From assembly GCA_017526785.1 (NCBI GenBank), contig JAFXQV010000036.1, positions 30,155 through 94,154 on the forward strand: 64,000 nt of DNA. The letters are read 5' to 3'. Made by a program: the position numbers and the translations under genes. Positions 1 through 64,000 of this stretch are shown here, piece after piece. Below the pieces are notes generated by a model that worked only from the letters and a program-made list of their open reading frames with translations, did no database searches and was not told where the DNA came from. The stretch's first letter is position 1, and every line of letters starts with the position of its first letter. This stretch comes from Oscillibacter sp. Its GTDB lineage: Bacteria; Bacillota; Clostridia; Oscillospirales; Oscillospiraceae.

Positions 1-165
1 CAGGTTCCCCTCCCGGGACAGCGCCGACACAACCCGGCTTCCGGACGCCTGTCCGGCGCACCACCCGCCGAACGCGTACAGAATCCGCCGCGCCGTACTC
101 TGTTCGTACGCCTCCCGCAACGCAAGCCAGAGACTGTACAACAGGCTTTCTCTCCAAAGTGTCAT
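1..165 (-). CDS. N-terminal part of a polysaccharide-cluster protein, cut by window edge
   Basis: Only the first 55 codons are present; the reading frame runs open off the left edge of the window. The ATG at 163-165 follows a good AGGAG ribosome binding site placed between the stop of the upstream glycosyltransferase and this start, so the two are probably co-transcribed. The visible protein begins MTLWRESLLYSLWLALREA and is rich in Trp, Leu and Arg. Start regions of this style occur in clostridial O-antigen-ligase/polymerase-like membrane proteins, and the neighbouring sugar genes would fit that, but the fragment is too short to prove a family. The product is therefore left unnamed. Confidence 0.55.
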   Translation of the reverse strand, partial: MTLWRESLLYSLWLALREAYEQSTARRILYAFGGWCAGQASGSRVVSALSREGNL

Positions 166-179
166 GAAAAATGTTCTCC

Positions 180-1205
180 TTACATCCGATTTTTGAGCCG
201 ATACAACAGCGTCAGAAGCCCGAACAGATTATGACGCACCAGAAACGCGACCATTGCCTTGTTGCGCCCCATGCCTGCGGGTTTATAGTGCCGTATCGCC
301 TCCCGCATGTCCGGACGCCGACAGAGCGCCTCCACGGTCTCCCGGCGCTCCCAGAACGGTTTCTCAACCCCCGGCGCGTACTCGTTGCCAATGGCAATCA
401 ACAGGTTCGCCCAGCGGGTATTGTCTCGCCAGCGCGGACACTCCTTGTGAAACTCGTATGTCCTGTCCAGTTCCTCCTTGGCCTCCATGTAGCGGTCAAG
501 GACTTGCACGAGGTTTTTCATATAGCGCCGCGTCGCCGACGCCGGATTCTGCCAGTAGCGGTAAAGCGGCGTCTCCGTGACGGCGAGGCGTCTGTTTGGT
601 TTCTCGGCGCAGAAATATTCCAGCAGGAATAATTCGTCTTCCAAATAGGGGCCGTCGAAATGCGCCCCGCTCCGCTGAATCTGTTCGTTCTGGAACAGGA
701 ACCGCCAGATAAAGCCGTTTGTCAGCGGTACCCGCAGGCGTTCCCCGAACAGCGGCACCACGAACCGCTCCCGGATTTCGTCGTAGCCGTACACGCCCGA
801 CGGCAAGAGCGTCTCGACGCGCTCGGGGCCGTCCGGCGTGACGTTCCAGTGGGCGCACCCGGCGCTGTCCGCGCCGCTCTCCGCGCACAGGTTCCAGAGC
901 GTTTCCAGCGTCTCGGGAATGTAGCGGTCGTCGGCGTCCAGAAAGGCGACGTAACGCCCCCGCGCCTCTTTGAGACCCCGGTTCCGGGCGGCGCTGACGC
1001 CCATGTTCCGGGGCTGCGCGATAACCCGGATACGCGTGTCTTCGGCGGCGTACCGTTCGCACAGGGCGCGGGAATTGTCCGTGGAGCCATCGTCAATCAA
1101 CAGCAGTTCCCAGTCGGGCATGGTCTGCCCCCGCACACTCTCCACGCACTCCGGAAGCAGGGCTTCCCCCTGATACACCGGAACGATGACAGAAATCACG
1201 GGCAT
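180..1205 (-). CDS. Family 2 glycosyltransferase
   Basis: The 341-residue product starts with the classic GT-A fold signature: a beta strand with VIVPVYQG near residue 8, the nucleotide-binding DDGSTDNS near residue 38, and the metal-binding DADD near residue 91. It would transfer a sugar from a nucleotide-activated donor to a growing surface glycan on the cytoplasmic face. The C-terminal third is Arg/Trp-rich and diverged, so donor and acceptor cannot be predicted. It lies between the dehydratase-like gene, from which it is separated by a terminator, and a partial gene at the window edge with which it probably forms an operon. The ATG at 1205 has an AGGGATGA-like ribosome binding site. Confidence 0.9.
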   Translation of the reverse strand: MPVISVIVPVYQGEALLPECVESVRGQTMPDWELLLIDDGSTDNSRALCERYAAEDTRIRVIAQPRNMGVSAARNRGLKEARGRYVAFLDADDRYIPETLETLWNLCAESGADSAGCAHWNVTPDGPERVETLLPSGVYGYDEIRERFVVPLFGERLRVPLTNGFIWRFLFQNEQIQRSGAHFDGPYLEDELFLLEYFCAEKPNRRLAVTETPLYRYWQNPASATRRYMKNLVQVLDRYMEAKEELDRTYEFHKECPRWRDNTRWANLLIAIGNEYAPGVEKPFWERRETVEALCRRPDMREAIRHYKPAGMGRNKAMVAFLVRHNLFGLLTLLYRLKNRM

Positions 1206-1235
1206 ATATCATCCCTCTTTCGTGTTGGTTTCAGT

Positions 1236-1266
1236 CAAAAAGCGGCGACCCGCGTTACGGGTCGCC
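1236..1266 (-). terminator. Rho-independent terminator after the dehydratase gene
   Basis: A perfect 9-bp stem (GGCGACCCG, 1244-1252, with CGGGTCGCC, 1258-1266) is followed on the minus strand by a run of five T at 1237-1241. It sits directly after the stop of the nucleotide-sugar dehydratase gene, so it should separate that gene from the glycosyltransferase. Confidence 0.8.
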
Positions 1267-1274
1267 GGACGAAC

Positions 1275-3326
1275 TCATGACGGCCTGTCCGCTTCCTGCG
1301 CGGGGTGGTACGTCGATACCATTTCCATCAGCAGACGGCGGATTTCCACGCCGTCCACGTTCTCATAGGCCGCGTCCATGAGCGTCCGCAACTGTCCGAA
1401 AAAGCTGTCCATCTCGAACTGAATGGGGCGGCTGATGAAAATAAGGTTGTTCTGCGTCTTGCGCAAGCCCTCCTCGGCCATCAGCATTTCCTCATAGAGC
1501 TTTTCGCCGGGGCGGAGGCCGGTATACTCAATCTTGATATCGACATCCGGGCGGTAGCCGGACAGCCGAATCAGATTGCGAGCCAGCGTGTCGATTTTGA
1601 CGGGGCTTCCCAAGTCCAGCACAAAGATTTCCCCGCCCTCGGCGTACGTACCCGCCAGCAGTACCAGACTGACCGCCTCCGGAATCGTCATGAAATACCG
1701 GATAATGTCCGGGTGCGTGACCTTGACGGGGCCGCCCTTTTCGATTTGTTCCTTGAAAATCGGAACCACAGAGCCGTTACTGCCCAGAACGTTCCCGAAG
1801 CGCACCGCCACATATTCCGTCTGCGCGTGGCGTAACGCCTCCGTCACATCGGGCAGGCCATGCCCGGCCGTCTCGGCGTGGGTAAAGAGGCAGGGCAGGT
1901 CTCCGGCGCGTCCGGCTTTTATTTTCGCGTCGAAGCTCTGGATAATCATCTCGCAGAGGCGCTTACTGGCTCCCATGACGTTGGTCGGGTTCACGGCCTT
2001 GTCCGTAGAAATCAGCACGAAGCGCTTGCACCCGTACAACATCGCCGCATAGGCGGTCTTGTACGTGCCAATCGTGTTGTTTTTGACGGCCTCACAGGGG
2101 CTGTCCTCCATGAGCGGGACGTGTTTGTGCGCGGCCGCGTGGTAGACGACTTCCGGGCGGTACTCCTCGAACAGTGCGCAGAGTTTCCGGCTGTCCCGCA
2201 CGGAACCAATCAACACTTCCAAGTCGAGGTCGGGATACTTTTCCAGTAGTTCCAACTGCAAGGCGTAGGCGTTGTTCTCGTAGATGTCGAAGATAATCAG
2301 CTTGCCGGGCTGGTGTCCGGCAATCTGGCGGCAAAGTTCGCTTCCAATGGAGCCGCCGCCGCCCGTGACCAGAATCGTTTTGCCCTTCAGGAAGTGGAAA
2401 ACGTTGTCGAGGTCAACCCGGATGGGCGGACGCCCTAACAGGTCCTCCGTGGAGACATCCCGCATGGCGCTGACGGTCACATCTCCCTGCACAATTTGAT
2501 AAATGCCCGGCAATTGCTTGACCTTGCACCCGGTTTCCATGCAAATGTCCAGCAGTTCATTTCTCTGCGAGACGGTAGCGCTCGGAATCGTGATGAAAAT
2601 TTTCCGGATTCCGTACTTGACCGCGTTTGCCGAAATCGTGTCGCGGCCTCCGGCTATCGGCACACCCTCAATGAAGCGCCCCCATTTGTCGGGGTCGTCG
2701 TCGATGATACACACCACCCGGTTGACGGGTTCCACGTCGTCCCAGTCGTCCTCGGCGGCTCCATTCTGGTTGATGTCCCGGAGTATCATCTGTCCAGCCT
2801 CGCCCGCGCCCACTAACATAATCGGCTCATAGCGCGCTACGTTTGTTTTCAGCCGCCGCCGCTCCATTATCAGGAAGCGGTAACTGAACCGGATACTCAG
2901 CGTAAAGACAAGGTGCAGCAACGCCCCCCAGACATAGTAAGACAGCGGCATTTTGACGCTGAAAATCAACACTGTCCAGCAGAGTTGAATCAAAATCATA
3001 ATTCCGGCGGCGAGCAATATTCTCATTAGTTCCACGTAGCTGGCGAAGCGCCAAACGCTGTTGTAGAGCTTCAAAGCCCAGAATACCGTGACACAGCACA
3101 GGGCGTACGGACCGATAGAGTATATCCAAGTGTCCAGATACAGCGCCGGAACCGCAGATAAGTTCATATCAAACCGCAAAAGCAAGGCCAGAAAATAGGC
3201 CAGACAGACCGCGAGAACGTCATAACACATCAGCAGGGCGGCGAGTCCCTGCCAGCGCTTAAAATGTTTGGAAAGGTTCCATGACCAACGCTTTTGCTCC
3301 CTATCGGCCTCTGGATGTTTCATCAT
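1275..3326 (-). CDS. Membrane-bound nucleotide-sugar 4,6-dehydratase/epimerase, CapD/FlaA1-like
   Basis: The 683-residue protein has the full long-form architecture of the CapD/WbpM group. About four transmembrane helices occupy residues 20-150, then a CoA-binding-like Rossmann segment (MLVGAGEAG near 172), then an extended short-chain dehydrogenase domain that begins with the NAD-binding GGGGSIGSE near residue 323. The family replaces the usual catalytic Tyr-Lys context with MGASKR, which is present. Such enzymes convert UDP-GlcNAc-type sugars to 4-keto-6-deoxy intermediates for capsule or glycoprotein glycans. It has its own promoter upstream and a terminator downstream. Family is clear; the exact sugar substrate is not. 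Confidence 0.92.
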   Translation of the reverse strand: MMKHPEADREQKRWSWNLSKHFKRWQGLAALLMCYDVLAVCLAYFLALLLRFDMNLSAVPALYLDTWIYSIGPYALCCVTVFWALKLYNSVWRFASYVELMRILLAAGIMILIQLCWTVLIFSVKMPLSYYVWGALLHLVFTLSIRFSYRFLIMERRRLKTNVARYEPIMLVGAGEAGQMILRDINQNGAAEDDWDDVEPVNRVVCIIDDDPDKWGRFIEGVPIAGGRDTISANAVKYGIRKIFITIPSATVSQRNELLDICMETGCKVKQLPGIYQIVQGDVTVSAMRDVSTEDLLGRPPIRVDLDNVFHFLKGKTILVTGGGGSIGSELCRQIAGHQPGKLIIFDIYENNAYALQLELLEKYPDLDLEVLIGSVRDSRKLCALFEEYRPEVVYHAAAHKHVPLMEDSPCEAVKNNTIGTYKTAYAAMLYGCKRFVLISTDKAVNPTNVMGASKRLCEMIIQSFDAKIKAGRAGDLPCLFTHAETAGHGLPDVTEALRHAQTEYVAVRFGNVLGSNGSVVPIFKEQIEKGGPVKVTHPDIIRYFMTIPEAVSLVLLAGTYAEGGEIFVLDLGSPVKIDTLARNLIRLSGYRPDVDIKIEYTGLRPGEKLYEEMLMAEEGLRKTQNNLIFISRPIQFEMDSFFGQLRTLMDAAYENVDGVEIRRLLMEMVSTYHPAQEADRPS

Positions 3327-3421
3327 ATGTTCATCCCTTTGTAGTCGTCAGAATGGGCGGACAAATTTCCGTCCACGCATGACGGGCGGAAAGTTCGATT
3401 CTTTTTCAGAAAGACACCTTG

Positions 3422-3450
3422 ATTATATCACCAATTGCCCATGAATGCAA
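3422..3450 (-). promoter_or_regulatory. Sigma-A-type promoter for the dehydratase gene
   Basis: Read on the minus strand there is TTGCAT (3450-3445), a 17-bp spacer and a perfect TATAAT (3427-3422). It lies about 95 bp upstream of the dehydratase start, leaving a leader of roughly 85 bases. The gene-free stretch 3327-3650 holds this promoter and the rubrerythrin terminator; nothing else was seen there. Confidence 0.7.
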
Positions 3451-3515
3451 GCACGAATATCAGGCGGAATTTTACAGTTATGTTTCAAAAGCCGCTCAGC
3501 CGCCCGGCGCGGACA

Positions 3516-3559
3516 ACAAAGAAACAGCCGGGAGAGGAAAAGGTATCCTCTCCCGGCTG
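3516..3559 (-). terminator. Terminator after the rubrerythrin gene
   Basis: A perfect 14-bp stem, CAGCCGGGAGAGGA at 3525-3538 with its complement at 3546-3559 around a 7-base loop, is followed on the minus strand by a T-rich tract. It lies about 90 bp after the rubrerythrin stop. Confidence 0.75.
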
Positions 3560-3650
3560 GCTCACTGCCAGTATACGGTGTCGGTCTGTCCGGCTGGCTG
3601 TCCAGACGCATTTTCAACCCACCCGCCCACATAGGGCGGAACATGCGGCA

Positions 3651-4193
3651 TTAGCCGAAATAGCGTTTCAGCAAACCCGCAAACGCCTGACCGTGGCGCG
3701 CCTCGTCACGCGCCATTTCGTGTACGGTGTCGTGAATGGCGTCGAGGTTCAGCGCCTTAGCCTTCTTGGCAAGGGCGGTCTTTCCGGCACAAGCGCCGTT
3801 TTCGGCTTCCACGCGCATTTGCAGATTTTTCTTGGTGCTGTCCGTGACGACCTCGCCGAGCAGTTCGGCGTACTTGGCGGCGTGTTCGGCCTCCTCGAAC
3901 GCGGCGCGGCGCCAGTATTCGCCGATTTCGGGGTAGCCCTCCCGATAGGCGACGCGGCTCATGGCCAGATACATGCCGACTTCGGAACATTCGCCCCGGA
4001 AGTCCGCCCGCAGACCTTCCAGAATATCCTCCGGCGCACCCTGCGCGACGCCGACAACGTGCTCAGACGCCCACGCCATGTCGCCGGACTGCTCCTTGAA
4101 CTTGGACGCCGGAACGCCGCACTGGGGGCATTTCTCCGGCGGGTTCTCGCCCTCGTACACGTAGCCGCACACAGAACATACCCATTTTTTCAT
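3651..4193 (-). CDS. Reverse rubrerythrin (rubredoxin-first peroxide reductase)
   Basis: The ATG at 4193 is chosen over upstream starts because an AGGAGG site sits 8 bases before it. The 180-residue protein opens with a rubredoxin-like iron site ([10 protein letters not shown] and CPQCG, residues 5-25), followed by a four-helix rubrerythrin domain with [29 protein letters not shown] and [10 protein letters not shown], which supply the di-iron carboxylate and His ligands. This domain order is that of reverse rubrerythrin from clostridia, which reduces hydrogen peroxide (and oxygen) in the cytoplasm of anaerobes using NADH-linked electron donors. It appears monocistronic with its own terminator. 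Confidence 0.93.
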
Positions 4194-4331
4194 GTTCGTT
4201 TCCTCCTGTTGTAGAATCCCCTCATGTAATGCTGTTATGATACAGTCCCCGCGCAACCTGTGTGGAAGCGCGGGACACCGTAGCATGCTGTAAGATAGCA
4301 GAAAAGCGGAAAAATGTCAAGGGAAAGTCTT

Positions 4332-6314
4332 TTACTGCTGTTCGGCAAGCGCCTTGGCCTCTGCAATGGCCTTTTCCTGCGCGGCGGGGGGGCAGTCCTC
4401 GTAACGGACAAAGTGGAACGTGAAACTGCCCCGGCTTTGCGTCATGGAGCGCAAGTCGATAGCGTAGGAACCCATTTCGGCCATAGGCACCTCGGCGGAG
4501 ATGACCTGACTGCCGTCTCCGGTCGGGTCCATGCCCATGACGCGGCCGCGACGCTTGTTCAGGTCGCCGATAACGTCGCCCATATAGTTGTCGGGTACCG
4601 TCACTTTGAGTTCGCCCACGGGTTCGAGCAGTACGGGGTTCGCCTCCGGCATGCCAGCCTTGTAGGCCAGTTGCGCGGCGGTCTTGAACGCGATTTCGGA
4701 CGAGTCGACGGGGTGATAGGAGCCGTCGTACAGCACCGCTTTCAGGTTCACGACGGGGTATCCGGCTAAGGGGCCGTGCAGGCAGGCCTCCCGCAGACCC
4801 TTTTCCACGGCCGGGAAAAAGTTCTTCGGCACGGAGCCGCCGAACACTTCCTCGGCAAATACCATTTCCTCTTCTTCGGGGTTGGGTTCAAAGCGAATCC
4901 ACACATCGCCGAATTGACCGCTTCCGCCCGTCTGCTTCTTGTGGCGTCCCTGCTTCTGAACGGTCTTGCGGATTTTCTCGCGGTAGGGTACGCGCGTCGG
5001 CTTGAGTTCCGCTTCGACGTTGAAACGGCTTTTCAGCTTGCTGACAAGTACATCAATCTGCATGTCGCCGGAGCCGGACAATACCATCTGGTGTGTCTCG
5101 ACATTGCTGCCCACGGTAAAGGTCGGGTCTTCCTCGTTGAGGCGGGAGAGGCCTTGCGAAATTTTATCCTCCTGCCCTCTGGTCTTCGGCACAATTGCCA
5201 CGGAATAGCACGGTTCCGCGAACGGAATCGGGGCTATCGTGACGGGAGCTTTCGCGTCGGAGAGGGTGTCCCCGGTCTTGACCTTGTCCATCTTGCCGAT
5301 AGCGCCGATGTCGCCGCAGACAAGTTCCTTGATTTCGCTGGACTTCTTGCCGCGCATGGAGTACAGGCGGCCTAACTTCTCCGTGGAACCCGTGCGGGAG
5401 TTGTAGAGCGGCATATCGGGCGTAATCGTGCCGGACAGCACTTTCACGAACGAATACTTGCCGTACTGGTCGGAGAGCGTCTTAAAGACGAACGCCACGG
5501 GCGCGCCGTCGGGCTTGACCTCGAACGCGTCGCCGGATTCGGTTTTCGGCGCGGTGCCTTCCGTCGGGTTGGGTGCCAAGTGCGCGATAGTGTCCAGCAG
5601 TGTCATAGTGCCGGTGCCGTTGACGGCGGAGCCGAACAGAGCCGGATACAGCGCGTGTTCGCATACGGCCTGCCGTAAGCCCTGCTTCATCTCGTCGGGG
5701 GACAGGTCGCCGGTGTCGAAAAACTTCTCCATGAGTTCTTCACTGGTTCCGGCGGCGGCCTCTTTCAGCTCGTCCTCGGACGCCGCCACCAAATCCGCAA
5801 CAGACGCCGGGACGTTCTTCCCGTCGGGCGCGGCGTACGGAATAATACTGTTCCCGAAACGCTCGCGGAGCGCTTCCAGCGTCGCGGCGGGGTCGCTGTT
5901 GTCCTCGTCAATGCGGGAGACATAGACGAAACGCGGAATCTGCCGCTCTTCACAGTATTTCCACGCCTTCTCCACGCCCACGGACACGCCGTCTTTCGCC
6001 GCACACACAATAATGGCGGCGTCGGCGGCGCTGAGCGCTTCCATGACCTCTCCCGCGAAGTCAAACGCGCCGGGGGTGTCCAGTACGTTAATCCGGCAAC
6101 CCTGATAGTCAATCGGGGCGACGGCCGTGGACAGCGAAATCTGCCGCTTGACCTCCTCCGGGTCGGAGTCGCAGACGGTGTTACCGTCGGCGGCGCGTCC
6201 CATACGGTCAATTGCCTTTGTCATGTAGAGCATGCTTTCGGCGAGGGCGGTTTTGCCGCTCCCGCTATGCCCCAGCAGGCAGACATTCCGGATGTCCTTG
6301 ACAGAATAGCTCAT
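4332..6314 (-). CDS. EF-G-like translational GTPase (FusA paralogue)
   Basis: The ATG at 6314 has an AAGGAGA site; upstream in-frame codons lack one. The 660-residue product has a P-loop (GHSGSGKT, near residue 17), a switch region with SLSTAVAP and the G3 motif DTPGAFDF, then the ordered EF-G domains II-V. The G4 motif that is NKxD in true EF-G reads SRIDED, and the guanine-specificity site is thus altered. This is the pattern of the second EF-G-like protein carried by many Firmicutes, whose role is not well defined, rather than of the main translocase. No ribosomal-protein genes are nearby, which supports the paralogue call. Confidence 0.88.
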   Translation of the reverse strand: MSYSVKDIRNVCLLGHSGSGKTALAESMLYMTKAIDRMGRAADGNTVCDSDPEEVKRQISLSTAVAPIDYQGCRINVLDTPGAFDFAGEVMEALSAADAAIIVCAAKDGVSVGVEKAWKYCEERQIPRFVYVSRIDEDNSDPAATLEALRERFGNSIIPYAAPDGKNVPASVADLVAASEDELKEAAAGTSEELMEKFFDTGDLSPDEMKQGLRQAVCEHALYPALFGSAVNGTGTMTLLDTIAHLAPNPTEGTAPKTESGDAFEVKPDGAPVAFVFKTLSDQYGKYSFVKVLSGTITPDMPLYNSRTGSTEKLGRLYSMRGKKSSEIKELVCGDIGAIGKMDKVKTGDTLSDAKAPVTIAPIPFAEPCYSVAIVPKTRGQEDKISQGLSRLNEEDPTFTVGSNVETHQMVLSGSGDMQIDVLVSKLKSRFNVEAELKPTRVPYREKIRKTVQKQGRHKKQTGGSGQFGDVWIRFEPNPEEEEMVFAEEVFGGSVPKNFFPAVEKGLREACLHGPLAGYPVVNLKAVLYDGSYHPVDSSEIAFKTAAQLAYKAGMPEANPVLLEPVGELKVTVPDNYMGDVIGDLNKRRGRVMGMDPTGDGSQVISAEVPMAEMGSYAIDLRSMTQSRGSFTFHFVRYEDCPPAAQEKAIAEAKALAEQQ

Positions 6315-6416
6315 GATTTCTACTCTCCTTGTGCTTGTGTTGAATCTGCGGGAAACTCCATGGAGACCATTATACCGCATTCGCGGCCGGATTACAACCA
6401 GAATTTCAGGGGAAAA

Positions 6417-6929
6417 TCACGCCTCCCCCACAATCGGCAGGTACCGCACCTCGACGCCGCGTTTCAGGGCGTACTCAATCGTATAGCGCGTGCCGCCGGG
6501 TGTGCCGTCGTAGGCCGCCAGCAACAGCGACGCGTGGTCAATCAAGTATCGGTCGCGTTGCAGCATGCAGTGAGGCGTGTACGACGGCGACACGGCCACG
6601 GCGTCGTCACAGCCCCGCAACAGTTCCGCGTACTGGATACGCTTGTCTGTCCGCCAGCGGTCGGCGTGTCCGGCGTACGGCAACGCCGCTTCGAGCGTCA
6701 CGCCGTCGCGGACACGCTTCAAGCTCTGGACTTCTTCGCAGAAGTAAAGGTCACAGCCTTGCGCCATGCCGCACAGAAAGTGCCGGAAGCCCTCGTCGTA
6801 CGCCGCTTGCAGGGCGTCGGCGATTCTCCGCCGCAACGCAAGACAGCGCAAGTCGCGCTCGTCGTCGCCCCACGGCAGTTTTCCGGGGCGGTGTCCCGTG
6901 AAAGCACACGTTTCCTGTCTCGCCGCCAC
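6417..6929 (-). CDS. SLOG-family protein (DUF1273/YpsA-like)
   Basis: A GTG start at 6929 is preferred: AAGGAG lies 7 bases upstream and overlaps the end of the previous gene, whose TGA is only four bases away, indicating translational coupling. The 170-residue protein shows the Rossmann-like features of the family: CAFTGHRPGKLPWG at the N-terminus, FLCGMAQGCDLYFCE, and a late GTRYTIEYAL glycine-loop segment. SLOG proteins bind nucleotide-derived ligands, and the family is often seen near mobile or defence loci, but the function of this subfamily is unknown. Here it is the last gene of the barnase/barstar/PrsW/CYTH-LRR operon. Confidence 0.8.
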   Translation of the reverse strand: MAARQETCAFTGHRPGKLPWGDDERDLRCLALRRRIADALQAAYDEGFRHFLCGMAQGCDLYFCEEVQSLKRVRDGVTLEAALPYAGHADRWRTDKRIQYAELLRGCDDAVAVSPSYTPHCMLQRDRYLIDHASLLLAAYDGTPGGTRYTIEYALKRGVEVRYLPIVGEA

Positions 6930-6933
6930 GCTG

Positions 6934-7830
6934 TCACTCCTTCCCGGGGTCGCGCCGTACAACGGCGGTATGTCCGCCGAACGCGCCCATACCGATTTCG
7001 GCACGCGCCGGGACGCTGGCGCGTTGCAGGTTCGTACAGTTCATAAAAGCCCAGTCCCCGACGCGCCCCACGCCGTCGGGTATCCGGACATGCGGCAGGC
7101 GCTCGCAGAACTGAAACGCGAAGTCCCCGATTTCCGCCACGCTTCCCGGAAGCCGTACCTCTGACAGATTCCTGCAGAACTGAAACGCGAAATCTCCAAT
7201 TCGCGTCACGCCGTCGGGAATCGTGACGCTTTCCAGATTTTCGCAGAACGCGAACGCCGAATTTCCGATTTGCCGTACGCCGCCGGGGATACGGATTTCC
7301 GACAGGCTCTTGCAGAAGGCAAACGTAAAATCTCCGATTTCGGTTACGCCGCCGGGGATGTCGATACTTGACAGCGCGTGGCAGTCGCGGAACGCCCAGC
7401 CGCCAATTCCGGTTACGCTGTCCGGAATCCGCACCTGTTCCAGCGCCGCACAGCCCTGAAACGCCGCCCCGCCAACGAACGTCAGACCGTCCGGGAGTTC
7501 GACACGTTCCAGCGCCGCGCAGTCCTGAAACGCACAGCCCCCGATTTGCGTCACGCTCGCCGGAATCCGTACGCTTTTCAGATGTTTGTGACCGTAGAAC
7601 GCCAACAGCCCCACGCCCGTCACGCCGTCCTTGATGACAAGGGAGGTGACGTTATCGGGGTTCCACGGTGTGCCAATCATGCTGTCAACAGCCCCGGCAC
7701 CCGAAAGCGTCAGCGTTCCGGCGCTGTCGAGTGTCCACGACAAGCCCTCCGCCGTCCCCGACGCCGTGACGGGCTTTTGTCTGCGCATACGCTGGAAAAG
7801 TTTCAGTTGCGGCACGTCGTCACGGCTCAT
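6934..7830 (-). CDS. BspA-type leucine-rich-repeat protein (LRR_5)
   Basis: The ATG at 7830 has AAAGGAG 9 bases upstream. The 298-residue product carries about nine 23-residue LRR_5 repeats of the form A-F-x-x-C-x-x-L-x-x-V-x-I-P-x-x-V-T-x-I-G from about residue 75 to 285. No signal peptide, membrane helix or wall anchor is visible, so it is probably cytoplasmic, unlike most BspA-like adhesins. A short beta segment (residues 30-60, WTLDSAGTLTLSGAGAV) precedes the repeats and is also found in the CYTH-fused neighbour. It is coupled to the SLOG gene and 25 bp after the CYTH gene. A protein-binding role is likely; the partner is unknown. Confidence 0.85.
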   Translation of the reverse strand: MSRDDVPQLKLFQRMRRQKPVTASGTAEGLSWTLDSAGTLTLSGAGAVDSMIGTPWNPDNVTSLVIKDGVTGVGLLAFYGHKHLKSVRIPASVTQIGGCAFQDCAALERVELPDGLTFVGGAAFQGCAALEQVRIPDSVTGIGGWAFRDCHALSSIDIPGGVTEIGDFTFAFCKSLSEIRIPGGVRQIGNSAFAFCENLESVTIPDGVTRIGDFAFQFCRNLSEVRLPGSVAEIGDFAFQFCERLPHVRIPDGVGRVGDWAFMNCTNLQRASVPARAEIGMGAFGGHTAVVRRDPGKE

Positions 7831-7855
7831 GGGACACACTCCTTTCCGGTCAATG

Positions 7856-9052
7856 TCAGCGGCGTATGATTTGCGTGTGACGGTCAAACGCATCGACAAT
7901 TTTCGTCCTTCTGGATACACTTACTTGTGTTAGACCTTCGCAATTATGGAAAGCCCAGTATTCGATAGTTTTTACGCTGTTGGGAATTGTTACGCTTGTT
8001 AGAGTGGAGAAACTGAGAAAAGCGGCACTTCCGATAACAGTCACGCCGTGCTCAATAATTATAATCCTAATGCGTTCTCTGTACCTATTCCACGGAGTAA
8101 CACTCAGGTAATAATGTCCCATTTCCCCTTGTCCAGAAATCGTGAGAACATCATTGTACAGCGTCCATTTACAGTCTCCTGTTTGGCCTGAATCAATGAT
8201 TGTGAGTTTTGGGGGCGGCGGCGGTGTTGGTATCGGTTGTGGCGGCGGCGTGGGCTTTGGCGGTTTCGCTTCCATGCCATAGACTGCTTGCAACGCCGTT
8301 ATAAAATAGTCCGCTTTCTTATGCGAAAGCATTAAATAAGTAGAGAGCCAGTCGCGGCTTTTGGCGGCAATCCGCGTGCATTCCGTATTGTCCCGGCTTT
8401 CGGACGCCTTGCGAAATTCCCGCAGAAGCCCCGCGTCCGACATTTGCCGCAAAACGTTTGCTTCCCCTTTCAAGTCCGGCGCGAAGTCCATCAAAATGGA
8501 GAATATGCGTGACGCTTGTTCAAATGCGCCGATATCAAATTTTTGGCGTACGTACAAAAGCACACTCCGCAGGTCTTTCGGGTCATATTTTGTCTGGAAC
8601 GAATCCGGCAGGCCTTTTTGACTTAACGCGGCGTTGGTGTAGGCGGGGTCGTACGTGACTTCCCGCCCGAACCAGTCCGGCGCGGCGAACGCTTGCGCGG
8701 CGGCCTCCGTCGGAAACTCCACCTCCGCGAGCATGAGCGGCGCGAGCGCTTCCCGGAAAATGTCCAGTTCGACGGTGTACGCCCCCAGCGGGACGCGGTA
8801 GCGGTCTTTGACAATCGACGCCCCGTCGGCTTTCGCCAGCAGACGGGCGTACGATTCCGGGGTCAGGTCGAGTTCAAATTCTTCTCTTGCCAGCAGTCCG
8901 CGCCTCTTACAGGTTAAAATGTACCGTTCCCCGGCGTGGCGTACCCGTATGACGGGTTCCGTGGAAATATACGCCTGTTCCATGCGGGTACAGGGGTAGC
9001 GTTCCAGCGCGTCGGGGAGACGCGACACTAAAAATTTGCGTTCAATCTCCAT
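7856..9052 (-). CDS. CYTH-domain protein fused to an LRR_5 segment
   Basis: The start at 9052 opens directly with the CYTH signature MEIERKFLV, 8 bases after the PrsW-like gene. Residues 1-165 form a CYTH triphosphatase/adenylate-cyclase fold: the ExExK motif, RVRHAGERYILTCKR and a late ELDIFRE strand with acidic metal ligands. Residues about 175-285 are helical and not recognised. A Pro-rich linker (PPKPTPPPQPIP, about 285-310) leads to a C-terminal beta segment and two or three LRR_5 repeats. CYTH enzymes hydrolyse inorganic or nucleotide triphosphates or make cAMP. Fusion to LRR_5 repeats is unusual, and the substrate cannot be told from sequence. Confidence 0.82.
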   Translation of the reverse strand: MEIERKFLVSRLPDALERYPCTRMEQAYISTEPVIRVRHAGERYILTCKRRGLLAREEFELDLTPESYARLLAKADGASIVKDRYRVPLGAYTVELDIFREALAPLMLAEVEFPTEAAAQAFAAPDWFGREVTYDPAYTNAALSQKGLPDSFQTKYDPKDLRSVLLYVRQKFDIGAFEQASRIFSILMDFAPDLKGEANVLRQMSDAGLLREFRKASESRDNTECTRIAAKSRDWLSTYLMLSHKKADYFITALQAVYGMEAKPPKPTPPPQPIPTPPPPPKLTIIDSGQTGDCKWTLYNDVLTISGQGEMGHYYLSVTPWNRYRERIRIIIIEHGVTVIGSAAFLSFSTLTSVTIPNSVKTIEYWAFHNCEGLTQVSVSRRTKIVDAFDRHTQIIRR

Positions 9053-9060
9053 GTAAGGCC

Positions 9061-9804
9061 TCACAATCCGCGTACAATGGGGCGGTCGGTCTCGGATTCG
9101 CGCCGAATTGTGCGCCACGCCGCCACGAACATCAGCAGGACGAACACCACGAACAGTCCGGTAGCGAAGGCCGTGCCGGACATGGCGCAGGCGTCGTAAA
9201 AGCCGTGCAGAATGACGGCTATCAGGTACCCCGCCCAGAGGCTGAACAGGGCGCTGACATGGTGTCCGCGATTTTCGCGGAGCCGCGCCCGCCCGTAGTA
9301 CATGCCCATAAAGACCGAAAAGGACAGGTGTCCGGGAATGGCCAGTAATGCCCGGGGGAGTGCCACGGACAGCCCGTAGCCGAAAATATAGTAGACGTTC
9401 TCGAACGCCGCGAACCCCAGCGACACAAAAGCCGAATACACAACGCCGTCGAAGCGGTAATTAAACGCGGGATGGTTCCAAGTGCGGCGCTTCAGGAAGA
9501 AGAACTTGACGCCTTCCTCCACGACGGCGACGACCAAGAACGCAAGCAGGATAGTGTAAAGGGGGTCGCCTTGATAGAGAAACCGTTTCAGTATCCACTC
9601 TCCGAGGCCTTCCAAGAAGCTGGCAATCAGCGCCGCCACGACGCCGGAGAGTACCAGCAGGAACAGCAGGCCGGGGGGGTCGGGTTCCACCACGTCGTGA
9701 CAGTAGATGTAGTGGAGCAGGAACGCGGCGGGGAGAATGGCGGCCAAGATGTAAATCAGCGCCACCGGGAGAATCGGCGATAGCGGGGGCAGTGTGAAAA
9801 ACAA
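9061..9804 (-). CDS. PrsW-family intramembrane metalloprotease
   Basis: The TTG at 9804 is the likely start, with AAAGGAG 6 bases before it. The 247-residue protein has about seven or eight transmembrane helices. It holds the PrsW motifs: VVEEGVKFF (EExxK type) near residue 90, the AFENVYY segment, GHLSFS and HGFYDA near residue 203, which together form the proposed metal site. PrsW in Bacillus performs site-1 cleavage of an anti-sigma factor; other members have unknown targets. No sigma/anti-sigma pair is adjacent. Here it lies 19 bp downstream of barstar, inside the RNase operon. Confidence 0.9.
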   Translation of the reverse strand: MFFTLPPLSPILPVALIYILAAILPAAFLLHYIYCHDVVEPDPPGLLFLLVLSGVVAALIASFLEGLGEWILKRFLYQGDPLYTILLAFLVVAVVEEGVKFFFLKRRTWNHPAFNYRFDGVVYSAFVSLGFAAFENVYYIFGYGLSVALPRALLAIPGHLSFSVFMGMYYGRARLRENRGHHVSALFSLWAGYLIAVILHGFYDACAMSGTAFATGLFVVFVLLMFVAAWRTIRRESETDRPIVRGL

Positions 9805-9823
9805 AAGTGTCTCCTTTCGGCGC

Positions 9824-10114
9824 TCAGACTTTGTCCGAGCGGGATTCCAGCGTGACGCGGAAATGTGGATTTTCGGCGGCGGCGTCGCGCAGGACGGAAA
9901 TCAGCGTCCGGGCGTAGCCGCCCAAGGCCTCCTCCAGCCGTCCGGGGTGCAGTAACCGGAGTTCCGTGTCCATTTTGGATTCCGTGAGGCAGTCGTAGAG
10001 CGCGTCGAGGTTGCGCCCGTACCATGTGGGCAGGTTCAGGGCGCGGATTAAGGCGTCGTGCAGTTCGTCGCGGGTGTGGATGTTGCCGCCCTCCATGACA
10101 GTAATCATCATCAT
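9824..10114 (-). CDS. Barstar-like ribonuclease inhibitor
   Basis: The 96-residue protein matches barstar in length and order: an N-terminal strand, then the inhibitory helix with LHDALIRALNLPTWYGRNLDALYDCL, including the W-Y-G-x-N-x-D-A-L-x-D core that binds the RNase active site, and a C-terminal strand FRVTLES. It lies 24 bp after the barnase-like gene, as expected for an immunity gene. An AGGAGG site precedes the ATG triplet. It would act in the cytoplasm to neutralise unexported or incoming RNase. Confidence 0.93.
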   Translation of the reverse strand: MMMITVMEGGNIHTRDELHDALIRALNLPTWYGRNLDALYDCLTESKMDTELRLLHPGRLEEALGGYARTLISVLRDAAAENPHFRVTLESRSDKV

Positions 10115-10138
10115 TGTAAGTCCTCCTGTTTCCGGCGC

Positions 10139-10795
10139 TCACGGCGTCCCGTAAAGGAGCGTGAACGTGTTGTAATGGTCTCCGGTGTAGTAAATCAGGC
10201 CGTCGTCGGAAAATACAAGGCGTTCCGCGCCACGGCTTTTCGCGCCTAACGTGTTGATGTCGCACTCGTGATAAGAGCGGTCGGCGGGGAGAAGCCCTTC
10301 ATAGTTGCCGAACCTGTCGCCGCCGATACACTTTCCGGGCGCGTAGTCCTCCACGGAACCGCCGCCCCAGCCAAGCGATTTGGCCTCTTTTTTGGTGATG
10401 AAGTTGTCCGGGAGATGTCCGTAGAGGTGCAGGTAGAGCGCCACGTCGTTTTTCGTGGTATAGGTGCCGTCCTCCGTGATTTCGGACGCGTCCGGGGCGT
10501 CGTCAACGCCCGATGTCTCCGAAACGTCGTCGACTGTCCATGTCTCCGGCGGCGGAGTGAGCGGCTCGTCGGAAACCGGGGGTTGCTGTTCGGTGTAGGT
10601 GTCGTCGCCGGGGAACGCTTCCGGCTCCCAAGGGTCGTCGGATTCCACGATGTCGGTTTCTTCGGACGCGGCGGCGCGTACCATGTCCAGCAGGTTTGGG
10701 GATTCGGTCTGTTGCGCGTCGGGCGTACTCCCGCAGGCCGTCAGCGCGTACAGTGACACCAAAAGCAGTAACCATATGCAAAGCCGTTTTTTCAT
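10139..10795 (-). CDS. Barnase-like ribonuclease with lipoprotein signal
   Basis: The ATG at 10795 has GGAGG 7 bases upstream. The first 20 residues form a signal peptide ending in the lipobox LTACG, followed by a roughly 100-residue acidic, Pro/Thr-rich linker. Residues about 115-218 are a complete barnase domain. DNFITKKEAKSLGW, the GGDRFGN segment and the catalytic Glu in YHECDIN are present, as are the two Arg positions in SRGAERL and the catalytic His in TGDHYNTF. The enzyme would cleave RNA and appears tethered to the outer membrane face by lipid. Classical barnase is secreted free, so the tether and long linker are distinctive. Confidence 0.92.
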   Translation of the reverse strand: MKKRLCIWLLLLVSLYALTACGSTPDAQQTESPNLLDMVRAAASEETDIVESDDPWEPEAFPGDDTYTEQQPPVSDEPLTPPPETWTVDDVSETSGVDDAPDASEITEDGTYTTKNDVALYLHLYGHLPDNFITKKEAKSLGWGGGSVEDYAPGKCIGGDRFGNYEGLLPADRSYHECDINTLGAKSRGAERLVFSDDGLIYYTGDHYNTFTLLYGTP

Positions 10796-10826
10796 AGGCA
10801 CACCTCCAATAACGCATGTCGCGCCT

Positions 10827-10855
10827 ATCATAGCACACTTTCCCGGAAAAGAAAA
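10827..10855 (-). promoter_or_regulatory. Possible promoter of the barnase operon
   Basis: On the minus strand TTTTCT (10855-10850), a 17-bp spacer and TATGAT (10832-10827) lie about 30 bp before the barnase start. The -10 is good and the -35 poor, so activity may be weak or need an activator. Confidence 0.4.
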
Positions 10856-10875
10856 GTCCTATTTTCCCCAGCCAC

Positions 10876-10910
10876 AAAAAAGCGTCCCGCCCGCTGACGG
10901 GACAGGACGC
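10876..10910 (-). terminator. Terminator after the first M56 gene
   Basis: A GC-rich hairpin (GCGTCC/GGGACGC outer arms within 10882-10910) followed on the minus strand by six T (10881-10876) lies just after the M56 stop and isolates that operon from the barnase operon. Confidence 0.75.
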
Positions 10911-10917
10911 CGCCCGA

Positions 10918-13416
10918 TTACTCGAACAACGCATAGAAGGCACCGTTGCCGGAGGCGTACTTGTAATACAGTCCGCCGCAACGGTAGACGGCGCAACTGT
11001 CCGCCGCCATCATGAGTTGTAATGTCTCGCCGTTTTCGCCCGTGAGGGTCAGCGGGTCGTCGAAGGGACATTTTGTTATGGGCGTGGGTTCTGCGTCCCG
11101 CAACAGTGCCGACAGTTCCGACAACTTCTCCGGGTCTGATAGCGTGTACGTCCCCGGCTGTGTCGGCTCTCCGTGGTTCTCGACATGCGTCAGCGTCGCG
11201 TGGGACAGTTTCCCCAGTTCGGACACGCTCGACGCGTTCCCGCGCAGACGCTGTGAGACCAGTTGCATGAGCGCTTGGCGTAGGCCTTGCGCGGTGCCGA
11301 TATTCGCGTCAATGTACGCGCTGGTATAGGCGTCGTAATAGAGCAGTTCGCGCAGTGCCAGCGGGTGGGCGTTGAGGTAGTCGCCGGGATTCGACGACGG
11401 CGACGGCTCCGACATGATTTCGTCAAACAGCGCGTCTATAATCGGCGTCGTGTCGATGTGCCAATGCTCGACGGCTTGTCGGTAAAGTTCCTGATTTTCC
11501 CAGAGAATGTAAGTTTGTGTGTCAAGCTCCCTGTCAGACAGGCTCGACGGGAACTTGTCGCGAACGTCCGGCCAGTAGTCCGCGCCGTCGCGGGGTTCCC
11601 AGTAGTCGGAAAGCACGGGCGTTCCGTCCTCCATGCGGAATGTCAGCACGACGTGTCCGCTCCGCCCGCTGACGCTCTCAAAGCGTCCGTCGTGATAATC
11701 GAAGCTCTCCCATAGCGATATCAAGCCCAGTCTCACAGTCGACACGGCCGGCGTCCATTCCCCGCCCATGTCTGCGGCGTCCGGGAAAACGCTAAGTAAC
11801 ACATGACTTTCGGCGTCGAACGCGCCGGAGACGTGCCGGGGGCGGTTGTGTTCGATAATCGCGGCGCGTACGGCGGCTTCCAGCTCATCGGACAGCGCCT
11901 CGCCCTTGCGCGGCGCGGCGGCTATCGCGTCTGGGTTCGACGGAACAAGCAACAGTCCCCCGGCGTCGGTCATGCGGAGTGTGCCAGTGACCAGCGGCGC
12001 GGGGTACGGGAGAATTGACCAGTTACTTTTCCACTGCCGCGCCACAAGGGCGTTGTCCTCCAAGGACAGGGTATAGTTGTAGTGCGTTCTGTCCTGCAAC
12101 TCGCTGAGCCGCCCGGCCTTGTAGTCGTAGACAAGGATTCTTTCGTCAATGATTCCGGAACCGAAGCTGACCATAGAACAGAGTTCGGAGTAACCGTCGC
12201 CGTTCAAGTCGGAAAAGTACACGCTCCAGACGGGCATTCCCGAAAAGAGAACCGTTTCCACGCCGTCGGCGTCCGTGGCGCTGACCTGTTCCGGCGTCCA
12301 GCGGAACGTCACGCCCGGAAATTCAACGGATGTTCGTGTCTCCTCCAAGTTCGGCCAATTCGCGTCGGCGTCGTTGCAGACCCACAGTAACGGCTCTTTT
12401 CCGTCGCTGACAGCGGTATCCGGTTCCGTGGTTTGTGTGTCGGCACCAAGTTCGACTGTTTCCGCGTCCGCGTCCGCGTCGACGGGGCGCGTCAGGAAGC
12501 ACGCCGCCGCCGCGACGCATACGCACACCGCCGCGCAAGTCGCCCAAAACGCAGGCTTCCGGTAGCGCAACACGGCCTTGACGCGCTCTTTCACGGACAG
12601 TTCCCCGAACGCCAGCGGACACGCAACTTGTAATTTTTTCCAGTGCAGGCCGCATTGTAAAAGTGTTTCGGAGTAGGCCGCACGGCGCGGGGCGTCCATG
12701 TCGCGGATTGCGGCTTCGTCGCAGGCGAGTTCCATGTCACGGCAGAACAGCGCGTACGACAGCCATACCAGCGGGTGGAACCAGTACAGGCAGGTCAACA
12801 GCCACGCGCAGAGCTTCCAGACATGGTCTCCGCGCCGGATGTGGGCGCGTTCGTGGGCGAGTACGCACGAGAGTTCGGCACCGGACAGCCCCGACGGGAC
12901 GTAGACGCACGGCCGCACGATTCCGAGTACGAACGGAGAGGCGATATCGTCACAAATTCGCACACCGTCCCGCAGTGTCAGCGAGGCCGCGACCACGCGC
13001 CGGAGTTTGCGGTAGCTGTACAGGCTCCAAGCCAACAGCGCGCAAAGTCCGGCACACCAGACCGCCGACAGAATTTGTGTCGGCGTCGGCGCGGACGCGG
13101 AAACGGGCGTCAGTGGTTCATGCGCGGGGACGGGATACGGCACAGTTTCCGGGAGAAACGCCGTGGCGGGTTCGGCGTCCGGCGGCGCGACATTTCGCGG
13201 CGCGGCGGCGGAAATCGTGGGCGTGTCGGGCATGAGGCTCAGCGGGCTTTCCGGCGCGTACGGACACAGTAACCGCACCGCCACAAGCGCCCACAGCACC
13301 AGTCGAAACGTTTTCGGCGCGCCGCGCAACAGGACGCGCAACAGCACCACCACGCCAATCAGTACCGCCGCCCCCGTGGAACGTTCCAGCAGGTACAAAA
13401 ATACACGTTCCATCAC
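10918..13416 (-). CDS. M56 (BlaR1/MecR1-like) membrane metalloprotease with large sensor tail
   Basis: Start is either the GTG at 13416 or the ATG at 13413, both overlapping the stop of the BlaI gene, which shows coupling. Residues 1-310 form the M56 domain: membrane helices near 15-50 and 110-130, the zinc motif HERAH in VLAHERAHIRRGD near residue 190, ELACDEAA, then another helix at about 300. The rest, about 500 residues, is predicted extracellular and is not a penicillin-binding domain. It includes an FG-GAP-like calcium loop (SDLNGDGYSEL). By analogy, ligand sensing outside would trigger cleavage of the BlaI repressor. The ligand is unknown. Confidence 0.87.
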   Translation of the reverse strand: MMERVFLYLLERSTGAAVLIGVVVLLRVLLRGAPKTFRLVLWALVAVRLLCPYAPESPLSLMPDTPTISAAAPRNVAPPDAEPATAFLPETVPYPVPAHEPLTPVSASAPTPTQILSAVWCAGLCALLAWSLYSYRKLRRVVAASLTLRDGVRICDDIASPFVLGIVRPCVYVPSGLSGAELSCVLAHERAHIRRGDHVWKLCAWLLTCLYWFHPLVWLSYALFCRDMELACDEAAIRDMDAPRRAAYSETLLQCGLHWKKLQVACPLAFGELSVKERVKAVLRYRKPAFWATCAAVCVCVAAAACFLTRPVDADADAETVELGADTQTTEPDTAVSDGKEPLLWVCNDADANWPNLEETRTSVEFPGVTFRWTPEQVSATDADGVETVLFSGMPVWSVYFSDLNGDGYSELCSMVSFGSGIIDERILVYDYKAGRLSELQDRTHYNYTLSLEDNALVARQWKSNWSILPYPAPLVTGTLRMTDAGGLLLVPSNPDAIAAAPRKGEALSDELEAAVRAAIIEHNRPRHVSGAFDAESHVLLSVFPDAADMGGEWTPAVSTVRLGLISLWESFDYHDGRFESVSGRSGHVVLTFRMEDGTPVLSDYWEPRDGADYWPDVRDKFPSSLSDRELDTQTYILWENQELYRQAVEHWHIDTTPIIDALFDEIMSEPSPSSNPGDYLNAHPLALRELLYYDAYTSAYIDANIGTAQGLRQALMQLVSQRLRGNASSVSELGKLSHATLTHVENHGEPTQPGTYTLSDPEKLSELSALLRDAEPTPITKCPFDDPLTLTGENGETLQLMMAADSCAVYRCGGLYYKYASGNGAFYALFE

Positions 13417-13781
13417 AAAGCCCCCTTCCGGGCTTCGTCAATCATGCGGCGGATTTCGGCGGCCTCGGCGTCCGACAGCGGCTTCCGCGACAGGAACGCC
13501 GCCACAAACGCGGGCAACGACCCATTGTAGGTGTCGGTCACGAACTGTTCGCTCTGCGCGGCGTGGAACTCCTCGCGGGACAGTACCGCCGTCACCGTGC
13601 AGTGGTCATTACGGAACAGTCCCTTGTTGCACAGTTTGCGCAATACCGTGTACGTCGTGGGCTTTTTCCATTGTAGTTCCCGCTCACAGATGCGCACCAG
13701 TTCCCCGGACGCTATCGGCGCGTTGTCCCACACGATGTCCGCGAAACGCGATTCCACCGCGCCTAATGTGAATTTGTTCAT
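13413..13781 (-). CDS. BlaI/MecI-family transcriptional repressor
   Basis: The ATG at 13781 has AAGGGGG upstream. The 122-residue protein is a winged-helix repressor of the Penicillinase_R family: LGAVESRFADIVWDNAPIASGELVRI, then the recognition helix KKPTTYTVLRKLCNKGLF and a C-terminal dimerisation helix. Members bind dyad operators and are inactivated by the proteolytic signal from the partner M56 protein encoded just downstream. It is a near-identical paralogue in layout to the repressor at 62697-63062. Repeats in its promoter suggest autorepression. Confidence 0.93.
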   Translation of the reverse strand: MNKFTLGAVESRFADIVWDNAPIASGELVRICERELQWKKPTTYTVLRKLCNKGLFRNDHCTVTAVLSREEFHAAQSEQFVTDTYNGSLPAFVAAFLSRKPLSDAEAAEIRRMIDEARKGAL

Positions 13782-13815
13782 ACAAAGTCCCCCTTGCAAG
13801 TTTGATTGATTCCCG

Positions 13816-13857
13816 ATAAATCAACGTCAGTCTATCACAAATAAATCAACCTGTCAA
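13816..13857 (-). promoter_or_regulatory. Promoter with duplicated ATAAATCAAC elements, likely BlaI operator
   Basis: On the minus strand TTGACA (13857-13852), a 17-bp spacer and TAGACT (13834-13829) precede the BlaI gene. The 10-mer ATAAATCAAC occurs twice on the plus strand, at 13816-13825 and 13841-13850, one inside the spacer and one just past the -10. That is where a repressor dimer or pair of dimers would block RNA polymerase. Operator role is inferred. Confidence 0.65.
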
Positions 13858-13901
13858 GGGGAAATCGGGAAAATTCCCTCCGTCAAAATGTCCCGATTGC
13901 G

Positions 13902-16106
13902 TCACACCGTCAGAAACTTTTCCCGCGCCTGTTCGGGCGACGCCCCGAAAGCCCGGATAAAGTCCAGCATTTCCGGCGCTTCCTGATTCACCAGTGACAT
14001 GTACTGCTCCCGGATGTCGTCCAGAAACGCGGCGGTTTCGGGGTGTCCGTCACGGTACACGGCTTCCCGCTTCTTCCGCAACAGCAGGAACTCCCACAAC
14101 AGCGACTGATTCCCGCTCCGCAACAACTGCCGTTCGAGTAACATTCTGTGTTCCGCCATGCCCAGCGACAGCGCCAGAAACGCCGCTTTCCGCTCCCGCC
14201 GCTCTTCCGGCGTCGCCGACAGGTACATGTTTAAGAGGCCGTCCCACTCCTTTTCGTCCTCGCTGTTCCAGTATTCGCCGACAAGCTCAAGTTCCGCCGG
14301 GTTAAGTTTGTCGAACTCGATTTCTTGCCCGTTCAGGACGTTTTCGGCGACCTGCTTTGTCAGTTGATTCAAACGCGGCTCGGCCTCCCGGCCGTACGCC
14401 CACAGAAACGCCTCCACGGCGGCATTGCCGCGCCGTTTCGACACCCGTCCGGCGCTCCATTCCAGCGGATAGGGCGGCGTAAGGCCTCCGGCGTTCAGGG
14501 CTTGCGTCAGCCTCTGCCGCACTACTCCCTCGTCAATCAGCGCCTCCGCGCCGTACGCGGTCAGCTCCTCATTGACGGCGGCGGCGTGTCCGGCGAGAAA
14601 GAACGCGATACCCTTTTTGTGTAGATTCCGGTAGAAGTGCAACAGTCTTTCCGCCGCGAACGAGTCCACGGACAGAACCCCCGTCACGACGACTACCGTT
14701 GTGTCGGGGCGGATTGCCGACAACAGCTCATTTTCAAAGCCGTCAATCGTGGCGAAGAACAGCGGGCCGTTGAACTGGTACAGCACGGTATTCTGTATGG
14801 GGCGGGCGTGGGGCGTCTTTTTCAGGTCAAAGAAGCCCTCGTGTCCCTCCATGCACCCCAGAAAATAACTCGGCTGCGCGGACGCCTCCATGGTGAACGA
14901 CGCGAACGACAGCACCACGCCCACAAGGACGCCCTCCGCGAGACCTAACATTTCGGCCGCGAACGCCGCCGCGAAAATCATAAAGTTGGCGCGGTCGATT
15001 TTCCAGAAACGCGCCGCAAGGTCGAACTCAAGGATTGTCCCCAGAGAGCCGATGACAATGCCCGTCAGCACCGGAACGGGCAGATAGGAGAGAATCGGCG
15101 TGCCGCAGAGCAGAAAGAGCGCCATAGTGGCACAGGCCGAAACGCTCATCCACTGGCTCCCGACGCCTAATTTGTTGGCGCGGTTGCTCCGCGACAGGCT
15201 CCCGATAACCGGACTGCTTCCGAACAGCGCCGCCGCCAGATTCCCCGCGCCGTACGCTAACATTTCGCGTTGTTTGTCGACGCGTTCCCCGTGACGCCGG
15301 GCGAACTCGCCCGTAGACACGAGCGTTTCCGCCGCGATAACCAGCGCCACGGCAAGGGAATCAATTATCAGCGCTTCCGTGTGGCGCGACAGGCACGACC
15401 ATTCCGGCACAATCAGCGGGGGCAGTCCGGCGGGGATACCCCCGACAAGCGCCACGCCGTAGCGGTCAAAGCGGAAAACCGCGTTTGCCGCGATTCCCAG
15501 TATCATCATGACCACGGACATACTGACTTTCGCCTGACGCCGCCCCGCTAAAATGGCAAGTATCGTCACGGCACCCAGCGCGAACGACAGCGCGTGAAAA
15601 CGCGCCGTCTCCCGGAACAAATGCGCCAGCAGAACCGGGGCGCGTCCGCGTGTCACCGTGCCGCCGAAGAGCCGCGGGAACTGCGTCAGAATGACCACCG
15701 TTGCAATACCGGTCACGCACCCGCCCAGCACCGCTTCCGACACGAACTTTGAGAAGCGTCCGCCGCCCAACAGCCAGAACAGCGTCAGCCACAGCCCCAC
15801 AAGGCACGTAATCACCGCCATGACGGCGGGGGCGCGGGAACCTCCGGGCGCTGCGCCTAATTCGGGCAGAAGCGTCGCCACGAGCGCGGCGGGCGCGGCG
15901 TCGACCCCGAACACGATACGCGGCGAACTCGTCAGCAGACTGTACGCCAGCAACGGCAACAGCGAACCGTAGAGGCCGTACTGCGGGGGCAGTCCGGCGA
16001 CCTGCGCGTAGCCCATGGAAAGCGGTATCGAGAGCAGCGCAATCACGACGCCGATACCGAGGTCACGCAAGAGGGCGCGGCGGTCTCGCGTGTGAAACTG
16101 TTCCAT
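13902..16106 (-). CDS. SulP-family anion transporter with STAS domain and extra C-terminal domain
   Basis: The ATG at 16106 follows GAGGAGG. The 734-residue protein has ten or more transmembrane helices (about 15-410) with SulP hallmarks such as GYAQVAGLPPQYGLYGSLLP near residue 35 and SPVIGSLSRSNRANK. A cytoplasmic STAS domain follows (about 440-550; VTGVLSVDSFAAERLL). SulP proteins move sulfate, bicarbonate, dicarboxylates or other anions; the substrate is not predictable. An extra, helical and charged domain of about 160 residues follows the STAS domain and is not part of the usual family. It stands alone between two terminator-like hairpins. Confidence 0.9.
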   Translation of the reverse strand: MEQFHTRDRRALLRDLGIGVVIALLSIPLSMGYAQVAGLPPQYGLYGSLLPLLAYSLLTSSPRIVFGVDAAPAALVATLLPELGAAPGGSRAPAVMAVITCLVGLWLTLFWLLGGGRFSKFVSEAVLGGCVTGIATVVILTQFPRLFGGTVTRGRAPVLLAHLFRETARFHALSFALGAVTILAILAGRRQAKVSMSVVMMILGIAANAVFRFDRYGVALVGGIPAGLPPLIVPEWSCLSRHTEALIIDSLAVALVIAAETLVSTGEFARRHGERVDKQREMLAYGAGNLAAALFGSSPVIGSLSRSNRANKLGVGSQWMSVSACATMALFLLCGTPILSYLPVPVLTGIVIGSLGTILEFDLAARFWKIDRANFMIFAAAFAAEMLGLAEGVLVGVVLSFASFTMEASAQPSYFLGCMEGHEGFFDLKKTPHARPIQNTVLYQFNGPLFFATIDGFENELLSAIRPDTTVVVVTGVLSVDSFAAERLLHFYRNLHKKGIAFFLAGHAAAVNEELTAYGAEALIDEGVVRQRLTQALNAGGLTPPYPLEWSAGRVSKRRGNAAVEAFLWAYGREAEPRLNQLTKQVAENVLNGQEIEFDKLNPAELELVGEYWNSEDEKEWDGLLNMYLSATPEERRERKAAFLALSLGMAEHRMLLERQLLRSGNQSLLWEFLLLRKKREAVYRDGHPETAAFLDDIREQYMSLVNQEAPEMLDFIRAFGASPEQAREKFLTV

Positions 16107-16142
16107 GTAAAAGCCTCCTCTCAAATTTGCGCTTACGGAAAG

Positions 16143-16168
16143 CCCTCCCCCGACACCGGGAGAGGGAC
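16143..16168 (-). terminator. Hairpin after the SstT-like gene
   Basis: Arms CCCTCCCCCG and CGGGAGAGGG form an imperfect GC-rich stem between the symporter stop and the SulP gene. The T tract is short, so termination may be partial. Confidence 0.45.
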
Positions 16169-16184
16169 ATTTTCTCCTATCTGT

Positions 16185-17450
16185 TCAGATATCCAGTTTC
16201 CGCGTACCGCCGAGGAAATACGGCAGTTCCTTTCCCTCTTTTTCCCAGTGCGTGTACTCCGAAATCGCCGCAAAGAGTACGTCGCCGGACGAATTGAGCA
16301 TGGTTTCCACGCTGTCCTGAATGACGCCGATAATGAAGCCCACGCCCACGACCTGCATTGCAACGTCGTTGGAAATCTCGAACAGAGAACAGGCCATAGG
16401 AATTAGCAGTAACGAGCCGCCCGCGACGCCCGACGCCCCGCACGCCGCCATAGTCGCCAGCAGGCTGAGTATCAGCGCTGACGGAAAGTCGACGGCGATT
16501 CCGACCGTGTTTGCCGCCGCCAGCGTCATGACGGAGATGGTCACGGCGGCACCGTCCATGTTGATAGTCGCGCCGAGCGGGATGGACACGGAATACGTCT
16601 CGCGGTCAAGCCCGAGGCGTTCGCACAGCGCCATATTCACGGGGATGTTGGCGGCGGAACTGCGCGTGAAAAACGCCGTGATTCCGCTTTCGCGCAGGCA
16701 CCGGAACACGAGCGGGTAGGGGTTCCGGCGCAGACAGATAAACGCAATCAGCGGGTCGACGACCAGCGCCACGAACGCCATACAGCCCACGAGCAACACC
16801 AACAGTTTGCCGTACGTGGTGAAAATGCCGAGGCCGTTTGTGGAGACCGTGTTAAAGACAAGCCCCATAATGCCGAACGGCGCAAGGTTGATAATCCAGC
16901 GCACAACTTGCGACACGGCGTCGGAGAGGTTCGACAAGACCGCCTTTGTGGCTTCCGTCGCCACGGTTTTGAGTGCCAGTCCGACGACGACCGCCCAGAG
17001 CAGAATTCCAATATAGTTCGCGTTGACAAGCGACGCCACCGGGTTGGCGACGATGTTCATGAGCAGATTGTGTACGACTTCGCCGATACCGGACGGCGCG
17101 GAGGTCACGTCGGGGATTTCGGCTAACGCGAGTGTCTGCGGGAAGAGGTAGCTCCCGACGACGCCAGTCAGCGCGGCTAAGAACGTACTCACGACGTACA
17201 GCGCCAGCACGAGGCCAAAACGGCGGTTCATGCCTTGCGAACTCTGGACTAAGGCGCTCATAATCAGCACAAAGACCAGAATGGGGGCAATGGCCTTCAA
17301 CGCGCCCACGAACAAGTCCCCGAAAATCGACAGCCACGACGCCTCCGGCACCGCTAAGCCCAGTACAGCGCCGATAACCAGTCCCGCCGCGATACGAAAT
17401 ATCAGGCTGAACTCGTTGTAAAGTTTCACCAGTTGTCTGATTGTTTTCAT
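16185..17450 (-). CDS. sstT: Sodium:serine/threonine-type symporter (dicarboxylate/amino acid:cation symporter family)
   Basis: The ATG at 17450 (MKTIRQLVKLYNEFSLIFRI) matches SstT N-termini, and the 421-residue length is normal. The DAACS-fold features are visible: helical hairpin 1 with SSAANIPVNMALCERLGL, the NMDGAA motif in TM7 (ATINMDGAAVTI) and hairpin 2 with ATMAACGASGVAGGSLLLIPMA. SstT imports serine and threonine with sodium. Family assignment is firm; substrate choice is by overall similarity to SstT, and other small neutral amino acids are possible. Confidence 0.88.
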   Translation of the reverse strand: MKTIRQLVKLYNEFSLIFRIAAGLVIGAVLGLAVPEASWLSIFGDLFVGALKAIAPILVFVLIMSALVQSSQGMNRRFGLVLALYVVSTFLAALTGVVGSYLFPQTLALAEIPDVTSAPSGIGEVVHNLLMNIVANPVASLVNANYIGILLWAVVVGLALKTVATEATKAVLSNLSDAVSQVVRWIINLAPFGIMGLVFNTVSTNGLGIFTTYGKLLVLLVGCMAFVALVVDPLIAFICLRRNPYPLVFRCLRESGITAFFTRSSAANIPVNMALCERLGLDRETYSVSIPLGATINMDGAAVTISVMTLAAANTVGIAVDFPSALILSLLATMAACGASGVAGGSLLLIPMACSLFEISNDVAMQVVGVGFIIGVIQDSVETMLNSSGDVLFAAISEYTHWEKEGKELPYFLGGTRKLDI

Positions 17451-17533
17451 TTTGGGGGTCTCCTCTCTTTCTGAATGGGGCTTGCACGGCACTTTCCGCG
17501 CAAGCCCGTTGTGTCACTGTGCGGAAAAGGATT

Positions 17534-18121
17534 TTATTTCGCGGGTTCAGGCGTTTTTTCGCCCCAGCCGGGGGAAAAGATAGTCTTGTCCACGGCGAAA
17601 ATAATCACCATAGCCACGCCGCCCGTGACAACCGTCGTGACAATGCTTTGCACGGTGTTCCGGAGCGCGGCGTTAGAAATCAGGGCAATGGCCACGGGGT
17701 TCCACACGCACGTGAACAGGTTCATGACCAGAAACACAACGACAGTCGCCGCCAGATGTGCCAGAATCTGCGGCGGGAGCGGCCCGTGACTGCGGAAGGT
17801 CACATTCCGCTGCAGGGGGAAATTGATACACTCCCCGAAGAAAATAGCGGTCAAGTTGGCAAGCGTAAAGGCCAGTCCGCCGGCGGCGAGGTCGTTGCCC
17901 ACGATGGCAAGGCTGAAATCCACCCCGAACAGGGACACGGGAATCCCCGGCCAGAGCCATTCCGTGTCGCCCACCATCCCCCGGTACATGCCCGGCAGGA
18001 AAATCAGCAACAGCGCCTTGATACCCGTGACGACGTAACTGAAAATCAGAAACAGTCCGCCCTCCCGAATCCACTTGGCGGCGGCGGGGTGCTTTTCAAC
18101 AAAGTTATTCCAGAATTTCAA
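17534..18121 (-). CDS. GtrA-like membrane protein
   Basis: A TTG at 18121 with GGAGG 9 bases upstream is the likely start, since longer in-frame versions would run into the preceding glycoside hydrolase gene. The 195-residue product has four membrane helices and the GtrA-type signature GECINFPLQRNVTF after the second pair. GtrA proteins are thought to help translocate lipid-linked sugars during polysaccharide or teichoic acid decoration. It follows two family 3 glycoside hydrolases and precedes the symporter; no glycosyltransferase partner is adjacent. Confidence 0.75.
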   Translation of the reverse strand: MKFWNNFVEKHPAAAKWIREGGLFLIFSYVVTGIKALLLIFLPGMYRGMVGDTEWLWPGIPVSLFGVDFSLAIVGNDLAAGGLAFTLANLTAIFFGECINFPLQRNVTFRSHGPLPPQILAHLAATVVVFLVMNLFTCVWNPVAIALISNAALRNTVQSIVTTVVTGGVAMVIIFAVDKTIFSPGWGEKTPEPAK

Positions 18122-18188
18122 TGTTAAGAGCCTCCTTATTATCAGGCGTCCCCACCCGGCGAACGCCGCCGGATGGGAATATGTGTGG

Positions 18189-20615
18189 TTACTCCATGGA
18201 CTTGGCCTTCTTGGACACTTTCCGCTGTTTGAAGTAGCCGGAAATAATCTTGCCCAGCCCCTGAAAGAACGCGATTGCGTGTCCGTTGACAATCGTCAGA
18301 ATGCCCTCGCACATCTCCTGCGACACCATGCCGCCCGTCATTTTCCCGATTCCACGGAAAGGCATGTTGTAGACAAAGATAATGTTCAAGTCGGGCTTGC
18401 CCTTCTTCATGCTCCGGTTGAGAAGCGCGGTCATAATCTTGTAGGCGATACGCGCCTTGATACTCCGGGCGTAGTACAACTGGCAGATGGCGTCGTTCAT
18501 GCCGATGGTGCCGCTCCAGTGTCCGTCGGGAATCGGGCGGCCTAACAGGGTCTCAAACTCGCGGTCGGGAACGTCCTCGATTTCGCCGGAGAAGTACGCC
18601 GGAATCTGACTGCGTTCGCACGGTTCGGGGGCGTGGGTGCCGTCTACTGCGATTTCGCCCCTTAGTTTGATATCCGCCACGGACGAGCCAATCAGCACGC
18701 CGTATTCCCCGCCGTCAATCTCAAACTGGTTTGTCTTGACGTTGAAGTAGCGGAAAGCCTTGTCGTCAAAAGGAATCGTCACGGACTTGCTCTCCCCGGC
18801 TTTGAGAAAGACTTTCTGGAAACCCTTCAATTCCTTGGTGGGGCGGTACACGGACGGCGTTTTGGCGCTGATATAAAGCTGTGCGACTTCCGCGCCGTCG
18901 CGGTCTCCGGTATTTTTGAGGGTGAATGTCGCGCCGTCTGCGGTCACGGACAAGTCCGAATACTCGAACGTGGTATAGCTCAGTCCGAAGCCGAACGGGA
19001 ACAGAACGGGCTTTTTGACGGTCTCGAAGTAGCGGTAGCCGACGTAAAGCCCCTCGCGGTATTCGACGGTTCTTTCCTGCGCGGGGAAGTAGGGCGCGGA
19101 GGGAACGTCGTGGTATTTCAGGGCGTAGGTCTCGGAGAGCTTGCCGGACGGGTTGACCTCGCCCATGACGGCGCGCAGAATCGCCGCCGCCCCGGCCTGC
19201 CCGTGCAGACAGCCGTGAATCATGGCCTTACAGCGCGACAGCCACGGCATTTCGACCGCCGAACCCGCCGCCATTATCGCGACAATGTTCCCGTTGACGT
19301 TGGCAAGCGCATTGATTAAGTCTGTCTGGCTGCGCGGGAGCTTCATGTTCGGGCGGTCAAGGCCTTCCGACTCGCTGATTTCGTCCAGCCCGATGTACAG
19401 CAGCACGACATCGGCCTTTTTGGCCAGTTCGACCGCCTCATTTAACATGTCGCGGTCTCCGGGACCCGTGCGGGGGTAGCCCTGCGCGTAGCCGACGACA
19501 TCCAGCCCGGTTCCGGCGATAATGTCCATGGCGTTGTCAAGCCGGGTACAGTTCACGACCGACGACCCCGCGCCCTGATAGCGGGCGTTCTTGGCGAACT
19601 CCCCGATAACCGCCGTTTTCGTTCCGGGTTTCAGGGGCAGAATGTTCTCATCATTCTTTAAAAGTACCAGCGATTCCTCGGCGGCCTTCCGCGCCATAAG
19701 GTGGTGTGCCTCCTTGTCGAACGGCTTGCCCTTCAACTTGTCGACGGCCTCGCGGGTGGACAGTATCACGTCGAGCAGTTCGTCAAGACGCTGGTCAATG
19801 ACTTCCTCGGAGATTTTCCCGGCCTTGACGGCGGCTATGAGTTCCTCGTCGCTGTCACCGCCTGTGGTGGGCATTTCCAGATGTGCGCCCGCCCGGACGC
19901 CCTCGACATGGTTGTTAGACCCGCCCCAGTCGGAGACCACGAAGCCGTCAAAGCCCCAACTGTCGCGGAGGATTTCCTGCAGCAAATGCGGGTTCTCGTT
20001 GGCGTACGTCCCGTTAATCATGTTGTAGGCCGCCATGATAGATTTTGGGCGCGCCTCCCGGACGGCGATTTCAAACGCGGTCAGGTAGATTTCGCGCAGT
20101 GTGCGCTCGTCCACAATGGAATCCGACGCCATGCGGCGGAGTTCCGTATTATTGGCGGCAAAGTGTTTCGGGCAGGCGGAAACGCCGTTGGCCTGAATGC
20201 CGCGGATATACCCGGCGGCCATTTTGCCCGCAAGGTACGGGTCCTCGGAAAAATACTCGAAGTTCCGCCCGCAGAGCGGGTTACGCTTGATATTCATGCC
20301 GGGGCCTAACAGCACGCAGACATCCTGCGACGCGGCCTCCTCGCCCAGACAGCGCCCGATTTCCTCGCCTAAAGACGGGTCCCATGAATTGGCAATCGTG
20401 GCGGCTGTCGGGAAACACGTTGCCGGGAGAGAGCCGTTAAGCCCTAACTGGTCTCCGGCTCCCTCCTGTTTGCGCACACCGTGGGGGCCGTCGGCCATGG
20501 TCATGCCGCCGATATTCAGGCGCTTCAGACTTCTGCTCTCCCAGAAGTCTTTCCCGGAGAAAAAGTAACACTTCTCCTCAAGGCTCATCTGCGAAATCAA
20601 ATCCTGATGTTTCAA
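18189..20615 (-). CDS. Family 3 glycoside hydrolase (beta-glucosidase type)
   Basis: The TTG at 20615, with AAAGGAG 8 bases upstream, is the likely start. The 808-residue protein has the standard GH3 order: an (alpha/beta)8 domain with KHFAANNTE near residue 150 and the nucleophile Asp229 in GFVVSDWGG, an alpha/beta sandwich domain (about 330-540), and a fibronectin type III-like domain (about 570-660). No signal peptide is present, so it is cytoplasmic and would hydrolyse imported beta-linked oligosaccharides. A C-terminal tail of about 130 residues (IGMNDAICQLYYARSIKARI) is common in clostridial members. It forms a pair with the permuted GH3 gene upstream. Confidence 0.93.
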   Translation of the reverse strand: MKHQDLISQMSLEEKCYFFSGKDFWESRSLKRLNIGGMTMADGPHGVRKQEGAGDQLGLNGSLPATCFPTAATIANSWDPSLGEEIGRCLGEEAASQDVCVLLGPGMNIKRNPLCGRNFEYFSEDPYLAGKMAAGYIRGIQANGVSACPKHFAANNTELRRMASDSIVDERTLREIYLTAFEIAVREARPKSIMAAYNMINGTYANENPHLLQEILRDSWGFDGFVVSDWGGSNNHVEGVRAGAHLEMPTTGGDSDEELIAAVKAGKISEEVIDQRLDELLDVILSTREAVDKLKGKPFDKEAHHLMARKAAEESLVLLKNDENILPLKPGTKTAVIGEFAKNARYQGAGSSVVNCTRLDNAMDIIAGTGLDVVGYAQGYPRTGPGDRDMLNEAVELAKKADVVLLYIGLDEISESEGLDRPNMKLPRSQTDLINALANVNGNIVAIMAAGSAVEMPWLSRCKAMIHGCLHGQAGAAAILRAVMGEVNPSGKLSETYALKYHDVPSAPYFPAQERTVEYREGLYVGYRYFETVKKPVLFPFGFGLSYTTFEYSDLSVTADGATFTLKNTGDRDGAEVAQLYISAKTPSVYRPTKELKGFQKVFLKAGESKSVTIPFDDKAFRYFNVKTNQFEIDGGEYGVLIGSSVADIKLRGEIAVDGTHAPEPCERSQIPAYFSGEIEDVPDREFETLLGRPIPDGHWSGTIGMNDAICQLYYARSIKARIAYKIMTALLNRSMKKGKPDLNIIFVYNMPFRGIGKMTGGMVSQEMCEGILTIVNGHAIAFFQGLGKIISGYFKQRKVSKKAKSME

Positions 20616-20650
20616 GTTCTCCGCTCCTTTCAAATCCGCTGATTTACCGC

Positions 20651-20684
20651 GCAACGGAGACGACTGTCAAGCCGCCTCCGTTGC
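20651..20684. repeat. 9-bp inverted repeat between the two GH3 genes
   Basis: GCAACGGAG (20651-20659) pairs with CTCCGTTGC (20676-20684). It lies between the two glycoside hydrolase genes and has no T run on the minus strand, so it may be an RNA-processing or attenuating hairpin rather than a full terminator. Confidence 0.5.
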
Positions 20685-20720
20685 TCCGCTCGGGACGTTC
20701 TCTGGGAACGCCCACGCCGA

Positions 20721-23645
20721 TTACTTGCCGGAAGTCTCCGGCTGTTCGACTTTCTTCTTATAGCTCCGGTAGAGCAGGAACCACGCGACGGCCGCGCACG
20801 CCACGAGTGCCGCGTCAATCACGTACATGGTGACTTTCCACTGGGGCATACCGGTATTCAGGTTGCCCTCGGCGTACTGGCGGCTGTTGGCGACAACGTA
20901 GAGAATGTTTTTCGCGGAGTTGCGCATAGCCTGTTTTGCGCCGTTGGTGTCGCGGAAGCGTACGTCGTTGGTCGCGGTGGCGTAGTTGACAAGCATGAGG
21001 TCGGAACCGTTGCGGATGCCTTGGTCAGCGCTCATGTAGCCGTAGACGCCGAAGTAGTCGGTCTCGACAAAGCCCTTGAAGCCCCATTCACCGCGCAGAA
21101 CGTCCGTCTGTAACTCCTTGCAGCCGCCCGACCAGCGGTTTCCAACGTAGTTGAACGACGACATAACCGCGAGACAATCGGCGTCTTTGACGCACTTCTC
21201 GAACGGGCGGAGGTAGATTTCCCGTATGGCCTGTTCGTTGCTCCAAGTGCAGAGCATGTCACAGCGGTTGCCCTCTTGGTCGTTCATGGCAAAGTGTTTC
21301 ATGTAGGCGTAGACGCCGTTCTTCTGGGCACCGGCCACGGCGGCGGCGGCGATATAGCCGGACAGAATCGGGTCTTCGGAGTAATACTCAAAGTTACGTC
21401 CGGCGAACGCGGTGCGGTGGATGTTCATGGCGGGGGCGTACCAGCCGGACACGTCCATTTCGTTGGCCATTTTGCCGATACTGTCGCCGAACTCCTCGGC
21501 CAGTTCCTTGTTGAACGTGGCGGCAATCACGACGCCCACGGGGAAGCCCACGGAACCGACGCCCGTAAAGTTGTTGTTGATGGAGGAGGGGCCGTCACAG
21601 TCGTTTGTGCGAACCTTGCCGACGGAGGCGACGGCCGCCGTCTGGTAGCCGCCCAGAGAAATGACCGCGTTCATGTCGTCAAGGGTCATCTCGTCCATGA
21701 GCAGGTCCCACTTGGGGTCGTCCTTGTCCAGCCCGCGCACATCGGAGAGCGTGAGGCCGTTTTTGGCTCCGGTCGTGACGGGGGCGGCGTCGGGGTCCTC
21801 GTCCATGGCGGTGGCCTCCGCCGTCAGATAGTTACTGATGTTATAGAAGGTGTCTTTTTTCTCGGGGGCAAGTTCAAAGTTCGTGGGGGCGGCGGTGGCG
21901 GTGTCGTAGTTCGCGAACCCTCCGGCGCGGGACAGGTACGTGACGTTCCCCGCCGCGAAGTCGAACAGATTGGAAGCCGTGGTCTTGTCGCTGGCGCGCT
22001 TGTTGCCGTTGTTGTAGACAATCATTTCCGGCACGTTCCAGACCTGCGACGAAATCGGGGTATGGGAATCGCTGTTGATGGAAATGGTATAGTCCCCGGC
22101 TTCCAAAACGTAGCTTCTGGAGCGCTGATAGTCGTAGGACATCAAATCGTCCTTGTTAATGACCATATGCACGGTCTCGGTCGCGCCGGGTTCGAGCAGT
22201 CCCGTTTTCTCGAACTGCACCAGATTCGCGGACGCCTTCTCAATGCCGCTATCCGTGTAGGGCGGGTTGCAATAGGCCTGCACGACTTCCTTGCCCGCGA
22301 CATCGCCCGTATTCGTGACGATAACATCAAATTCCACGGTCGTCTCGGTCTCGGTCAGACTGCCCATGGTCTGGCTGAACGTCGTGTAGGAGAGGCCGTA
22401 CCCAAACGGATACTGCACATAGTCGTCATAGTTAATCCTGCCCACGGCGGCGGCGGTCTCATAGAAGCGGTAGCCGACGTAAATGCCCTCGACGTAGTTG
22501 ACGAAAGAGGGAATCACGTCCCCGCCGCCGAAACTCGTGGTGGACTTAAACTCATCCATGTTGGTGTAGTTGAAGTCGCCAAAGTTGTTCCACCACGGCG
22601 TGGCCTTGAAGTCGCGGACGTAGGTATCGACCAGACGCCCGGACGGGTTCGTGACGCCCGCGACAATCTCGCCCAGCGCCGTGAAGCCGACATGTCCCTG
22701 AGACGGAGCCCAAAGCACGCTCTTAATCTGCTCGTAGTTCTCGACGAACGTCAGATTGAAGCTGTTGGAGCAGTTCACGACCACAATCACGTTGTCGAAG
22801 TTCGCGCAGACAAGGTCGAGTAACTCGCGTTCCCGGTTGGACAGGTCAAGGTAGGTGTCGCCCTCGTTCCAGTCGTTCCCGGCGTTGAGTTTGTCATCGT
22901 AGGTGGCGGCGGTGTAGGTGGTGCCGTCCTGATAGGTGCCGTTGACGATTCCGGTCATGTCGTAGGGGATATCCGCGCCCTCGCCGCCGGAACGGGCGAT
23001 AAAGAACATGGCCGTATCGGAGAATTTCCGGGCGTTGGCAATCATGTCATCGGTGTACAGGGATACGGCGGGTTCGGGGAGCGTCCAGTCCTGCGCCCAC
23101 ATGCCCACGTCGGGGCGGCCGTCCTTGTACTTGACATAGAAATTGGTCAACTCGGTGTTGGTCTCGATTCCGGCGTCTTTGAGGGACTGCAACGGCGTGA
23201 CCTTCTCGTAGGCGTCATTGAGGCCGCCGGAACCCGCGCCGCCGTAGCAGGCCGCAGTGGACGCCCAGCCAAAGACGTTGAGCTTGTCGCCGGAGGCCAT
23301 GGGCAGGAACCCGCCCCGGTTCTCGACGAGTACGATACCCTCCCGGGCAATCTGTACGGCGAGTTCCTGCGCCTCCGCGGCGGTGGCCTCCTCGATAGTT
23401 CCCTTGCCGGTCACAAGGTCGAGCATGGTACTCATGGGGCCGGAGCAGATGAGGTTGACGCACAGCGTCACGGCCAGAAGCATGGCCAGTAAGGCCGAAC
23501 CTCTGACCAGTCCCTTTTTCCTGCCCATGCGCCCGGCGGCAATCGCCACCACCACGCCCACGACCAGAATTGCCACGATAGCAATCAGGTAAGGCTTGAT
23601 GGAGTTGATTACATTGATAACGTCATCCATGTTGATGCTGAGCAT
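20721..23645 (-). CDS. Domain-permuted family 3 glycoside hydrolase with membrane anchors at both ends
   Basis: The ATG at 23645 (MLSINMDDVINVINSIKPYL) is chosen because it starts just before a membrane helix and is the first with a plausible ribosome site. The 974-residue protein has helices at about 18-38 and 50-70, then the GH3 C-terminal sandwich (AREGIVLVENRGGFLP, about 100-410), a fibronectin-like domain (about 440-560), and only then the catalytic barrel (about 640-930; GRNFEYYSEDP, KHFAMNDQEGNR, nucleophile in GFVETDYFG). A last helix (VIDAALVACAAVAWFLLY) ends the protein. This permuted order is known from rumen beta-glucosidases. Anchoring suggests action at the outer membrane face. 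Confidence 0.9.
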   Translation of the reverse strand: MLSINMDDVINVINSIKPYLIAIVAILVVGVVVAIAAGRMGRKKGLVRGSALLAMLLAVTLCVNLICSGPMSTMLDLVTGKGTIEEATAAEAQELAVQIAREGIVLVENRGGFLPMASGDKLNVFGWASTAACYGGAGSGGLNDAYEKVTPLQSLKDAGIETNTELTNFYVKYKDGRPDVGMWAQDWTLPEPAVSLYTDDMIANARKFSDTAMFFIARSGGEGADIPYDMTGIVNGTYQDGTTYTAATYDDKLNAGNDWNEGDTYLDLSNRERELLDLVCANFDNVIVVVNCSNSFNLTFVENYEQIKSVLWAPSQGHVGFTALGEIVAGVTNPSGRLVDTYVRDFKATPWWNNFGDFNYTNMDEFKSTTSFGGGDVIPSFVNYVEGIYVGYRFYETAAAVGRINYDDYVQYPFGYGLSYTTFSQTMGSLTETETTVEFDVIVTNTGDVAGKEVVQAYCNPPYTDSGIEKASANLVQFEKTGLLEPGATETVHMVINKDDLMSYDYQRSRSYVLEAGDYTISINSDSHTPISSQVWNVPEMIVYNNGNKRASDKTTASNLFDFAAGNVTYLSRAGGFANYDTATAAPTNFELAPEKKDTFYNISNYLTAEATAMDEDPDAAPVTTGAKNGLTLSDVRGLDKDDPKWDLLMDEMTLDDMNAVISLGGYQTAAVASVGKVRTNDCDGPSSINNNFTGVGSVGFPVGVVIAATFNKELAEEFGDSIGKMANEMDVSGWYAPAMNIHRTAFAGRNFEYYSEDPILSGYIAAAAVAGAQKNGVYAYMKHFAMNDQEGNRCDMLCTWSNEQAIREIYLRPFEKCVKDADCLAVMSSFNYVGNRWSGGCKELQTDVLRGEWGFKGFVETDYFGVYGYMSADQGIRNGSDLMLVNYATATNDVRFRDTNGAKQAMRNSAKNILYVVANSRQYAEGNLNTGMPQWKVTMYVIDAALVACAAVAWFLLYRSYKKKVEQPETSGK

Positions 23646-23700
23646 GTAAAAATCTCTCCTTCCTTGCTTCCAAAATCGATTGGGGAATTGCGCAACTGAA

Positions 23701-23729
23701 ATTATAATGCTTTGACAAGAAATGTGCAA
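23701..23729 (-). promoter_or_regulatory. Promoter for the GH3 operon
   Basis: On the minus strand TTGCAC (23729-23724), a 17-bp spacer and TATAAT (23706-23701) precede the permuted GH3 gene by about 55 bp. It is divergent from the nrdG promoter in the same 219-bp gap. Confidence 0.72.
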
Positions 23730-23808
23730 GCGGTTCCCGGTATTTTCATGAGAATCAACAAAAATGAGGCTTGTTTCCGTACAAAAGAGACAAGTTCCCG
23801 GTTTCCGC

Positions 23809-23837
23809 TTGACAGATTCGCCGGAAAGCGGTACTCT
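23809..23837 (+). promoter_or_regulatory. Promoter for nrdG
   Basis: TTGACA (23809-23814), a 17-bp spacer and TACTCT (23832-23837) lie 28 bp before the nrdG start. Confidence 0.7.
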
Positions 23838-23864
23838 TTGCGTGAACGAAAGGAGACGTGACAT

Positions 23865-24404
23865 GTGTATTACGGAGCGATTAAAAACTGTGACATTGCC
23901 AACGGGGAGGGCGTACGCGTGAGCCTGTTCGTGTCGGGCTGTACGAACCACTGCCGGCACTGTTTCCAGCCGGAGACTTGGGATTTCGAGTACGGGCGGC
24001 CGTTCACGGCGGAGACGGAAGCGGAACTTTTGCGGATGTTGTCGCCGTCGTACATCGCGGGCTTGTCCGTACTCGGCGGGGAACCGTTTGAGCCGGACAA
24101 CCAAAACGCGTTGCTCCCGTTTCTGCGGCGCGTGCGGGAGGCGTACCCCGGGAAAAACGTCTGGTGTTACTCCGGCTTCACGCTCGACGAACTGCGTACG
24201 GACGGCAGTTACCCGCGCCGCGAGACAACCGACGACATGTTATCGTTGATAGACGTGCTGGTAGACGGGCGGTTTATGGAGGAGTACAAGGACATTTCCT
24301 TACGGTTTCGCGGGAGCCGGAATCAACGCCTGATTGACCTGAACGCCACCCGTCGGACGGGAGAAATTGTGTGTCTGCCCGACCGACGGACAATCCAAGA
24401 GTGA
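23865..24404 (+). CDS. nrdG: Anaerobic ribonucleotide reductase-activating radical SAM protein
   Basis: A GTG start at 23865 with AAAGGAGA about 9 bases upstream gives MYYGAIKNCDIANGEGVRVS, the exact start seen in NrdG proteins. The radical SAM cluster motif CTNHCRHC (CxxxCxxC) is at residues 25-32, followed by GLSVLGGEPFEPDN. At 179 residues it has full family length. NrdG uses S-adenosylmethionine and a 4Fe-4S cluster to form the glycyl radical of NrdD, needed to make deoxyribonucleotides without oxygen. The usual partner nrdD is not in this window, so the pair is split here. Confidence 0.94.
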   Translation: MYYGAIKNCDIANGEGVRVSLFVSGCTNHCRHCFQPETWDFEYGRPFTAETEAELLRMLSPSYIAGLSVLGGEPFEPDNQNALLPFLRRVREAYPGKNVWCYSGFTLDELRTDGSYPRRETTDDMLSLIDVLVDGRFMEEYKDISLRFRGSRNQRLIDLNATRRTGEIVCLPDRRTIQE

Positions 24405-24417
24405 GGGAGAGTGTGAC

Positions 24418-24897
24418 ATGAATCGTGTTAGAAACGCGGAAGCGCGGGACATTCCGGCGGTGTTGCGCCTGCTCGAACAGGTGAACATGGTTCACCACAA
24501 CGGGCGGCCGGATATCTTCAAGGGTCCCGCGACAAAGTACACGGCCGGACAGTTGCGCGGCATGTTCCGGAATCCGGAAACCCCCGTCTTTGTCTGCGTC
24601 GACGAGGCCGACGCGGTACAGGGCTACATTATGTGTATGCGCAGACAGGCGCTCAATGACAACATTCTGACCGACGTGAAAACGCTGTACATCGACGATT
24701 TGTGCGTGGACGAGACGCTTCGCGGCGGCGGCGTCGGGAAAGCGCTCTACGAACACGCGGTGACATTCGCGGCGGAATCGGGGTGCTACAACGTGACTTT
24801 AAATGTGTGGTCGCTGAACCCGTCCGCGCTGCGCTTCTACGAAAAGCGCGGCATGGTGCCGCGTAAAATCGAAATGGAGTACGTCCTGCCGCAATAA
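24418..24897 (+). CDS. GNAT-family N-acetyltransferase
   Basis: The ATG at 24418 lies 13 bases after nrdG with a GGGAGAG site. The 159-residue protein has the GNAT fold: an N-terminal RNAEARDIPAVLRLLEQV helix, a central KTLYIDDLCVDETLRGGGVGKALYEHA with the acetyl-CoA pyrophosphate loop (R-G-x-G-V-G-K), and a C-terminal NVTLNVWSLNPSALRFYEKRGM. It transfers an acetyl group from acetyl-CoA to an unknown amine. Co-transcription with nrdG is probably incidental. It ends at a strong hairpin terminator. Confidence 0.9.
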   Translation: MNRVRNAEARDIPAVLRLLEQVNMVHHNGRPDIFKGPATKYTAGQLRGMFRNPETPVFVCVDEADAVQGYIMCMRRQALNDNILTDVKTLYIDDLCVDETLRGGGVGKALYEHAVTFAAESGCYNVTLNVWSLNPSALRFYEKRGMVPRKIEMEYVLPQ

Positions 24898-24901
24898 AAA
24901 C

Positions 24902-24932
24902 GGAATCGGTCATTTGACCGATTCCTGTTTTG
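24902..24932 (+). terminator. Bidirectional terminator between GNAT and foldase genes
   Basis: A perfect 10-bp stem GGAATCGGTC/GACCGATTCC (24902-24911 and 24916-24925) with an ATTT loop is followed by TGTTTTG. A-rich sequence before it gives T residues on the other strand, so it can serve both convergent genes. Confidence 0.85.
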
Positions 24933-26528
24933 TCAGCCCACGTATTTCATGCCAAAGTCCTGCTTCTGGATGTCGGCGTTTTCGTGGAGACCCTCCGACC
25001 ACTCCGTGTAGGCGTCGGATTTGAGCTTGTCGTAGACCTGCGCCTGCCAGCGGACAAGCGCGTTATCGCCGACATAGTACATAATGTGGTAGCCCGTGGA
25101 AGTCTCGACAATGTCGGTGTCTCCGGGCTTGCGCGCCGCGTCGAAGCACCACGCGTCGAACTCCGCCAGCATTTGCCCCTCGTACACGCGCTCATACAGG
25201 CCGCCCTCGTCCTCACTGCCGGGGTCGTCGGTGTTGTCCTTGACCAGCGCGGCGAAAGATTCCTCCGTGGCCTCGCCGTCTTTCCACTGCTGATAAGTTT
25301 CCTCGGCCTTGGCCTTGGCCTCCGCCCAGAGTTTGTCGTGTTCCTCCTGATAGCCCTCGTCGCCGTCGGACAGCTCGCCCTCCTCCGGCTGAATCAGAAT
25401 GTGGCGTACGTCGACAGTCTTGGTCTCGTCGCGGAAACGCTTCTCGAACTTGACCACGTAGAACGTTTCCGAACTCTCGATAACGGTCACATCCCCGGCC
25501 TTGCGGGCGGGGTCAAAGAGCCAGTCGGCGAACTCCTCGCTTGTGTAGGAACAGGTTTCGTAACTGTCCTTGCTTCCGGAGAACGCCGACGCCTTCTCCA
25601 TGCCGTCGCTCAGCGCCGACAGCGTGCCGCCGTCGCGTACGCCCGCCGCTAAGGCGTCGGCCGCGTTTTTGGCGGCATTGTGCGCCGCCTCGGCCTCGGC
25701 GTCGGTCGCCGGAATGTCGTTGCCGTCCTCGTCCTGCTTCGTCTCGGGGTTGCCGTCCACGGACACCGCCTCGTAGGCCACGAAGTCGAACGCCTGCTTG
25801 TCGTCATTGTAGGCCGTCTCGATTTCCTCCGGCGTGTAGGTCAAGGAATCCTGATAGGCGGCCGTGTAGGCGTCGTACTTCATCATCCGGAGCAGTTCCG
25901 CCTTGTAGACGCCCTCGGAGACCATGTTGCCGAATGTGGCCTGCAGATAGCGCCGGACGCTCGTACCCGCCGAACGGGCGGATTTCGCCAGCGTCTCCAA
26001 GGCCTCGTTGTACTGTTCCTGTACACTCTCCGGGAAGATGAACCCCTCCTCCGACGCCTGCTTCAAGCCGTTCTGTACGCTGGCAATCTGTTCGAGAGCC
26101 TCCGACAGAAAGTAGTCCTTCCACGTCATGCCCTCGTTTTCCGACAGGTCAATGTCAAGGAAAGAGGCCGCCGTGTCGTTGAGTTCCTGCGTGTCCAGCG
26201 GCAGGGAACTCGAAAGCCCCAAGTAGCTCATGGCGTACGACCATTGATTCATGAACATCAGATAGGCGTTCCGGTAGTAGAAATTCACCTGCGCGACGTT
26301 GTACTTTTGTCCGTCGACGGTGACGGCCGCCGCCGAGCGCGTGATGATGTTCGAGTTCCAAATAACGGACGCCACGACCACCAGCGCGAACGCCGCCGCA
26401 ATCAGGCCGTAGACAAAGTTACTGCGGCGTTCCTCTTTGCGCTGCTGCGCCTCGCGGGCGGTTTTCGGCGCGACCTGCCCGGACGCGGTTCTGTCCCTGC
26501 GGTTCTGCTTCTCTCGTGATGCGCTCAT
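24933..26528 (-). CDS. Membrane-anchored peptidyl-prolyl isomerase/foldase (SurA/PrsA-like)
   Basis: The 531-residue protein begins with a charged cytoplasmic stretch (1-40), a single membrane helix (about 41-60) and an extracytoplasmic SurA-N-like helical region (70-300). A parvulin (PPIC) domain starts at about residue 365 with VDVRHILIQPEEG and includes the GGLYERVYEGQML segment near 455. Such proteins help secreted proteins fold outside the membrane. It sits immediately before the large subtilase cluster on the same strand but after its end, with its own promoter. A function in folding those exported proteins is an inference from location. Confidence 0.85.
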   Translation of the reverse strand: MSASREKQNRRDRTASGQVAPKTAREAQQRKEERRSNFVYGLIAAAFALVVVASVIWNSNIITRSAAAVTVDGQKYNVAQVNFYYRNAYLMFMNQWSYAMSYLGLSSSLPLDTQELNDTAASFLDIDLSENEGMTWKDYFLSEALEQIASVQNGLKQASEEGFIFPESVQEQYNEALETLAKSARSAGTSVRRYLQATFGNMVSEGVYKAELLRMMKYDAYTAAYQDSLTYTPEEIETAYNDDKQAFDFVAYEAVSVDGNPETKQDEDGNDIPATDAEAEAAHNAAKNAADALAAGVRDGGTLSALSDGMEKASAFSGSKDSYETCSYTSEEFADWLFDPARKAGDVTVIESSETFYVVKFEKRFRDETKTVDVRHILIQPEEGELSDGDEGYQEEHDKLWAEAKAKAEETYQQWKDGEATEESFAALVKDNTDDPGSEDEGGLYERVYEGQMLAEFDAWCFDAARKPGDTDIVETSTGYHIMYYVGDNALVRWQAQVYDKLKSDAYTEWSEGLHENADIQKQDFGMKYVG

Positions 26529-26584
26529 ATCGCTATTGTGTCCTCCTCAGATGTGTATTAGCGTGACTTTTTGCGCGTCTCTGT

Positions 26585-26613
26585 ATTATAGCGAATCCCG
26601 CGCCGCCGCGCAA
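26585..26613 (-). promoter_or_regulatory. Promoter for the foldase gene
   Basis: On the minus strand TTGCGC (26613-26608), a 17-bp spacer and TATAAT (26590-26585) lie about 57 bp before the start. Confidence 0.65.
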
Positions 26614-26679
26614 GTCCTTTTTTCAGGTTTTGGGGCGGAAAGGCGTCAAGGAATTGTTGGCAACGTCCGCCGCCGCGTG

Positions 26680-29600
26680 TCATTTGCGGGTGAAGTAGCC
26701 CGGCGCGGACGCGCCGCCGTCAATCCGGGCGTACGCTTTATCAACGTAGCCGCTGTCGTACTTTGTCCCCGCGCCGCCCACAAGAGACCAGCAATCCTTG
26801 AACATGAAGGAACCGTAAATCACGGAGGCAATTGTGAACTTTTCAGAAGCGTAAATCGTTTTCAGTCCGCTACAGCCGTCAAACATACTGGACATATACG
26901 TGACGTTGGCGGTATCGAAGTGAGATACGTCCAGCGCCGTCAGTCCGCTACAGCCCCAAAACATACTGGACATAGACATGACGTTGGCGGTATCGAAGTG
27001 GGACACGTCCAGCGCCGTCAGTCCGTTACAGCCACCAAACATACTGGTCATATACGTGACGTTGGCGGTATCGAAGTGAGATACGTCCAGCGCCGTCAGT
27101 CCGCTACAGCCGTCAAACATACCGAACATATACGTGACGTTGGCGGTATCGAAGTGAGATACGTCCAGCGCCGTCAGTCCGCTACAGCCGGAAAACAGAG
27201 AAGCCATATCCGTGACGTTAGCGGTATCGAAGTGGGACACGTCCAGCGCCGTCAGTCCGTTACAGCCACCAAACATATCGCGCATATTTGTGACACTGGC
27301 GGTGTCCAGATTCCGAATATTGTCTACATGTTGCAGATTTCTACAATCAAAAAACCAATACGCCGTAGCTTTTGGACTGATTTTGTCAGCGAATTTCACC
27401 ACGCGCACAGATTCCCGCTCATTGTACCACGGCGCGTAAGAACCGTTTTCCGAATAGACCGCGTCCAAATCAACCTTGTATGTCTTTGTGACGCTCTTGC
27501 CGGATTCTGGCGTGTCGCCGTGCTGGAAAGTCAGTGTGCCGTCACTGTAGAGTAGCGCGTAAACGTCCGTAGCGGGTTCGGGTTTGGGCGCGTTCTTGTC
27601 GGTGAAGTAGCCCGGCGCGGACGCGCCGCGGTCTATACGGGCGTAGGCTTTGTCCGTATGGTCGTTGTTGTATCTCGTCCCGTACCCGCCGACCAGCGCA
27701 TAACAACCCGTGAACATGTCCTTGCTGTCCATCACTTTAGAGACATCGAACGTATAATAATCAGTGTCAATTTCCCGCAGGGAAGCGCAACCGGAAAACA
27801 TCTGCCGCATATTGGTGACATTTTCGGCGCTCCACGTTCTCAAATCCAGCGTTTCCAGCGAACTGCAACGGGCGAACATAGAACTCATGTTCGTGACCGC
27901 GCCGACATCCAGATTTTCAAAGCCCCGGATTTCCGTCAGGTTTTCGCAACCGTAGAACCACAGCGCCGTGGACAAAGGCCGGACAGGTTCGGCAAATGTC
28001 ACGGTTTTAATATCGGCGCGGCGTTCGTACCATTTCGCGTATTCGCTGAGCGCGTCAACCGCATACGCCTGAACAAGCGTTTTTTCCGGATTCGGCCTGT
28101 TTTCGTTCTGAAATACCATTTCCCCGTCCGCGTAGAGAAGCGCGTACAGCCTGCTTTCCTGTTCCCACTGGGCGTATAGGGAGAGATTCTGACTGACAGT
28201 CAGTGTCGCGCCGTCTGTGTAGGCGGTGCCGGAGCCGTCCGCGTTCGTGTTCCATCCCGTAAACTGGTAGCCGTCACGCGCAAACGTGTTGGCTTTCAGC
28301 GCGACTATCGAGCCGGACGCGGCGCTTTGCGGCGTCATGGTACCCGTGCCGCCGTTTGCGTAAAAGACAATTGTCCGTTGCGGTTGGATGATAAAGGGCG
28401 TCAGATTCAGGAATCCCGCGCCCAAACGGACGGCTTCCCCGGCGGCGTTCGCGCCGGACGTGTCCAGACTGGCGGCGGAATCCCGCAGAGCGCCGGAAAT
28501 CTGCGCGGGTGTCTGTGCGGTGCCGCGTTCCTCCATGAGAAGCGCGGCGGCGGCGGAGACATGCGGTGCCGCCATGGAAGTGCCGCTGTCTTCTTTGTAA
28601 CCGCCGCCGGGAATACTGCTGTTGACCGCCACGCCCGGCGCGGCGATGTCCACGGCGTCGCCGTAGTTCGAGAGTTCAAAGCGTTTCCAGTTGCTGTCGA
28701 CCGCCGCGACGGTGACGCATTCCGCCATATGCGCCGGACAGTGGCTTTTTACGTCCGAGTTCTGGTTTCCGGCGGCGACAACGACCGTGATATTTTTGGA
28801 AATGGCGTAGGAAATCGCTTCTTCCACATAAGAGCTATGTCTGGCGAGACCGAGACTAAGGTTGATGACATTCGCGCCGTTTTTGGCGGCGTGGTAAATG
28901 CCCAAGCCGATATTGGACGCGTTGCCGCCGCCGTAGGCGTCCAGCACGCGCAAGGGCATAATTTTCACGTTCATGTCCGGGGTACAGCTTGCGATAATCC
29001 CCGAAACATGGGTGCCGTGTCCGTGTTCGTCCTGCGGGTTATTGTCGTTGTCGACAAAATCGTAGCCGGAAACAAGGCGGCCTTTTAACAGAGAGTGCGT
29101 CATGTCCGCGCCGGAATCGACCACGGCCACGACAATGGTACCGTTCATGCCCCGTTGCCGGAGGTTTTCGGCGTACGCCGTAATTCCGGTGGCTTCCGCC
29201 CCCCATGAAGGAGGGGCGGAGGCGTCCAGAAGTTCCGCGCCGTCGGCCTGCATAACGCTGTCCGGCTCCGCGTAGCGCACGGTCGGACACGTCCGCAGGT
29301 ATTCGGCGCATGTCTCCGCTTCCCCGGCGCTGAGGAACTGCAACACATAGAGGTTGTCGGGGCCTTTAATCGTGGCGGCGACATTGTAGGCGCTCAAATC
29401 GGGAAGTTCCGTACAGGACACGAGCAGTCGCGCCAAAATGTACGGGTCGTCGTCGCCGGAAGCGGCTCCGCCGCCGATGTCGCCGTATTCGTCCTGCAGT
29501 TTCATCAATTCTTCGGAGAACTGCGCATAAGCCGCCGCGCCGTTGCCGCTCATGCGGAGTACGGCGGGACTGGCCAGCGGGGTTTGGTTCGCGTCCGCCC

Positions 29601-29898
29601 ACACGATTTTGACACAGTCCGTGTTGGCGACATTCTGTAACGTGACCTGCACGGTCTCCGCGGCCGGGTATCCGGACAGGCTCTTCATCTGGCCGGATTC
29701 GGCGAACACGACGGCAAAGACATTGCCCCGTATCTGGCCGCCGGAGAGCTTCACGTCGCATGAGAAAACGGTGTCGGCGTGACTGCGGTTCTCAATTTGC
29801 ACAGTCCCGGCGCTTGTGTCCGCCGCCGCCGCGTGTCCGATAAACAGCAGGGCGAACGGCAACAGGAAAAGCGGCAGGACGAAACATGTTTTTTTCAT
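26680..29898 (-). CDS. Secreted subtilase (S8) with InlB-type and BspA/DUF285 repeats
   Basis: The 1072-residue product has a signal peptide (1-25, cut near AAAADT), an N-terminal beta domain (30-115), a propeptide (about 155-218, ending VRYAEPDSV), and a complete subtilase domain. Its catalytic residues are Asp261 (VVDSGAD), His294 (HGHGTHVSG), oxyanion Asn378 (AAGNQN) and Ser441 (GTSMAAPH). An InlB-like Flg_new repeat (about 510-580; FYANGGTGTM) and two blocks of DUF285 repeats follow, the second with five almost identical 26-residue units. No SLH, LPXTG or dockerin is seen. It is the last gene of the surface-protease cluster, 69 bp after its paralogue. Confidence 0.92.
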   Translation of the reverse strand: MKKTCFVLPLFLLPFALLFIGHAAAADTSAGTVQIENRSHADTVFSCDVKLSGGQIRGNVFAVVFAESGQMKSLSGYPAAETVQVTLQNVANTDCVKIVWADANQTPLASPAVLRMSGNGAAAYAQFSEELMKLQDEYGDIGGGAASGDDDPYILARLLVSCTELPDLSAYNVAATIKGPDNLYVLQFLSAGEAETCAEYLRTCPTVRYAEPDSVMQADGAELLDASAPPSWGAEATGITAYAENLRQRGMNGTIVVAVVDSGADMTHSLLKGRLVSGYDFVDNDNNPQDEHGHGTHVSGIIASCTPDMNVKIMPLRVLDAYGGGNASNIGLGIYHAAKNGANVINLSLGLARHSSYVEEAISYAISKNITVVVAAGNQNSDVKSHCPAHMAECVTVAAVDSNWKRFELSNYGDAVDIAAPGVAVNSSIPGGGYKEDSGTSMAAPHVSAAAALLMEERGTAQTPAQISGALRDSAASLDTSGANAAGEAVRLGAGFLNLTPFIIQPQRTIVFYANGGTGTMTPQSAASGSIVALKANTFARDGYQFTGWNTNADGSGTAYTDGATLTVSQNLSLYAQWEQESRLYALLYADGEMVFQNENRPNPEKTLVQAYAVDALSEYAKWYERRADIKTVTFAEPVRPLSTALWFYGCENLTEIRGFENLDVGAVTNMSSMFARCSSLETLDLRTWSAENVTNMRQMFSGCASLREIDTDYYTFDVSKVMDSKDMFTGCYALVGGYGTRYNNDHTDKAYARIDRGASAPGYFTDKNAPKPEPATDVYALLYSDGTLTFQHGDTPESGKSVTKTYKVDLDAVYSENGSYAPWYNERESVRVVKFADKISPKATAYWFFDCRNLQHVDNIRNLDTASVTNMRDMFGGCNGLTALDVSHFDTANVTDMASLFSGCSGLTALDVSHFDTANVTYMFGMFDGCSGLTALDVSHFDTANVTYMTSMFGGCNGLTALDVSHFDTANVMSMSSMFWGCSGLTALDVSHFDTANVTYMSSMFDGCSGLKTIYASEKFTIASVIYGSFMFKDCWSLVGGAGTKYDSGYVDKAYARIDGGASAPGYFTRK
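26903..27292. repeat. Five tandem 78-bp repeats coding for DUF285 units
   Basis: The string ACGTTGGCGGTATCGAAGTG, or a one-base variant, recurs at 26903, 26981, 27059, 27137 and 27215, exactly 78 bp apart. Each unit encodes 26 residues of the type FDTANVTYMxSMFxGCSGL. The high DNA identity points to recent expansion or gene conversion. Confidence 0.9.
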
Positions 29899-29931
29899 AT
29901 ATCCGCTCCTTTAACGGTTCGCATTTTCAGG

Positions 29932-29961
29932 AAAGGTTCGCGGCGGATGCCGCGAACCTTT
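29932..29961. repeat. Perfect hairpin after the second subtilase gene
   Basis: A 13-bp perfect stem, AAAGGTTCGCGGC (29932-29944) and its complement (29949-29961), with a GGAT loop. It begins six bases past the stop of the upstream subtilase gene. The core GGTTCGCGGC is repeated in the hairpin at 39611-39638. No long T run follows, so it may be a partial terminator or mRNA-stabilising hairpin. Confidence 0.75.
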
Positions 29962-29967
29962 GGCGCG

Positions 29968-32900
29968 TTACTTTGCGGTGAAGTATCCCGGTGCCGAGGC
30001 GGAATTAATGCGGGCGTACTCCTTGTCCGTATGGTCGCCGGAATAGCCCGGCAGGGCGGCACATCCTTCAAACATGCCGAAACTGTCCGTAACCTGAGAC
30101 GTTGTGAACAGGCCGGAAGCGTAAATTGTTTTCAGCTTGCCACAGTCATAGAACATCATGGAAGTGTTCTCCGTCTTTGCGGTGCGGAATCCGCTCAAAT
30201 CCAGAGAGGTCAGCCCGGAACAGTACGCGAACATATTACTCATATCCGTTACGTAATCCGTATGGAGATTGCCGGGATTTGTGACGGAGGCGAGATTTCC
30301 GCAGTCATAGAACCACAGAGCGGTCGACTCGGGGTAAACAGCGACACCGAAATTGACGGATTTAATCTGTTCCCGTTCTTCGTACCACGCGACATAGCCC
30401 TCAACGTTCTTGTCGTATCCGCCGGAATCGGTCGTGTAGGATTTGACAGCCGTTCTTCCAGATTCGGGGGTCGTATCCTTTTGGAATTTCAACTCTCCGT
30501 TGTTGTAGAGGACGGCGTAAATGGGATTGGTAGGCGGCGGAGGCGGCGGCGGGGGCGTGTTGCCGCTGAAGTATCCGGGACTTGCCGAACCCTTGTCTAC
30601 CCGGGCGTAGGTCTTGTCGGTATGGTTACTGTCGTACACTGAACCCTGTTCGCCCACCACGGCGGAGCAACCCGTGAACATGTCGACGCTGTCCGTCACA
30701 TTGGAGACGTTGAACGTGTCAGAAACCAGAATCGTTTTCAGAATACCGCACCCAAAGAACATCTGGCGCATATTGGTTACGTTTCCGGTATCGAAGCCCC
30801 GTAAATCCAGCGTTTCCAGTCCGACGCAACGGGAGAACATCTGGCTCATGTTCGTTACGCTTTCGGTTTTGAGATTCTCCGGATTCCGGATGGTTTTTAG
30901 GTTCTTGCAGTCATAGAACCAAAGCGCCGTGGACAGCGGGTGAACCTCCTCCGCGAATGTCACGGTTTTAATTGTGTCGCGCAGAGTATACCACAAGGCG
31001 TAGGCCGGTTCCACTGCGGCGTTTATCTGGTAGGGAGCAGCGGCGGTTTTTCGGCCGGAAGCGGGTGTGGCGCTGTTCTGGAACACCAGTTCCCCGTCGG
31101 TGTAGAGAATCGCATAGAAAAATTGTTCCTGTTCTCCCATGAAGTATCCGGGGAAAGACGGGGGATTGTCTATCCGGGCGTAAGTTTTATCGGCGGGGGC
31201 GTTGGGGTAGCGTTGCCGCAACGCGCACCCGGTAAACATGTCGACGCTTTCCGTCACTTTTGCGACGCTGAATTTGTCGGAAGCGAAAACCGTTTTCAAG
31301 TTGCCGCACTGGAAGAACATCTGCCGCATATTGGTCGCGTTTCCTGTGTCAAGGCTTGTCAAGTCCAGCGCTTGCAGATTGGCGCAAAACGCAAACATCT
31401 GGCTCATGTTCGACACGTTTTTCGTGTTCAGATTTTTAATGTTCTGTATGGATTCCAGATTTTTGCAGCCGTAAAACCACAGCGCCGTGGAAGCCGGACT
31501 CACTTCCTCCGCGAACGTGACCCGCTTGATATATTCGCGCTGGTCATACCACGGGGCGTATTCGGCGCTCCCGTCGGCGGACGCGCTGACGGGGTAAGGG
31601 GTGCTTCGTAACGTTTTCCCGGACGCCGGAGTGGAACTGCGCTGGAATACCATTTCTCCGTCTGTGTACAGAAGCGCGTAAAATCCCACGGGTTCGGGAA
31701 GGCGCATATTCACAACGCCCGCCCCGTAGTTTTTGTCCCATCCGGACGGAATCTGAACGGTTTCGACCAGTTTCTTTTCCACCTGCGCGGGGGTCAGAGA
31801 GGCGGATTCCTCCAGCAGCATGGCGGCGCAGGCGGCCACATGCGGACTGGCCATCGAAGTTCCGCTCAATTCCTTATAGCCGCCGCCCGGAACACAAGCC
31901 TTAACATTCACGCCCGGAGCGCCTAAATCCACCGCGTCGCCGTAGTTTGAAAAGTCGGCGGGTTTCAGATTCTTATCAATTGCCGAGACCGTGATACAGT
32001 TTTTGATATGCGCGGGGCAATGGCTTTCCGCGTCACAGCCGCTGTTCCCCGCCGCAACCACAACGACGACATTTTTTGACATCGCGTAGGCTATCGACTC
32101 TTCTTTATAGGAGTTGTGTACCCCGCCGAGGCTCAAATTAATGACATTCGCGCCGTTGTCGGCCGCGTATCGGATGCCCAGCCCGACATTCAGCGTGGTG
32201 CCGCCTCCCGACGCGCCCAGCACGCGTACGGGCATGATTTTAAGATTTGTCAGTCCCGGCGTACAGTCCACGACAATCCCCGCGACGTGGGTTCCGTGGT
32301 AATGCTCGTCCATCGGGTCTTTGTCGTTGCCCACGAAGTCATAGCCGGGGACGGTTCGGCCTTTCAGGAACGGGTGGGTAGTGTCCACGCCCGTGTCCAC
32401 GACGGCGACCGTGATTTGACGGTTAAGGCCGCGTTTTAACAGATTCGCCGCGTAAGCGTCCGCGTGTATGACGGGTACGCCCCACGAAAGGCTGGCGGCG
32501 TCCGCGCCGTTGCCGCCGGGTTCTTCCGAAATGCTTTCCCATGTGTCCGGGGTCACGTAGCCGTCCGGGGAAACACGGCCTTCCAGATAATTCGCGCAGG
32601 CTCTCGCCTCGTCCGGCGTGCTGAACTGAAGCACGGTGTGTCCTTCCGTATCCGATATCCGTTGGACGACGCCGCGCTCCTCCAAGTCCTCCGGCAGCGT
32701 GTCGCCGGAACGCACAATCAGCCGCCCAAGCGCGTATTCGTCATCGTTGAATGCAATGAGTTCCGGGTCATAACCTTGCATTACGCCGAGAACCGCGCTG
32801 GCGAACTCGTCATGATTTTTCGCGTCAAGTTCCGAAAGTCTGGGAACCTCCGACTGGGCGAGGGGCATATAACTTTCGTCCAGCCACATCGCCTTTACCG

Positions 32901-33177
32901 TGTCCTTATCCAGAACATTGTGAATCTCCACGGACATCTCAGACGCCGCCGGGTACTCCACAATAGATTTCATCTGGGCGTTTTCCGCGTAGACGGCGAC
33001 AAACACCGCGCCCCGGATTTCCTCCGCCGTCAAACTGGCCTGAAATTCACATGTCTGGTTCGTCTTGATGAAGCGCTGTCCCGTAATCCGGATTTCCGCG
33101 TCCGCCGCGAAAGCCGTCGAAACGAACAGAATTGCCGCGCATATCACCAGAGAAAGACATAGAAGCTGTTTTTTCAT
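29968..33177 (-). CDS. Secreted subtilase (S8) with three DUF285 repeat blocks
   Basis: The 1069-residue protein has a signal peptide (1-24, AFAADAE), a beta domain, a propeptide (about 120-205; EYALGRLIVRSG), and a subtilase domain with Asp261, His294, Asn378 and Ser441 at the same positions as the downstream paralogue. Three copies of a module (YAxLYxDGExxFQ, followed by WFYxCxNL and DUF285 units, ending YARIDxxxxxPGYF) fill residues about 520-1069, separated by a Pro-rich linker (PPPPPPPP). DUF285 repeats are surface interaction modules. Start is supported by a GGAGGG site. There is no evident wall anchor. Confidence 0.92.
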   Translation of the reverse strand: MKKQLLCLSLVICAAILFVSTAFAADAEIRITGQRFIKTNQTCEFQASLTAEEIRGAVFVAVYAENAQMKSIVEYPAASEMSVEIHNVLDKDTVKAMWLDESYMPLAQSEVPRLSELDAKNHDEFASAVLGVMQGYDPELIAFNDDEYALGRLIVRSGDTLPEDLEERGVVQRISDTEGHTVLQFSTPDEARACANYLEGRVSPDGYVTPDTWESISEEPGGNGADAASLSWGVPVIHADAYAANLLKRGLNRQITVAVVDTGVDTTHPFLKGRTVPGYDFVGNDKDPMDEHYHGTHVAGIVVDCTPGLTNLKIMPVRVLGASGGGTTLNVGLGIRYAADNGANVINLSLGGVHNSYKEESIAYAMSKNVVVVVAAGNSGCDAESHCPAHIKNCITVSAIDKNLKPADFSNYGDAVDLGAPGVNVKACVPGGGYKELSGTSMASPHVAACAAMLLEESASLTPAQVEKKLVETVQIPSGWDKNYGAGVVNMRLPEPVGFYALLYTDGEMVFQRSSTPASGKTLRSTPYPVSASADGSAEYAPWYDQREYIKRVTFAEEVSPASTALWFYGCKNLESIQNIKNLNTKNVSNMSQMFAFCANLQALDLTSLDTGNATNMRQMFFQCGNLKTVFASDKFSVAKVTESVDMFTGCALRQRYPNAPADKTYARIDNPPSFPGYFMGEQEQFFYAILYTDGELVFQNSATPASGRKTAAAPYQINAAVEPAYALWYTLRDTIKTVTFAEEVHPLSTALWFYDCKNLKTIRNPENLKTESVTNMSQMFSRCVGLETLDLRGFDTGNVTNMRQMFFGCGILKTILVSDTFNVSNVTDSVDMFTGCSAVVGEQGSVYDSNHTDKTYARVDKGSASPGYFSGNTPPPPPPPPTNPIYAVLYNNGELKFQKDTTPESGRTAVKSYTTDSGGYDKNVEGYVAWYEEREQIKSVNFGVAVYPESTALWFYDCGNLASVTNPGNLHTDYVTDMSNMFAYCSGLTSLDLSGFRTAKTENTSMMFYDCGKLKTIYASGLFTTSQVTDSFGMFEGCAALPGYSGDHTDKEYARINSASAPGYFTAK

Positions 33178-33208
33178 TTGCTCGCCCTCCCTAACAAATA
33201 CCGTGCGG

Positions 33209-35026
33209 TCACGAGTTGACGGCCTTCACATAGTACCGATACAGGAACGTCATAATCTGCGCCCGCGTGCAGGGGTTTTCCGGAGAGAACGTCGTCGCGG
33301 TGGTTCCGTTGGTAATGCCCTGCTTGACCGCCCAGCAAACGGCTTGCGCGTAATAGGTGTTATTTTCCACGTCGTCAAACGGATTGTTTCCGACGGTGGG
33401 TCTGCTGGCGTGCGACCACATATAGGTCATCGCGGCGGAGCGGGTACAGGCCTCCTCATTGGCGGCGGCGACGGACGTTGAAATCTCCGTGTCGCTTGCC
33501 CACGCCAGCGCCTTGCCGAAATCATTCGACGACGCGGCGATAGACTGCGGTTGTGGCGAGCCGTCAGCCCTCCACATAAATGTAAGGATTTGCTTGGTCG
33601 TGCAGGTGTCATGCGGGGCAAATTTCGTGTCGGTCTTGCCTTTGGTAATGCCCTGTTCCACAGCCCACATGACCGCGTCATAGTAATAGGCGTCAGGGTC
33701 GATATCATCAAATGGTGGTTTGGGTTCCGTGGTCATAAAGTCCGACATATTCAGGAACCCGGCACCGTAATATCTGTCCCAGCCGCTGTTTCCCAAGTCC
33801 TCGGCGGCGTCGCGCAGTTTCTTTTCGATTTGAGAGGGGGTCTGACTGCGGTTTTCATAAAGCAGGAGCGCGGCGGCCGCCGCGACATGCGGCGTGGCCA
33901 TGGAGGTTCCCGCCCACGAATCATATTTTCCGCCGGGAATGGAGCTCTTAATATCCACGCCGGGCGCGGCAATGTCCACGGCCTCTCCGTAATTGGAAAA
34001 GCTGGCTTTGGACTTGCTCTTGTCCACCGCCGCCACGGTAATACATTCCGTGTCACCGGCCGGGCAGTAGTATTTGGTGTCCTGATTATCGTTTCCGGCG
34101 GCCACGACCACCACGACATTTTTGGAGACCGCGTATTTGATTTGTGAATCAATGTATTCGCTGTGTCCGAACCCGCCGAGGCTCATGTTGATGACGTTCG
34201 CGCCGTGGTCTACGGCGTACTGAATGCCCAGACCAACCACGGAGTCGCTTCCGCTTCCCTTATTGTTCAGCACACGAACGGGCATAATGTTGATGTTCAA
34301 GTCCGGCGTGCAGTCCACGACCGTTCCGGAGACATGGGTTCCGTGTCCGTTGCCGTCCTGCGGCGTCGCGTCGTCGTCCACCAAGTCATAGCCGTCCGTC
34401 AAGCGTCCCGCCAGAAACGGGTGAGAATTATCCGCCCCGGTGTCCACGACGGCAACCGTGATTTCCGCGTTTACGCCGTGGGATTTGAGATACGCCGCGT
34501 ATTCGCCCGTTTTTGTGGCTTCGACGCCCCACGAGTTATGTTCCGCGCTCGCTTCCGTGGATTCGGCACCCGCCGCCCCCTTTTCCGGTTCGGGCAGAGA
34601 CACTTCCTTGTCCGGTTCGGAGAAGTTCACGTCGGAGAGGGTGTCCAAATACGCGTCGCACGCTTCCGCGTCCTCCGGGTTGGTGAACTGAATCAGGTAA
34701 TTGTAACTGGCGTCGACCAGAATCTGCGCCACATGATAGCCGCTCAAATCGGGCAAGGCCTTTTTCGCGCTGACAATCAGGCGCGCCGAGGCGTATTCCC
34801 CGCCCACAGTCGAGTCGATGTTTTCGTACATGGAGAGCAGATTTTTCGTCGCTGTGACGAAAGAGGCAAAGTCGATGGCTTCGTACACGGGGTCGGGGAA
34901 AGGATTCTCCGTACTCTCTCTGCCGCCGGGGACAGCAATCGTGAAATCCGAGGCGGCGGCGGGGAAGCACAGGAGCAGACACAGGATAAGCGCAATCGCG
35001 CCGCGTGGCTTTTTCTTCTTCATCAT
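33209..35026 (-). CDS. Subtilase (S8) with C-terminal SLH domains
   Basis: The 605-residue protein begins with MMKKKKPRG and a signal peptide (to about residue 26). A propeptide-like segment (80-135; ASARLIVSAKKALP) precedes a full subtilase domain with VVDTGADNSHPF, NGHGTHVSG, VAAGNDNQD and GTSMATPHV. Two to three SLH domains occupy about 450-605 (DIDPDAYYYDAVMWAVEQGI, FDDVENNTYYAQAVCWAVKQGI). SLH domains bind pyruvylated secondary wall polymer, so this enzyme is cell-wall-anchored, unlike the DUF285 subtilases. It lies between the propeptide-only SLH gene and a DUF285 subtilase. A clear AGGAGG site supports the start. Confidence 0.92.
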   Translation of the reverse strand: MMKKKKPRGAIALILCLLLCFPAAASDFTIAVPGGRESTENPFPDPVYEAIDFASFVTATKNLLSMYENIDSTVGGEYASARLIVSAKKALPDLSGYHVAQILVDASYNYLIQFTNPEDAEACDAYLDTLSDVNFSEPDKEVSLPEPEKGAAGAESTEASAEHNSWGVEATKTGEYAAYLKSHGVNAEITVAVVDTGADNSHPFLAGRLTDGYDLVDDDATPQDGNGHGTHVSGTVVDCTPDLNINIMPVRVLNNKGSGSDSVVGLGIQYAVDHGANVINMSLGGFGHSEYIDSQIKYAVSKNVVVVVAAGNDNQDTKYYCPAGDTECITVAAVDKSKSKASFSNYGEAVDIAAPGVDIKSSIPGGKYDSWAGTSMATPHVAAAAALLLYENRSQTPSQIEKKLRDAAEDLGNSGWDRYYGAGFLNMSDFMTTEPKPPFDDIDPDAYYYDAVMWAVEQGITKGKTDTKFAPHDTCTTKQILTFMWRADGSPQPQSIAASSNDFGKALAWASDTEISTSVAAANEEACTRSAAMTYMWSHASRPTVGNNPFDDVENNTYYAQAVCWAVKQGITNGTTATTFSPENPCTRAQIMTFLYRYYVKAVNS

Positions 35027-35103
35027 GATTCAGGCCTCCTTATCCTTTATAAAACTCTGTCAGAACATGACAGCGTTCCGCGTGTTTTCGGGACGCGGCG
35101 GAA

Positions 35104-36084
35104 TCAGACGATACCGACGGAAAAACCGCCTCCGCCCCCGGCGTCCGCCGTGACGAGGCCGTCCGCCTCCGCGTACTCGACTTCCGGGAGTGTACGCAGG
35201 TAATCGGCGCACCGTTCCGCGTCCGTGTCCGTCTCAAACTGAATCACGTAATGGTCATCCACGTCCTTCACGAGACGGACGGCGTGGTATTCTTGCAGGG
35301 ACGGTATGGAGTTTGCTTTTACAATCAGCCTTCCGAGCGCGTATTCGCCGTTTTGGACGGTGACAGTGACCTTATCGCTATACTCCTGAATCAAGCGGGA
35401 AACCGCGCTTGCAAACTCGTCATGTGTGGCGGCCTGATAGAGAATGCTTTCGTTGTACATGGCGGGTTGTTCTCCTTCCGGCTCCCGGTCTGCGCGGCGG
35501 GCGTCGTACTGATAGAGGTAAAACATCACATCCGCGCGGGGACAGATGCCATTGGGCTGGAACGTGTCCTTGTTTTCTTCCAGCATGCCGTTGTCCTCCG
35601 CCCACGCCAGAGCGCTGACCGCCCAGTGACTTTCGTAGGCGGACGCGATTTCCCCGCCGCCGGATGTTTCCGGCTCTCCCATGGCGCGCCAGAGCATGGT
35701 CAGAATCTGGGCGCGGCTACAGTCCAGATACGGCGCGAAAAACTTGTCCGTGACGCCGTTTGTGATACCACGCTCGACCGCCCATAAAACGGGCTGGTAA
35801 TAATACGCGCCCTCGCGCACATCGGAGAACGCGTTTTGCGTCCCGGATTCCGGACAGCCTCCGGCGCGCCAGAGGAACGTGACGACTTGGGCGCGGGTGC
35901 AGGGCGCGGACGGCGAAAACGCCGTCGCGCTGGTACCCTTTGTAATGCCGCGCTCCACCGCCCATTCCACGGCGGGCGCGAAATAGTCCTCTGCCGCCAC
36001 GTCGGAAAAGCGCACGCTCTCCGCCGCCGCCGCGTTCACGCAGAGCAGCAGAAGCGTCAAGAGCGCCGCAATTCCTTTTTTCAT
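35104..36084 (-). CDS. SLH-anchored protein carrying only a subtilase propeptide domain
   Basis: The ATG at 36084 follows GGGGGTGA. A signal peptide (to about residue 21, NAAAAES) is followed by three SLH domains (about 22-200: FSDVAAEDYFAPAVEWAVERGI, then two more). Residues about 215-315 match the propeptides of the neighbouring subtilases (THDEFASAV, EYALGRLIVKAN, YVIQFETDTDAERCADYLRTLPEVEYAEAD). The protein then stops after a Gly-rich tail, exactly where the catalytic domain starts in the others. No catalytic remnant is found in the 77 bases downstream. It may act as a wall-bound inhibitor or folding chaperone in trans; that is inference. A decayed enzyme is the alternative. Confidence 0.85.
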   Translation of the reverse strand: MKKGIAALLTLLLLCVNAAAAESVRFSDVAAEDYFAPAVEWAVERGITKGTSATAFSPSAPCTRAQVVTFLWRAGGCPESGTQNAFSDVREGAYYYQPVLWAVERGITNGVTDKFFAPYLDCSRAQILTMLWRAMGEPETSGGGEIASAYESHWAVSALAWAEDNGMLEENKDTFQPNGICPRADVMFYLYQYDARRADREPEGEQPAMYNESILYQAATHDEFASAVSRLIQEYSDKVTVTVQNGEYALGRLIVKANSIPSLQEYHAVRLVKDVDDHYVIQFETDTDAERCADYLRTLPEVEYAEADGLVTADAGGGGGFSVGIV

Positions 36085-36110
36085 AACGTCACCCCCATAA
36101 GAGCGTTTTT

Positions 36111-39100
36111 TCAACTTCCGATTGTCAGTGTGCCATTGATAACGGTGAACGCGTCGGTAATGTCGCCGCCGCCGTTGAGAGACGCGTCCACGACCTCCGC
36201 AGTCACGTGATAGGTTCCGGCCTTGGCGGTCTCCGGCACGTTAAAGGAAATCAAGCAGATGTCCCCCTCATAGGTAACTTCCTTGGCGCTTCCGGCGTTC
36301 CACGAGATTTGCAAGGGGTTCTTGCCGTCCTTGGCGTTGTCTACTTGACTTTCAAAAGCGTTTCCGTAAAGAACCTCTTTCACGGAGAATCCCGCAGGAT
36401 ACGCAACCCGGATAATCAGTCCGGCAACGTTGTTGAGGTTCCGGACGGAAACAGGCACCGTTACAGTGCTATCCGTGCCGGGCGTCACTGTGGCGTCGCC
36501 GACCGTCAGCGTCGGAATGGAGTCATCATCGTAATGTTTTTTCAGCGTCACTTGTCCATTATCCACGGCAAACGCGTCGGTAACGTCCCTGCCGCCGTTG
36601 AGCGCCGCGTCGTAGACTTCTACAGCAATGTCGTACGTTCCGGCATTCGCGCTGTCCGACACGTCAAAGTTGATTGTGGCAAGTTCGCCGCTGTAGGTGA
36701 CTTCCTTCGCGCTTCCGGCGTTCCACGAAATTGTCAACGGGTTCCCGCCGTCCTCGGCGTTGTCCAACTGGCTTTCAAAGACATTGTTGTAGACCACGGC
36801 ACCTCTTTTGACGGACAATCCGTCCGGGTAGGTAACTTTGATAATCAGTCCGGCAACGTTATTGAGGTTCGCGGCGGACACAGGCACCGAAACCGTTTTG
36901 TCCCTGCCAATGGCGGCCTCCGCGTCGCCGACTGTCAGCGCCGGGGCGGAATCGTCGTATTTCAGCGTCACTTGTCCTTTGACCGTGACGACATCGCCCG
37001 TAATGTCCTCGCCGCCGTCGAGCGCGGCGTCGGTCACTTTCACGGTAATGTCGTACGTTCCGGCCTTGGCGCTGTCCAGCACGTCAAAGTTGATTGTGGC
37101 AAGTTCGCCGCTGTGGGTGACTGCCTTGGCGCTTCCGGCGTTCCACGCGATTTGCAAGGGGTTCCTGCCGTCCTTGGCGTTGTCCAACTGGCTTTCAAAG
37201 ACATTGTTGTAGGCCACGGTGCCTTCTTTGACCGACAATCCGTCGGGATAGGTGACTTGGATAATCAGTCCGGAAACGTTGTTGAGGTTCGCGGCGGACA
37301 CAGGCACCGAAACCGTTTTGTCCCTGCCAATGGTGGCCTCCGCGTTCCCGACTGTCACGGCGGGCTCGGAGACGGGAAGATTTTTATCCTTGAAATACCC
37401 GGGCTTGGACGCGCCGCCGTCTATGCGGGCGTACGCCTTATCGGTGTGGGCGCTGTCATACGGGGTGTTCTGTCCGCCGAGAATCGCCGTACAGCCTTGG
37501 AACATTCCGGCGCTTTCCGACATCTTCTCCGTTGAAAAACTGCCGGACGCATACACGGTTTTCAGCGCGGCACAGCCCGCGAACATATCCCGCGCGTCGG
37601 TGACGTTTTTCGTATCCCACCCGGTCAAGTCCAGCTCCGTCAGATTGGCGCAGGAGAAGAACATAGATTTCATGCCCGCGACCTTGCGCGTGTCCAGCGC
37701 GCTCAAATCCAGCGTTCTCAGGGACGCGCAACGGGAGAACATCTGGCTCATGTCCGTGACTTCGCTGGTGTCCAGATTTTGAAGTCCACGGACTTCCGAG
37801 AGGTTTTGACAACCGTAGAACCATAAAGCGGTGGAGGCCGGTTTCACGGATTCGGCGAACGTGACCTTTTGGATGTCGGCGCGGTTCGCGTACCATTTGG
37901 CGTACTCGCCGTTAATGTCCCCGGACGAGGCTACCGGATACGTTCCCAGAACGTTTCTGCCTGAAGCGGGCGTGCTGTTCTTCTGGAAAGTCATTTCCCC
38001 GTCCGCGTAGAGAATCGCGTAAAATCCGCTCTGGATAAAGGGGCGCATATTCAGGAAGCCCGCGCCCAAAAAGCTGGTCTCCCCGGAATTTTTCTGCCAG
38101 TCGTCCCAACTTTTGTCCGCCTTGTCGAATGGAATTTCCTTGGCGTTGCTTTTCAGGCTGTTGGCAATCTGGGCGGGTGTCAGACCTGTGCCGAAATCGC
38201 ACATTAACAGCGCGGCGGCGGCGGACACATGCGGAGCCGCCATAGACGTGCCGCTCATAGGTCCTTTCTTTCCCCCCGGCAAAAAGCCCGGCACATCTTC
38301 ACCCGGAGCCGCGATATCCACCGCGTCGCCGTAATTGGACAGCTCGAAGCGCTTCATCCTGTCATTCACCGCCGCGACTGTAATGCAGTCCTCCATATGC
38401 GCCGGACAGCATTTGTGGGCAAAGTCATTGTAATTTCCGGCGGCGGTAACAACCGTAATTCCCGCTTCCAGTGCGCGCTTGACCGCGTCTTCAATGGCTA
38501 TATGGTTTTTTCCGGAAACGCTAAGGCTGAGATTGATGATATTCGCTCCGTGACCGATTGCGTAATTGATTCCGCTGATAATGTTCAAGTGGCTGCCCAC
38601 TCCAAATTCGTTCAGAACGCGAACAGGCATGATTTTTACATCCACGCCGGGCGTACAATCGACAATCGTACTGGCGACGTGGGTGCCGTGTCTGTGTTCG
38701 TCCTTCGGGTCGCCGTCATCTTCGACAAAATCGTATCTGTCAGTTGTCAGGCGCTCTTCCAAAGACGGATGGCCTTCCGCGTCCACGCCGGAATCTATCA
38801 CCGCCACAATGACAGAACCCTTGACACCTCTTTTTTGAATATCCTTCGCGTATTCTCCAATTTCGGTTTTCTCCACCCCCCACGAAAGGGCGTCCTGTAA
38901 AACAGGCTTTTCCTGTTCCGGTTTTTTCTCATACATCATCAACGCGTCCGGCTCCGCATAGCGCACGGAGGGGCAGGCGTTGAGATATTTTTCACAGTCC
39001 TTCGCCACATTCTGGTCGTTAAATTGCAAAACATAAAAATTATCGGGGCCGGGAATTATCGTCATTTGGCTTTCGTATTTGCTCATATCGGGAAGCGGGT

Positions 39101-39581
39101 CACAGGATACCAGCAGGCGCGCCAGCAGATAGGGATTGTCGGAAGCGTCCTGAGGCAGTACATTCGGTGTCTCCAATTTCGCCAGTTTTTGCGCGAATTG
39201 TTCATAAGCCGCCGCGTTATTCTCACGCATGGTCAGCGGGACGGGATTTGCCAGAGGCATATGGTTTTCGTCCGTCCAAAGGATTCTGACGGAATCCTTT
39301 TTCGTGACGTTCTGTAGCTCGACTTTGACCTGTTCCGCCGCCGGATACTCGGCGACCTGTTTGACCTGTCCGGATTCCGCGTGCAGGATGGCGAACAAAC
39401 AGCCCCGCACCGTCGCGCCGGAGAGGCTCACATCACAGGAAAAGGCGGTGTCCGTTTCGTTGCGGCTCTTGATAGTGATGGTGCCGTAGGACGTATCGGC
39501 CGCCCGGACGAACGTCCGCGGAGGCGCGAGGGAAAGCAACAACGCCACAAACAATAACCGGGCGAAAAATCGTCTTCTCAT
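36111..39581 (-). CDS. Subtilase (S8) with DUF285 repeats and three cohesin-like modules
   Basis: Start at 39581 (MRRRFFARLLF) is favoured by spacing; an ATG at 39590 is possible. Order: signal peptide (1-28), beta domain, propeptide (about 150-210), subtilase domain with VIDSGVD, HRHGTHVAS, AAGNYND and GTSMAAPH, one DUF285 block (about 530-750), then three modules of about 130 residues. Each reads VGxAxxxxGxDxTVxVPVSxxNLNNVxGLII, then LQIxWNAGSAK, LATINFDV and KAGTYDI. That is the pattern of cohesin modules, which bind dockerins in cellulosomes. It is thus both protease and possible scaffold. The propeptide-only gene follows after 26 bp. Confidence 0.88.
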   Translation of the reverse strand: MRRRFFARLLFVALLLSLAPPRTFVRAADTSYGTITIKSRNETDTAFSCDVSLSGATVRGCLFAILHAESGQVKQVAEYPAAEQVKVELQNVTKKDSVRILWTDENHMPLANPVPLTMRENNAAAYEQFAQKLAKLETPNVLPQDASDNPYLLARLLVSCDPLPDMSKYESQMTIIPGPDNFYVLQFNDQNVAKDCEKYLNACPSVRYAEPDALMMYEKKPEQEKPVLQDALSWGVEKTEIGEYAKDIQKRGVKGSVIVAVIDSGVDAEGHPSLEERLTTDRYDFVEDDGDPKDEHRHGTHVASTIVDCTPGVDVKIMPVRVLNEFGVGSHLNIISGINYAIGHGANIINLSLSVSGKNHIAIEDAVKRALEAGITVVTAAGNYNDFAHKCCPAHMEDCITVAAVNDRMKRFELSNYGDAVDIAAPGEDVPGFLPGGKKGPMSGTSMAAPHVSAAAALLMCDFGTGLTPAQIANSLKSNAKEIPFDKADKSWDDWQKNSGETSFLGAGFLNMRPFIQSGFYAILYADGEMTFQKNSTPASGRNVLGTYPVASSGDINGEYAKWYANRADIQKVTFAESVKPASTALWFYGCQNLSEVRGLQNLDTSEVTDMSQMFSRCASLRTLDLSALDTRKVAGMKSMFFSCANLTELDLTGWDTKNVTDARDMFAGCAALKTVYASGSFSTEKMSESAGMFQGCTAILGGQNTPYDSAHTDKAYARIDGGASKPGYFKDKNLPVSEPAVTVGNAEATIGRDKTVSVPVSAANLNNVSGLIIQVTYPDGLSVKEGTVAYNNVFESQLDNAKDGRNPLQIAWNAGSAKAVTHSGELATINFDVLDSAKAGTYDITVKVTDAALDGGEDITGDVVTVKGQVTLKYDDSAPALTVGDAEAAIGRDKTVSVPVSAANLNNVAGLIIKVTYPDGLSVKRGAVVYNNVFESQLDNAEDGGNPLTISWNAGSAKEVTYSGELATINFDVSDSANAGTYDIAVEVYDAALNGGRDVTDAFAVDNGQVTLKKHYDDDSIPTLTVGDATVTPGTDSTVTVPVSVRNLNNVAGLIIRVAYPAGFSVKEVLYGNAFESQVDNAKDGKNPLQISWNAGSAKEVTYEGDICLISFNVPETAKAGTYHVTAEVVDASLNGGGDITDAFTVINGTLTIGS
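36115..37365. repeat. Three tandem cohesin-module DNA repeats
   Basis: Three stretches of about 400 bp (roughly 36115-36508, 36530-36945 and 36962-37365) are close DNA copies. Shared strings such as CAAAGTTGATTGTGGCAAG and CTTCCGGCGTTCCACG recur in order. The first two encoded modules are the most alike. Confidence 0.8.
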
Positions 39582-39610
39582 ATGTATCATCCACTCCTTT
39601 TGTTTGATGA

Positions 39611-39638
39611 GGGTTCGCGGCCGACGCGCCGCGAACCC
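39611..39638. repeat. Hairpin after the fourth subtilase gene, same core as at 29932
   Basis: GGGTTCGCGGC (39611-39621) pairs with GCCGCGAACCC (39628-39638). The core matches the hairpin at 29932-29961, which follows another subtilase gene at the same relative place, so gene plus hairpin were probably duplicated together. Confidence 0.7.
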
Positions 39639-39649
39639 GGATGACGGCG

Positions 39650-42373
39650 TTACTTCGCTGTGAAATATCCCGGAGACGACCCGGAATCAATGCGGGCGTA
39701 GGCCTTGTCTACATGGGCGCTGGAATAGGAAGTGCCGTTGCCCCCTTTGAGCGCGGTACATCTGTCAAACATGCCGAAACTGTCCGAAATCTGGGACGTT
39801 GTGAACAGGCCGGAAGCGTAAATCGTCTTCAACTTACCGCAGTCATAGAACATGGTCGCCGTATTGAGGGTTTTCCCGGTATTAAAGCCGCTCAAGTCCA
39901 GAGAAGTGAGGCTGGAGCAATACGCGAACATATTACTCATGTCCGTTACGTAGTCCGTACGCAGGTTGCCGGGATTGCTAATCGACGAGAGATTTTTGCA
40001 ATCGTAGAACCACAAAGCGGTCGACTCCGGATAAATGGCAATGCCAAAGTTGACGGACTTGATTTGTTCCCGTTCCTCGTACCACGCGGTATAGCCCTCG
40101 ACGTTCTTGTCATATCCGCCGGAATCGGTCGTATAGGTTTTGACGGCTGTCCGTCCGGATTCGGGGCTTGCGCTGCTCTGGAATTTCAACTCCCCGTTGT
40201 TGTAGAGGACGGCGTAAATAGGATTGGTGACTTTGCCGGGATTGGGATTAGGATTAGGCGTCGATGTCGAACTGAGGTAACCGGGGCTGGAGGAGCCGCC
40301 GTCCAGACGGGCGTGGGTCTGGTCGGTATGGCTGTCACTGTACACAGTTCCGTTGTCGCCGCGAAGCGACGTACAGCCCTTGAACATGTCCCTCCCGTCC
40401 GTGACTTTTGCGACGCTGAACGAATCAGAGGCGAGAATCGTTTGCAGAGAGGGACACTGGAAGAACATCTGGCGCATATTAGTGACGTTTTTCGTGTCGA
40501 AGCTCTTCAAGTCCAGCGTTTCCAGACTGCCGCAACGGGAGAACATCTGGCTCATATTGGTAACGCCGTCGGTTTTCAGGTTTTGCGGATTCTGTATCGT
40601 TTTCAGGTTTTCGCAGCCGTAGAACCAAAGCGCGGTGGAGGCGGGATGAACTTCTTCCGCGAACGTCACCTTGGTAATTTTGTCGCGCAGGGTATACCAT
40701 CCTGCGTACTGTGCGCTGACGGCGCTGAGAGCGTAGGGACCGCCCAAAACCGTTCTGCCGGAAGCAGGCGTCGAACTGTTCTGGAACACCATCTCACCGT
40801 CGGAGTAGATAAACGCGTAAAATTCCGCGGGTTCCGGGTGCGACCGCATGTCCACGACGCCCGGACCGTATTTTGTATTCCATCCGGACGGAACCTGTAC
40901 GCCGTTCTTCAACACTTTCTCGGCTTCGTCGGTGGTGAGGTTGGGATTTTCATACCGCAGCATCGCGACGCAGGCGGCGGTGTGCGGCGAGGCCATGGAG
41001 GTGCCGTTGAGAGACTTGTACTTGTTGCCCGGAATACAGCTTTTGATGTCGACGCCCGGCGCGGCAACGTCCACGATAGTCTGGCTGTAGTTCGTGAAAT
41101 AGGCGGGCTTGAATTTGCTGTCTACCGCCGAAACGGTAATGCACTTGGCGATATGCGCCGGGCAGTGGTTTTTGGCGTCGTCGGTCTCATTGCCGGCGGC
41201 GACCACCACAATGACGTTTTTGGAAACGGCGTAGTCCACCGCTTCGTCCATGACGGAACTGTGACCCCCGCCGAGGCTCATGTTGATAACGTCCGCGTCG
41301 TTGTCCGCCGCGTACCGGACGCCGAGGCTTACGTTCAGATAGGAGCCGCTTCCGTTCGCGTCCAGAACGCGCACGGGCATAATTTTCAGGTTTGTCAGCC
41401 CCGGCGTGCAGTCCACTATCGTCCCCGCGACATGGGTTCCGTGATAGTGCTTGTCCATCGGGTCGCTGTCGTTGTCCACGAAATCAAAGCCGGGGACTGT
41501 GCGGTTTTTCAGAAACTCGTGACCGGAGTCCACGCCCGTGTCCACGACGGCGACGGTTACTTTGCTATTCATGTTCCGCAGGCTCTCCGCGTACTGGTCG
41601 GCGTGGATAGCCGACACCCCCCATGAAAGGGAACTGGCGTCGATATCGTCCTCACTTTCCACCTCTTCGGGGTTGACGCGTACCGCCATGTCTGGCTCAA
41701 CGTAGTTTCCCGGCGTATCCTTCGGGAGATAGTCCCGCAGACGAGCCGCGCAGTTTTTCGCGTCCTCCGCGCTGTCAAATTGGAGAACGGTATGCCCGTC
41801 CTTGTCCGATACCTGTCTTGCGACATTGCAGTCGGACAAATCCGGCAGGCCGTTGTCGGAGCGGACAATCAGCCGCGCAAAGGCGTAGTCGTCGGTCATC
41901 ATCCCTTCCGAATCGATTTGGCCGCCTTGCGCCAACGCGTCCGGGCTGAACTTGTCGCTGTAGTCCCGGAGCATATCCGACAGGGCGCTGGCGTAGTCCG
42001 CGTACGTATCACAGAGAATGGTTTGCGCGCTTGCCCTCGACACCTCCGACAGCGCAAGCGGCATAAAGCCCCCGTCAGTCCACATGACCTTGACCCGGTC
42101 ATTTTCCACAATCCGGTCAAGCGTCACGGACAGGTTTTCCCGCGCCTCGTAGCTCTCAATGCGCTTCATCTGTCCGCTCTGCCCGTCGTACACGGCGACG
42201 AAAACGGTACTCTGCTCTTCCGCTGTGGAAAGATGAACGTGAAATGTACAGCTCTGATTGGAGAAATCCGCGTCCGTGATTTGCATCTCCGGGGGCGTCG
42301 CCGCCAGCGCGCAGGGTATCAGCAGGACTGCCGCGCATATCGAAACCCAAAGGGTCAACAATCGTTTCGCCAT
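39650..42373 (-). CDS. Secreted subtilase (S8) with two DUF285 repeat blocks
   Basis: The ATG at 42373 has GGGAGGA 8 bases before it; the longer frame lacks support. The 907-residue protein has a signal peptide (1-24, ALAATPP), a beta domain, a propeptide (about 150-215), and a subtilase domain with VVDTGVDSGHEF, HYHGTHVAG, VAAGNETDD and GTSMASPHT. Two DUF285 modules follow (about 520-690 and 720-907), joined by a PNPNPNPGK linker. It is most like the gene at 29968-33177, including the last module. No anchor is visible. All catalytic residues are present, so it should be active. Confidence 0.92.
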   Translation of the reverse strand: MAKRLLTLWVSICAAVLLIPCALAATPPEMQITDADFSNQSCTFHVHLSTAEEQSTVFVAVYDGQSGQMKRIESYEARENLSVTLDRIVENDRVKVMWTDGGFMPLALSEVSRASAQTILCDTYADYASALSDMLRDYSDKFSPDALAQGGQIDSEGMMTDDYAFARLIVRSDNGLPDLSDCNVARQVSDKDGHTVLQFDSAEDAKNCAARLRDYLPKDTPGNYVEPDMAVRVNPEEVESEDDIDASSLSWGVSAIHADQYAESLRNMNSKVTVAVVDTGVDSGHEFLKNRTVPGFDFVDNDSDPMDKHYHGTHVAGTIVDCTPGLTNLKIMPVRVLDANGSGSYLNVSLGVRYAADNDADVINMSLGGGHSSVMDEAVDYAVSKNVIVVVAAGNETDDAKNHCPAHIAKCITVSAVDSKFKPAYFTNYSQTIVDVAAPGVDIKSCIPGNKYKSLNGTSMASPHTAACVAMLRYENPNLTTDEAEKVLKNGVQVPSGWNTKYGPGVVDMRSHPEPAEFYAFIYSDGEMVFQNSSTPASGRTVLGGPYALSAVSAQYAGWYTLRDKITKVTFAEEVHPASTALWFYGCENLKTIQNPQNLKTDGVTNMSQMFSRCGSLETLDLKSFDTKNVTNMRQMFFQCPSLQTILASDSFSVAKVTDGRDMFKGCTSLRGDNGTVYSDSHTDQTHARLDGGSSSPGYLSSTSTPNPNPNPGKVTNPIYAVLYNNGELKFQSSASPESGRTAVKTYTTDSGGYDKNVEGYTAWYEEREQIKSVNFGIAIYPESTALWFYDCKNLSSISNPGNLRTDYVTDMSNMFAYCSSLTSLDLSGFNTGKTLNTATMFYDCGKLKTIYASGLFTTSQISDSFGMFDRCTALKGGNGTSYSSAHVDKAYARIDSGSSPGYFTAK

Positions 42374-42406
42374 AAAGTGTCCTCCCATGCGTTCATCATA
42401 AGGTCG

Positions 42407-42468
42407 CTTCCCCACCTTCCTCCCATCTGAGACAAGCGGACGGAATGAAAGATGGGGAAGTTTTTTTT
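42407..42468 (+). terminator. Plus-strand terminator-like hairpin inside the minus-strand cluster
   Basis: CTTCCCCA (42407-42414) pairs with TGGGGAAG (42453-42460), followed on the plus strand by eight T (42461-42468). No plus-strand gene runs into it, so it could stop antisense transcripts. On the minus strand it would form a leader hairpin upstream of the subtilase at 39650-42373. Confidence 0.5.
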
Positions 42469-42490
42469 GGTATGGCGTATGGCTTACGGC

Positions 42491-44611
42491 TTACCAGTCC
42501 ATATCCTGATACGGCGTGGACTCGAAGCCGTCCGCCTGAAGGCTGGCCACCATGCTGTCCAGCTTGCCGCGCCAGAAGTTCCGGAACCACGCCGTGTCGC
42601 CGAACAGTCTGACCGCCGTCGGGCTGACCGCGTAGTAGAGCTTGATAAACAGACGCCCGTACCACGTCTTGGCCAGAACGTGGTCACGGAAACGGCGCAG
42701 TGTCCAGACCTCCGGGCAGTCATAGGAACCGTACACCGCCGTGGCCACATAGCAGGCCGGGGTCGTCGCTTCCGAGTAATGCGCCGTGAGTTCGGAATTG
42801 TCGGCCAGTGCGGTTATCTCGGTACCGACGGCGTAAAACTGGTTATCCGGGAGCGTCCAGCCGTCGAGGCTCTTGCCAGCGGGCGACGTAAAGCCCGGAT
42901 TCCCCGGAAGGTTGAACGGCAGACGCTCTTTCTTGGTCTGGTTCTCTCCGCTTCCCTCGCCCGGTTTGTAAGTGACCGTAATTTCCTCTACGAAAGGCTT
43001 AAACTCGACGGAAACCGTGGCGTCGCTGTTTTCCATGACGAACGTATACGTTTTTTCGTCAACCTTTTTCGGCATGATTGGCGTCCCGTCGGCTTTCGTG
43101 ACTTTCGGGAAGTCCTCTTTGAGTTGATAGCCCGTCTCCGGCTCCACGGTCAGCGTCACAGTTTCGCCCACATACGCCGAGGGCTGTTTGTCGCTCGTTA
43201 CGCTTCCGTGTTCCACCGTTTCCGGGAGAATCACAAGGCGCGGAATGCCAAATTCGGCCTGTACCGTAACGAAACCGTCAGACGGCAACTCAGTCATTTT
43301 GAACACATATTCCGAAAACGCGTAGTTGGTGCTTTCGGTTTCCTTCCGCTGGCAGGCAACGTCCTTCTTGTCACTGCCTGTCACGGTCAGTTTTTTCAGG
43401 ACATAGCCCTTGTTTGTATCGGGCGTGACCGTCACCGTGACCTCTTCGCCTGTTACGGCCTCGGTCTTGTCGCTCTCCACCTTGCCGCCCTCCTCGGGAA
43501 CGGCCGGAAGAGTTTTCACGGGTTTGGGCTTAGGGTCATATTTAATAAAGGTAGCCTCTGCTTTGACATCGCTTGTGCGGACGGTGAACTTGTAGACAGA
43601 GGCGGCGGCGGTCATGTCACTGGAACGTGTGGGTTCAATTTTGCCGTCCTTATCCGTCACCTTCAGGTCTTTGAGGACATAGCCATTGTTTGTGTCAGGC
43701 GTCACCGTCAGTTCGACTTCGTCGCCTGTTTTGGCCGTTGTCTTGTTGGCCTCGACGGTTCCGCCCGTCGTCTGGACAACCTCGATTTTGTAAACAGGCT
43801 CCCACTTGGCGTAGAGCGTGATGGCGGCGGCAATCTTGACGGGCTGCTCGTCCGTGTACGTCACTTCTCCGTCCTTGGTTTCCGACCAACCGACAAACTT
43901 GTAACCTGTTTTGACAAAGGCGTTTTTGGTCAGCTTCTGCTCCGTGTCCGGCTGGAACGTCTGCGGGTTCATACTGCCGGAGGTCGCGCCGTTGCCGTCA
44001 AACGTCACCACGGGGTTTTTAACTGCTTCTCCGATATGAAGAACCGCGCTAATCCCCTGCATATCCCCGGACTCAAGGCGTTTATCCTGAATGTCCGTAG
44101 CCGCGACAATTTCCGTATCAATAGTTGCGTCAACCGGGGAGGTAACGCCTTCTCTCGGCTTAAAGGTCATCTTTGCCAACACGCCACTGGTTGTCCATGG
44201 ATTGGCGGCGTCAATCGTATATGTGAAAGAAGCAAGAGACCATTTGCTGGCATCGCGTTTATTATTGCTGGTGTCATTCGGATTGCTGTCATTAAAGACT
44301 TTATCCTTTCTTGTGGTCGTTTCCAGAAACGCGTACCAAATATTCGGAACTTTATCAGTCCCCTCTTTGGTGCCTTCGTCATCAATAGCGATACACTCCA
44401 GTTTGTCGCTCTCATAATAGACGCGCAAACTAAGAACTTTCAAACCGGGATTCCCCGCAATATTCATATTAAGGTCAATCGTGTTTCCGGGCATGACACG
44501 CAGGTCATTGTCGACCCATGCGCTCAGTTTGTCATCGGCACCACCGGGAATCACGATGAGGCTCAACAACATACACCATGTCATTACCCACGCGAGCGTT
44601 CTTTTGAGCAT
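42491..44611 (-). CDS. Secreted repeat protein with cohesin-like N-domain, InlB-type repeats and CFI-box C-terminus
   Basis: The ATG at 44611 follows AAAGGAG. The 706-residue protein has a signal peptide (1-24). A cohesin-like beta domain spans about 28-185 (MPGNTIDLNMNIAGNPGL, VYYESDKLECI, GVLAKMTFK). An InlB/Flg_new repeat follows (about 195-265), then three or four PF18998-like bacterial repeats (GGTVEANKTTAKTGDEVELTV). A final domain begins CYVATAVYGSYDCPEVWTL and continues RRFRDHVLAKTWYGRLF, which matches the CFI-box C-terminal domain known from many exported bacterial proteins and of unknown role. It lies 38 bp after the dockerin-like gene in the same operon. Confidence 0.83.
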   Translation of the reverse strand: MLKRTLAWVMTWCMLLSLIVIPGGADDKLSAWVDNDLRVMPGNTIDLNMNIAGNPGLKVLSLRVYYESDKLECIAIDDEGTKEGTDKVPNIWYAFLETTTRKDKVFNDSNPNDTSNNKRDASKWSLASFTYTIDAANPWTTSGVLAKMTFKPREGVTSPVDATIDTEIVAATDIQDKRLESGDMQGISAVLHIGEAVKNPVVTFDGNGATSGSMNPQTFQPDTEQKLTKNAFVKTGYKFVGWSETKDGEVTYTDEQPVKIAAAITLYAKWEPVYKIEVVQTTGGTVEANKTTAKTGDEVELTVTPDTNNGYVLKDLKVTDKDGKIEPTRSSDMTAAASVYKFTVRTSDVKAEATFIKYDPKPKPVKTLPAVPEEGGKVESDKTEAVTGEEVTVTVTPDTNKGYVLKKLTVTGSDKKDVACQRKETESTNYAFSEYVFKMTELPSDGFVTVQAEFGIPRLVILPETVEHGSVTSDKQPSAYVGETVTLTVEPETGYQLKEDFPKVTKADGTPIMPKKVDEKTYTFVMENSDATVSVEFKPFVEEITVTYKPGEGSGENQTKKERLPFNLPGNPGFTSPAGKSLDGWTLPDNQFYAVGTEITALADNSELTAHYSEATTPACYVATAVYGSYDCPEVWTLRRFRDHVLAKTWYGRLFIKLYYAVSPTAVRLFGDTAWFRNFWRGKLDSMVASLQADGFESTPYQDMDW

Positions 44612-44649
44612 GAATAAATCCACTCCTTTCTTGAAGGCGGTCGTGACTT

Positions 44650-45315
44650 TTATCCGACCTTGTTCCAATTGGCGTCTCTCTTGCCAACCGACCGCTCCAA
44701 AATCCACAGCACGTCATTCCCGGTAACATTGTCATCACCATCGACGTTTGCGGCGGCGCGTTGTACATCTGTCCACTCCTGCCCATTGACCGTTTTACCA
44801 ACGGATATATACAAGGCATAGAGGACATCGTTTCCGGTAATGTCATCGTTGCTTTGGTCGACAACGAATCCGAGTTTTACGTTATCGGGGTTGGAGTTGC
44901 CGCTGACTTGGAACGTGGCGACCTGCTGGATTTTGTTGGCGGTGCCGTACTCCGACATGAACACGCGGTAAGTCCCCGCGGACATTTCCTTCGGATAGGC
45001 TTTGGTAATCTCGAGGGTGCCGTCGTCCCGCGTGGCCTCGACGATATCCATGTAGACCAGATTGCCGTTTTCGCCGCCTGACGGTTTGTCGTTTTCCGCG
45101 CCGGAACGAATCAAGACCGTGTACAGCTTGCCTTTTTGGGCGTTTTTCCGGGTAATGGTGAATGTGGGAGCCTCCCCGTCATTCAGCTTCACCTCCACCG
45201 CGTTCGCGTCCTGATTGCTCAGATTGCTGACGGTTCCGCTGACGGCCAGAGCGGTTACGCCGACCAGCAATGCCAGTATACACAGGATTGTGAACCGCAC
45301 ACTGAACTTTCTCAC
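44650..45315 (-). CDS. Exported dockerin-like protein, first gene of the surface-protease cluster
   Basis: The 221-residue product has an N-terminal membrane or signal segment (1-27), a beta-rich domain of unknown type (about 30-145), and a C-terminal dockerin-like pair of repeats. The second loop, NVDGDDNVTGND, fits the calcium pattern [DN]-x-[DN]-x-D-x3-[ST]-x2-D exactly; the first, DQSNDDITGND, is degenerate. Both are followed by the V-L-x-x-L-x-x-S-V-G-K helix. Dockerins bind cohesins, and cohesin-like modules are encoded downstream at 36111-39581 and perhaps 42491-44611. It is led by a strong promoter. Ribosome site AGGAGG supports the start. Confidence 0.83.
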   Translation of the reverse strand: MRKFSVRFTILCILALLVGVTALAVSGTVSNLSNQDANAVEVKLNDGEAPTFTITRKNAQKGKLYTVLIRSGAENDKPSGGENGNLVYMDIVEATRDDGTLEITKAYPKEMSAGTYRVFMSEYGTANKIQQVATFQVSGNSNPDNVKLGFVVDQSNDDITGNDVLYALYISVGKTVNGQEWTDVQRAAANVDGDDNVTGNDVLWILERSVGKRDANWNKVG

Positions 45316-45438
45316 TGATACAACTCCTCCTTTTCACTTTTCCGCGCTCTTTTAAAACTGCCTGCCCGTATGAACCACGACTTTGCTTCCCTATTTTCAG
45401 GAAAGTTCCGTCAAGGATTCCAATGTTTTACAGTTTTT

Positions 45439-45461
45439 GGGCGTCGGTTACGATTGCGCCC
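45439..45461 (-). promoter_or_regulatory. Hairpin within the long leader of the surface-protease cluster
   Basis: GGGCG (45439-45443) pairs with CGCCC (45457-45461), with an inner TCG/CGA extension. It lies midway in the leader of about 230 bases between the promoter and the first gene. No known riboswitch class was recognised by eye. Confidence 0.45.
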
Positions 45462-45552
45462 GGCTGTCGACCTGACATGTGAGATACGACGAAATCACAT
45501 TTCCGTGGTGCTTTAATTTCTTGCGGACAACTGAAACCGGAAAATTTTTCTT

Positions 45553-45581
45553 ATTATAGCAGAGAAGACCAGCTTTTTCAA
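45553..45581 (-). promoter_or_regulatory. Strong promoter for the surface-protease cluster
   Basis: On the minus strand TTGAAA (45581-45576), a 17-bp spacer and a perfect TATAAT (45558-45553) give one of the best promoters in the window. It points at the dockerin-like gene and, with no clear strong terminator between the following genes, could drive the whole 45-26.7 kb cluster. Confidence 0.8.
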
Positions 45582-45602
45582 GCCTAAAATGAAAAAAATT
45601 AT

Positions 45603-45791
45603 ACCTGAGCGGTTGGGCATTTTTCATGAAAACAACCTGTTTTTAGCCTGAAATGTTCTGAAAATTTGGGCGTTTTCAATGCCGCGCAACAGAAACAAAG
45701 CAAAAATCTGTCATGGAGCGGCTCTAAGGAGCCACTGTCGGTCTGTCGAAGGCAGATTTTTGCTCCCGGTGGGTGTTTCAACCGCTCAGGT
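45603..45791. repeat. 189-bp nested inverted-repeat element
   Basis: A perfect 13-bp terminal inverted repeat, ACCTGAGCGGTTG (45603-45615) and CAACCGCTCAGGT (45779-45791), encloses a second perfect 12-bp pair, AGCAAAAATCTG (45699-45710) and CAGATTTTTGCT (45753-45764). Inside that is a small GGCTC-TAAG-GAGCC hairpin. It contains no convincing gene. It may be a MITE-like or other dispersed palindromic element, or a structured RNA. Confidence 0.7.
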
Positions 45792-45844
45792 GGAAAAAAT
45801 TTGGCCTGTGCGCTTGACACGGCCTCTGGCAGAAAATGGAAAGC

Positions 45845-45872
45845 GGGGAAACGCGTTTCGGCGCGTTTCCCC
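45845..45872 (-). terminator. Terminator after the polysaccharide deacetylase gene
   Basis: A perfect 11-bp stem GGGGAAACGCG (45845-45855) with CGCGTTTCCCC (45862-45872) lies just past the stop and is followed on the minus strand by a moderately T-rich tract. Confidence 0.7.
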
Positions 45873-45880
45873 GTTCAGCG

Positions 45881-46705
45881 TCACGGTGTGGCGGGCAAGT
45901 CGTCCAGCGAAGCGAACGTGAAGCCCATATCTTCCCAGCGCGTGAGCAGGTCGTCTAAAATTTCGGCGTTTGTGCGGGAGGTGGAGTGCAGTAACACAAT
46001 CGCGCCGTTATGAATGCGCGGCAGAAGTTTCGCGTAAGCCGCTTCCGGCGTTGGCTGGTTGTCCTGATACCAGTCGACATAGGCCAGACTCCAGAAAATC
46101 GTACGGTATCCCAGCGCCTGCGCCTGTTTCAGATTCTCGACGCTATATTTCCCCTGCGGCGGGCGGTAGTAATGGGACAGCTCCCGCCCGGTCGTATCGC
46201 GGTAGAGCGCCGCCAGACTTTCCAACTCCTGTTCAAAGTCTTCCCGCGCGGCGATTTTGGACATGTCCGGGTGGTGATAGGTGTGATTGCCGATAATGTG
46301 TCCCTCGTCGCCCATGCGCCGCACGATGTCGGGGGCGGTCTCGACCATGTTGCCCACGACGAAGAACGCCGCCGGGGCGTGATGTTTTTTGAGAGCGTCC
46401 AAAATCGGTTCCGTGTAACCGTTCTCGTAGCCACAATCGAACGTCAGGTAGAGGACGGGCTTCCCAGTGTCGCCCAGAAAGTGGGCGTCGTAACGCGACA
46501 ACTCCTCTTGTGAGGCGTTGCCGACGGGCGATTCCCCTTCTTTGGGAAAGGACAGCCCCCAGTTGGCGGCGGACGCCGGAACAGCGGCGCTTCCCGACGC
46601 GGCGGAGAATTTCTGTCGGCCGTTGCGGTAGAGGACGGCGAACAGTAACACGACGGTCAGCGGAAGAAGCAGGTAGAAGAACAGTGGGCGGCGCGAACGG
46701 GGCAT
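45881..46705 (-). CDS. pdaA: Polysaccharide deacetylase, PdaA-like
   Basis: The ATG at 46705 follows AAGGAGG. The 274-residue protein has an N-terminal membrane anchor (about 7-27) and a NodB deacetylase domain: TFDCGYENGYTEPIL (motif 1), GHIIGNHTYHHPDMSK (motif 2), YYRPPQGKYS (motif 3), and a late VLLHSTSRTNAEILDD. The YENGYT version of motif 1 and the SLAYVDWYQDNQPT segment closely match Bacillus PdaA, which removes the acetyl group from N-acetylmuramic acid to make the muramic lactam of spore cortex. That would suggest a spore-forming lineage, though a vegetative wall role is possible. Confidence 0.87.
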   Translation of the reverse strand: MPRSRRPLFFYLLLPLTVVLLFAVLYRNGRQKFSAASGSAAVPASAANWGLSFPKEGESPVGNASQEELSRYDAHFLGDTGKPVLYLTFDCGYENGYTEPILDALKKHHAPAAFFVVGNMVETAPDIVRRMGDEGHIIGNHTYHHPDMSKIAAREDFEQELESLAALYRDTTGRELSHYYRPPQGKYSVENLKQAQALGYRTIFWSLAYVDWYQDNQPTPEAAYAKLLPRIHNGAIVLLHSTSRTNAEILDDLLTRWEDMGFTFASLDDLPATP

Positions 46706-46849
46706 AACGCTCAAACCTCCTTGCAAGTCAGGTAAAGAACATCATGCCCCGAAACGGATAAATGATACGAACGTCCGCGCGCATGGAAATACTTTCCGAA
46801 AGGTCTTGCAAGTGTGCGGACGGTAGCGCCGCAGTCAAGCGGCACCGGA

Positions 46850-48545
<1,696 letters not shown>

Positions 48546-48986
48546 GTGAACATTGCCTATTTTCTTCTTCCCAAGGTAAGCGTGGCCTATCTCTATGAGG
48601 ACTTCACCTTTCGTCAGGGACTGGAGAAAATGCGCCGGAAAGGTTACAGCGCCATTCCGGTTATCACGCGGGGCGGCCAGTACGTCGGCACCGTCAGTGA
48701 AGGGGACTTTCTCTGGCACCTGCTCGACGAACGCATGGCTCTGCGTTCCGGCTTCCGGGCGAATCTGGAAGAAATGCGGATACGGGACATTCTCCGGGCG
48801 GACAGCTACCGCCCCGTCCGCATTACCATGAGCGTGGAGGAACTGGTGCATTCCGTCATGAATCAGAACTTTGTCCCCGTCGTCGACGACACCGACCACT
48901 TTATTGGCATCGTCACCCGCAAGGACATTCTGCGCTACCTCGCTTACGGGAAAGAGCAAGACCAGCAATTAAAAAAGATTGTCTGA
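48546..48986 (+). CDS. CBS-domain pair protein
   Basis: A GTG at 48546 with GGGGG upstream is preferred over earlier in-frame ATG codons that lack a ribosome site. The 146-residue protein is almost entirely two CBS domains: VAYLYEDFTFRQGLEKMRRKGYSAIPVITRGGQYVGTVSEGDFLW, then RITMSVEELVHSVMNQNFVPVVDDTDHFIGIVTRKDILRYL. Such stand-alone CBS pairs bind adenosyl nucleotides and sense energy state or regulate a partner. No partner gene is adjacent. It ends at a hairpin terminator that is part of the duplicated 108-bp segment. Confidence 0.88.
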   Translation: MNIAYFLLPKVSVAYLYEDFTFRQGLEKMRRKGYSAIPVITRGGQYVGTVSEGDFLWHLLDERMALRSGFRANLEEMRIRDILRADSYRPVRITMSVEELVHSVMNQNFVPVVDDTDHFIGIVTRKDILRYLAYGKEQDQQLKKIV

Positions 48987-48995
48987 AACTCCGTA

Positions 48996-49026
48996 GCCGT
49001 CCCTTTACAGGGGCGGCTTGTTTTTG
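48996..49026 (+). terminator. Terminator of the CBS gene
   Basis: GCCGTCCCTTTACAGGGGCGGC forms a stem followed by TTGTTTTTGT. It is the first part of the left 108-bp direct repeat. Confidence 0.8.
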
Positions 49027-49103
49027 TGTCATCGGGAAACATGGTCAATCCGTGATTGCCGAACTTCTATGCTTTCCCGCCAGTTCGGGCGGCGAGTTCC
49101 CGC
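48996..49103. repeat. Left copy of a 108-bp direct repeat
   Basis: This stretch matches 50135-50242 without gaps, with five differences seen by eye. It contains a terminator and a 51-bp copy of the last codons of the GatD-like gene, which here is an orphan fragment. The two copies bracket the XRE regulator and zinc-ribbon genes. Confidence 0.9.
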
Positions 49104-49146
49104 AGTTGGTGAATTGCGCTTGATATTATAGCACACAGCGGACGAT

Positions 49147-49464
49147 TTACAAGCCCGTTTCGGTCTTTTCCCCGCTCAGTGACAGCAATTCCGTCAAAAC
49201 CTTGTCGAGCAGAGGCAGATATTTGCCGTCAAGTCTGTGGATTTTGTCCAATAACAGCGCGTCCGCGTCGCGTTCCGTCCCAAAGAGGATATAATCCGCC
49301 GAAAGCCCCAGTACGCCGCAGACTTTCACCAGCATTTTGACCGAAATGCCAGTCCTGCCGCGTTCCAGTTCCGCCAGATACGAGACGCTGACATCCAGTT
49401 TTTCCGCGAACTTCTCCCGCGTATAGCCCATGTTTTCCCGCGCTGTCCTGATTCGTCTGTACAA
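49147..49464 (-). CDS. XRE-family helix-turn-helix regulator
   Basis: A TTG at 49464 with GAGGTGA 6 bases upstream is the likely start; the ATG at 49500 lacks a good site. The 105-residue protein has a Cro/CI-type HTH at about 5-60 (RTARENMGYTREKFAEKLDVSVSYLAELERGRTGIS) and a short helical tail. It probably represses its own promoter and the divergent zinc-ribbon gene through the ACAATACTAT dyad that overlaps its start region. It sits inside the 1-kb segment flanked by 108-bp direct repeats, together with its divergent neighbour. Confidence 0.87.
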   Translation of the reverse strand: MYRRIRTARENMGYTREKFAEKLDVSVSYLAELERGRTGISVKMLVKVCGVLGLSADYILFGTERDADALLLDKIHRLDGKYLPLLDKVLTELLSLSGEKTETGL

Positions 49465-49493
49465 TACTATCACCTCATTTGAAATAGTATTGT
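49461..49493. promoter_or_regulatory. Dyad operator candidate for the XRE regulator
   Basis: Perfect inverted repeat ACAATACTAT (49461-49470) and ATAGTATTGT (49484-49493) with a 13-bp gap, at the 5' end of the regulator gene. A related AATATTGTAT occurs at 49521-49530. Confidence 0.65.
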
Positions 49494-49540
49494 TCATCAT
49501 TCCGCGAAAAAACATAAAGTAATATTGTATGAAAAACATA

Positions 49541-49569
49541 TTGACTTACTTGATGTTCCGTGCTATAAT
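49541..49569 (+). promoter_or_regulatory. Promoter for the zinc-ribbon gene
   Basis: TTGACT (49541-49546), a 17-bp spacer and a perfect TATAAT (49564-49569) lie 59 bp before the start and are divergent from the XRE gene. Confidence 0.78.
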
Positions 49570-49628
49570 CCCAGCATGCAAGGGGACAGCGGCGGAACGG
49601 CGGAATTTTCAGGGAGGTGGTTTGAACT

Positions 49629-50129
49629 ATGTATTGTCCCAAATGCGGAAAGCAGGTACCCGATGGCGCGGCGTTTTGCAGTTCATGCGGCGCGAGTTTG
49701 AACGGCGGCAGTGCTAACAAAGCAAAAGTTCATAATGGTTGGATTATCTGTCTTGTGGCGTCTGTGCTTTCACTGTTATGGGCATATCATCTGTATAGCA
49801 GAGAGTCCAGTTTCTTTGACTTCTACGATTATCAACCCCCGTATTCGTCATATGAAATTGAGGTGCTTTTCTTCTGCGGTCTCGGTTTAGTTGGACTGAT
49901 TGCAGGTATTTTTGGATTGTATCATGAAAACAAGTCCATTTCTAATCCGTATCGACCCAAAGAAAACGAATCAAGCCCCAAACCGGGCGTGAAACTTACA
50001 GCGCAAAAACTGGCGATTGAAGGTCAGGCGGAATTTGCAAAATGTTCGCGTTGCGGCATGGTGCAAAACGCTGAAAGAACCTCGTGCCAAGTATGCGGAG
50101 CGAAATTTATCAACCGCAAGCCGCGTTAA
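49629..50129 (+). CDS. Membrane protein with N- and C-terminal zinc ribbons
   Basis: The 166-residue protein starts with a zinc ribbon (MYCPKCGKQVPDGAAFCSSCG), has two membrane helices (about 37-55 and 77-98) separated by a Tyr-rich loop (FFDFYDYQPPYSSYE), and ends with a second Cys4 site (CSRCGMVQ and CQVCGAKF). A GGGAGGTGG site precedes the ATG. Zinc-ribbon membrane proteins of this style are common in Firmicutes and have no firm function. It is divergent from the XRE gene and probably controlled by it. It lies within the repeat-flanked segment and has AT-richer codon use than its neighbours. Confidence 0.82.
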   Translation: MYCPKCGKQVPDGAAFCSSCGASLNGGSANKAKVHNGWIICLVASVLSLLWAYHLYSRESSFFDFYDYQPPYSSYEIEVLFFCGLGLVGLIAGIFGLYHENKSISNPYRPKENESSPKPGVKLTAQKLAIEGQAEFAKCSRCGMVQNAERTSCQVCGAKFINRKPR

Positions 50130-50134
50130 AAAGA

Positions 50135-50242
50135 GCCGTCCCTGTAAAGGGGCGGCTTGTTTTTGCGTTATCGGGAAACATGGTCAATCAGTGATTGCCG
50201 AACTTCTATGCTTTCCCGCCAGTTCGGGCGGCGAGTTCCCGC
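50135..50242. repeat. Right copy of the 108-bp direct repeat, including a terminator and gene 3' end
   Basis: Matches 48996-49103. It begins with the terminator GCCGTCCCTGTAAAGGGGCGGC plus TTGTTTTTG for the zinc-ribbon gene and runs into the true 3' end of the GatD-like gene (stop at 50206). Confidence 0.9.
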
Positions 50243-50943
50243 GCCGTCACATCGTATCCCCGCCGCGCCCATGCGTCGACCGGATACGCGTCCGGGGGCG
50301 TCAGTCCCTTGCGCGACAGAAGCGCGGCGGCGACATGTTCCAGCAGTTTCGGATTCTTGACCAGTAGCGGCCCCGTCAGTTCCGACGCGTACACGTTGTG
50401 TTTGTGCCAGCCCTCCGCGCCGTGTTCGGCCTCGTTGCCGAAGCCCATGTCCAGCGCCGACAACAGCGGACTGTCCGCGCCCGACACAATGCCGCATTTG
50501 TTCATAAACCCGACGACCGCTTCCGGGAAAAGTTCCGTGTGTGCGTACACGTCGCCGACAACGCGCTTTGCGTGCTGCGCGGTCTGGAACGGCGCGAGGG
50601 CGATTCCCGGAATTGTGTTGCCGTCGGCGTCCGTGACGCTCTCTCCGAGCAGTTCCATAGCCGTCCCGGCGAACAGCATGGTAAGGCCGTCCGACGCGGC
50701 GGCTTTGATTTCGTCGGCGTGCCGCCGGAAGTCGGAGAGTGCGAACTTCTGACGGCGTTCAGTTCCCGCGCCCATGTAGACGAAATCCGCGTCCGCGAAG
50801 CGTACGCCGTCGCCGGGGACAACGTTCCGTATTTCTACGGCGTGTCCCAGACGTTGAAGCAGTCCGGAAAGTACCGTGACATTCGCGTAACTGCCGTACA
50901 GGTTCATTAAATCGGGGTAAAAGTGCAAAATCGTCAGATTCAT
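50206..50943 (-). CDS. GatD-like glutamine amidotransferase homologue lacking the catalytic residues
   Basis: The 245-residue protein begins 2 bp after the MurT-like gene, the standard MurT-GatD layout, and keeps the family start (LTILHFYPDLMNLYGSYANV) and the C-terminal GPLLVKNPKLLEH. In GatD the nucleophile Cys lies in a CGGYQ elbow and the His in YLHGPLL. Here these read LFAGTAMELLG and YASELTGPLL, so both are missing. GatD normally supplies ammonia from glutamine for amidation of lipid II glutamate. This copy should not hydrolyse glutamine by the usual route. It may be structural, or use free ammonia with MurT. The gene end is duplicated at 49053-49103. Confidence 0.8.
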   Translation of the reverse strand: MNLTILHFYPDLMNLYGSYANVTVLSGLLQRLGHAVEIRNVVPGDGVRFADADFVYMGAGTERRQKFALSDFRRHADEIKAAASDGLTMLFAGTAMELLGESVTDADGNTIPGIALAPFQTAQHAKRVVGDVYAHTELFPEAVVGFMNKCGIVSGADSPLLSALDMGFGNEAEHGAEGWHKHNVYASELTGPLLVKNPKLLEHVAAALLSRKGLTPPDAYPVDAWARRGYDVTARELAARTGGKA

Positions 50944-50945
50944 GG

Positions 50946-52274
50946 TTAGGCCTCCCGTTCGGTCAGCGTCAGGAACTTGTCACGGTCGGAGAAACAGGTC
51001 AGCACGTAAATTTCATCGTCGCCGGACGCCTTCAACTCTTCGACGGCCGCCGGGATTTCCTCCACGACTTCCCACTTGTCCGCCGGGAGCGAACTATAGG
51101 TGAAGCGTTCGGCAAGGTCGTTGCAGTAGCGCCCCGACAAGATAACCCGCTTTACGTTCGGGCTGTCCAGACGGTCAAAGTCGATATCCCAGAGCCAGCT
51201 TGTTTCGCTGGTGAAGTATTTCCGGCTCACGGCGTCGACAATCACGACGACAACGCATGCCGTGCCGCAGTCTTGGACATAGCGCAGGTTTGTGTCGTAG
51301 GCAATCGAATTTTCGTGCTTGCTCGTCAGCAGGGTTCCGTGATGTCCGCCGAGGCGGAATGTCTGCATTCTGCCGTTTTTCAGGACATAGTTCCCAATGA
51401 CGCCCGCGGCGGTGTCGGCCGACACCCCGCAGCGCCGGCAAACCGCGTACGCCGCCAAGATGTTGTAGACATTGTAGATACTCCGAAACGCCAGTTGCAC
51501 GGTCACGGCGTTGTCAATGGTCAGGACGCCCTTTTGCAAGTCCAGCGCGGTCGCGGCGTACTGCGTGTGCGGGCGTTCGCGTCCGCATGCCGTACAGCGC
51601 CACGCGCCGATGTGGTTGTAGTGGGCGTGGGCGTACTCCATGACGCCGCCGCAGACCGGACAGTATGCGCCGTCGTGGTACACGCCCGTCGGCGTCGGCA
51701 CGGAGTACGAACAGCGGTCGAGGCCAAACCACGTCACGTTGTCGCGGCCAATCCCGAAGCACGACGACAGCGGGTCGTCGGCGTTCAAAACAAGTTCGGT
51801 CTCCGGGGACAGCGCCGGGCGGAGCGCGTCATAGACGCTTTCGGGGTGTCCGTTGCGGGTCAACTGGTCGCGGTAGAGGTTCGTTATCACGAAATGCGTC
51901 GGGCGGAAGAATCGGAACGTACGCGCGGCGTAGCGCTCGTCGCTCTCCATCAGCAGAACGTCGGCGCGGACTTTCCCGGACAGTGTGGCGTTGGTCAGAA
52001 TCGTGGTGGCGACGCCCTCTATCTGGTTGGAACCCTCTTTATTATAGATGACTGTCTGCCCGTCGGCGCGGAGAATGGCGGCTATCATCTCGACCGTGGA
52101 CGTTTTGCCGTTGGAGCCGCTGACGGCAATCACGGTCGACGGGAGTTTGACCTGTCCGAGGATGTCCGGACAGAGTTTCAAGGCGAGTTTGCCGGGGAGG
52201 GAGCTTCCTTTTCCGACGAGTTTTCCGACGAAGTAGCCCAGTTTACAGGCAAGGATAGCCAGCATTTTTCTCAT
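50946..52274 (-). CDS. murT: MurT-like Mur ligase (lipid II isoglutaminyl synthase subunit)
   Basis: The ATG at 52274 has AAAGGAG 9 bases upstream. The 442-residue protein has the Mur ligase ATP loop VSGSNGKTSTVEMIA near residue 50, central-domain NADDPLSS, and the MurT-specific Cys4 zinc ribbon CPVCGG and CTACG near residue 205-230, followed by the MurT C-terminal domain. MurT with GatD amidates the D-glutamate of peptidoglycan precursors. The segment that in MurT usually reads NPxGFN is replaced here by ENSIAYDTNL, so this is a divergent member. It lies 18 bp after mnmG. Confidence 0.83.
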   Translation of the reverse strand: MRKMLAILACKLGYFVGKLVGKGSSLPGKLALKLCPDILGQVKLPSTVIAVSGSNGKTSTVEMIAAILRADGQTVIYNKEGSNQIEGVATTILTNATLSGKVRADVLLMESDERYAARTFRFFRPTHFVITNLYRDQLTRNGHPESVYDALRPALSPETELVLNADDPLSSCFGIGRDNVTWFGLDRCSYSVPTPTGVYHDGAYCPVCGGVMEYAHAHYNHIGAWRCTACGRERPHTQYAATALDLQKGVLTIDNAVTVQLAFRSIYNVYNILAAYAVCRRCGVSADTAAGVIGNYVLKNGRMQTFRLGGHHGTLLTSKHENSIAYDTNLRYVQDCGTACVVVVIVDAVSRKYFTSETSWLWDIDFDRLDSPNVKRVILSGRYCNDLAERFTYSSLPADKWEVVEEIPAAVEELKASGDDEIYVLTCFSDRDKFLTLTEREA

Positions 52275-52292
52275 GGACAATTTCTCCTTTGT

Positions 52293-54167
52293 TTACGAAC
52301 GTCCGGCGCGTTCCAGAAAAATGGCGAGCGCGGCGATATCCGCCGGGGAGACGCCCGATATACGCGCCGCCTGTCCCAGACTGTACGGGCGCACCGCCGA
52401 AAGTTTTTCCCGCGCCTCCAGCCGTAAGCCCTGAATCGACAGGTAGTCGATATTCTGCGGAAGCACGCGATTTTCCATACGCTGAAATTCGGCAACCTGT
52501 TTCTGTTGCCGCCGGATGTAGCCCTCGTATTTGACGGAAATTTCGACCTGTTCGCGGATGTCCGCCGAAAGTTCGGGGCGGTTCGGGTCGAACGGCGACA
52601 AATCGTCGTAGGAAATCCGGGGGCGCTTCAGCAGTGACAGCAACGACGTACCGTCTGGGACAGTTCCGGCGTCGCGGGCGGCCAAGAGTTCCGACAGCGC
52701 CGGGGACATTGAAAGCCCCGTGTGCGCAAGGCGCGTGATTTCGCTTTGCACGGCCTCATATTTCCGTTCCACGGCCTGCAAGCGTTCCCGCGACACAAGC
52801 CCGATTTCGTACCCGCGCCGCGTCAGACGCTGGTCGGCGTTGTCCTGCCGCAAAAGAAGCCGGTACTCACTCCGGGAAGTCATCATACGGTAGGGTTCCT
52901 CTGTGCCTTTGGTCACAAGGTCGTCAATGAGTGCGCCGATATAGCACTCCGCCCGCGAGAGCAGAAACGGCGATTCCCCGCGCAGTTTCCGGGCGGCGTT
53001 GACGCCCGCCACGAATCCCTGTACGGCGGCTTCCTCGTAGCCGGACGAGCCGTTAAACTGTCCAGCTCCGTACAGTCCCGGCACGGACTTTACCTCCATT
53101 GTGGCGTGAAGCGCCAGCGGGTCTATACAGTCGTACTCGATAGCGTACGCCGGGCGGGTCATTTCGGCGCGCCGCAGTCCGGGGACGCTGTGCAGCATGG
53201 CAATTTGTACCTCTTCGGGCATGGACGACGAAAAGCCCTGTATATAGAGTTCCTCCGTGTTCAGCCCCATTGGCTCCACAAACAACTGGTGCCGGAGTTT
53301 GTCGGGGAAGCGTACAATTTTCGTCTCGAACGAGGGGCAGTAGCGCGGCCCCACGCCCTGTATGACGCCGGAGTACATCGGGGCGCGGTGCAAATTCGCC
53401 TCCACGATACGGCGTGTCTCTTCGGTCGTCCAAGTCAGCCAGCAGACGGCGCGGTTTACGGGCGGCGTCGCGGTCGCGTACGAGAACGGTACCGGGAGTG
53501 TGTCGCCCTCCTGCAACTCCATTTCGTCAAAGTCGACGCTCCGGCGGTTGACGCGCGGCGGGGTTCCGGTCTTGAAGCGCCGCAACGGCAGACCCAGCTT
53601 CAACAGCGACGCCGTAAGGCGCGTGGCGGGGGGCATGCCGTCGGGGCCGGACTCCTCCACCCACTCCCCCACGATAGTCCGCCCGGAAAGATAGGTGCCT
53701 GTCGCCAATATGACCGCTTCGGCGCGGAACGCCGCCCCCGTGGCGAGAACGACTTGGAACGCGTCGCCGTCCTTGCGGATTTCCGTTACCTCTCCCTGCC
53801 GGACGGTCAAGCCGTCCTGTAGCTCTAAGGTGTGCTTCATGCGCTCCTGATAGGCGCGGCGGTCGGCCTGCGCGCGCAAACTCCACACCGCCGGCCCCTT
53901 GCCCTTGTTGAGCAGGCGGTACTGGATACAGCACGCGTCGGCGGCCTTAGCCATTTCGCCGCCGAGGGCGTCCAGTTCCCGAACTAAATGCCCCTTGCCA
54001 GTGCCGCCAATGGCGGGGTTGCACGGCATATTCCCCACGGCGTCGAGGTTCAGCGTAAAAACGGCCGTACGCAGTCCCAGACGCGCCGACGCTAACGCGG
54101 CCTCAATTCCGGCGTGTCCCGCGCCGACGACCGCGACTTTGTAATTTCCGGCGTGAAATTCTGTCAT
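52293..54167 (-). CDS. mnmG: tRNA uridine-5-carboxymethylaminomethyl modification enzyme
   Basis: The 624-residue protein is a complete MnmG (GidA): FAD-binding VVGAGHAGIEAALASARLG at the start, the conserved NPAIGGTGKGHLVRELDALGG near residue 49, the GTYLSGR segment, and a helical C-terminal domain ending in PYSLGQAARISGVSPADIAALAIFL. With MnmE it places carboxymethylaminomethyl groups on wobble U34 of certain tRNAs using FAD and methylenetetrahydrofolate. mnmE is not in the window. It is 22 bp after the metallophosphoesterase and 18 bp before murT, so the four genes form one operon. Confidence 0.96.
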   Translation of the reverse strand: MTEFHAGNYKVAVVGAGHAGIEAALASARLGLRTAVFTLNLDAVGNMPCNPAIGGTGKGHLVRELDALGGEMAKAADACCIQYRLLNKGKGPAVWSLRAQADRRAYQERMKHTLELQDGLTVRQGEVTEIRKDGDAFQVVLATGAAFRAEAVILATGTYLSGRTIVGEWVEESGPDGMPPATRLTASLLKLGLPLRRFKTGTPPRVNRRSVDFDEMELQEGDTLPVPFSYATATPPVNRAVCWLTWTTEETRRIVEANLHRAPMYSGVIQGVGPRYCPSFETKIVRFPDKLRHQLFVEPMGLNTEELYIQGFSSSMPEEVQIAMLHSVPGLRRAEMTRPAYAIEYDCIDPLALHATMEVKSVPGLYGAGQFNGSSGYEEAAVQGFVAGVNAARKLRGESPFLLSRAECYIGALIDDLVTKGTEEPYRMMTSRSEYRLLLRQDNADQRLTRRGYEIGLVSRERLQAVERKYEAVQSEITRLAHTGLSMSPALSELLAARDAGTVPDGTSLLSLLKRPRISYDDLSPFDPNRPELSADIREQVEISVKYEGYIRRQQKQVAEFQRMENRVLPQNIDYLSIQGLRLEAREKLSAVRPYSLGQAARISGVSPADIAALAIFLERAGRS

Positions 54168-54189
54168 ACTCTCAAATCCTCTGTGTGCC

Positions 54190-55068
54190 TCACGCTTTCC
54201 GTAGCGTCAGGATAGCGATTTCGGGGCGGTTGAACAGCCGGAACGTATTCCCGGAGTTGCCCAGCCCACGCGTGACGAACAGCCGGGAAGCGTTCTTTTC
54301 GTAAAACCCGGCCGTCCAGCTCGGGAACCACGTCCTGTCGGTGGATATCAGGCCGTCCGTGAACGGCAGGCGGACTAAACCGCCGTGTCCGTGTCCGGAT
54401 ATCACCAGATTCGCCCCCAGATAGCAATACTTCGTCGGGAAGAGGTTATTCCGGTGGGCAAGCAGAATCCAGAACGGGTCGCCGTACTCGGCGTGAAGTT
54501 CCGTGGCCAAGGCCTCTGGCGACTTCTGGTCGGCGTACCCGTTTGGGTCGTCGACGCCCGCGACAAGCAGGGTGTCCCCCTCGCGCCACAGCGATACATA
54601 TTCGTTCGTCAGCACCCGGACGCCGTGCGCCGTGAGGCGTTCCTTGAGTTCGGGAACGTTCCCTATCGCCCACTCGTGATTGCCCGTGACATAGTACACA
54701 GGCGCGATGTTGGAGAATTTGTCGGCCAATCGCTCCGGGTAGTTCGCCACGGGTCCCCGGAAACTGTCCTCAAGGTCGCCCAGCAGGAAAATGTAGTCGG
54801 GTTTCTGGCGCGCCACTTCCCTGAACAGTAAGCGGTTGTCTTTCCCGAACAAAGCCCCGTGGAAGTCGGACAAGACCGCAATCCGGCACCCGTCGAAATT
54901 GTCCGGGAGTTCCGGAAAGGCGGTCTCCCATTTCGTCACCTGCAAAGAATGATTGCTCCACAGGAAAAAGACCGCGCAAGCCAGCGCGAACAGTGCCACG
55001 CGCAACACATGCCGTAAGATTCCCATGCGGCGACGGCGTACCCGTCTCCGGTCTCTGCGCTCGGACAA
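54190..55068 (-). CDS. Membrane-anchored metallophosphoesterase (YkuE-like)
   Basis: A TTG at 55068 with AAGGAGG 8 bases upstream is the likely start. An Arg-rich head is followed by a membrane helix (about 20-42) and a calcineurin-like phosphoesterase domain with the ordered metal motifs VLSDFHGALFG (D-x-H), LLGDLEDSF (GD), YVTGNHEWAIG (GNHE) and SGHGHGG (GHxH). Members of this group hydrolyse phosphate esters, some acting on UDP-2,3-diacylglucosamine-like lipids or wall precursors. The substrate is not predictable. It is the first gene of the mnmG-murT operon. Confidence 0.88.
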   Translation of the reverse strand: MSERRDRRRVRRRRMGILRHVLRVALFALACAVFFLWSNHSLQVTKWETAFPELPDNFDGCRIAVLSDFHGALFGKDNRLLFREVARQKPDYIFLLGDLEDSFRGPVANYPERLADKFSNIAPVYYVTGNHEWAIGNVPELKERLTAHGVRVLTNEYVSLWREGDTLLVAGVDDPNGYADQKSPEALATELHAEYGDPFWILLAHRNNLFPTKYCYLGANLVISGHGHGGLVRLPFTDGLISTDRTWFPSWTAGFYEKNASRLFVTRGLGNSGNTFRLFNRPEIAILTLRKA

Positions 55069-55194
55069 TGTATCCGCCTCCTTCCGGGACGTACGTCCCG
55101 CACGACATCATAGCACAGTTTACGCATTTTGGCTACCACAAATTTTCCGGCGGCGGGAAAAATATTAGGTTTTTATTTCGTGGGGGAAAATCTC

Positions 55195-55409
55195 TTTCAA
55201 ATTTGGAAAAAGCAGATATAATGATAACAGGGAGAGTGAAAGAAATGTGTCCTGAAATACTGCGCTTGCCTGACGAAATCATAGGCCGGTCTATGACCCG
55301 TTGCGCCGCGCCGCCGTCGTTCCGGGCAAGCGCGGCCTCTATCGCCTCTTTGCAGGCGGCGTTCGCGTCATGGGACGCGAGACATTGCGCCGTTTCGCAA
55401 ACTCCATAG
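55195..55409 (+). other. Orphan plus-strand promoter and short open frame
   Basis: TTTCAA, a 16-bp spacer and TATAAT (55217-55222) precede GGGAGAG and an ATG at 55245. The frame runs 54 codons to 55409, starting MCPEILRLPDEIIGR. The first 16 codons look natural, the rest reads as an antisense shadow of a degraded minus-strand gene. It may be the 5' remnant of a lost gene. The stretch 55069-55194 holds nothing recognisable. Confidence 0.3.
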
Positions 55410-55419
55410 AGTTTCGGTA

Positions 55420-55693
55420 GAGCGGCAATGTTTTGAGCGTTTCCGCGCTCTCCATCCGAAACGGCGTCCGCTCTCGGCGAAGGGGGCGGGGGGACGCGCC
55501 GCCGCTTCCCGCTGTCCGCTCTGAATCGCCCCGCGCACGGATTCCTTCCGCATGACGCGGTTGAACTCGCCCATTACGGCGGCGTTAAGGTCGCGGCGCA
55601 TTTTCGCCGTGGTCGGAAAGCAGGTGTCATGAAACTGCCCGTCCGCGCTCTTTTGCTCGGCATTGCCATAAAAGGCTCGTTTTTGCCGTTCAT
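55420..55693 (-). pseudogene. Decayed SpoVG-family gene
   Basis: From the ATG at 55693 one frame reads MNGKNEPFMAMPSKR, the SpoVG core strand. After a frameshift the adjoining frame continues SADGQFHDTCFPTTAKMRRD and then LNAAVMGEFNRVM, matching the rest of SpoVG. The N-terminal part is absent and a second frameshift lies near 55490. Further coding-like sequence in a third frame reaches about 55250. SpoVG proteins bind DNA or RNA; the family is also common on clostridial mobile elements, so this may be the relic of one. The family call is by eye. Confidence 0.5.
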
Positions 55694-55734
55694 GACGCAG
55701 GGTGTCAGCATTTAACTTTTGGGTACGACAAAAG

Positions 55735-55759
55735 GCCTCTCGTTGAGAGGCTAATTTTT
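55735..55759. terminator. Orphan hairpin terminator
   Basis: GCCTCTC-GTT-GAGAGGC (55735-55751) is followed on the plus strand by TAATTTTTC and on the minus strand by CTTTTGT, so it could act in both directions. It has no intact gene beside it. Confidence 0.6.
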
Positions 55760-55827
55760 CATAGAATGAATTTTAACGTATACAGGCTCTAAGCGGATGA
55801 TTTCCTAATGAAATTTGCGTTGAGGAT

Positions 55828-55948
55828 TCACTCCTTTGTTCCGAAAAGGATTTCCAGCGCTCTTTCAGGATTGAGCGAAACGTGATACCTTAAACTCGAG
55901 AATATCGGCGAAATTGGCGGCGAACTCTTCCCGCTGTTTTTCGCTCAT
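55828..55948 (-). pseudogene. Frameshifted small gene
   Basis: The ATG at 55948 opens MSEKQREEFAANFADILEF, then runs to an early stop. One base away the frame continues RYHVSLNPERALEILFGTKE to a stop at 55828. Removing one T at the TTT around 55893 joins them into a plausible 40-residue protein. The first ATG lies six bases past the stop of the small lipoprotein gene. The protein is not recognised. Confidence 0.4.
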
Positions 55949-55954
55949 CGAGAG

Positions 55955-56242
55955 TTACGCGCCGGAAACGCTTTCCTCCCGGTTCGTGAGAGGGATATTG
56001 GCGTAATCCGCGCTCTCGGCGAAGGCCAGCAGATTACACGCGTTCTGCGCGTTGCGCAACGCGGAATCGGTGCGACCCTGATACCCTGTCATGCCCGTGA
56101 AAAGCGTTTGCAAAGTCTCCAAAGGCAAAGCGTTATATTCCGGCGTTTCTTCCACATGGGATTCGGGCGGCGTCGTCCCGGCGCAAGCCGTAAGCCCCGC
56201 GCAAAGCGCCGCCAGTAAAATCCACAGGAACAGTTTTCTCAT
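55955..56242 (-). CDS. Small lipoprotein, unknown function
   Basis: The 95-residue product has a lipoprotein signal (MRKLFLWILLAALCAGLTAC, lipobox LTAC with Cys20), a short acidic Pro-rich linker, and a helical domain (about 40-95). Its signal peptide and linker resemble those of the lipoprotein encoded 29 bp upstream, which points to duplication of the 5' end. The mature part is not recognised. It lies at the end of the BlaI/M56 operon at 59957-55955 and may be one of its regulated outputs. Confidence 0.75.
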   Translation of the reverse strand: MRKLFLWILLAALCAGLTACAGTTPPESHVEETPEYNALPLETLQTLFTGMTGYQGRTDSALRNAQNACNLLAFAESADYANIPLTNREESVSGA

Positions 56243-56271
56243 CGTTTAAGGCTCCCTTGATTTTTCCGCGC

Positions 56272-56868
56272 TTACTGAAAACCAATCACTTCCGCCTTTT
56301 CTTCCGCGAAAGCGTTCGTGTAATAGTCGAACGAATCCGCCTCCTCCGGCGAAAGCTCCTCGGACGATTTCAGCGTCAGTTCGCCATTTGCCGCGTCGTA
56401 GGTCTCCAATACGGGGGTTTTGCCCTCGATGTTCATGTTCACAAGCTGGTATAACTCCCCGGTTCCGTCATGGATAACCAGTTTCCCGGCGGTATGATTT
56501 CCCCCGAACAGCACCGCTTCTTCCGTAAACGCCAACGGGTACGCCGTCCCGGTCGAACTGACGGAAGCGATAAATTTCACTTCCCCGTCGGCGTACTGGT
56601 AAACGTCGGCTTCCACCGTCTCACCGTCCCCGTAAACGGACGATTCTTTTGTCACGACAAGAATTTTCTCGCCCGTCCCGCAAGGGAACTGTACCCATGT
56701 AAGCGTTTCCCCGCCTGCCGCTTCCAGTTCGGCGACTTTGTTCTGATACGCCGTAGCGATTTCGTCCGCAGGTACGTCCGGCGTTTCGTCCGCAGGGGCG
56801 TTTCCGGTACACGCCGCAAGGCTCACGCAAAGCGCCGCCGACAAAATCCAGACAAACAGTTTTTTCAT
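56272..56868 (-). CDS. Lipoprotein, unknown function
   Basis: The ATG at 56868 (MKKLFVWILSAALCVSLAAC) gives a standard lipoprotein signal with lipobox LAAC. The 198-residue protein then has a short Asp/Pro linker, a helical stretch (AYQNKVAELEAAGGE) and a beta-rich domain (about 60-180) of unknown fold. It is 105 bp after the M56 gene in the same direction and 29 bp before the smaller lipoprotein. The role is unknown; outer-membrane-face exposure and linkage to the M56 sensor are inferred. Confidence 0.8.
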   Translation of the reverse strand: MKKLFVWILSAALCVSLAACTGNAPADETPDVPADEIATAYQNKVAELEAAGGETLTWVQFPCGTGEKILVVTKESSVYGDGETVEADVYQYADGEVKFIASVSSTGTAYPLAFTEEAVLFGGNHTAGKLVIHDGTGELYQLVNMNIEGKTPVLETYDAANGELTLKSSEELSPEEADSFDYYTNAFAEEKAEVIGFQ

Positions 56869-56973
56869 GTCTTCCATCTTCCTTTTCTAAAAATAGTTTG
56901 AAAAGCGGGGAACAGGAGCGCAAAGTCTCCCGTCCCCCGCGCAGGAGGGGGCGTTACGTGATTCGGCGGCGAT

Positions 56974-59595
56974 TCAGTCCGCTTTTTCAAGGCCGCTTAC
57001 GCTGATAATTCGCAACAGCGGGGCGTCAACCTGTTCGACTCCGTCAAAATTCACATCCAAAAACCAGACGCTTCCCGTCGCCAAGCAGATTCCCTGTCCA
57101 TTGAAAAACAAATCGTTGCAGTCCTCTTCTTCCATTGCCGCCCTGTCGCCGTCAGAGACAACTTTATCGCTCATATAGGACAGAAATTCCTCCGCGTTGT
57201 TCACTTTTACGTCGGGATACATCGTAATCGGATAACGAATCATAGTGGAGATGGTTTTCCAGTCCTCATCCAAATAAGCCTGACGCGCTTTTGCCGCGAA
57301 CGCTTCCACTTCCGTTTTATTCAGCGTCGTGACGCCGGAGTAGGCGTTATCGCCTCCGCCGGATTGCGTGAAACGGCAGTCCGCCGCTTGCGGCTCCTTT
57401 TCGTCGTACCACGTCAGATAGCCATCACGGAACCTCAGATAGCCTTTTCCGTTGCTCCAGATAAGCGTTTCCTGTTCGGGCGCGTTCGGGTCATCGGGGA
57501 ACGTGATTTCGGCTTTCACGCCGTTTTCATATTGCAAAATTTCATCCTGCGCGCCCGCAACCGCTTTCATTCTCCATTGCACTGCGGAATTATAGCTTCC
57601 TCCCCAGTGTATCAGAACGTCATAAACGCCCGTTTCGGCGGTCTTCTTGACGCTCATCACGGCTCGCTGACTGTAACTGTCCTGCCACTCGCCGACAAAT
57701 TCCTCCCCCGTAAAGCCGGAGGTTTCCGGCGGCTCGCCCGTATTCTTCGCCACAAGCGCATTGTACCACTCTGACATGATATTGACCGTGTCCGACGCGT
57801 GGTCGCCATTCTCGAAAACCGCCCTGTAGAGCATTTCATTGTCGCCGCTCCAAACTTGGCGGATATAGTGTGTCTTGCCTTCCATGCGGAAAAAGTCAAA
57901 GCGAATATCGTCATCGGGGAAACTCAAAACGATATATTCGCCGTCGGGGGCTTCCTCGTTCTCTACGGGTTCAAACGTGACGCCCTTCGTCAAACTCTCT
58001 ACATATGCCGACGCGTCAAAGCCGTCTCCGTCCATGGGACCATATTCCGTTGTGCTGAGCGTGTACTTCGTGCCGTCCAGATACGCGATACGCGCAAGGT
58101 ACATATCAAGGGCGTTATTGCCGCGCTTTTCGGGTACGAGCCTGGAATTTTCAGAAAGGAACGTATCCGGCACGGTCGCCGCCCACTCGTTGAGCGTCGT
58201 CCACTGTTCCAAGTCCTCCTGATTGTCGTAGTTTTCCCGCACAAGGCGCACGTCCGTGGGGTGGTAGTACATATAATACTGTCCGTCCGCGTCCTTTGCG
58301 AACACTTCCTGACCGGACATGTCATAGCAGAGCGCCTCGTGGAACGCGTCCTCCGTAATTACGTTAATGCTGAACAGCCAGCCCACGCCGTCGTATTCCT
58401 CTCCCAGCGCTTTCGCCGCCTCAATCGACGCCTTCTCCGACACGCTGAACAGTACGCCGTCCGGGTCGTTCTGCGGCGTCTCGATAACCAGCAGGTCTTT
58501 GTATGCGGGCGGCACGGACAGCCGGAACCCGGCATTTGCAACGCCCTCACTTCCCGCTGTCACTGACGTTTCGTTTGTCGCGGCGGTTTCGTTCGTTGAC
58601 CCTGTGACGGAACAGGCCGCCAGCGTCAGCGTCAGAAACGCCGCCAGTACGACACTCCCGACAGATTTTTTCCTGTACTTCATAATTTCCACAATCCTTT
58701 CCTGTGTGGCGTTCGTCCCGAACCCCGCAAAAGGTACGGGCGTCCTACAGCGCCGCTCTTCCTCCGCAAGCAGAGCGCGGGCGTACGCGGCGCGTTGCGT
58801 CCCGCCCAAGCGGTTCAGCGCTTCCTCGTCACAGCTTAATTCTATGTCCCGGTTGGCCAGCGCGTAAAGCGCCCAGACGGCGGGGTTGAACCAGTGAACG
58901 GTCAAGGCAAGGGCAAGCGCGAACTTGAAAGCCGCGTCAAAGCGCCGCATATGAATATATTCATGTTCCAGCGCGAATTTTGCCTCCGCCCCGTCCCACC
59001 AAGACGCCGCGCCGGGGACGACAATCACGGGGCGCAGTACGCCGTAAGTCATGGGGGAATCCAGTCCGCCGAATGATTTTACGGCGTATTTCCGTTTCAG
59101 CGTATGCGTTTTCATCCATGCCCGCGCCGCGTCGTGTTCCACCGGGAAAGCCTGACGGAACTTTCGATAGCCGATTGCGTACACGATAACGAAAAACGCG
59201 CCCACAATCACCGCGCCCGCCCCCCAGACAATCCGAAACCAGTGCGCGACGTTTTGCGTTTGCGCTTGCGCTTGCGGTCTTTGCGCGGGACGCGGATTTT
59301 CCGCCGCGTTCCCGTAAACCCGTATCGGCGGCGGTTCGGGGCTTGCGTCCCGTGCGGACGGGGCGGCGTTTACAAATTCCCGCACCTCTATAGTTTGCGT
59401 CTGTCCGCTCAAAAAATCCGGCGCGGAAAGCGAAACGCGGAAAAGCGGCGGGAACGGTATCAGCAGTCTTATCAGGACGACCGCCCACAGTATTAGAAAC
59501 GTCCGCTTCGGCAGTACACGCAATGTGAATAAGCGCAGAAACGCGACCGCTAATATAAGAATGCCGCCGGACGTACTCATTTGCAAAAGGCTCAT
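56974..59595 (-). CDS. M56 (BlaR1-like) membrane metalloprotease with large sensor region
   Basis: The start is two bases after the BlaI gene. In the 873-residue product, residues 1-340 form the M56 domain with helices near 10-25, 30-50, 125-145 and 315-335. The zinc motif is HEYIH in ALEHEYIHMRRFD near residue 210, followed by ELSCDEEAL. After a lipobox-like LAACS the remaining 540 residues are predicted extracytoplasmic, with two or three beta-rich regions (RLSVPPAYKDLLVIETPQ; FTGEEFVGEWQDSYSQR). There is no penicillin-binding domain. It probably transmits an external signal to the BlaI partner; the ligand is unknown. Confidence 0.86.
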   Translation of the reverse strand: MSLLQMSTSGGILILAVAFLRLFTLRVLPKRTFLILWAVVLIRLLIPFPPLFRVSLSAPDFLSGQTQTIEVREFVNAAPSARDASPEPPPIRVYGNAAENPRPAQRPQAQAQTQNVAHWFRIVWGAGAVIVGAFFVIVYAIGYRKFRQAFPVEHDAARAWMKTHTLKRKYAVKSFGGLDSPMTYGVLRPVIVVPGAASWWDGAEAKFALEHEYIHMRRFDAAFKFALALALTVHWFNPAVWALYALANRDIELSCDEEALNRLGGTQRAAYARALLAEEERRCRTPVPFAGFGTNATQERIVEIMKYRKKSVGSVVLAAFLTLTLAACSVTGSTNETAATNETSVTAGSEGVANAGFRLSVPPAYKDLLVIETPQNDPDGVLFSVSEKASIEAAKALGEEYDGVGWLFSINVITEDAFHEALCYDMSGQEVFAKDADGQYYMYYHPTDVRLVRENYDNQEDLEQWTTLNEWAATVPDTFLSENSRLVPEKRGNNALDMYLARIAYLDGTKYTLSTTEYGPMDGDGFDASAYVESLTKGVTFEPVENEEAPDGEYIVLSFPDDDIRFDFFRMEGKTHYIRQVWSGDNEMLYRAVFENGDHASDTVNIMSEWYNALVAKNTGEPPETSGFTGEEFVGEWQDSYSQRAVMSVKKTAETGVYDVLIHWGGSYNSAVQWRMKAVAGAQDEILQYENGVKAEITFPDDPNAPEQETLIWSNGKGYLRFRDGYLTWYDEKEPQAADCRFTQSGGGDNAYSGVTTLNKTEVEAFAAKARQAYLDEDWKTISTMIRYPITMYPDVKVNNAEEFLSYMSDKVVSDGDRAAMEEEDCNDLFFNGQGICLATGSVWFLDVNFDGVEQVDAPLLRIISVSGLEKAD

Positions 59596-59597
59596 AG

Positions 59598-59957
59598 TTA
59601 CTCCAATTCGCCGATAATGACCCGCAGTTTTTGGATTTCCTCGTCAGAGAGCTTTTTCCGTCCCAAGAGGGCGGCAAAGAGTTTATCCGCCGAACCGTCG
59701 AAAATACGGTCAATCAGACGGTCGGTCTCCTCGCGCTGTACGTCCTCTTTCGACACTAAAGCGCGGCAGACAAAACCCGGTTCCGAACGCTCCACCGCGC
59801 CCTTTGCGATACACCGTTTAATCAGCGTGTAGGTCGTGTTCATGTTCCACCCGGTTTCCCCGGCTAAGATTTTCACGACTACGCTTGCCTTCACGGGCTG
59901 TTCCCGCCAGATAACGTTCATGACCTTCAATTCCGCGTCCTGTAATTTCCCGCTCAT
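59598..59957 (-). CDS. BlaI/MecI-family transcriptional repressor
   Basis: The 119-residue protein has the winged-helix core LQDAELKVMNVIWREQPVKASVVVKIL and the recognition segment NMNTTYTLIKRCIAKGAV, then a C-terminal dimerisation and cleavage region (FDGSADKLFAALLGRKKLSDEEI). It is more distant from the two close paralogues at 13413 and 62697. Its promoter contains a GTATATATAC palindrome next to the -10. It is coupled to the M56 gene downstream, the usual repressor/sensor pair. Confidence 0.92.
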   Translation of the reverse strand: MSGKLQDAELKVMNVIWREQPVKASVVVKILAGETGWNMNTTYTLIKRCIAKGAVERSEPGFVCRALVSKEDVQREETDRLIDRIFDGSADKLFAALLGRKKLSDEEIQKLRVIIGELE

Positions 59958-59998
59958 GCCGTCTCCTTTCCCGGAATCACTACTGCTGTCGTGTATAT

Positions 59999-60027
59999 AT
60001 ACTACAACTGTCTTGCATATTTGTCAA
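59999..60027 (-). promoter_or_regulatory. Promoter of the BlaI/M56/lipoprotein operon
   Basis: On the minus strand TTGACA (60027-60022), a 17-bp spacer and TAGTAT (60004-59999). The palindrome GTATATATAC and flanking TGTAG/CACGA half-sites overlap the -10 and are a likely BlaI operator. Confidence 0.7.
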
Positions 60028-60103
60028 TAGGCTGAAACAAATTTTCTGTTCTTTCCAATTATTTCCTTTTTCGGCGGCTTCTCACTTGTAATCTTTGCCT
60101 ATA

Positions 60104-60139
60104 CAGAAGCGCGGAAGGAACATTCCCTCCGCGCTTCTG
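60104..60139 (-). terminator. Hairpin after the SLH gene
   Basis: CAGAAGCGCGGAAGGAA pairs, with one mismatch, with TTCCCTCCGCGCTTCTG around a two-base loop. It lies just past the SLH gene stop. The T tract is weak, but the stem is very stable. Confidence 0.6.
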
Positions 60140-60147
60140 ACACTTTC

Positions 60148-61428
60148 TTAACTCTGCGGCGGGTTCGCGTCATAGGTTGCGGACAGCGATACCAACGCAA
60201 CGCTCCCGGCGCGTTCCGCCGGACGATACGTATACTGATATGTTCCGGCGCGGCGCAAAGTGAAGTAACGCCACCACTCCAAATCCTGCGGAATTTCCGC
60301 TTCATACGTCAGTTTTCCCGTCTCCGCGTCATAGGAAAGGTTTTGCGGCTCCGCACACATTCCCCACGTGTTCAGCCCCGGAAGCGGCAAATCATAAACT
60401 TTCCCGTCGTCAAGGGCGTGGATAAGTTTTTCAACAGAGCCGTGCGGCGTCCCGGCAAATACGAAATGGATAATCTTCCCGCCGGGAACGCTGATTTCCT
60501 CCTTTACGATACCCGTCCCGGAATCCTTCTGTATATAGTTCTTCTCAATCTCCGCCATATCAGCGTATTGACGATAGGACGCGTCCACGGAGAAGGTCTT
60601 GAATCTGTCGGGGAATTTCAGAGACGCGCCGAGATTCAACGCCTCCCGCAACGTTTGCAAATCCGGCTTGTTAAAACACATATACGCGTCCAAGGCGCGG
60701 TTGGAAATCAGCGCCACGTCTCCACGTGTAAAGCGTCCGGCGTCCGTGCCGTCGAGCAGTCCCAATTTGTCCGCGACAAACTCCGCGTCCGCCGTACTCA
60801 TCCCGTTGCTGTAACTCGCATGGTTCGCGTAGCCCATCGCCCGCATGAGGAACAACAGATACTGATTCCGCGTGACCGGATTTGTCCCGCTGTACGTCGT
60901 TTCGCTTGTTCCTTTCGTCAGACCGTTCGCGTAGGCGTAGCCGATATAAGGCGCGGTCGTGGAGCCGGACGGCACATCCTTAAATGGGATTTCCCATTTC
61001 CCGGACAACGCCTCTTGTTCTTTTCCCAGCAGTCGCACCAGCATAATGACCGCCTGATTCCGCGTCGGAACGCTGTCCAAATCAAAGACGGGCTTGCCGT
61101 CCGGCGTTGTGGAAGTCCCGCGAAACAGTCCCAGCGCGTACAAAGCCTGCGCCGCCCCCTCTTTCTCTTGCGCGATGTCCTGCGCGTTGATTGCGGCGGG
61201 CGTTTCGTTCGTGACCAGTACGCCGTTGTCGGCGGACTCAAATTCCTCCGCCTTGATAACGCGGGGCTTGTCGGCGTCGGGCGCGTCGGGAAAGCCGATG
61301 TCCGCGAGGGGCGGCAGAATCAAATCGCCCTCTTCCGCTTCCGTCTCCCACGTCGTTTCCGCCTCCGACGCCCCGGCGAAAACGCACAGGCACAGGAACA
61401 GCGCAAACAGGAAAGTCAGTCGTTTCAT
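60148..61428 (-). CDS. SLH-domain surface protein, unknown C-terminal domain
   Basis: GGAGG precedes the ATG. The 426-residue protein has a signal peptide (1-23, GASEAET), an acidic stretch, then three SLH-like domains (about 85-265; YALGLFRGTSTTPDGKPVF, FKDVPSGSTTAPYIGYAYANGL, ADKLGLLDGTDAGRFTRGD). The remaining 160 residues are beta-rich and not recognised. SLH domains bind it to the secondary wall polymer. It is only 18 bp after the M56 gene, so it is probably the regulated output of the BlaI/M56 pair at 63062-61447. Confidence 0.85.
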   Translation of the reverse strand: MKRLTFLFALFLCLCVFAGASEAETTWETEAEEGDLILPPLADIGFPDAPDADKPRVIKAEEFESADNGVLVTNETPAAINAQDIAQEKEGAAQALYALGLFRGTSTTPDGKPVFDLDSVPTRNQAVIMLVRLLGKEQEALSGKWEIPFKDVPSGSTTAPYIGYAYANGLTKGTSETTYSGTNPVTRNQYLLFLMRAMGYANHASYSNGMSTADAEFVADKLGLLDGTDAGRFTRGDVALISNRALDAYMCFNKPDLQTLREALNLGASLKFPDRFKTFSVDASYRQYADMAEIEKNYIQKDSGTGIVKEEISVPGGKIIHFVFAGTPHGSVEKLIHALDDGKVYDLPLPGLNTWGMCAEPQNLSYDAETGKLTYEAEIPQDLEWWRYFTLRRAGTYQYTYRPAERAGSVALVSLSATYDANPPQS

Positions 61429-61446
61429 GTTCGATTCCTCCTAATG

Positions 61447-62700
61447 TTATATCCATGAGCGGGCGTCGTAAACGAATGTTTGACCGTCCGCCTGAAACGC
61501 GACGGTTTTTGTTTCGCTGTCATAGACCACGTTTTCCGGCGGAAAGTCCCCTCTGTAGAGCAAATATCCGCTTTCTATTCCGAACTCTTTGCCTGTCGGA
61601 GCCATTAAAAGTTCGTGAACCGTATCGTAGCCCCGGAAATCGTGATGAATGTGCAATTCCACCTGTTTGAGTTTCCCGCCAAGGACGGGCATTTCCGCGA
61701 CCAGTCGCGCCGCGCCGTCGCCGCCGTTGTCCGCTACGGCGAACACGTCCGGCGATAAAACCCGCGCCCGCGCCGGACTTGTCACAAAGCATACCGCCAC
61801 GACCACGCAAACGATAACGGAAAGGATAACAAGCCAAAAGGCGGGCTTACGATAATTAAGAACCGCTTTTACCCTTGTTTTGACGCCCGTTTCCCCGAAC
61901 GCCAGCGGACAGGCCGCGACGCTTCCTCGCTCCCGGCTGCAATCCAGCAGGGCTTGCGAATAGGCGGCGCGTTCCGAAAGTTTCATCTCCCGGACAACCC
62001 TTTCGTCACAGGCAAGCTCCAAATCGCGGCAGAACAGGACATACGCCGCCCATACCAGCGGATGAAACCAGTAGACGGACAGCAAACCGTATCCCAACGG
62101 TTTCCAGAAGTGGTCGAAATGCCGCAAATGGGCGGTTTCGTGGGCGATTACGTAACGGGTCTGCGCTTCGTCCAGATTCGAGGGCAGATAAACGCGGGGG
62201 CAGAGAATCCCAAGAATAAACGGCGCGGGGATGTCGTCGCAAATCCACAAGTTTCCGCCAATCGGCAGGGACGCGGAAACCGTGCGGCGCAGTCGCAGAA
62301 ACCCCGCCAGCGCGTAAAGCAACATAGCCGACAGTCCCGCCAGCCATACCGCGCTGAAAATCTCCGTCAGGCGTACCGACGCGGACGGGCTTTCAGGTTT
62401 TGCGGATTCCGTATTGTGCGGCGTTACGCCGCCTTGATTTCCCAAACGCGGAGTTTGTCGGGGAATCGTTACTTGTCGTTCTATTAGAATTTGCTCCACG
62501 GCGGGCGCTTGCGGCGTGAGGGAAACCGGGGACGGAATCGTGACCGGACAGGCCAGCCGTAGCGCGACTATCGCCCACAGGATACAGCGTACCGATTTGG
62601 GCGCGTTCCGTAACAACAGCCGCGCCGCGATAACCGCCAGTATGAGCCAGCTTGACGAAACGCCCATGTCAAGCAGTTTTAAGAATAGCGCTTCCATCAC
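61447..62700 (-). CDS. M56 (BlaR1-like) membrane metalloprotease, short sensor tail
   Basis: The start overlaps the BlaI stop by four bases (ATGA). The 417-residue protein has membrane helices near 12-30, 35-50, 115-135 and 290-310, the zinc motif HETAH in YVIAHETAHLRHFDHFWK near residue 190, and ELACDERVV. Only about 105 residues follow the last helix, a small beta-rich extracytoplasmic domain (VELHIHHDFRGYDTVHELL). This is much shorter than in the other two M56 proteins. Followed after 18 bp by the SLH gene. Confidence 0.88.
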   Translation of the reverse strand: MMEALFLKLLDMGVSSSWLILAVIAARLLLRNAPKSVRCILWAIVALRLACPVTIPSPVSLTPQAPAVEQILIERQVTIPRQTPRLGNQGGVTPHNTESAKPESPSASVRLTEIFSAVWLAGLSAMLLYALAGFLRLRRTVSASLPIGGNLWICDDIPAPFILGILCPRVYLPSNLDEAQTRYVIAHETAHLRHFDHFWKPLGYGLLSVYWFHPLVWAAYVLFCRDLELACDERVVREMKLSERAAYSQALLDCSRERGSVAACPLAFGETGVKTRVKAVLNYRKPAFWLVILSVIVCVVVAVCFVTSPARARVLSPDVFAVADNGGDGAARLVAEMPVLGGKLKQVELHIHHDFRGYDTVHELLMAPTGKEFGIESGYLLYRGDFPPENVVYDSETKTVAFQADGQTFVYDARSWI

Positions 62701-63062
62701 GATTCCTCCCGCGCCGCGTCAATCATGCGCTGTATCTCGTCGGCCTCCTCTTTCGACAGCCGCTTATGGGACGTGAACGCCGCCACGAACGCCGGAAACG
62801 ACCCGCCGTAGGTGTCCGACACGAACTTTACGCTTTTGGCGGCGTAGAAGTCCGCCCGCGACATCACGGCGGAAACCGTGCCGTAATCGTTGCGGAACAG
62901 TCCCTTTTCGCAGAGCTTGCGCAGGACATTATAGGTCGTGGGCTTTTTCCAGTGCAATTCCCGCTCGCAGATTTTCACCAGTTCCCCGGACGAAAGCGGC
63001 GCGTGTTCCCAAATCAAATCGGCAAACCGCGCTTCCACCGCGCCCAGTGTCAGATTATCCAT
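62697..63062 (-). CDS. BlaI/MecI-family transcriptional repressor
   Basis: The 121-residue protein (MDNLTLGAVEARFADLIWEHAPLSSGELVKI) is a close paralogue of the repressor at 13413-13781, with the same recognition helix KKPTTYNVLRKLCEKGLF. It precedes an M56 gene with a 4-bp overlap. Its promoter has a perfect 17-bp palindrome over the -10 and a second outer dyad. AGGAGG-type site before the ATG. Role: repressor of the BlaI-M56-SLH operon, released by the M56 signal. Confidence 0.93.
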   Translation of the reverse strand: MDNLTLGAVEARFADLIWEHAPLSSGELVKICERELHWKKPTTYNVLRKLCEKGLFRNDYGTVSAVMSRADFYAAKSVKFVSDTYGGSFPAFVAAFTSHKRLSKEEADEIQRMIDAAREES

Positions 63063-63076
63063 GTTGCGCCTCCTTG

Positions 63077-63124
63077 GTTCATTGACGATAAACTTAGTTT
63101 ATCATGAATGAACTCACTTGTCAA
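63077..63124 (-). promoter_or_regulatory. Promoter with nested dyad operators for the BlaI-M56-SLH operon
   Basis: On the minus strand TTGACA (63124-63119), a 17-bp spacer and TAAACT (63101-63096). The palindrome GATAAACTTAGTTTATC (63087-63103) covers the -10, and an outer dyad GTTCATT (63077-63083) and AATGAAC (63107-63113) brackets it. Confidence 0.8.
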
Positions 63125-63170
63125 GAGGTGATTCTGCTTTTTGTGAGGCCATATTTTTTCACGAAAAGGG

Positions 63171-63216
63171 TTGACAAATGTTTACCTTTATGTTATGCTG
63201 TCTCTATAAGGTAAAC
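63171..63216 (+). promoter_or_regulatory. Promoter with dyad operator for the fourth BlaI gene
   Basis: TTGACA (63171-63176), a 17-bp spacer and TATGCT (63194-63199). The inverted repeat GTTTACC (63180-63186) and GGTAAAC (63210-63216) brackets the -10, with a further GGTTACC just downstream. Confidence 0.8.
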
Positions 63217-63242
63217 AATAGGTTACCAAAGGAGGCCACAAT

Positions 63243-63620
63243 ATGAAAACGGAACTCTCGGACGGCGAATGGGCGTTGATGACCCGTCTATGGGAACATC
63301 CCGGAAGCACGATTACGGAACTGACCGCCGCCATGCGCGACGAAACCGGGTGGAGCAAGCACACCATTATTTCCATGCTCTCCCGCATGGAGGCCAAAGG
63401 CGCGATTGCCTATGAACAGTCCGGACGGGCGAAGGCGTGGTATCCGCTCTTGCGTCGGAGTTACGCGACGCGCAAGGAGACGCGACGCTTTCTCGATAAG
63501 GTGTATGGCGGAAGTCTTGGCCTGATGGTCAACGCAATGGCCGACAGCCGCGATTTGTCCCCGGAGGACATCGAGGAACTGTCCCGGATTCTGGAAAAGG
63601 CGAAGGAGGATTTGCAATGA
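63243..63620 (+). CDS. BlaI/MecI-family transcriptional repressor
   Basis: The 125-residue protein (ELSDGEWALMTRLWEHPGSTITELTAAM) has the standard winged helix with recognition segment WSKHTIISMLSRMEAKGAI and a dimerisation tail (DKVYGGSLGLMVNAMADSRDLSPEDIEELSRIL). GGAGG lies 7 bases before the ATG. It is divergent from the third BlaI gene across a 180-bp region with both operators. Its stop overlaps the next start (ATGA), so it was paired with an M56 gene, now broken. Confidence 0.93.
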   Translation: MKTELSDGEWALMTRLWEHPGSTITELTAAMRDETGWSKHTIISMLSRMEAKGAIAYEQSGRAKAWYPLLRRSYATRKETRRFLDKVYGGSLGLMVNAMADSRDLSPEDIEELSRILEKAKEDLQ

Positions 63621-63883
63621 CGGAAATTCTGATTGCCTCGTCCGCGCTGATTGCGGCGGTGTTCGCGATACGGTTCGCGTTCCGAAAGACGCTTTCCGCC
63701 CGTCTGCGTTACGCGTTATGGGGGCTTGTCCTGTTGCGGCTACTGTTGCCCGTACAGCTTCCCGCCGCTGATTTCTCCGTCCTGAACGGGGCGCGAACCG
63801 TGCAGACGCAAATTATCCGCTTCACGGACGCCCCAATTTTTCCTGCCGCGCCGGACGCATCTGGAGCCTCTACACGGAGTTAA
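63617..63883 (+). pseudogene. Truncated M56 metalloprotease gene
   Basis: The first 80 residues (MTEILIASSALIAAVFAIRFAFRK, then RYALWGLVLLRLLLPVQLP) are the N-terminal helices of an M56 protein, coupled to the BlaI gene. The frame then meets a stop at 63881, far short of the 400 or more residues expected, and no HExxH motif is present. The similarity seems to end near 63858, where a different open frame begins, suggesting deletion or a join rather than a simple frameshift. Confidence 0.75.
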
Positions 63884-64000
63884 AGGAAAACGCCGCGCCC
63901 GGCGCGACGTTCCGCCGCCGCTGGGGCGACACTTGGGATATCGTGACAGGGTTCCCCGTGGCGCTGTCCGACTTCTTCCCGCCGCGTACGCGCTGGAAAC
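63859..64000 (+). pseudogene. Open frame of unknown origin fused to the M56 fragment, cut by window edge
   Basis: From 63859 a frame with GC-rich third positions encodes IWSLYTELKENAAPGATFRR and continues RWGDTWDIVTGFPVALSDF to the end of the window without a stop. It has no start codon or ribosome site and does not look like M56 sequence. It is probably the 3' part of another gene joined by a deletion, or an assembly misjoin. Confidence 0.4.

Follow-up and report, generated by a model that had tools for sequence, protein, structure and literature searches.

Does a row of eight genes that combines subtilases with cohesin, dockerin and SLH modules encode proteases coupled to the cell surface, and which partner would carry which module? 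The genes occupy 26680-45315 on the minus strand of the window (the whole stretch of 64,000 nucleotides that was analysed). With a probability of roughly 0.58 we read them, from domain content and genome comparison, as encoding a secreted and wall-bound subtilase set that would use cohesin-dockerin coupling in an inverted layout.

Layout of the locus

The eight co-oriented genes of the original prediction were all recovered (Table 1): every frame is intact and lies at or very near the predicted position, and the gaps between genes measure 26-117 bp when the likely starts are used. The strong promoter predicted ahead of them is seen as a consensus match, placed downstream of a 12-pair terminator-like site. 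Its predicted reach of exactly eight genes is less certain: P0009 may belong to the same unit as P0001-P0008, as a possible ninth gene, because the next strong minus-strand terminator lies only behind it.

Table 1. Positions of genes, domains and transcription signals in the window.
Feature	Position	Strand	Basis and remarks
Terminator-like site, 12-pair, upstream of unit, behind polysaccharide deacetylase gene	45844..45873	-	Consensus match only
Promoter, sigma-70-like, TTGAAA-17-TATAAT with extended TG	45553..45581	-	11/12 consensus matches; consensus match only
P0001, signal peptide, X domain, dockerin, 221 aa	44650..45315	-	Pfam, family profile
Dockerin of P0001	44653..44880	-	Both repeats TGNDVL; first Ca loop degenerate
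P0002, cohesin-like N-domain, Flg_new, four Flg_new_2 repeats, C-terminal CFI-box	42491..44611	-	ORF opens 44707, likely start 44611
Cohesin-like domain of P0002, approximate limits	44033..44536	-	Below Pfam cut-off
P0003, subtilase, 2 DUF285 stretches	39650..42373	-	Pfam
P0004, subtilase, DUF285, three C-terminal cohesins	36111..39590	-	Pfam
Three cohesins of P0004	36126..37370 (about 36969-37370, 36549-36950, 36126-36521)	-	Pfam PF00963
P0005, 3 SLH, stand-alone subtilase propeptide (about 35143-35433)	35104..36084	-	Pfam
P0006, subtilase, C-terminal SLH	33209..35026	-	Pfam
P0007, subtilase, 3 DUF285 stretches	29968..33177	-	Pfam
P0008, subtilase, Flg_new, DUF285 stretches	26680..29898	-	Pfam
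P0009, PPIC-type (weakly PrsA-like) foldase, candidate ninth gene	24933..26528	-	151 bp gap to P0008
Terminator-like site, 10-pair, after P0009	24902..24925	-	Next strong minus-strand terminator; consensus match only

Subtilases, cohesins and the propeptide protein

Pfam places Peptidase_S8 above the cut-off (139-178 bits) in P0003, P0004, P0006, P0007 and P0008, and an alignment finds D, HGTHV and GTSM, the motifs of the subtilase Asp-His-Ser triad, in all five. DUF285 exceeds its cut-off in each of them except P0006, and PF00963, one of the profiles named in the original prediction, detects cohesin in three stretches of P0004 (78.7 bits against a cut-off of 24.1). The predicted four DUF285 subtilases, one of them with three cohesins, are thus confirmed, as are the SLH-anchored subtilase P0006 and the SLH-anchored propeptide protein P0005: Pfam finds SLH modules in both and, in P0005, the propeptide family PF22148 (22.0 bits, cut-off 21) and no peptidase domain. 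The four subtilases other than P0004 carry neither cohesin nor dockerin.

The domain of P0002 that had been predicted to be cohesin-like stays below the PF00963 cut-off, with 13.1 bits in the protein scan and 17.7 bits in the genome-wide search, but a profile built on the SLH-anchor cohesins of other genomes gives the mature domain alone 25.0 bits, its best stretch reaching 20.3 bits over merely 38 residues; among 1000 shuffles of the same length the highest score was 6.2 bits. The domain was scored separately; the score of the full mature sequence comes partly from the repeats behind it. A profile built from the N-domains of large proteins encoded downstream of X-dockerin genes gave no match to P0002. 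When the domain was joined with ten SLH-anchor cohesins, the resulting profile (A4) matched 19 PDB sequences. Of these, 13 have scaffoldin, anchoring protein or cohesin in their label and four belong to NagJ, a cohesin-bearing enzyme; the remaining two are labelled endoglucanase but have a dockerin as partner chain. A4 includes the P0002 domain and is therefore no independent test of it.

Recurrence of the gene order and of the X-dockerin cassette

The same gene order, for which the original prediction looked to other genomes, is present in two sister genomes as dockerin, cohesin or CFI-box protein, and subtilase. G693 (locus L140) encodes an X-dockerin, a CFI-box protein, a subtilase and a subtilase with three cohesins, all three above the cut-off, and G676 (L143) encodes an SLH lipoprotein, an X-dockerin, a CFI-box protein with two cohesins and a subtilase. 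The P0004 cohesins are 58-69% identical to those of P0016, encoded at a second locus of the same genome (G000), and the G693 subtilase cohesins are 65-72% identical to those of another X-dockerin locus of G693, as against 18-30% between subtilase cohesins and the X-dockerin-linked cohesins of the sister genome. P0004 and the G693 subtilase with cohesins share only 49% identity in their catalytic regions and may not be orthologs.

Across three families of the order, the X-dockerin protein usually comes after an SLH-anchored cohesin gene: at 20 other X-dockerin loci the upstream protein always carries SLH, and 16 of these proteins also have a cohesin (E<=0.01). Fifteen downstream proteins were scanned, the other five running off their contigs and being left out; 12 of them carry SLH and three have a cohesin at E<=0.01, which in two exceeds the cut-off. 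Genome searches with PF00963 added further cohesins in downstream proteins, some below the cut-off. For the large downstream proteins we call the N-domains only cohesin-like, because their profile is too diverse and few of the scanned proteins have a cohesin match at E<=0.01. In the window the gene upstream of P0001, behind the terminator-like site, encodes a polysaccharide deacetylase and not an SLH-anchored cohesin, and no SLH-anchored cohesin protein was found in the window as a whole. A literature search covering papers available without subscription found neither an X-dockerin/SLH-cohesin cassette nor a three-cohesin subtilase.

These distributions bear on an alternative in which the neighbours are unlinked: a general surface cohesin-dockerin cassette, perhaps serving wall or S-layer architecture, would stand beside a subtilase array, and the P0004 cohesins would be a chance fusion. 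Among 61 genomes of the genus, a full-length X-dockerin protein occurs in seven and a long match to the window subtilases in four, all four within the seven (Fisher p 7e-5, or 9e-4 when two weaker S8 matches are counted, with kinship ignored); the other three (G671, G687, G696) have X-dockerins and no long match. Of 18 cassette genomes from outside the genus, 13 show no match to the window subtilases, four match in the S8 core only, and one (G343) has a long match, on a different contig from its X-dockerin. Because of these 13 genomes and the three within the genus, the cassette as such is, judging from its distribution, not a protease system. The lack of these subtilases in most of the cassette genomes beyond the genus makes the inverted layout slightly less probable and the unlinked alternative slightly more probable, and the cohesins that G693 also carries on large surface proteins with LRR or Big domains speak for the alternative as well. 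We nevertheless consider the unlinked alternative unlikely, given that the order of dockerin, cohesin and subtilase is seen again in G693 and G676 and that in two species one subtilase each carries three cohesins of its own genome's type.

The dockerin of P0001

The dockerin predicted for P0001 is recognised by the profile of its relatives and missed by the general one: PF00404, another profile named in the original prediction, gave no match even at E<=10, whereas a profile of ten relatives, with P0001 left out, scored the full-length protein at 80.2 bits and the dockerin alone at 29.5 bits, one of the ten rows of the dockerin-only profile being shortened. The conclusion from Pfam and NCBIfam alone, that P0001 has no dockerin, was overturned by this score. 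No enzyme domain was found in P0001. All ten other members of the 11-member X-dockerin alignment (A3) match PF00404 at E<=0.01, and a search of the PDB with A3 finds solved dockerins, the best being the serine-protease double dockerin of entries 8x39 and 8x3a (E 2e-21), probably that of Cthe_0689; weak calmodulin matches rank after the dockerins. In 31 dockerins, with the register shifted in some rows (e.g. G406, C_G693, A_G685, D_G693, G696), the segments of the two repeats show 70% identity, as against 35% between proteins when segments are picked by the same best-of procedure; this 35% is the fair control, the permutation (0/10000 as high) reshuffling segments already preselected as best.

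The failure to match PF00404 could be taken as a sign of decay, in which case P0001 would not bind, the unit would encode secreted subtilases only, and the P0004 cohesins would be remnants or serve other loci only. The first loop, which in the family alignment is two residues longer and has F where the first Asp is expected, is consistent with such decay; the second loop fits. However, the two repeat segments of P0001 are still 65% alike, and the gene retains an intact frame and a purine-rich ribosome-binding-like site; we regard loss of function as quite improbable.

Dockerin and cohesin types change together

G000 and G693 share 80-82% identity in the X domain and 74% in the SLH lipoprotein, as against 33% in the dockerin and 22% in the cohesin (first 78 residues). 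For the pair G676 and G671 the values are 55-57% for X, 82% for the dockerin and 63% for the cohesin. On the core of the X domain, without the Gly/Ser linker of G676, the six pairwise identities range from 57 to 82%, with the same pairs at the extremes, and dockerin and cohesin identities are correlated (Mantel r 0.95 in 4 genomes only, 2 of 24 permutations being as high). Because the gene order recurs in two sister genomes and the cohesin and dockerin types change together, the comparison suggests that plugs and sockets really pair.

The likeness of cohesins within a genome might also reflect concerted evolution by gene conversion, with no bearing on binding: repeat-rich loci are easily converted, and the G676 protein has two cohesins that match each other at 95% identity. 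Fourfold silent sites between loci are, however, mostly diverged, with 43-68% identity in G000 (six pairs) and 40-51% in G693 (three pairs) as against 33% expected from the composition of P0004, so that a recent copy event appears unlikely; the G000 values lie above random, one pair retaining 68%, which leaves room for older conversion. Dockerins moreover switch alongside cohesins while the X domain stays about 80% identical, and we regard conversion as a highly doubtful explanation.

Which partner carries the dockerin

In the 94.6% complete genome three dockerins were detected, all on small X-dockerin proteins, and no dockerin-bearing enzyme was found in the genome or in the locus. PF00963 gave eight genome-wide matches at E<=1, six of them above the cut-off, including the three in P0004. 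The second locus (contig C27) holds an X-dockerin protein, P0014, together with P0016, a CFI-box or repeat protein with at least two cohesins, within whose gene the contig stops; at a third locus (C28), P0018 combines a cohesin with 3 SLH modules and is a wall-anchored cohesin protein. Cohesins are thus carried by one of the five subtilases and by surface proteins, and dockerins by non-enzymes, which inverts the cellulosome picture. The predicted link between cohesin and dockerin parts and proteases holds insofar as the gene order recurs and the types switch together; the predicted docking of enzymes on a cohesin scaffold does not, no enzyme having a dockerin. A cellulosome-like complex, in which subtilases would gather on a cohesin scaffold through dockerins and SLH proteins would hold it at the wall, is very unlikely: cohesin, dockerin, SLH and subtilase genes do share one unit, and S8 proteases with dockerins are known elsewhere (PMC12484212, PMC8542988), but the three-cohesin protein P0004 is itself a protease, and the lack of dockerin-bearing enzymes in the assembled part of the genome largely refutes this reading.

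In the inverted layout that we favour, the dockerin would be presented by a small surface protein (signal peptide, X domain, dockerin), and its cohesin partners would reside on the protease P0004 (three copies), on the CFI-box or repeat proteins P0002 and P0016, and on the SLH anchor P0018. P0004 would be clipped to surface proteins by X-dockerin proteins; the most likely partner of its cohesins is the P0014 dockerin, and that of P0001 is P0002. P0006 would be anchored directly by its SLH modules, the SLH-held propeptide of P0005 probably folds or restrains subtilases in trans, and the PrsA-like P0009 may assist subtilase folding. With four of the five subtilases lacking both cohesin and dockerin, the data do not imply a complex of the whole set; these four may play a part in the set, whose purpose would be protein degradation for nutrition. 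Genomes of the genus hold up to four X-dockerin proteins, which probably differ in specificity. Only tentatively do we extend this to a multiplexed system with several cohesin types, in which the code would be swapped as a module between species, separate loci would change code together, and a protease that bears the sockets of one pair would thereby be wired to the surface.

If correct, cohesin-dockerin coupling would serve surface proteolysis and surface architecture with its usual polarity reversed, in a genome without a detected dockerin-bearing enzyme, and dockerin and cohesins that change code together at separate loci would be a natural record of the rewiring of a high-affinity interface. 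The module sets of sister species, similar in the X domain and different in dockerin and cohesin, allow a change of dockerin partner to be tested directly and may supply protein engineering with new orthogonal pairs. The SLH-held propeptide of P0005, standing alone, suggests that subtilases might be controlled at the wall, an idea that can be tested.

Comparison with known systems

The S8 protease of the Cthe_0689 type binds scaffoldins through its double dockerin (PMC12484212); a subtilase would be tied in by cohesin-dockerin pairing here too, but with reversed polarity, the dockerins there sitting on the protease. The cellulosome-like complex of Ca. Stygibacter, for which genomes point to S8 and C25 peptidases with dockerins, likewise differs in having the classical polarity and one large scaffoldin-like protein (PMC8542988). 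The Limousia mucinolysome shares with our system a cohesin-dockerin coupling that takes in peptidases in gut bacteria, and comprises many dockerin-bearing CAZymes, six dockerin-bearing peptidases and scaffoldins, one with a sortase motif (PMC12997984), whereas here there are three dockerins, zero of them on enzymes. Among the ScaO/ScaO2-type scaffoldins of Acetivibrio and Clostridium alkalicellulosi, WP_128706311.1 of the cellulosome producer A. mesophilus joins an S8-peptidase-like domain and a cohesin in one protein, with a C-terminal Coh1-Doc1 pair (PMC11557425); P0004 differs in its three cohesins, its DUF285 repeats and its lack of a dockerin, and its genome in the lack of a detected dockerin-bearing enzyme. 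In Clostridium perfringens, as here, cohesins are fused to enzymes instead of a scaffold, and both partners, the cohesins and the dockerins (X82 modules), are borne by glycoside hydrolases (PMC12997984), whereas in the present genome the dockerin sits on a small protein without an enzyme domain, and a subtilase and SLH or CFI-box proteins bear the cohesins.

Gene set of the protease locus

The eight co-oriented genes of the original prediction were borne out, as were its subtilases: five products (P0003, P0004, P0006, P0007 and P0008) carry a subtilase domain with catalytic motifs (Pfam, alignment), four of them with DUF285 repeats. P0004 ends in three cohesins (78.7 bits in all, Pfam) and P0006 in SLH modules, while P0003, P0007 and P0008 have neither a coupling module nor an SLH module. 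P0002 (CFI-box protein) combines a cohesin-like domain and InlB-type repeats with a C-terminal CFI-box (NF041770, 74.1 bits). The propeptide of P0005 shares 31-43% identity with the propeptides of the five subtilases; the protein, in which no protease domain was found, may act at the wall as an inhibitor of the adjoining subtilases or as their chaperone. By sequence-pattern matches, the unit is preceded by a strong terminator-like site and by a promoter-like one; the next strong minus-strand terminator-like site lies 3' of P0009, a weakly PrsA-like, PPIC-type foldase. Elsewhere in the window, the adjacent genes of P0013 and P0010 both encode family 3 glycoside hydrolases, and in P0010 the C-terminal domain precedes the N-terminal domain.

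Coordinates of features in the window and in compared genomes (G-numbers)
Feature	Location	Strand
Eight-gene unit	window, 45315 to 26680	minus
P0005, three SLH modules and stand-alone subtilase propeptide	window, 35104-36084	minus
P0013 and P0010	window, 18189-24104	
Protein after X-dockerin gene, G080	L052:8432-9799	
X domain without dockerin, G252	L125:3956-8103	
Non-X dockerin, G693	L152:2900-4576	
Non-X dockerin, G676	L153:1375-6672	
DUF285 subtilase with three Sel1 repeats at its end, G693	L141:7630-11040	
Long subtilase frame, G343	C79:10042-16326	

The X-dockerin family

The dockerin predicted in P0001 did not match PF00404 even at E<=10, and its assignment stands through membership of a family, here called X-dockerins, in which a signal peptide and an X domain (~105 residues) precede the dockerin. 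PF00404 was matched by 10 of the 11 aligned members, P0001 being the exception; the two other dockerins over the PF00404 cut-off in its genome (G000) are both relatives of P0001, with best BLAST stretches of 35% (E 8e-20) and 30% (E 7e-7) identity. The alignment profile matched solved dockerins, best a serine-protease double dockerin, followed by weak calmodulin matches, and the X domain had no convincing match in Pfam, NCBIfam or PDB. In a set of 31 dockerins that includes many relatives, identity between the two repeated segments averaged 70%, versus 35% between proteins with segments picked in the same best-of way. Such symmetry is associated with a dual-binding mode, or may be a mere duplication relic, in the passages cited from one source (PMC8063739).

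In G252, G379 (L126) and G031 (L127) the X domain lacks a dockerin and has other repeats or helices behind it; the G252 gene comes directly 3' of one for a subtilase (Pfam S8). Dockerins that do not belong to the family occur in some sister genomes, among them G702 with six matches in long frames; two others, one each in G693 and G676, are on repeat proteins in which an enzyme domain was not found.

A cassette shared by three families of the order

Of 400 genomes searched in the taxonomic family, 16 have full-length X-dockerins, and nine of these 16, G000 included, supplied the alignment; three further genomes with such proteins come from two other families of the order (295 genomes searched). 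All 21 loci were inspected. Excluding the window locus, which has no SLH-cohesin gene upstream of P0001, the upstream protein carried SLH in 20/20 loci and a cohesin at E<=0.01 in 16/20; among the 15 of 20 downstream proteins scanned, SLH was detected in 12 and a cohesin at that threshold in three, and by these profile matches the N-domain of most downstream proteins is cohesin-like only. In G080 the downstream protein lacks SLH and has an adaptor-like layout, with a cohesin-like stretch below cut-off (22.5 bits) and a dockerin of its own at the C-terminus (31.3 bits). The compared genomes are mostly fragmented, several contigs ending within these repeat-rich genes, and breaks often fall in or beside X-dockerin or cohesin genes (G000 C27, G671 C39, G693 C40 and C15, G685 C117), so counts of such loci from draft genomes are probably too low.

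Link of the cassette to subtilases

In two sister genomes, G693 and G676, an X-dockerin gene is again followed by genes for a CFI-box protein and a subtilase. One G693 contig carries X-dockerin, CFI-box protein, DUF285 subtilase and a subtilase with three cohesins; in G676 the order is SLH lipoprotein, X-dockerin, CFI-box protein with two cohesins, and subtilase. G685 has an SLH-subtilase followed by a DUF285 subtilase, as in P0006 and P0007 (catalytic regions 85% and 79% identical), on a short contig separate from its X-dockerins.

Among 61 genomes of the genus, 15 gave some alignment-profile match at E<=0.001, seven of them with a full-length X-dockerin (G000, G671, G676, G685, G687, G693 and G696; G676 counted from two stretches). 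Subtilase-profile matches occurred in seven genomes (four long, two S8-core, one repeats only), and all four long ones (G000, G676, G685, G693) fell among the seven X-dockerin genomes (Fisher p 7e-5, or 9e-4 with the two S8-core matches counted, kinship uncorrected). Speaking against a general link, the 18 cassette-bearing genomes from outside the genus gave no subtilase-profile match in 13 cases; of the other five, four matched over the S8 core and G343 had a long match, which lies on a different contig from its X-dockerin. This distribution indicates that the cassette is an older, general element to which proteases were tied within this genus. The G343 frame (2214 residues) encodes the same subtilase type, with several DUF285-type stretches behind it.

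Joint switching of cohesins and dockerins

P0016 adjoins another X-dockerin gene (P0014) on a different contig of G000, and its cohesins share 58-69% identity with the three of P0004. Likewise, identity in G693 is 65-72% between the three subtilase cohesins and the cohesin beside the corresponding X-dockerin gene, while such cohesins share 18-30% identity between the two genomes. A recent copy event does not account for the within-genome likeness, because fourfold silent sites have mostly diverged (40-68% identical overall: 43-68% in G000 and 40-51% in G693; 33% expected at random); an older one may lie behind it in G000.

G000 and G693 agree well in the X domain (80-82%) and the adjoining SLH lipoprotein (74%) but not in the dockerin (33%) or the cohesin (22%); G676 and G671 display the reverse pattern (X 55-57%, dockerin 82%, cohesin 63%). 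Cohesins in these comparisons were limited to the first 76-80 residues, the G671 gene being cut by a contig end. Over six pairs from four genomes, dockerin and cohesin identity correlated (r 0.95, reached by 2 of 24 label permutations), and X and cohesin identity did not (r -0.61). This small sample points towards the dockerin and both cohesin loci being kept to one code.

Comparison with known systems

As far as the literature searched shows, the X-dockerin cassette and this co-switching are new, as is a subtilase that carries three cohesins but lacks a dockerin. According to the passages cited, C. perfringens glycosidases resemble P0004 in bearing cohesins on enzymes (PMC12997984), S8 proteases with dockerins are known (PMC12484212; PMC8542988), and a ScaO-type scaffoldin differs from P0004 in joining an S8-like domain to a Coh1-Doc1 pair (PMC11557425).

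Proposed coupling

The simplest reading of these sequences is an inverted coupling, in which X-dockerin proteins would be the plugs and the sockets would lie on P0004 and surface proteins. Because P0004 has sockets like those at the second locus, P0014 rather than P0001 would be its likeliest partner; P0001 would most likely pair with the adjoining P0002.

Loci L156 (G693) and L162 (G685) each encode three adjoining large surface proteins with one C-terminal cohesin apiece, 82-86% identical between the two genomes; scans of the three G693 proteins showed LRR, Big and other surface domains among them.
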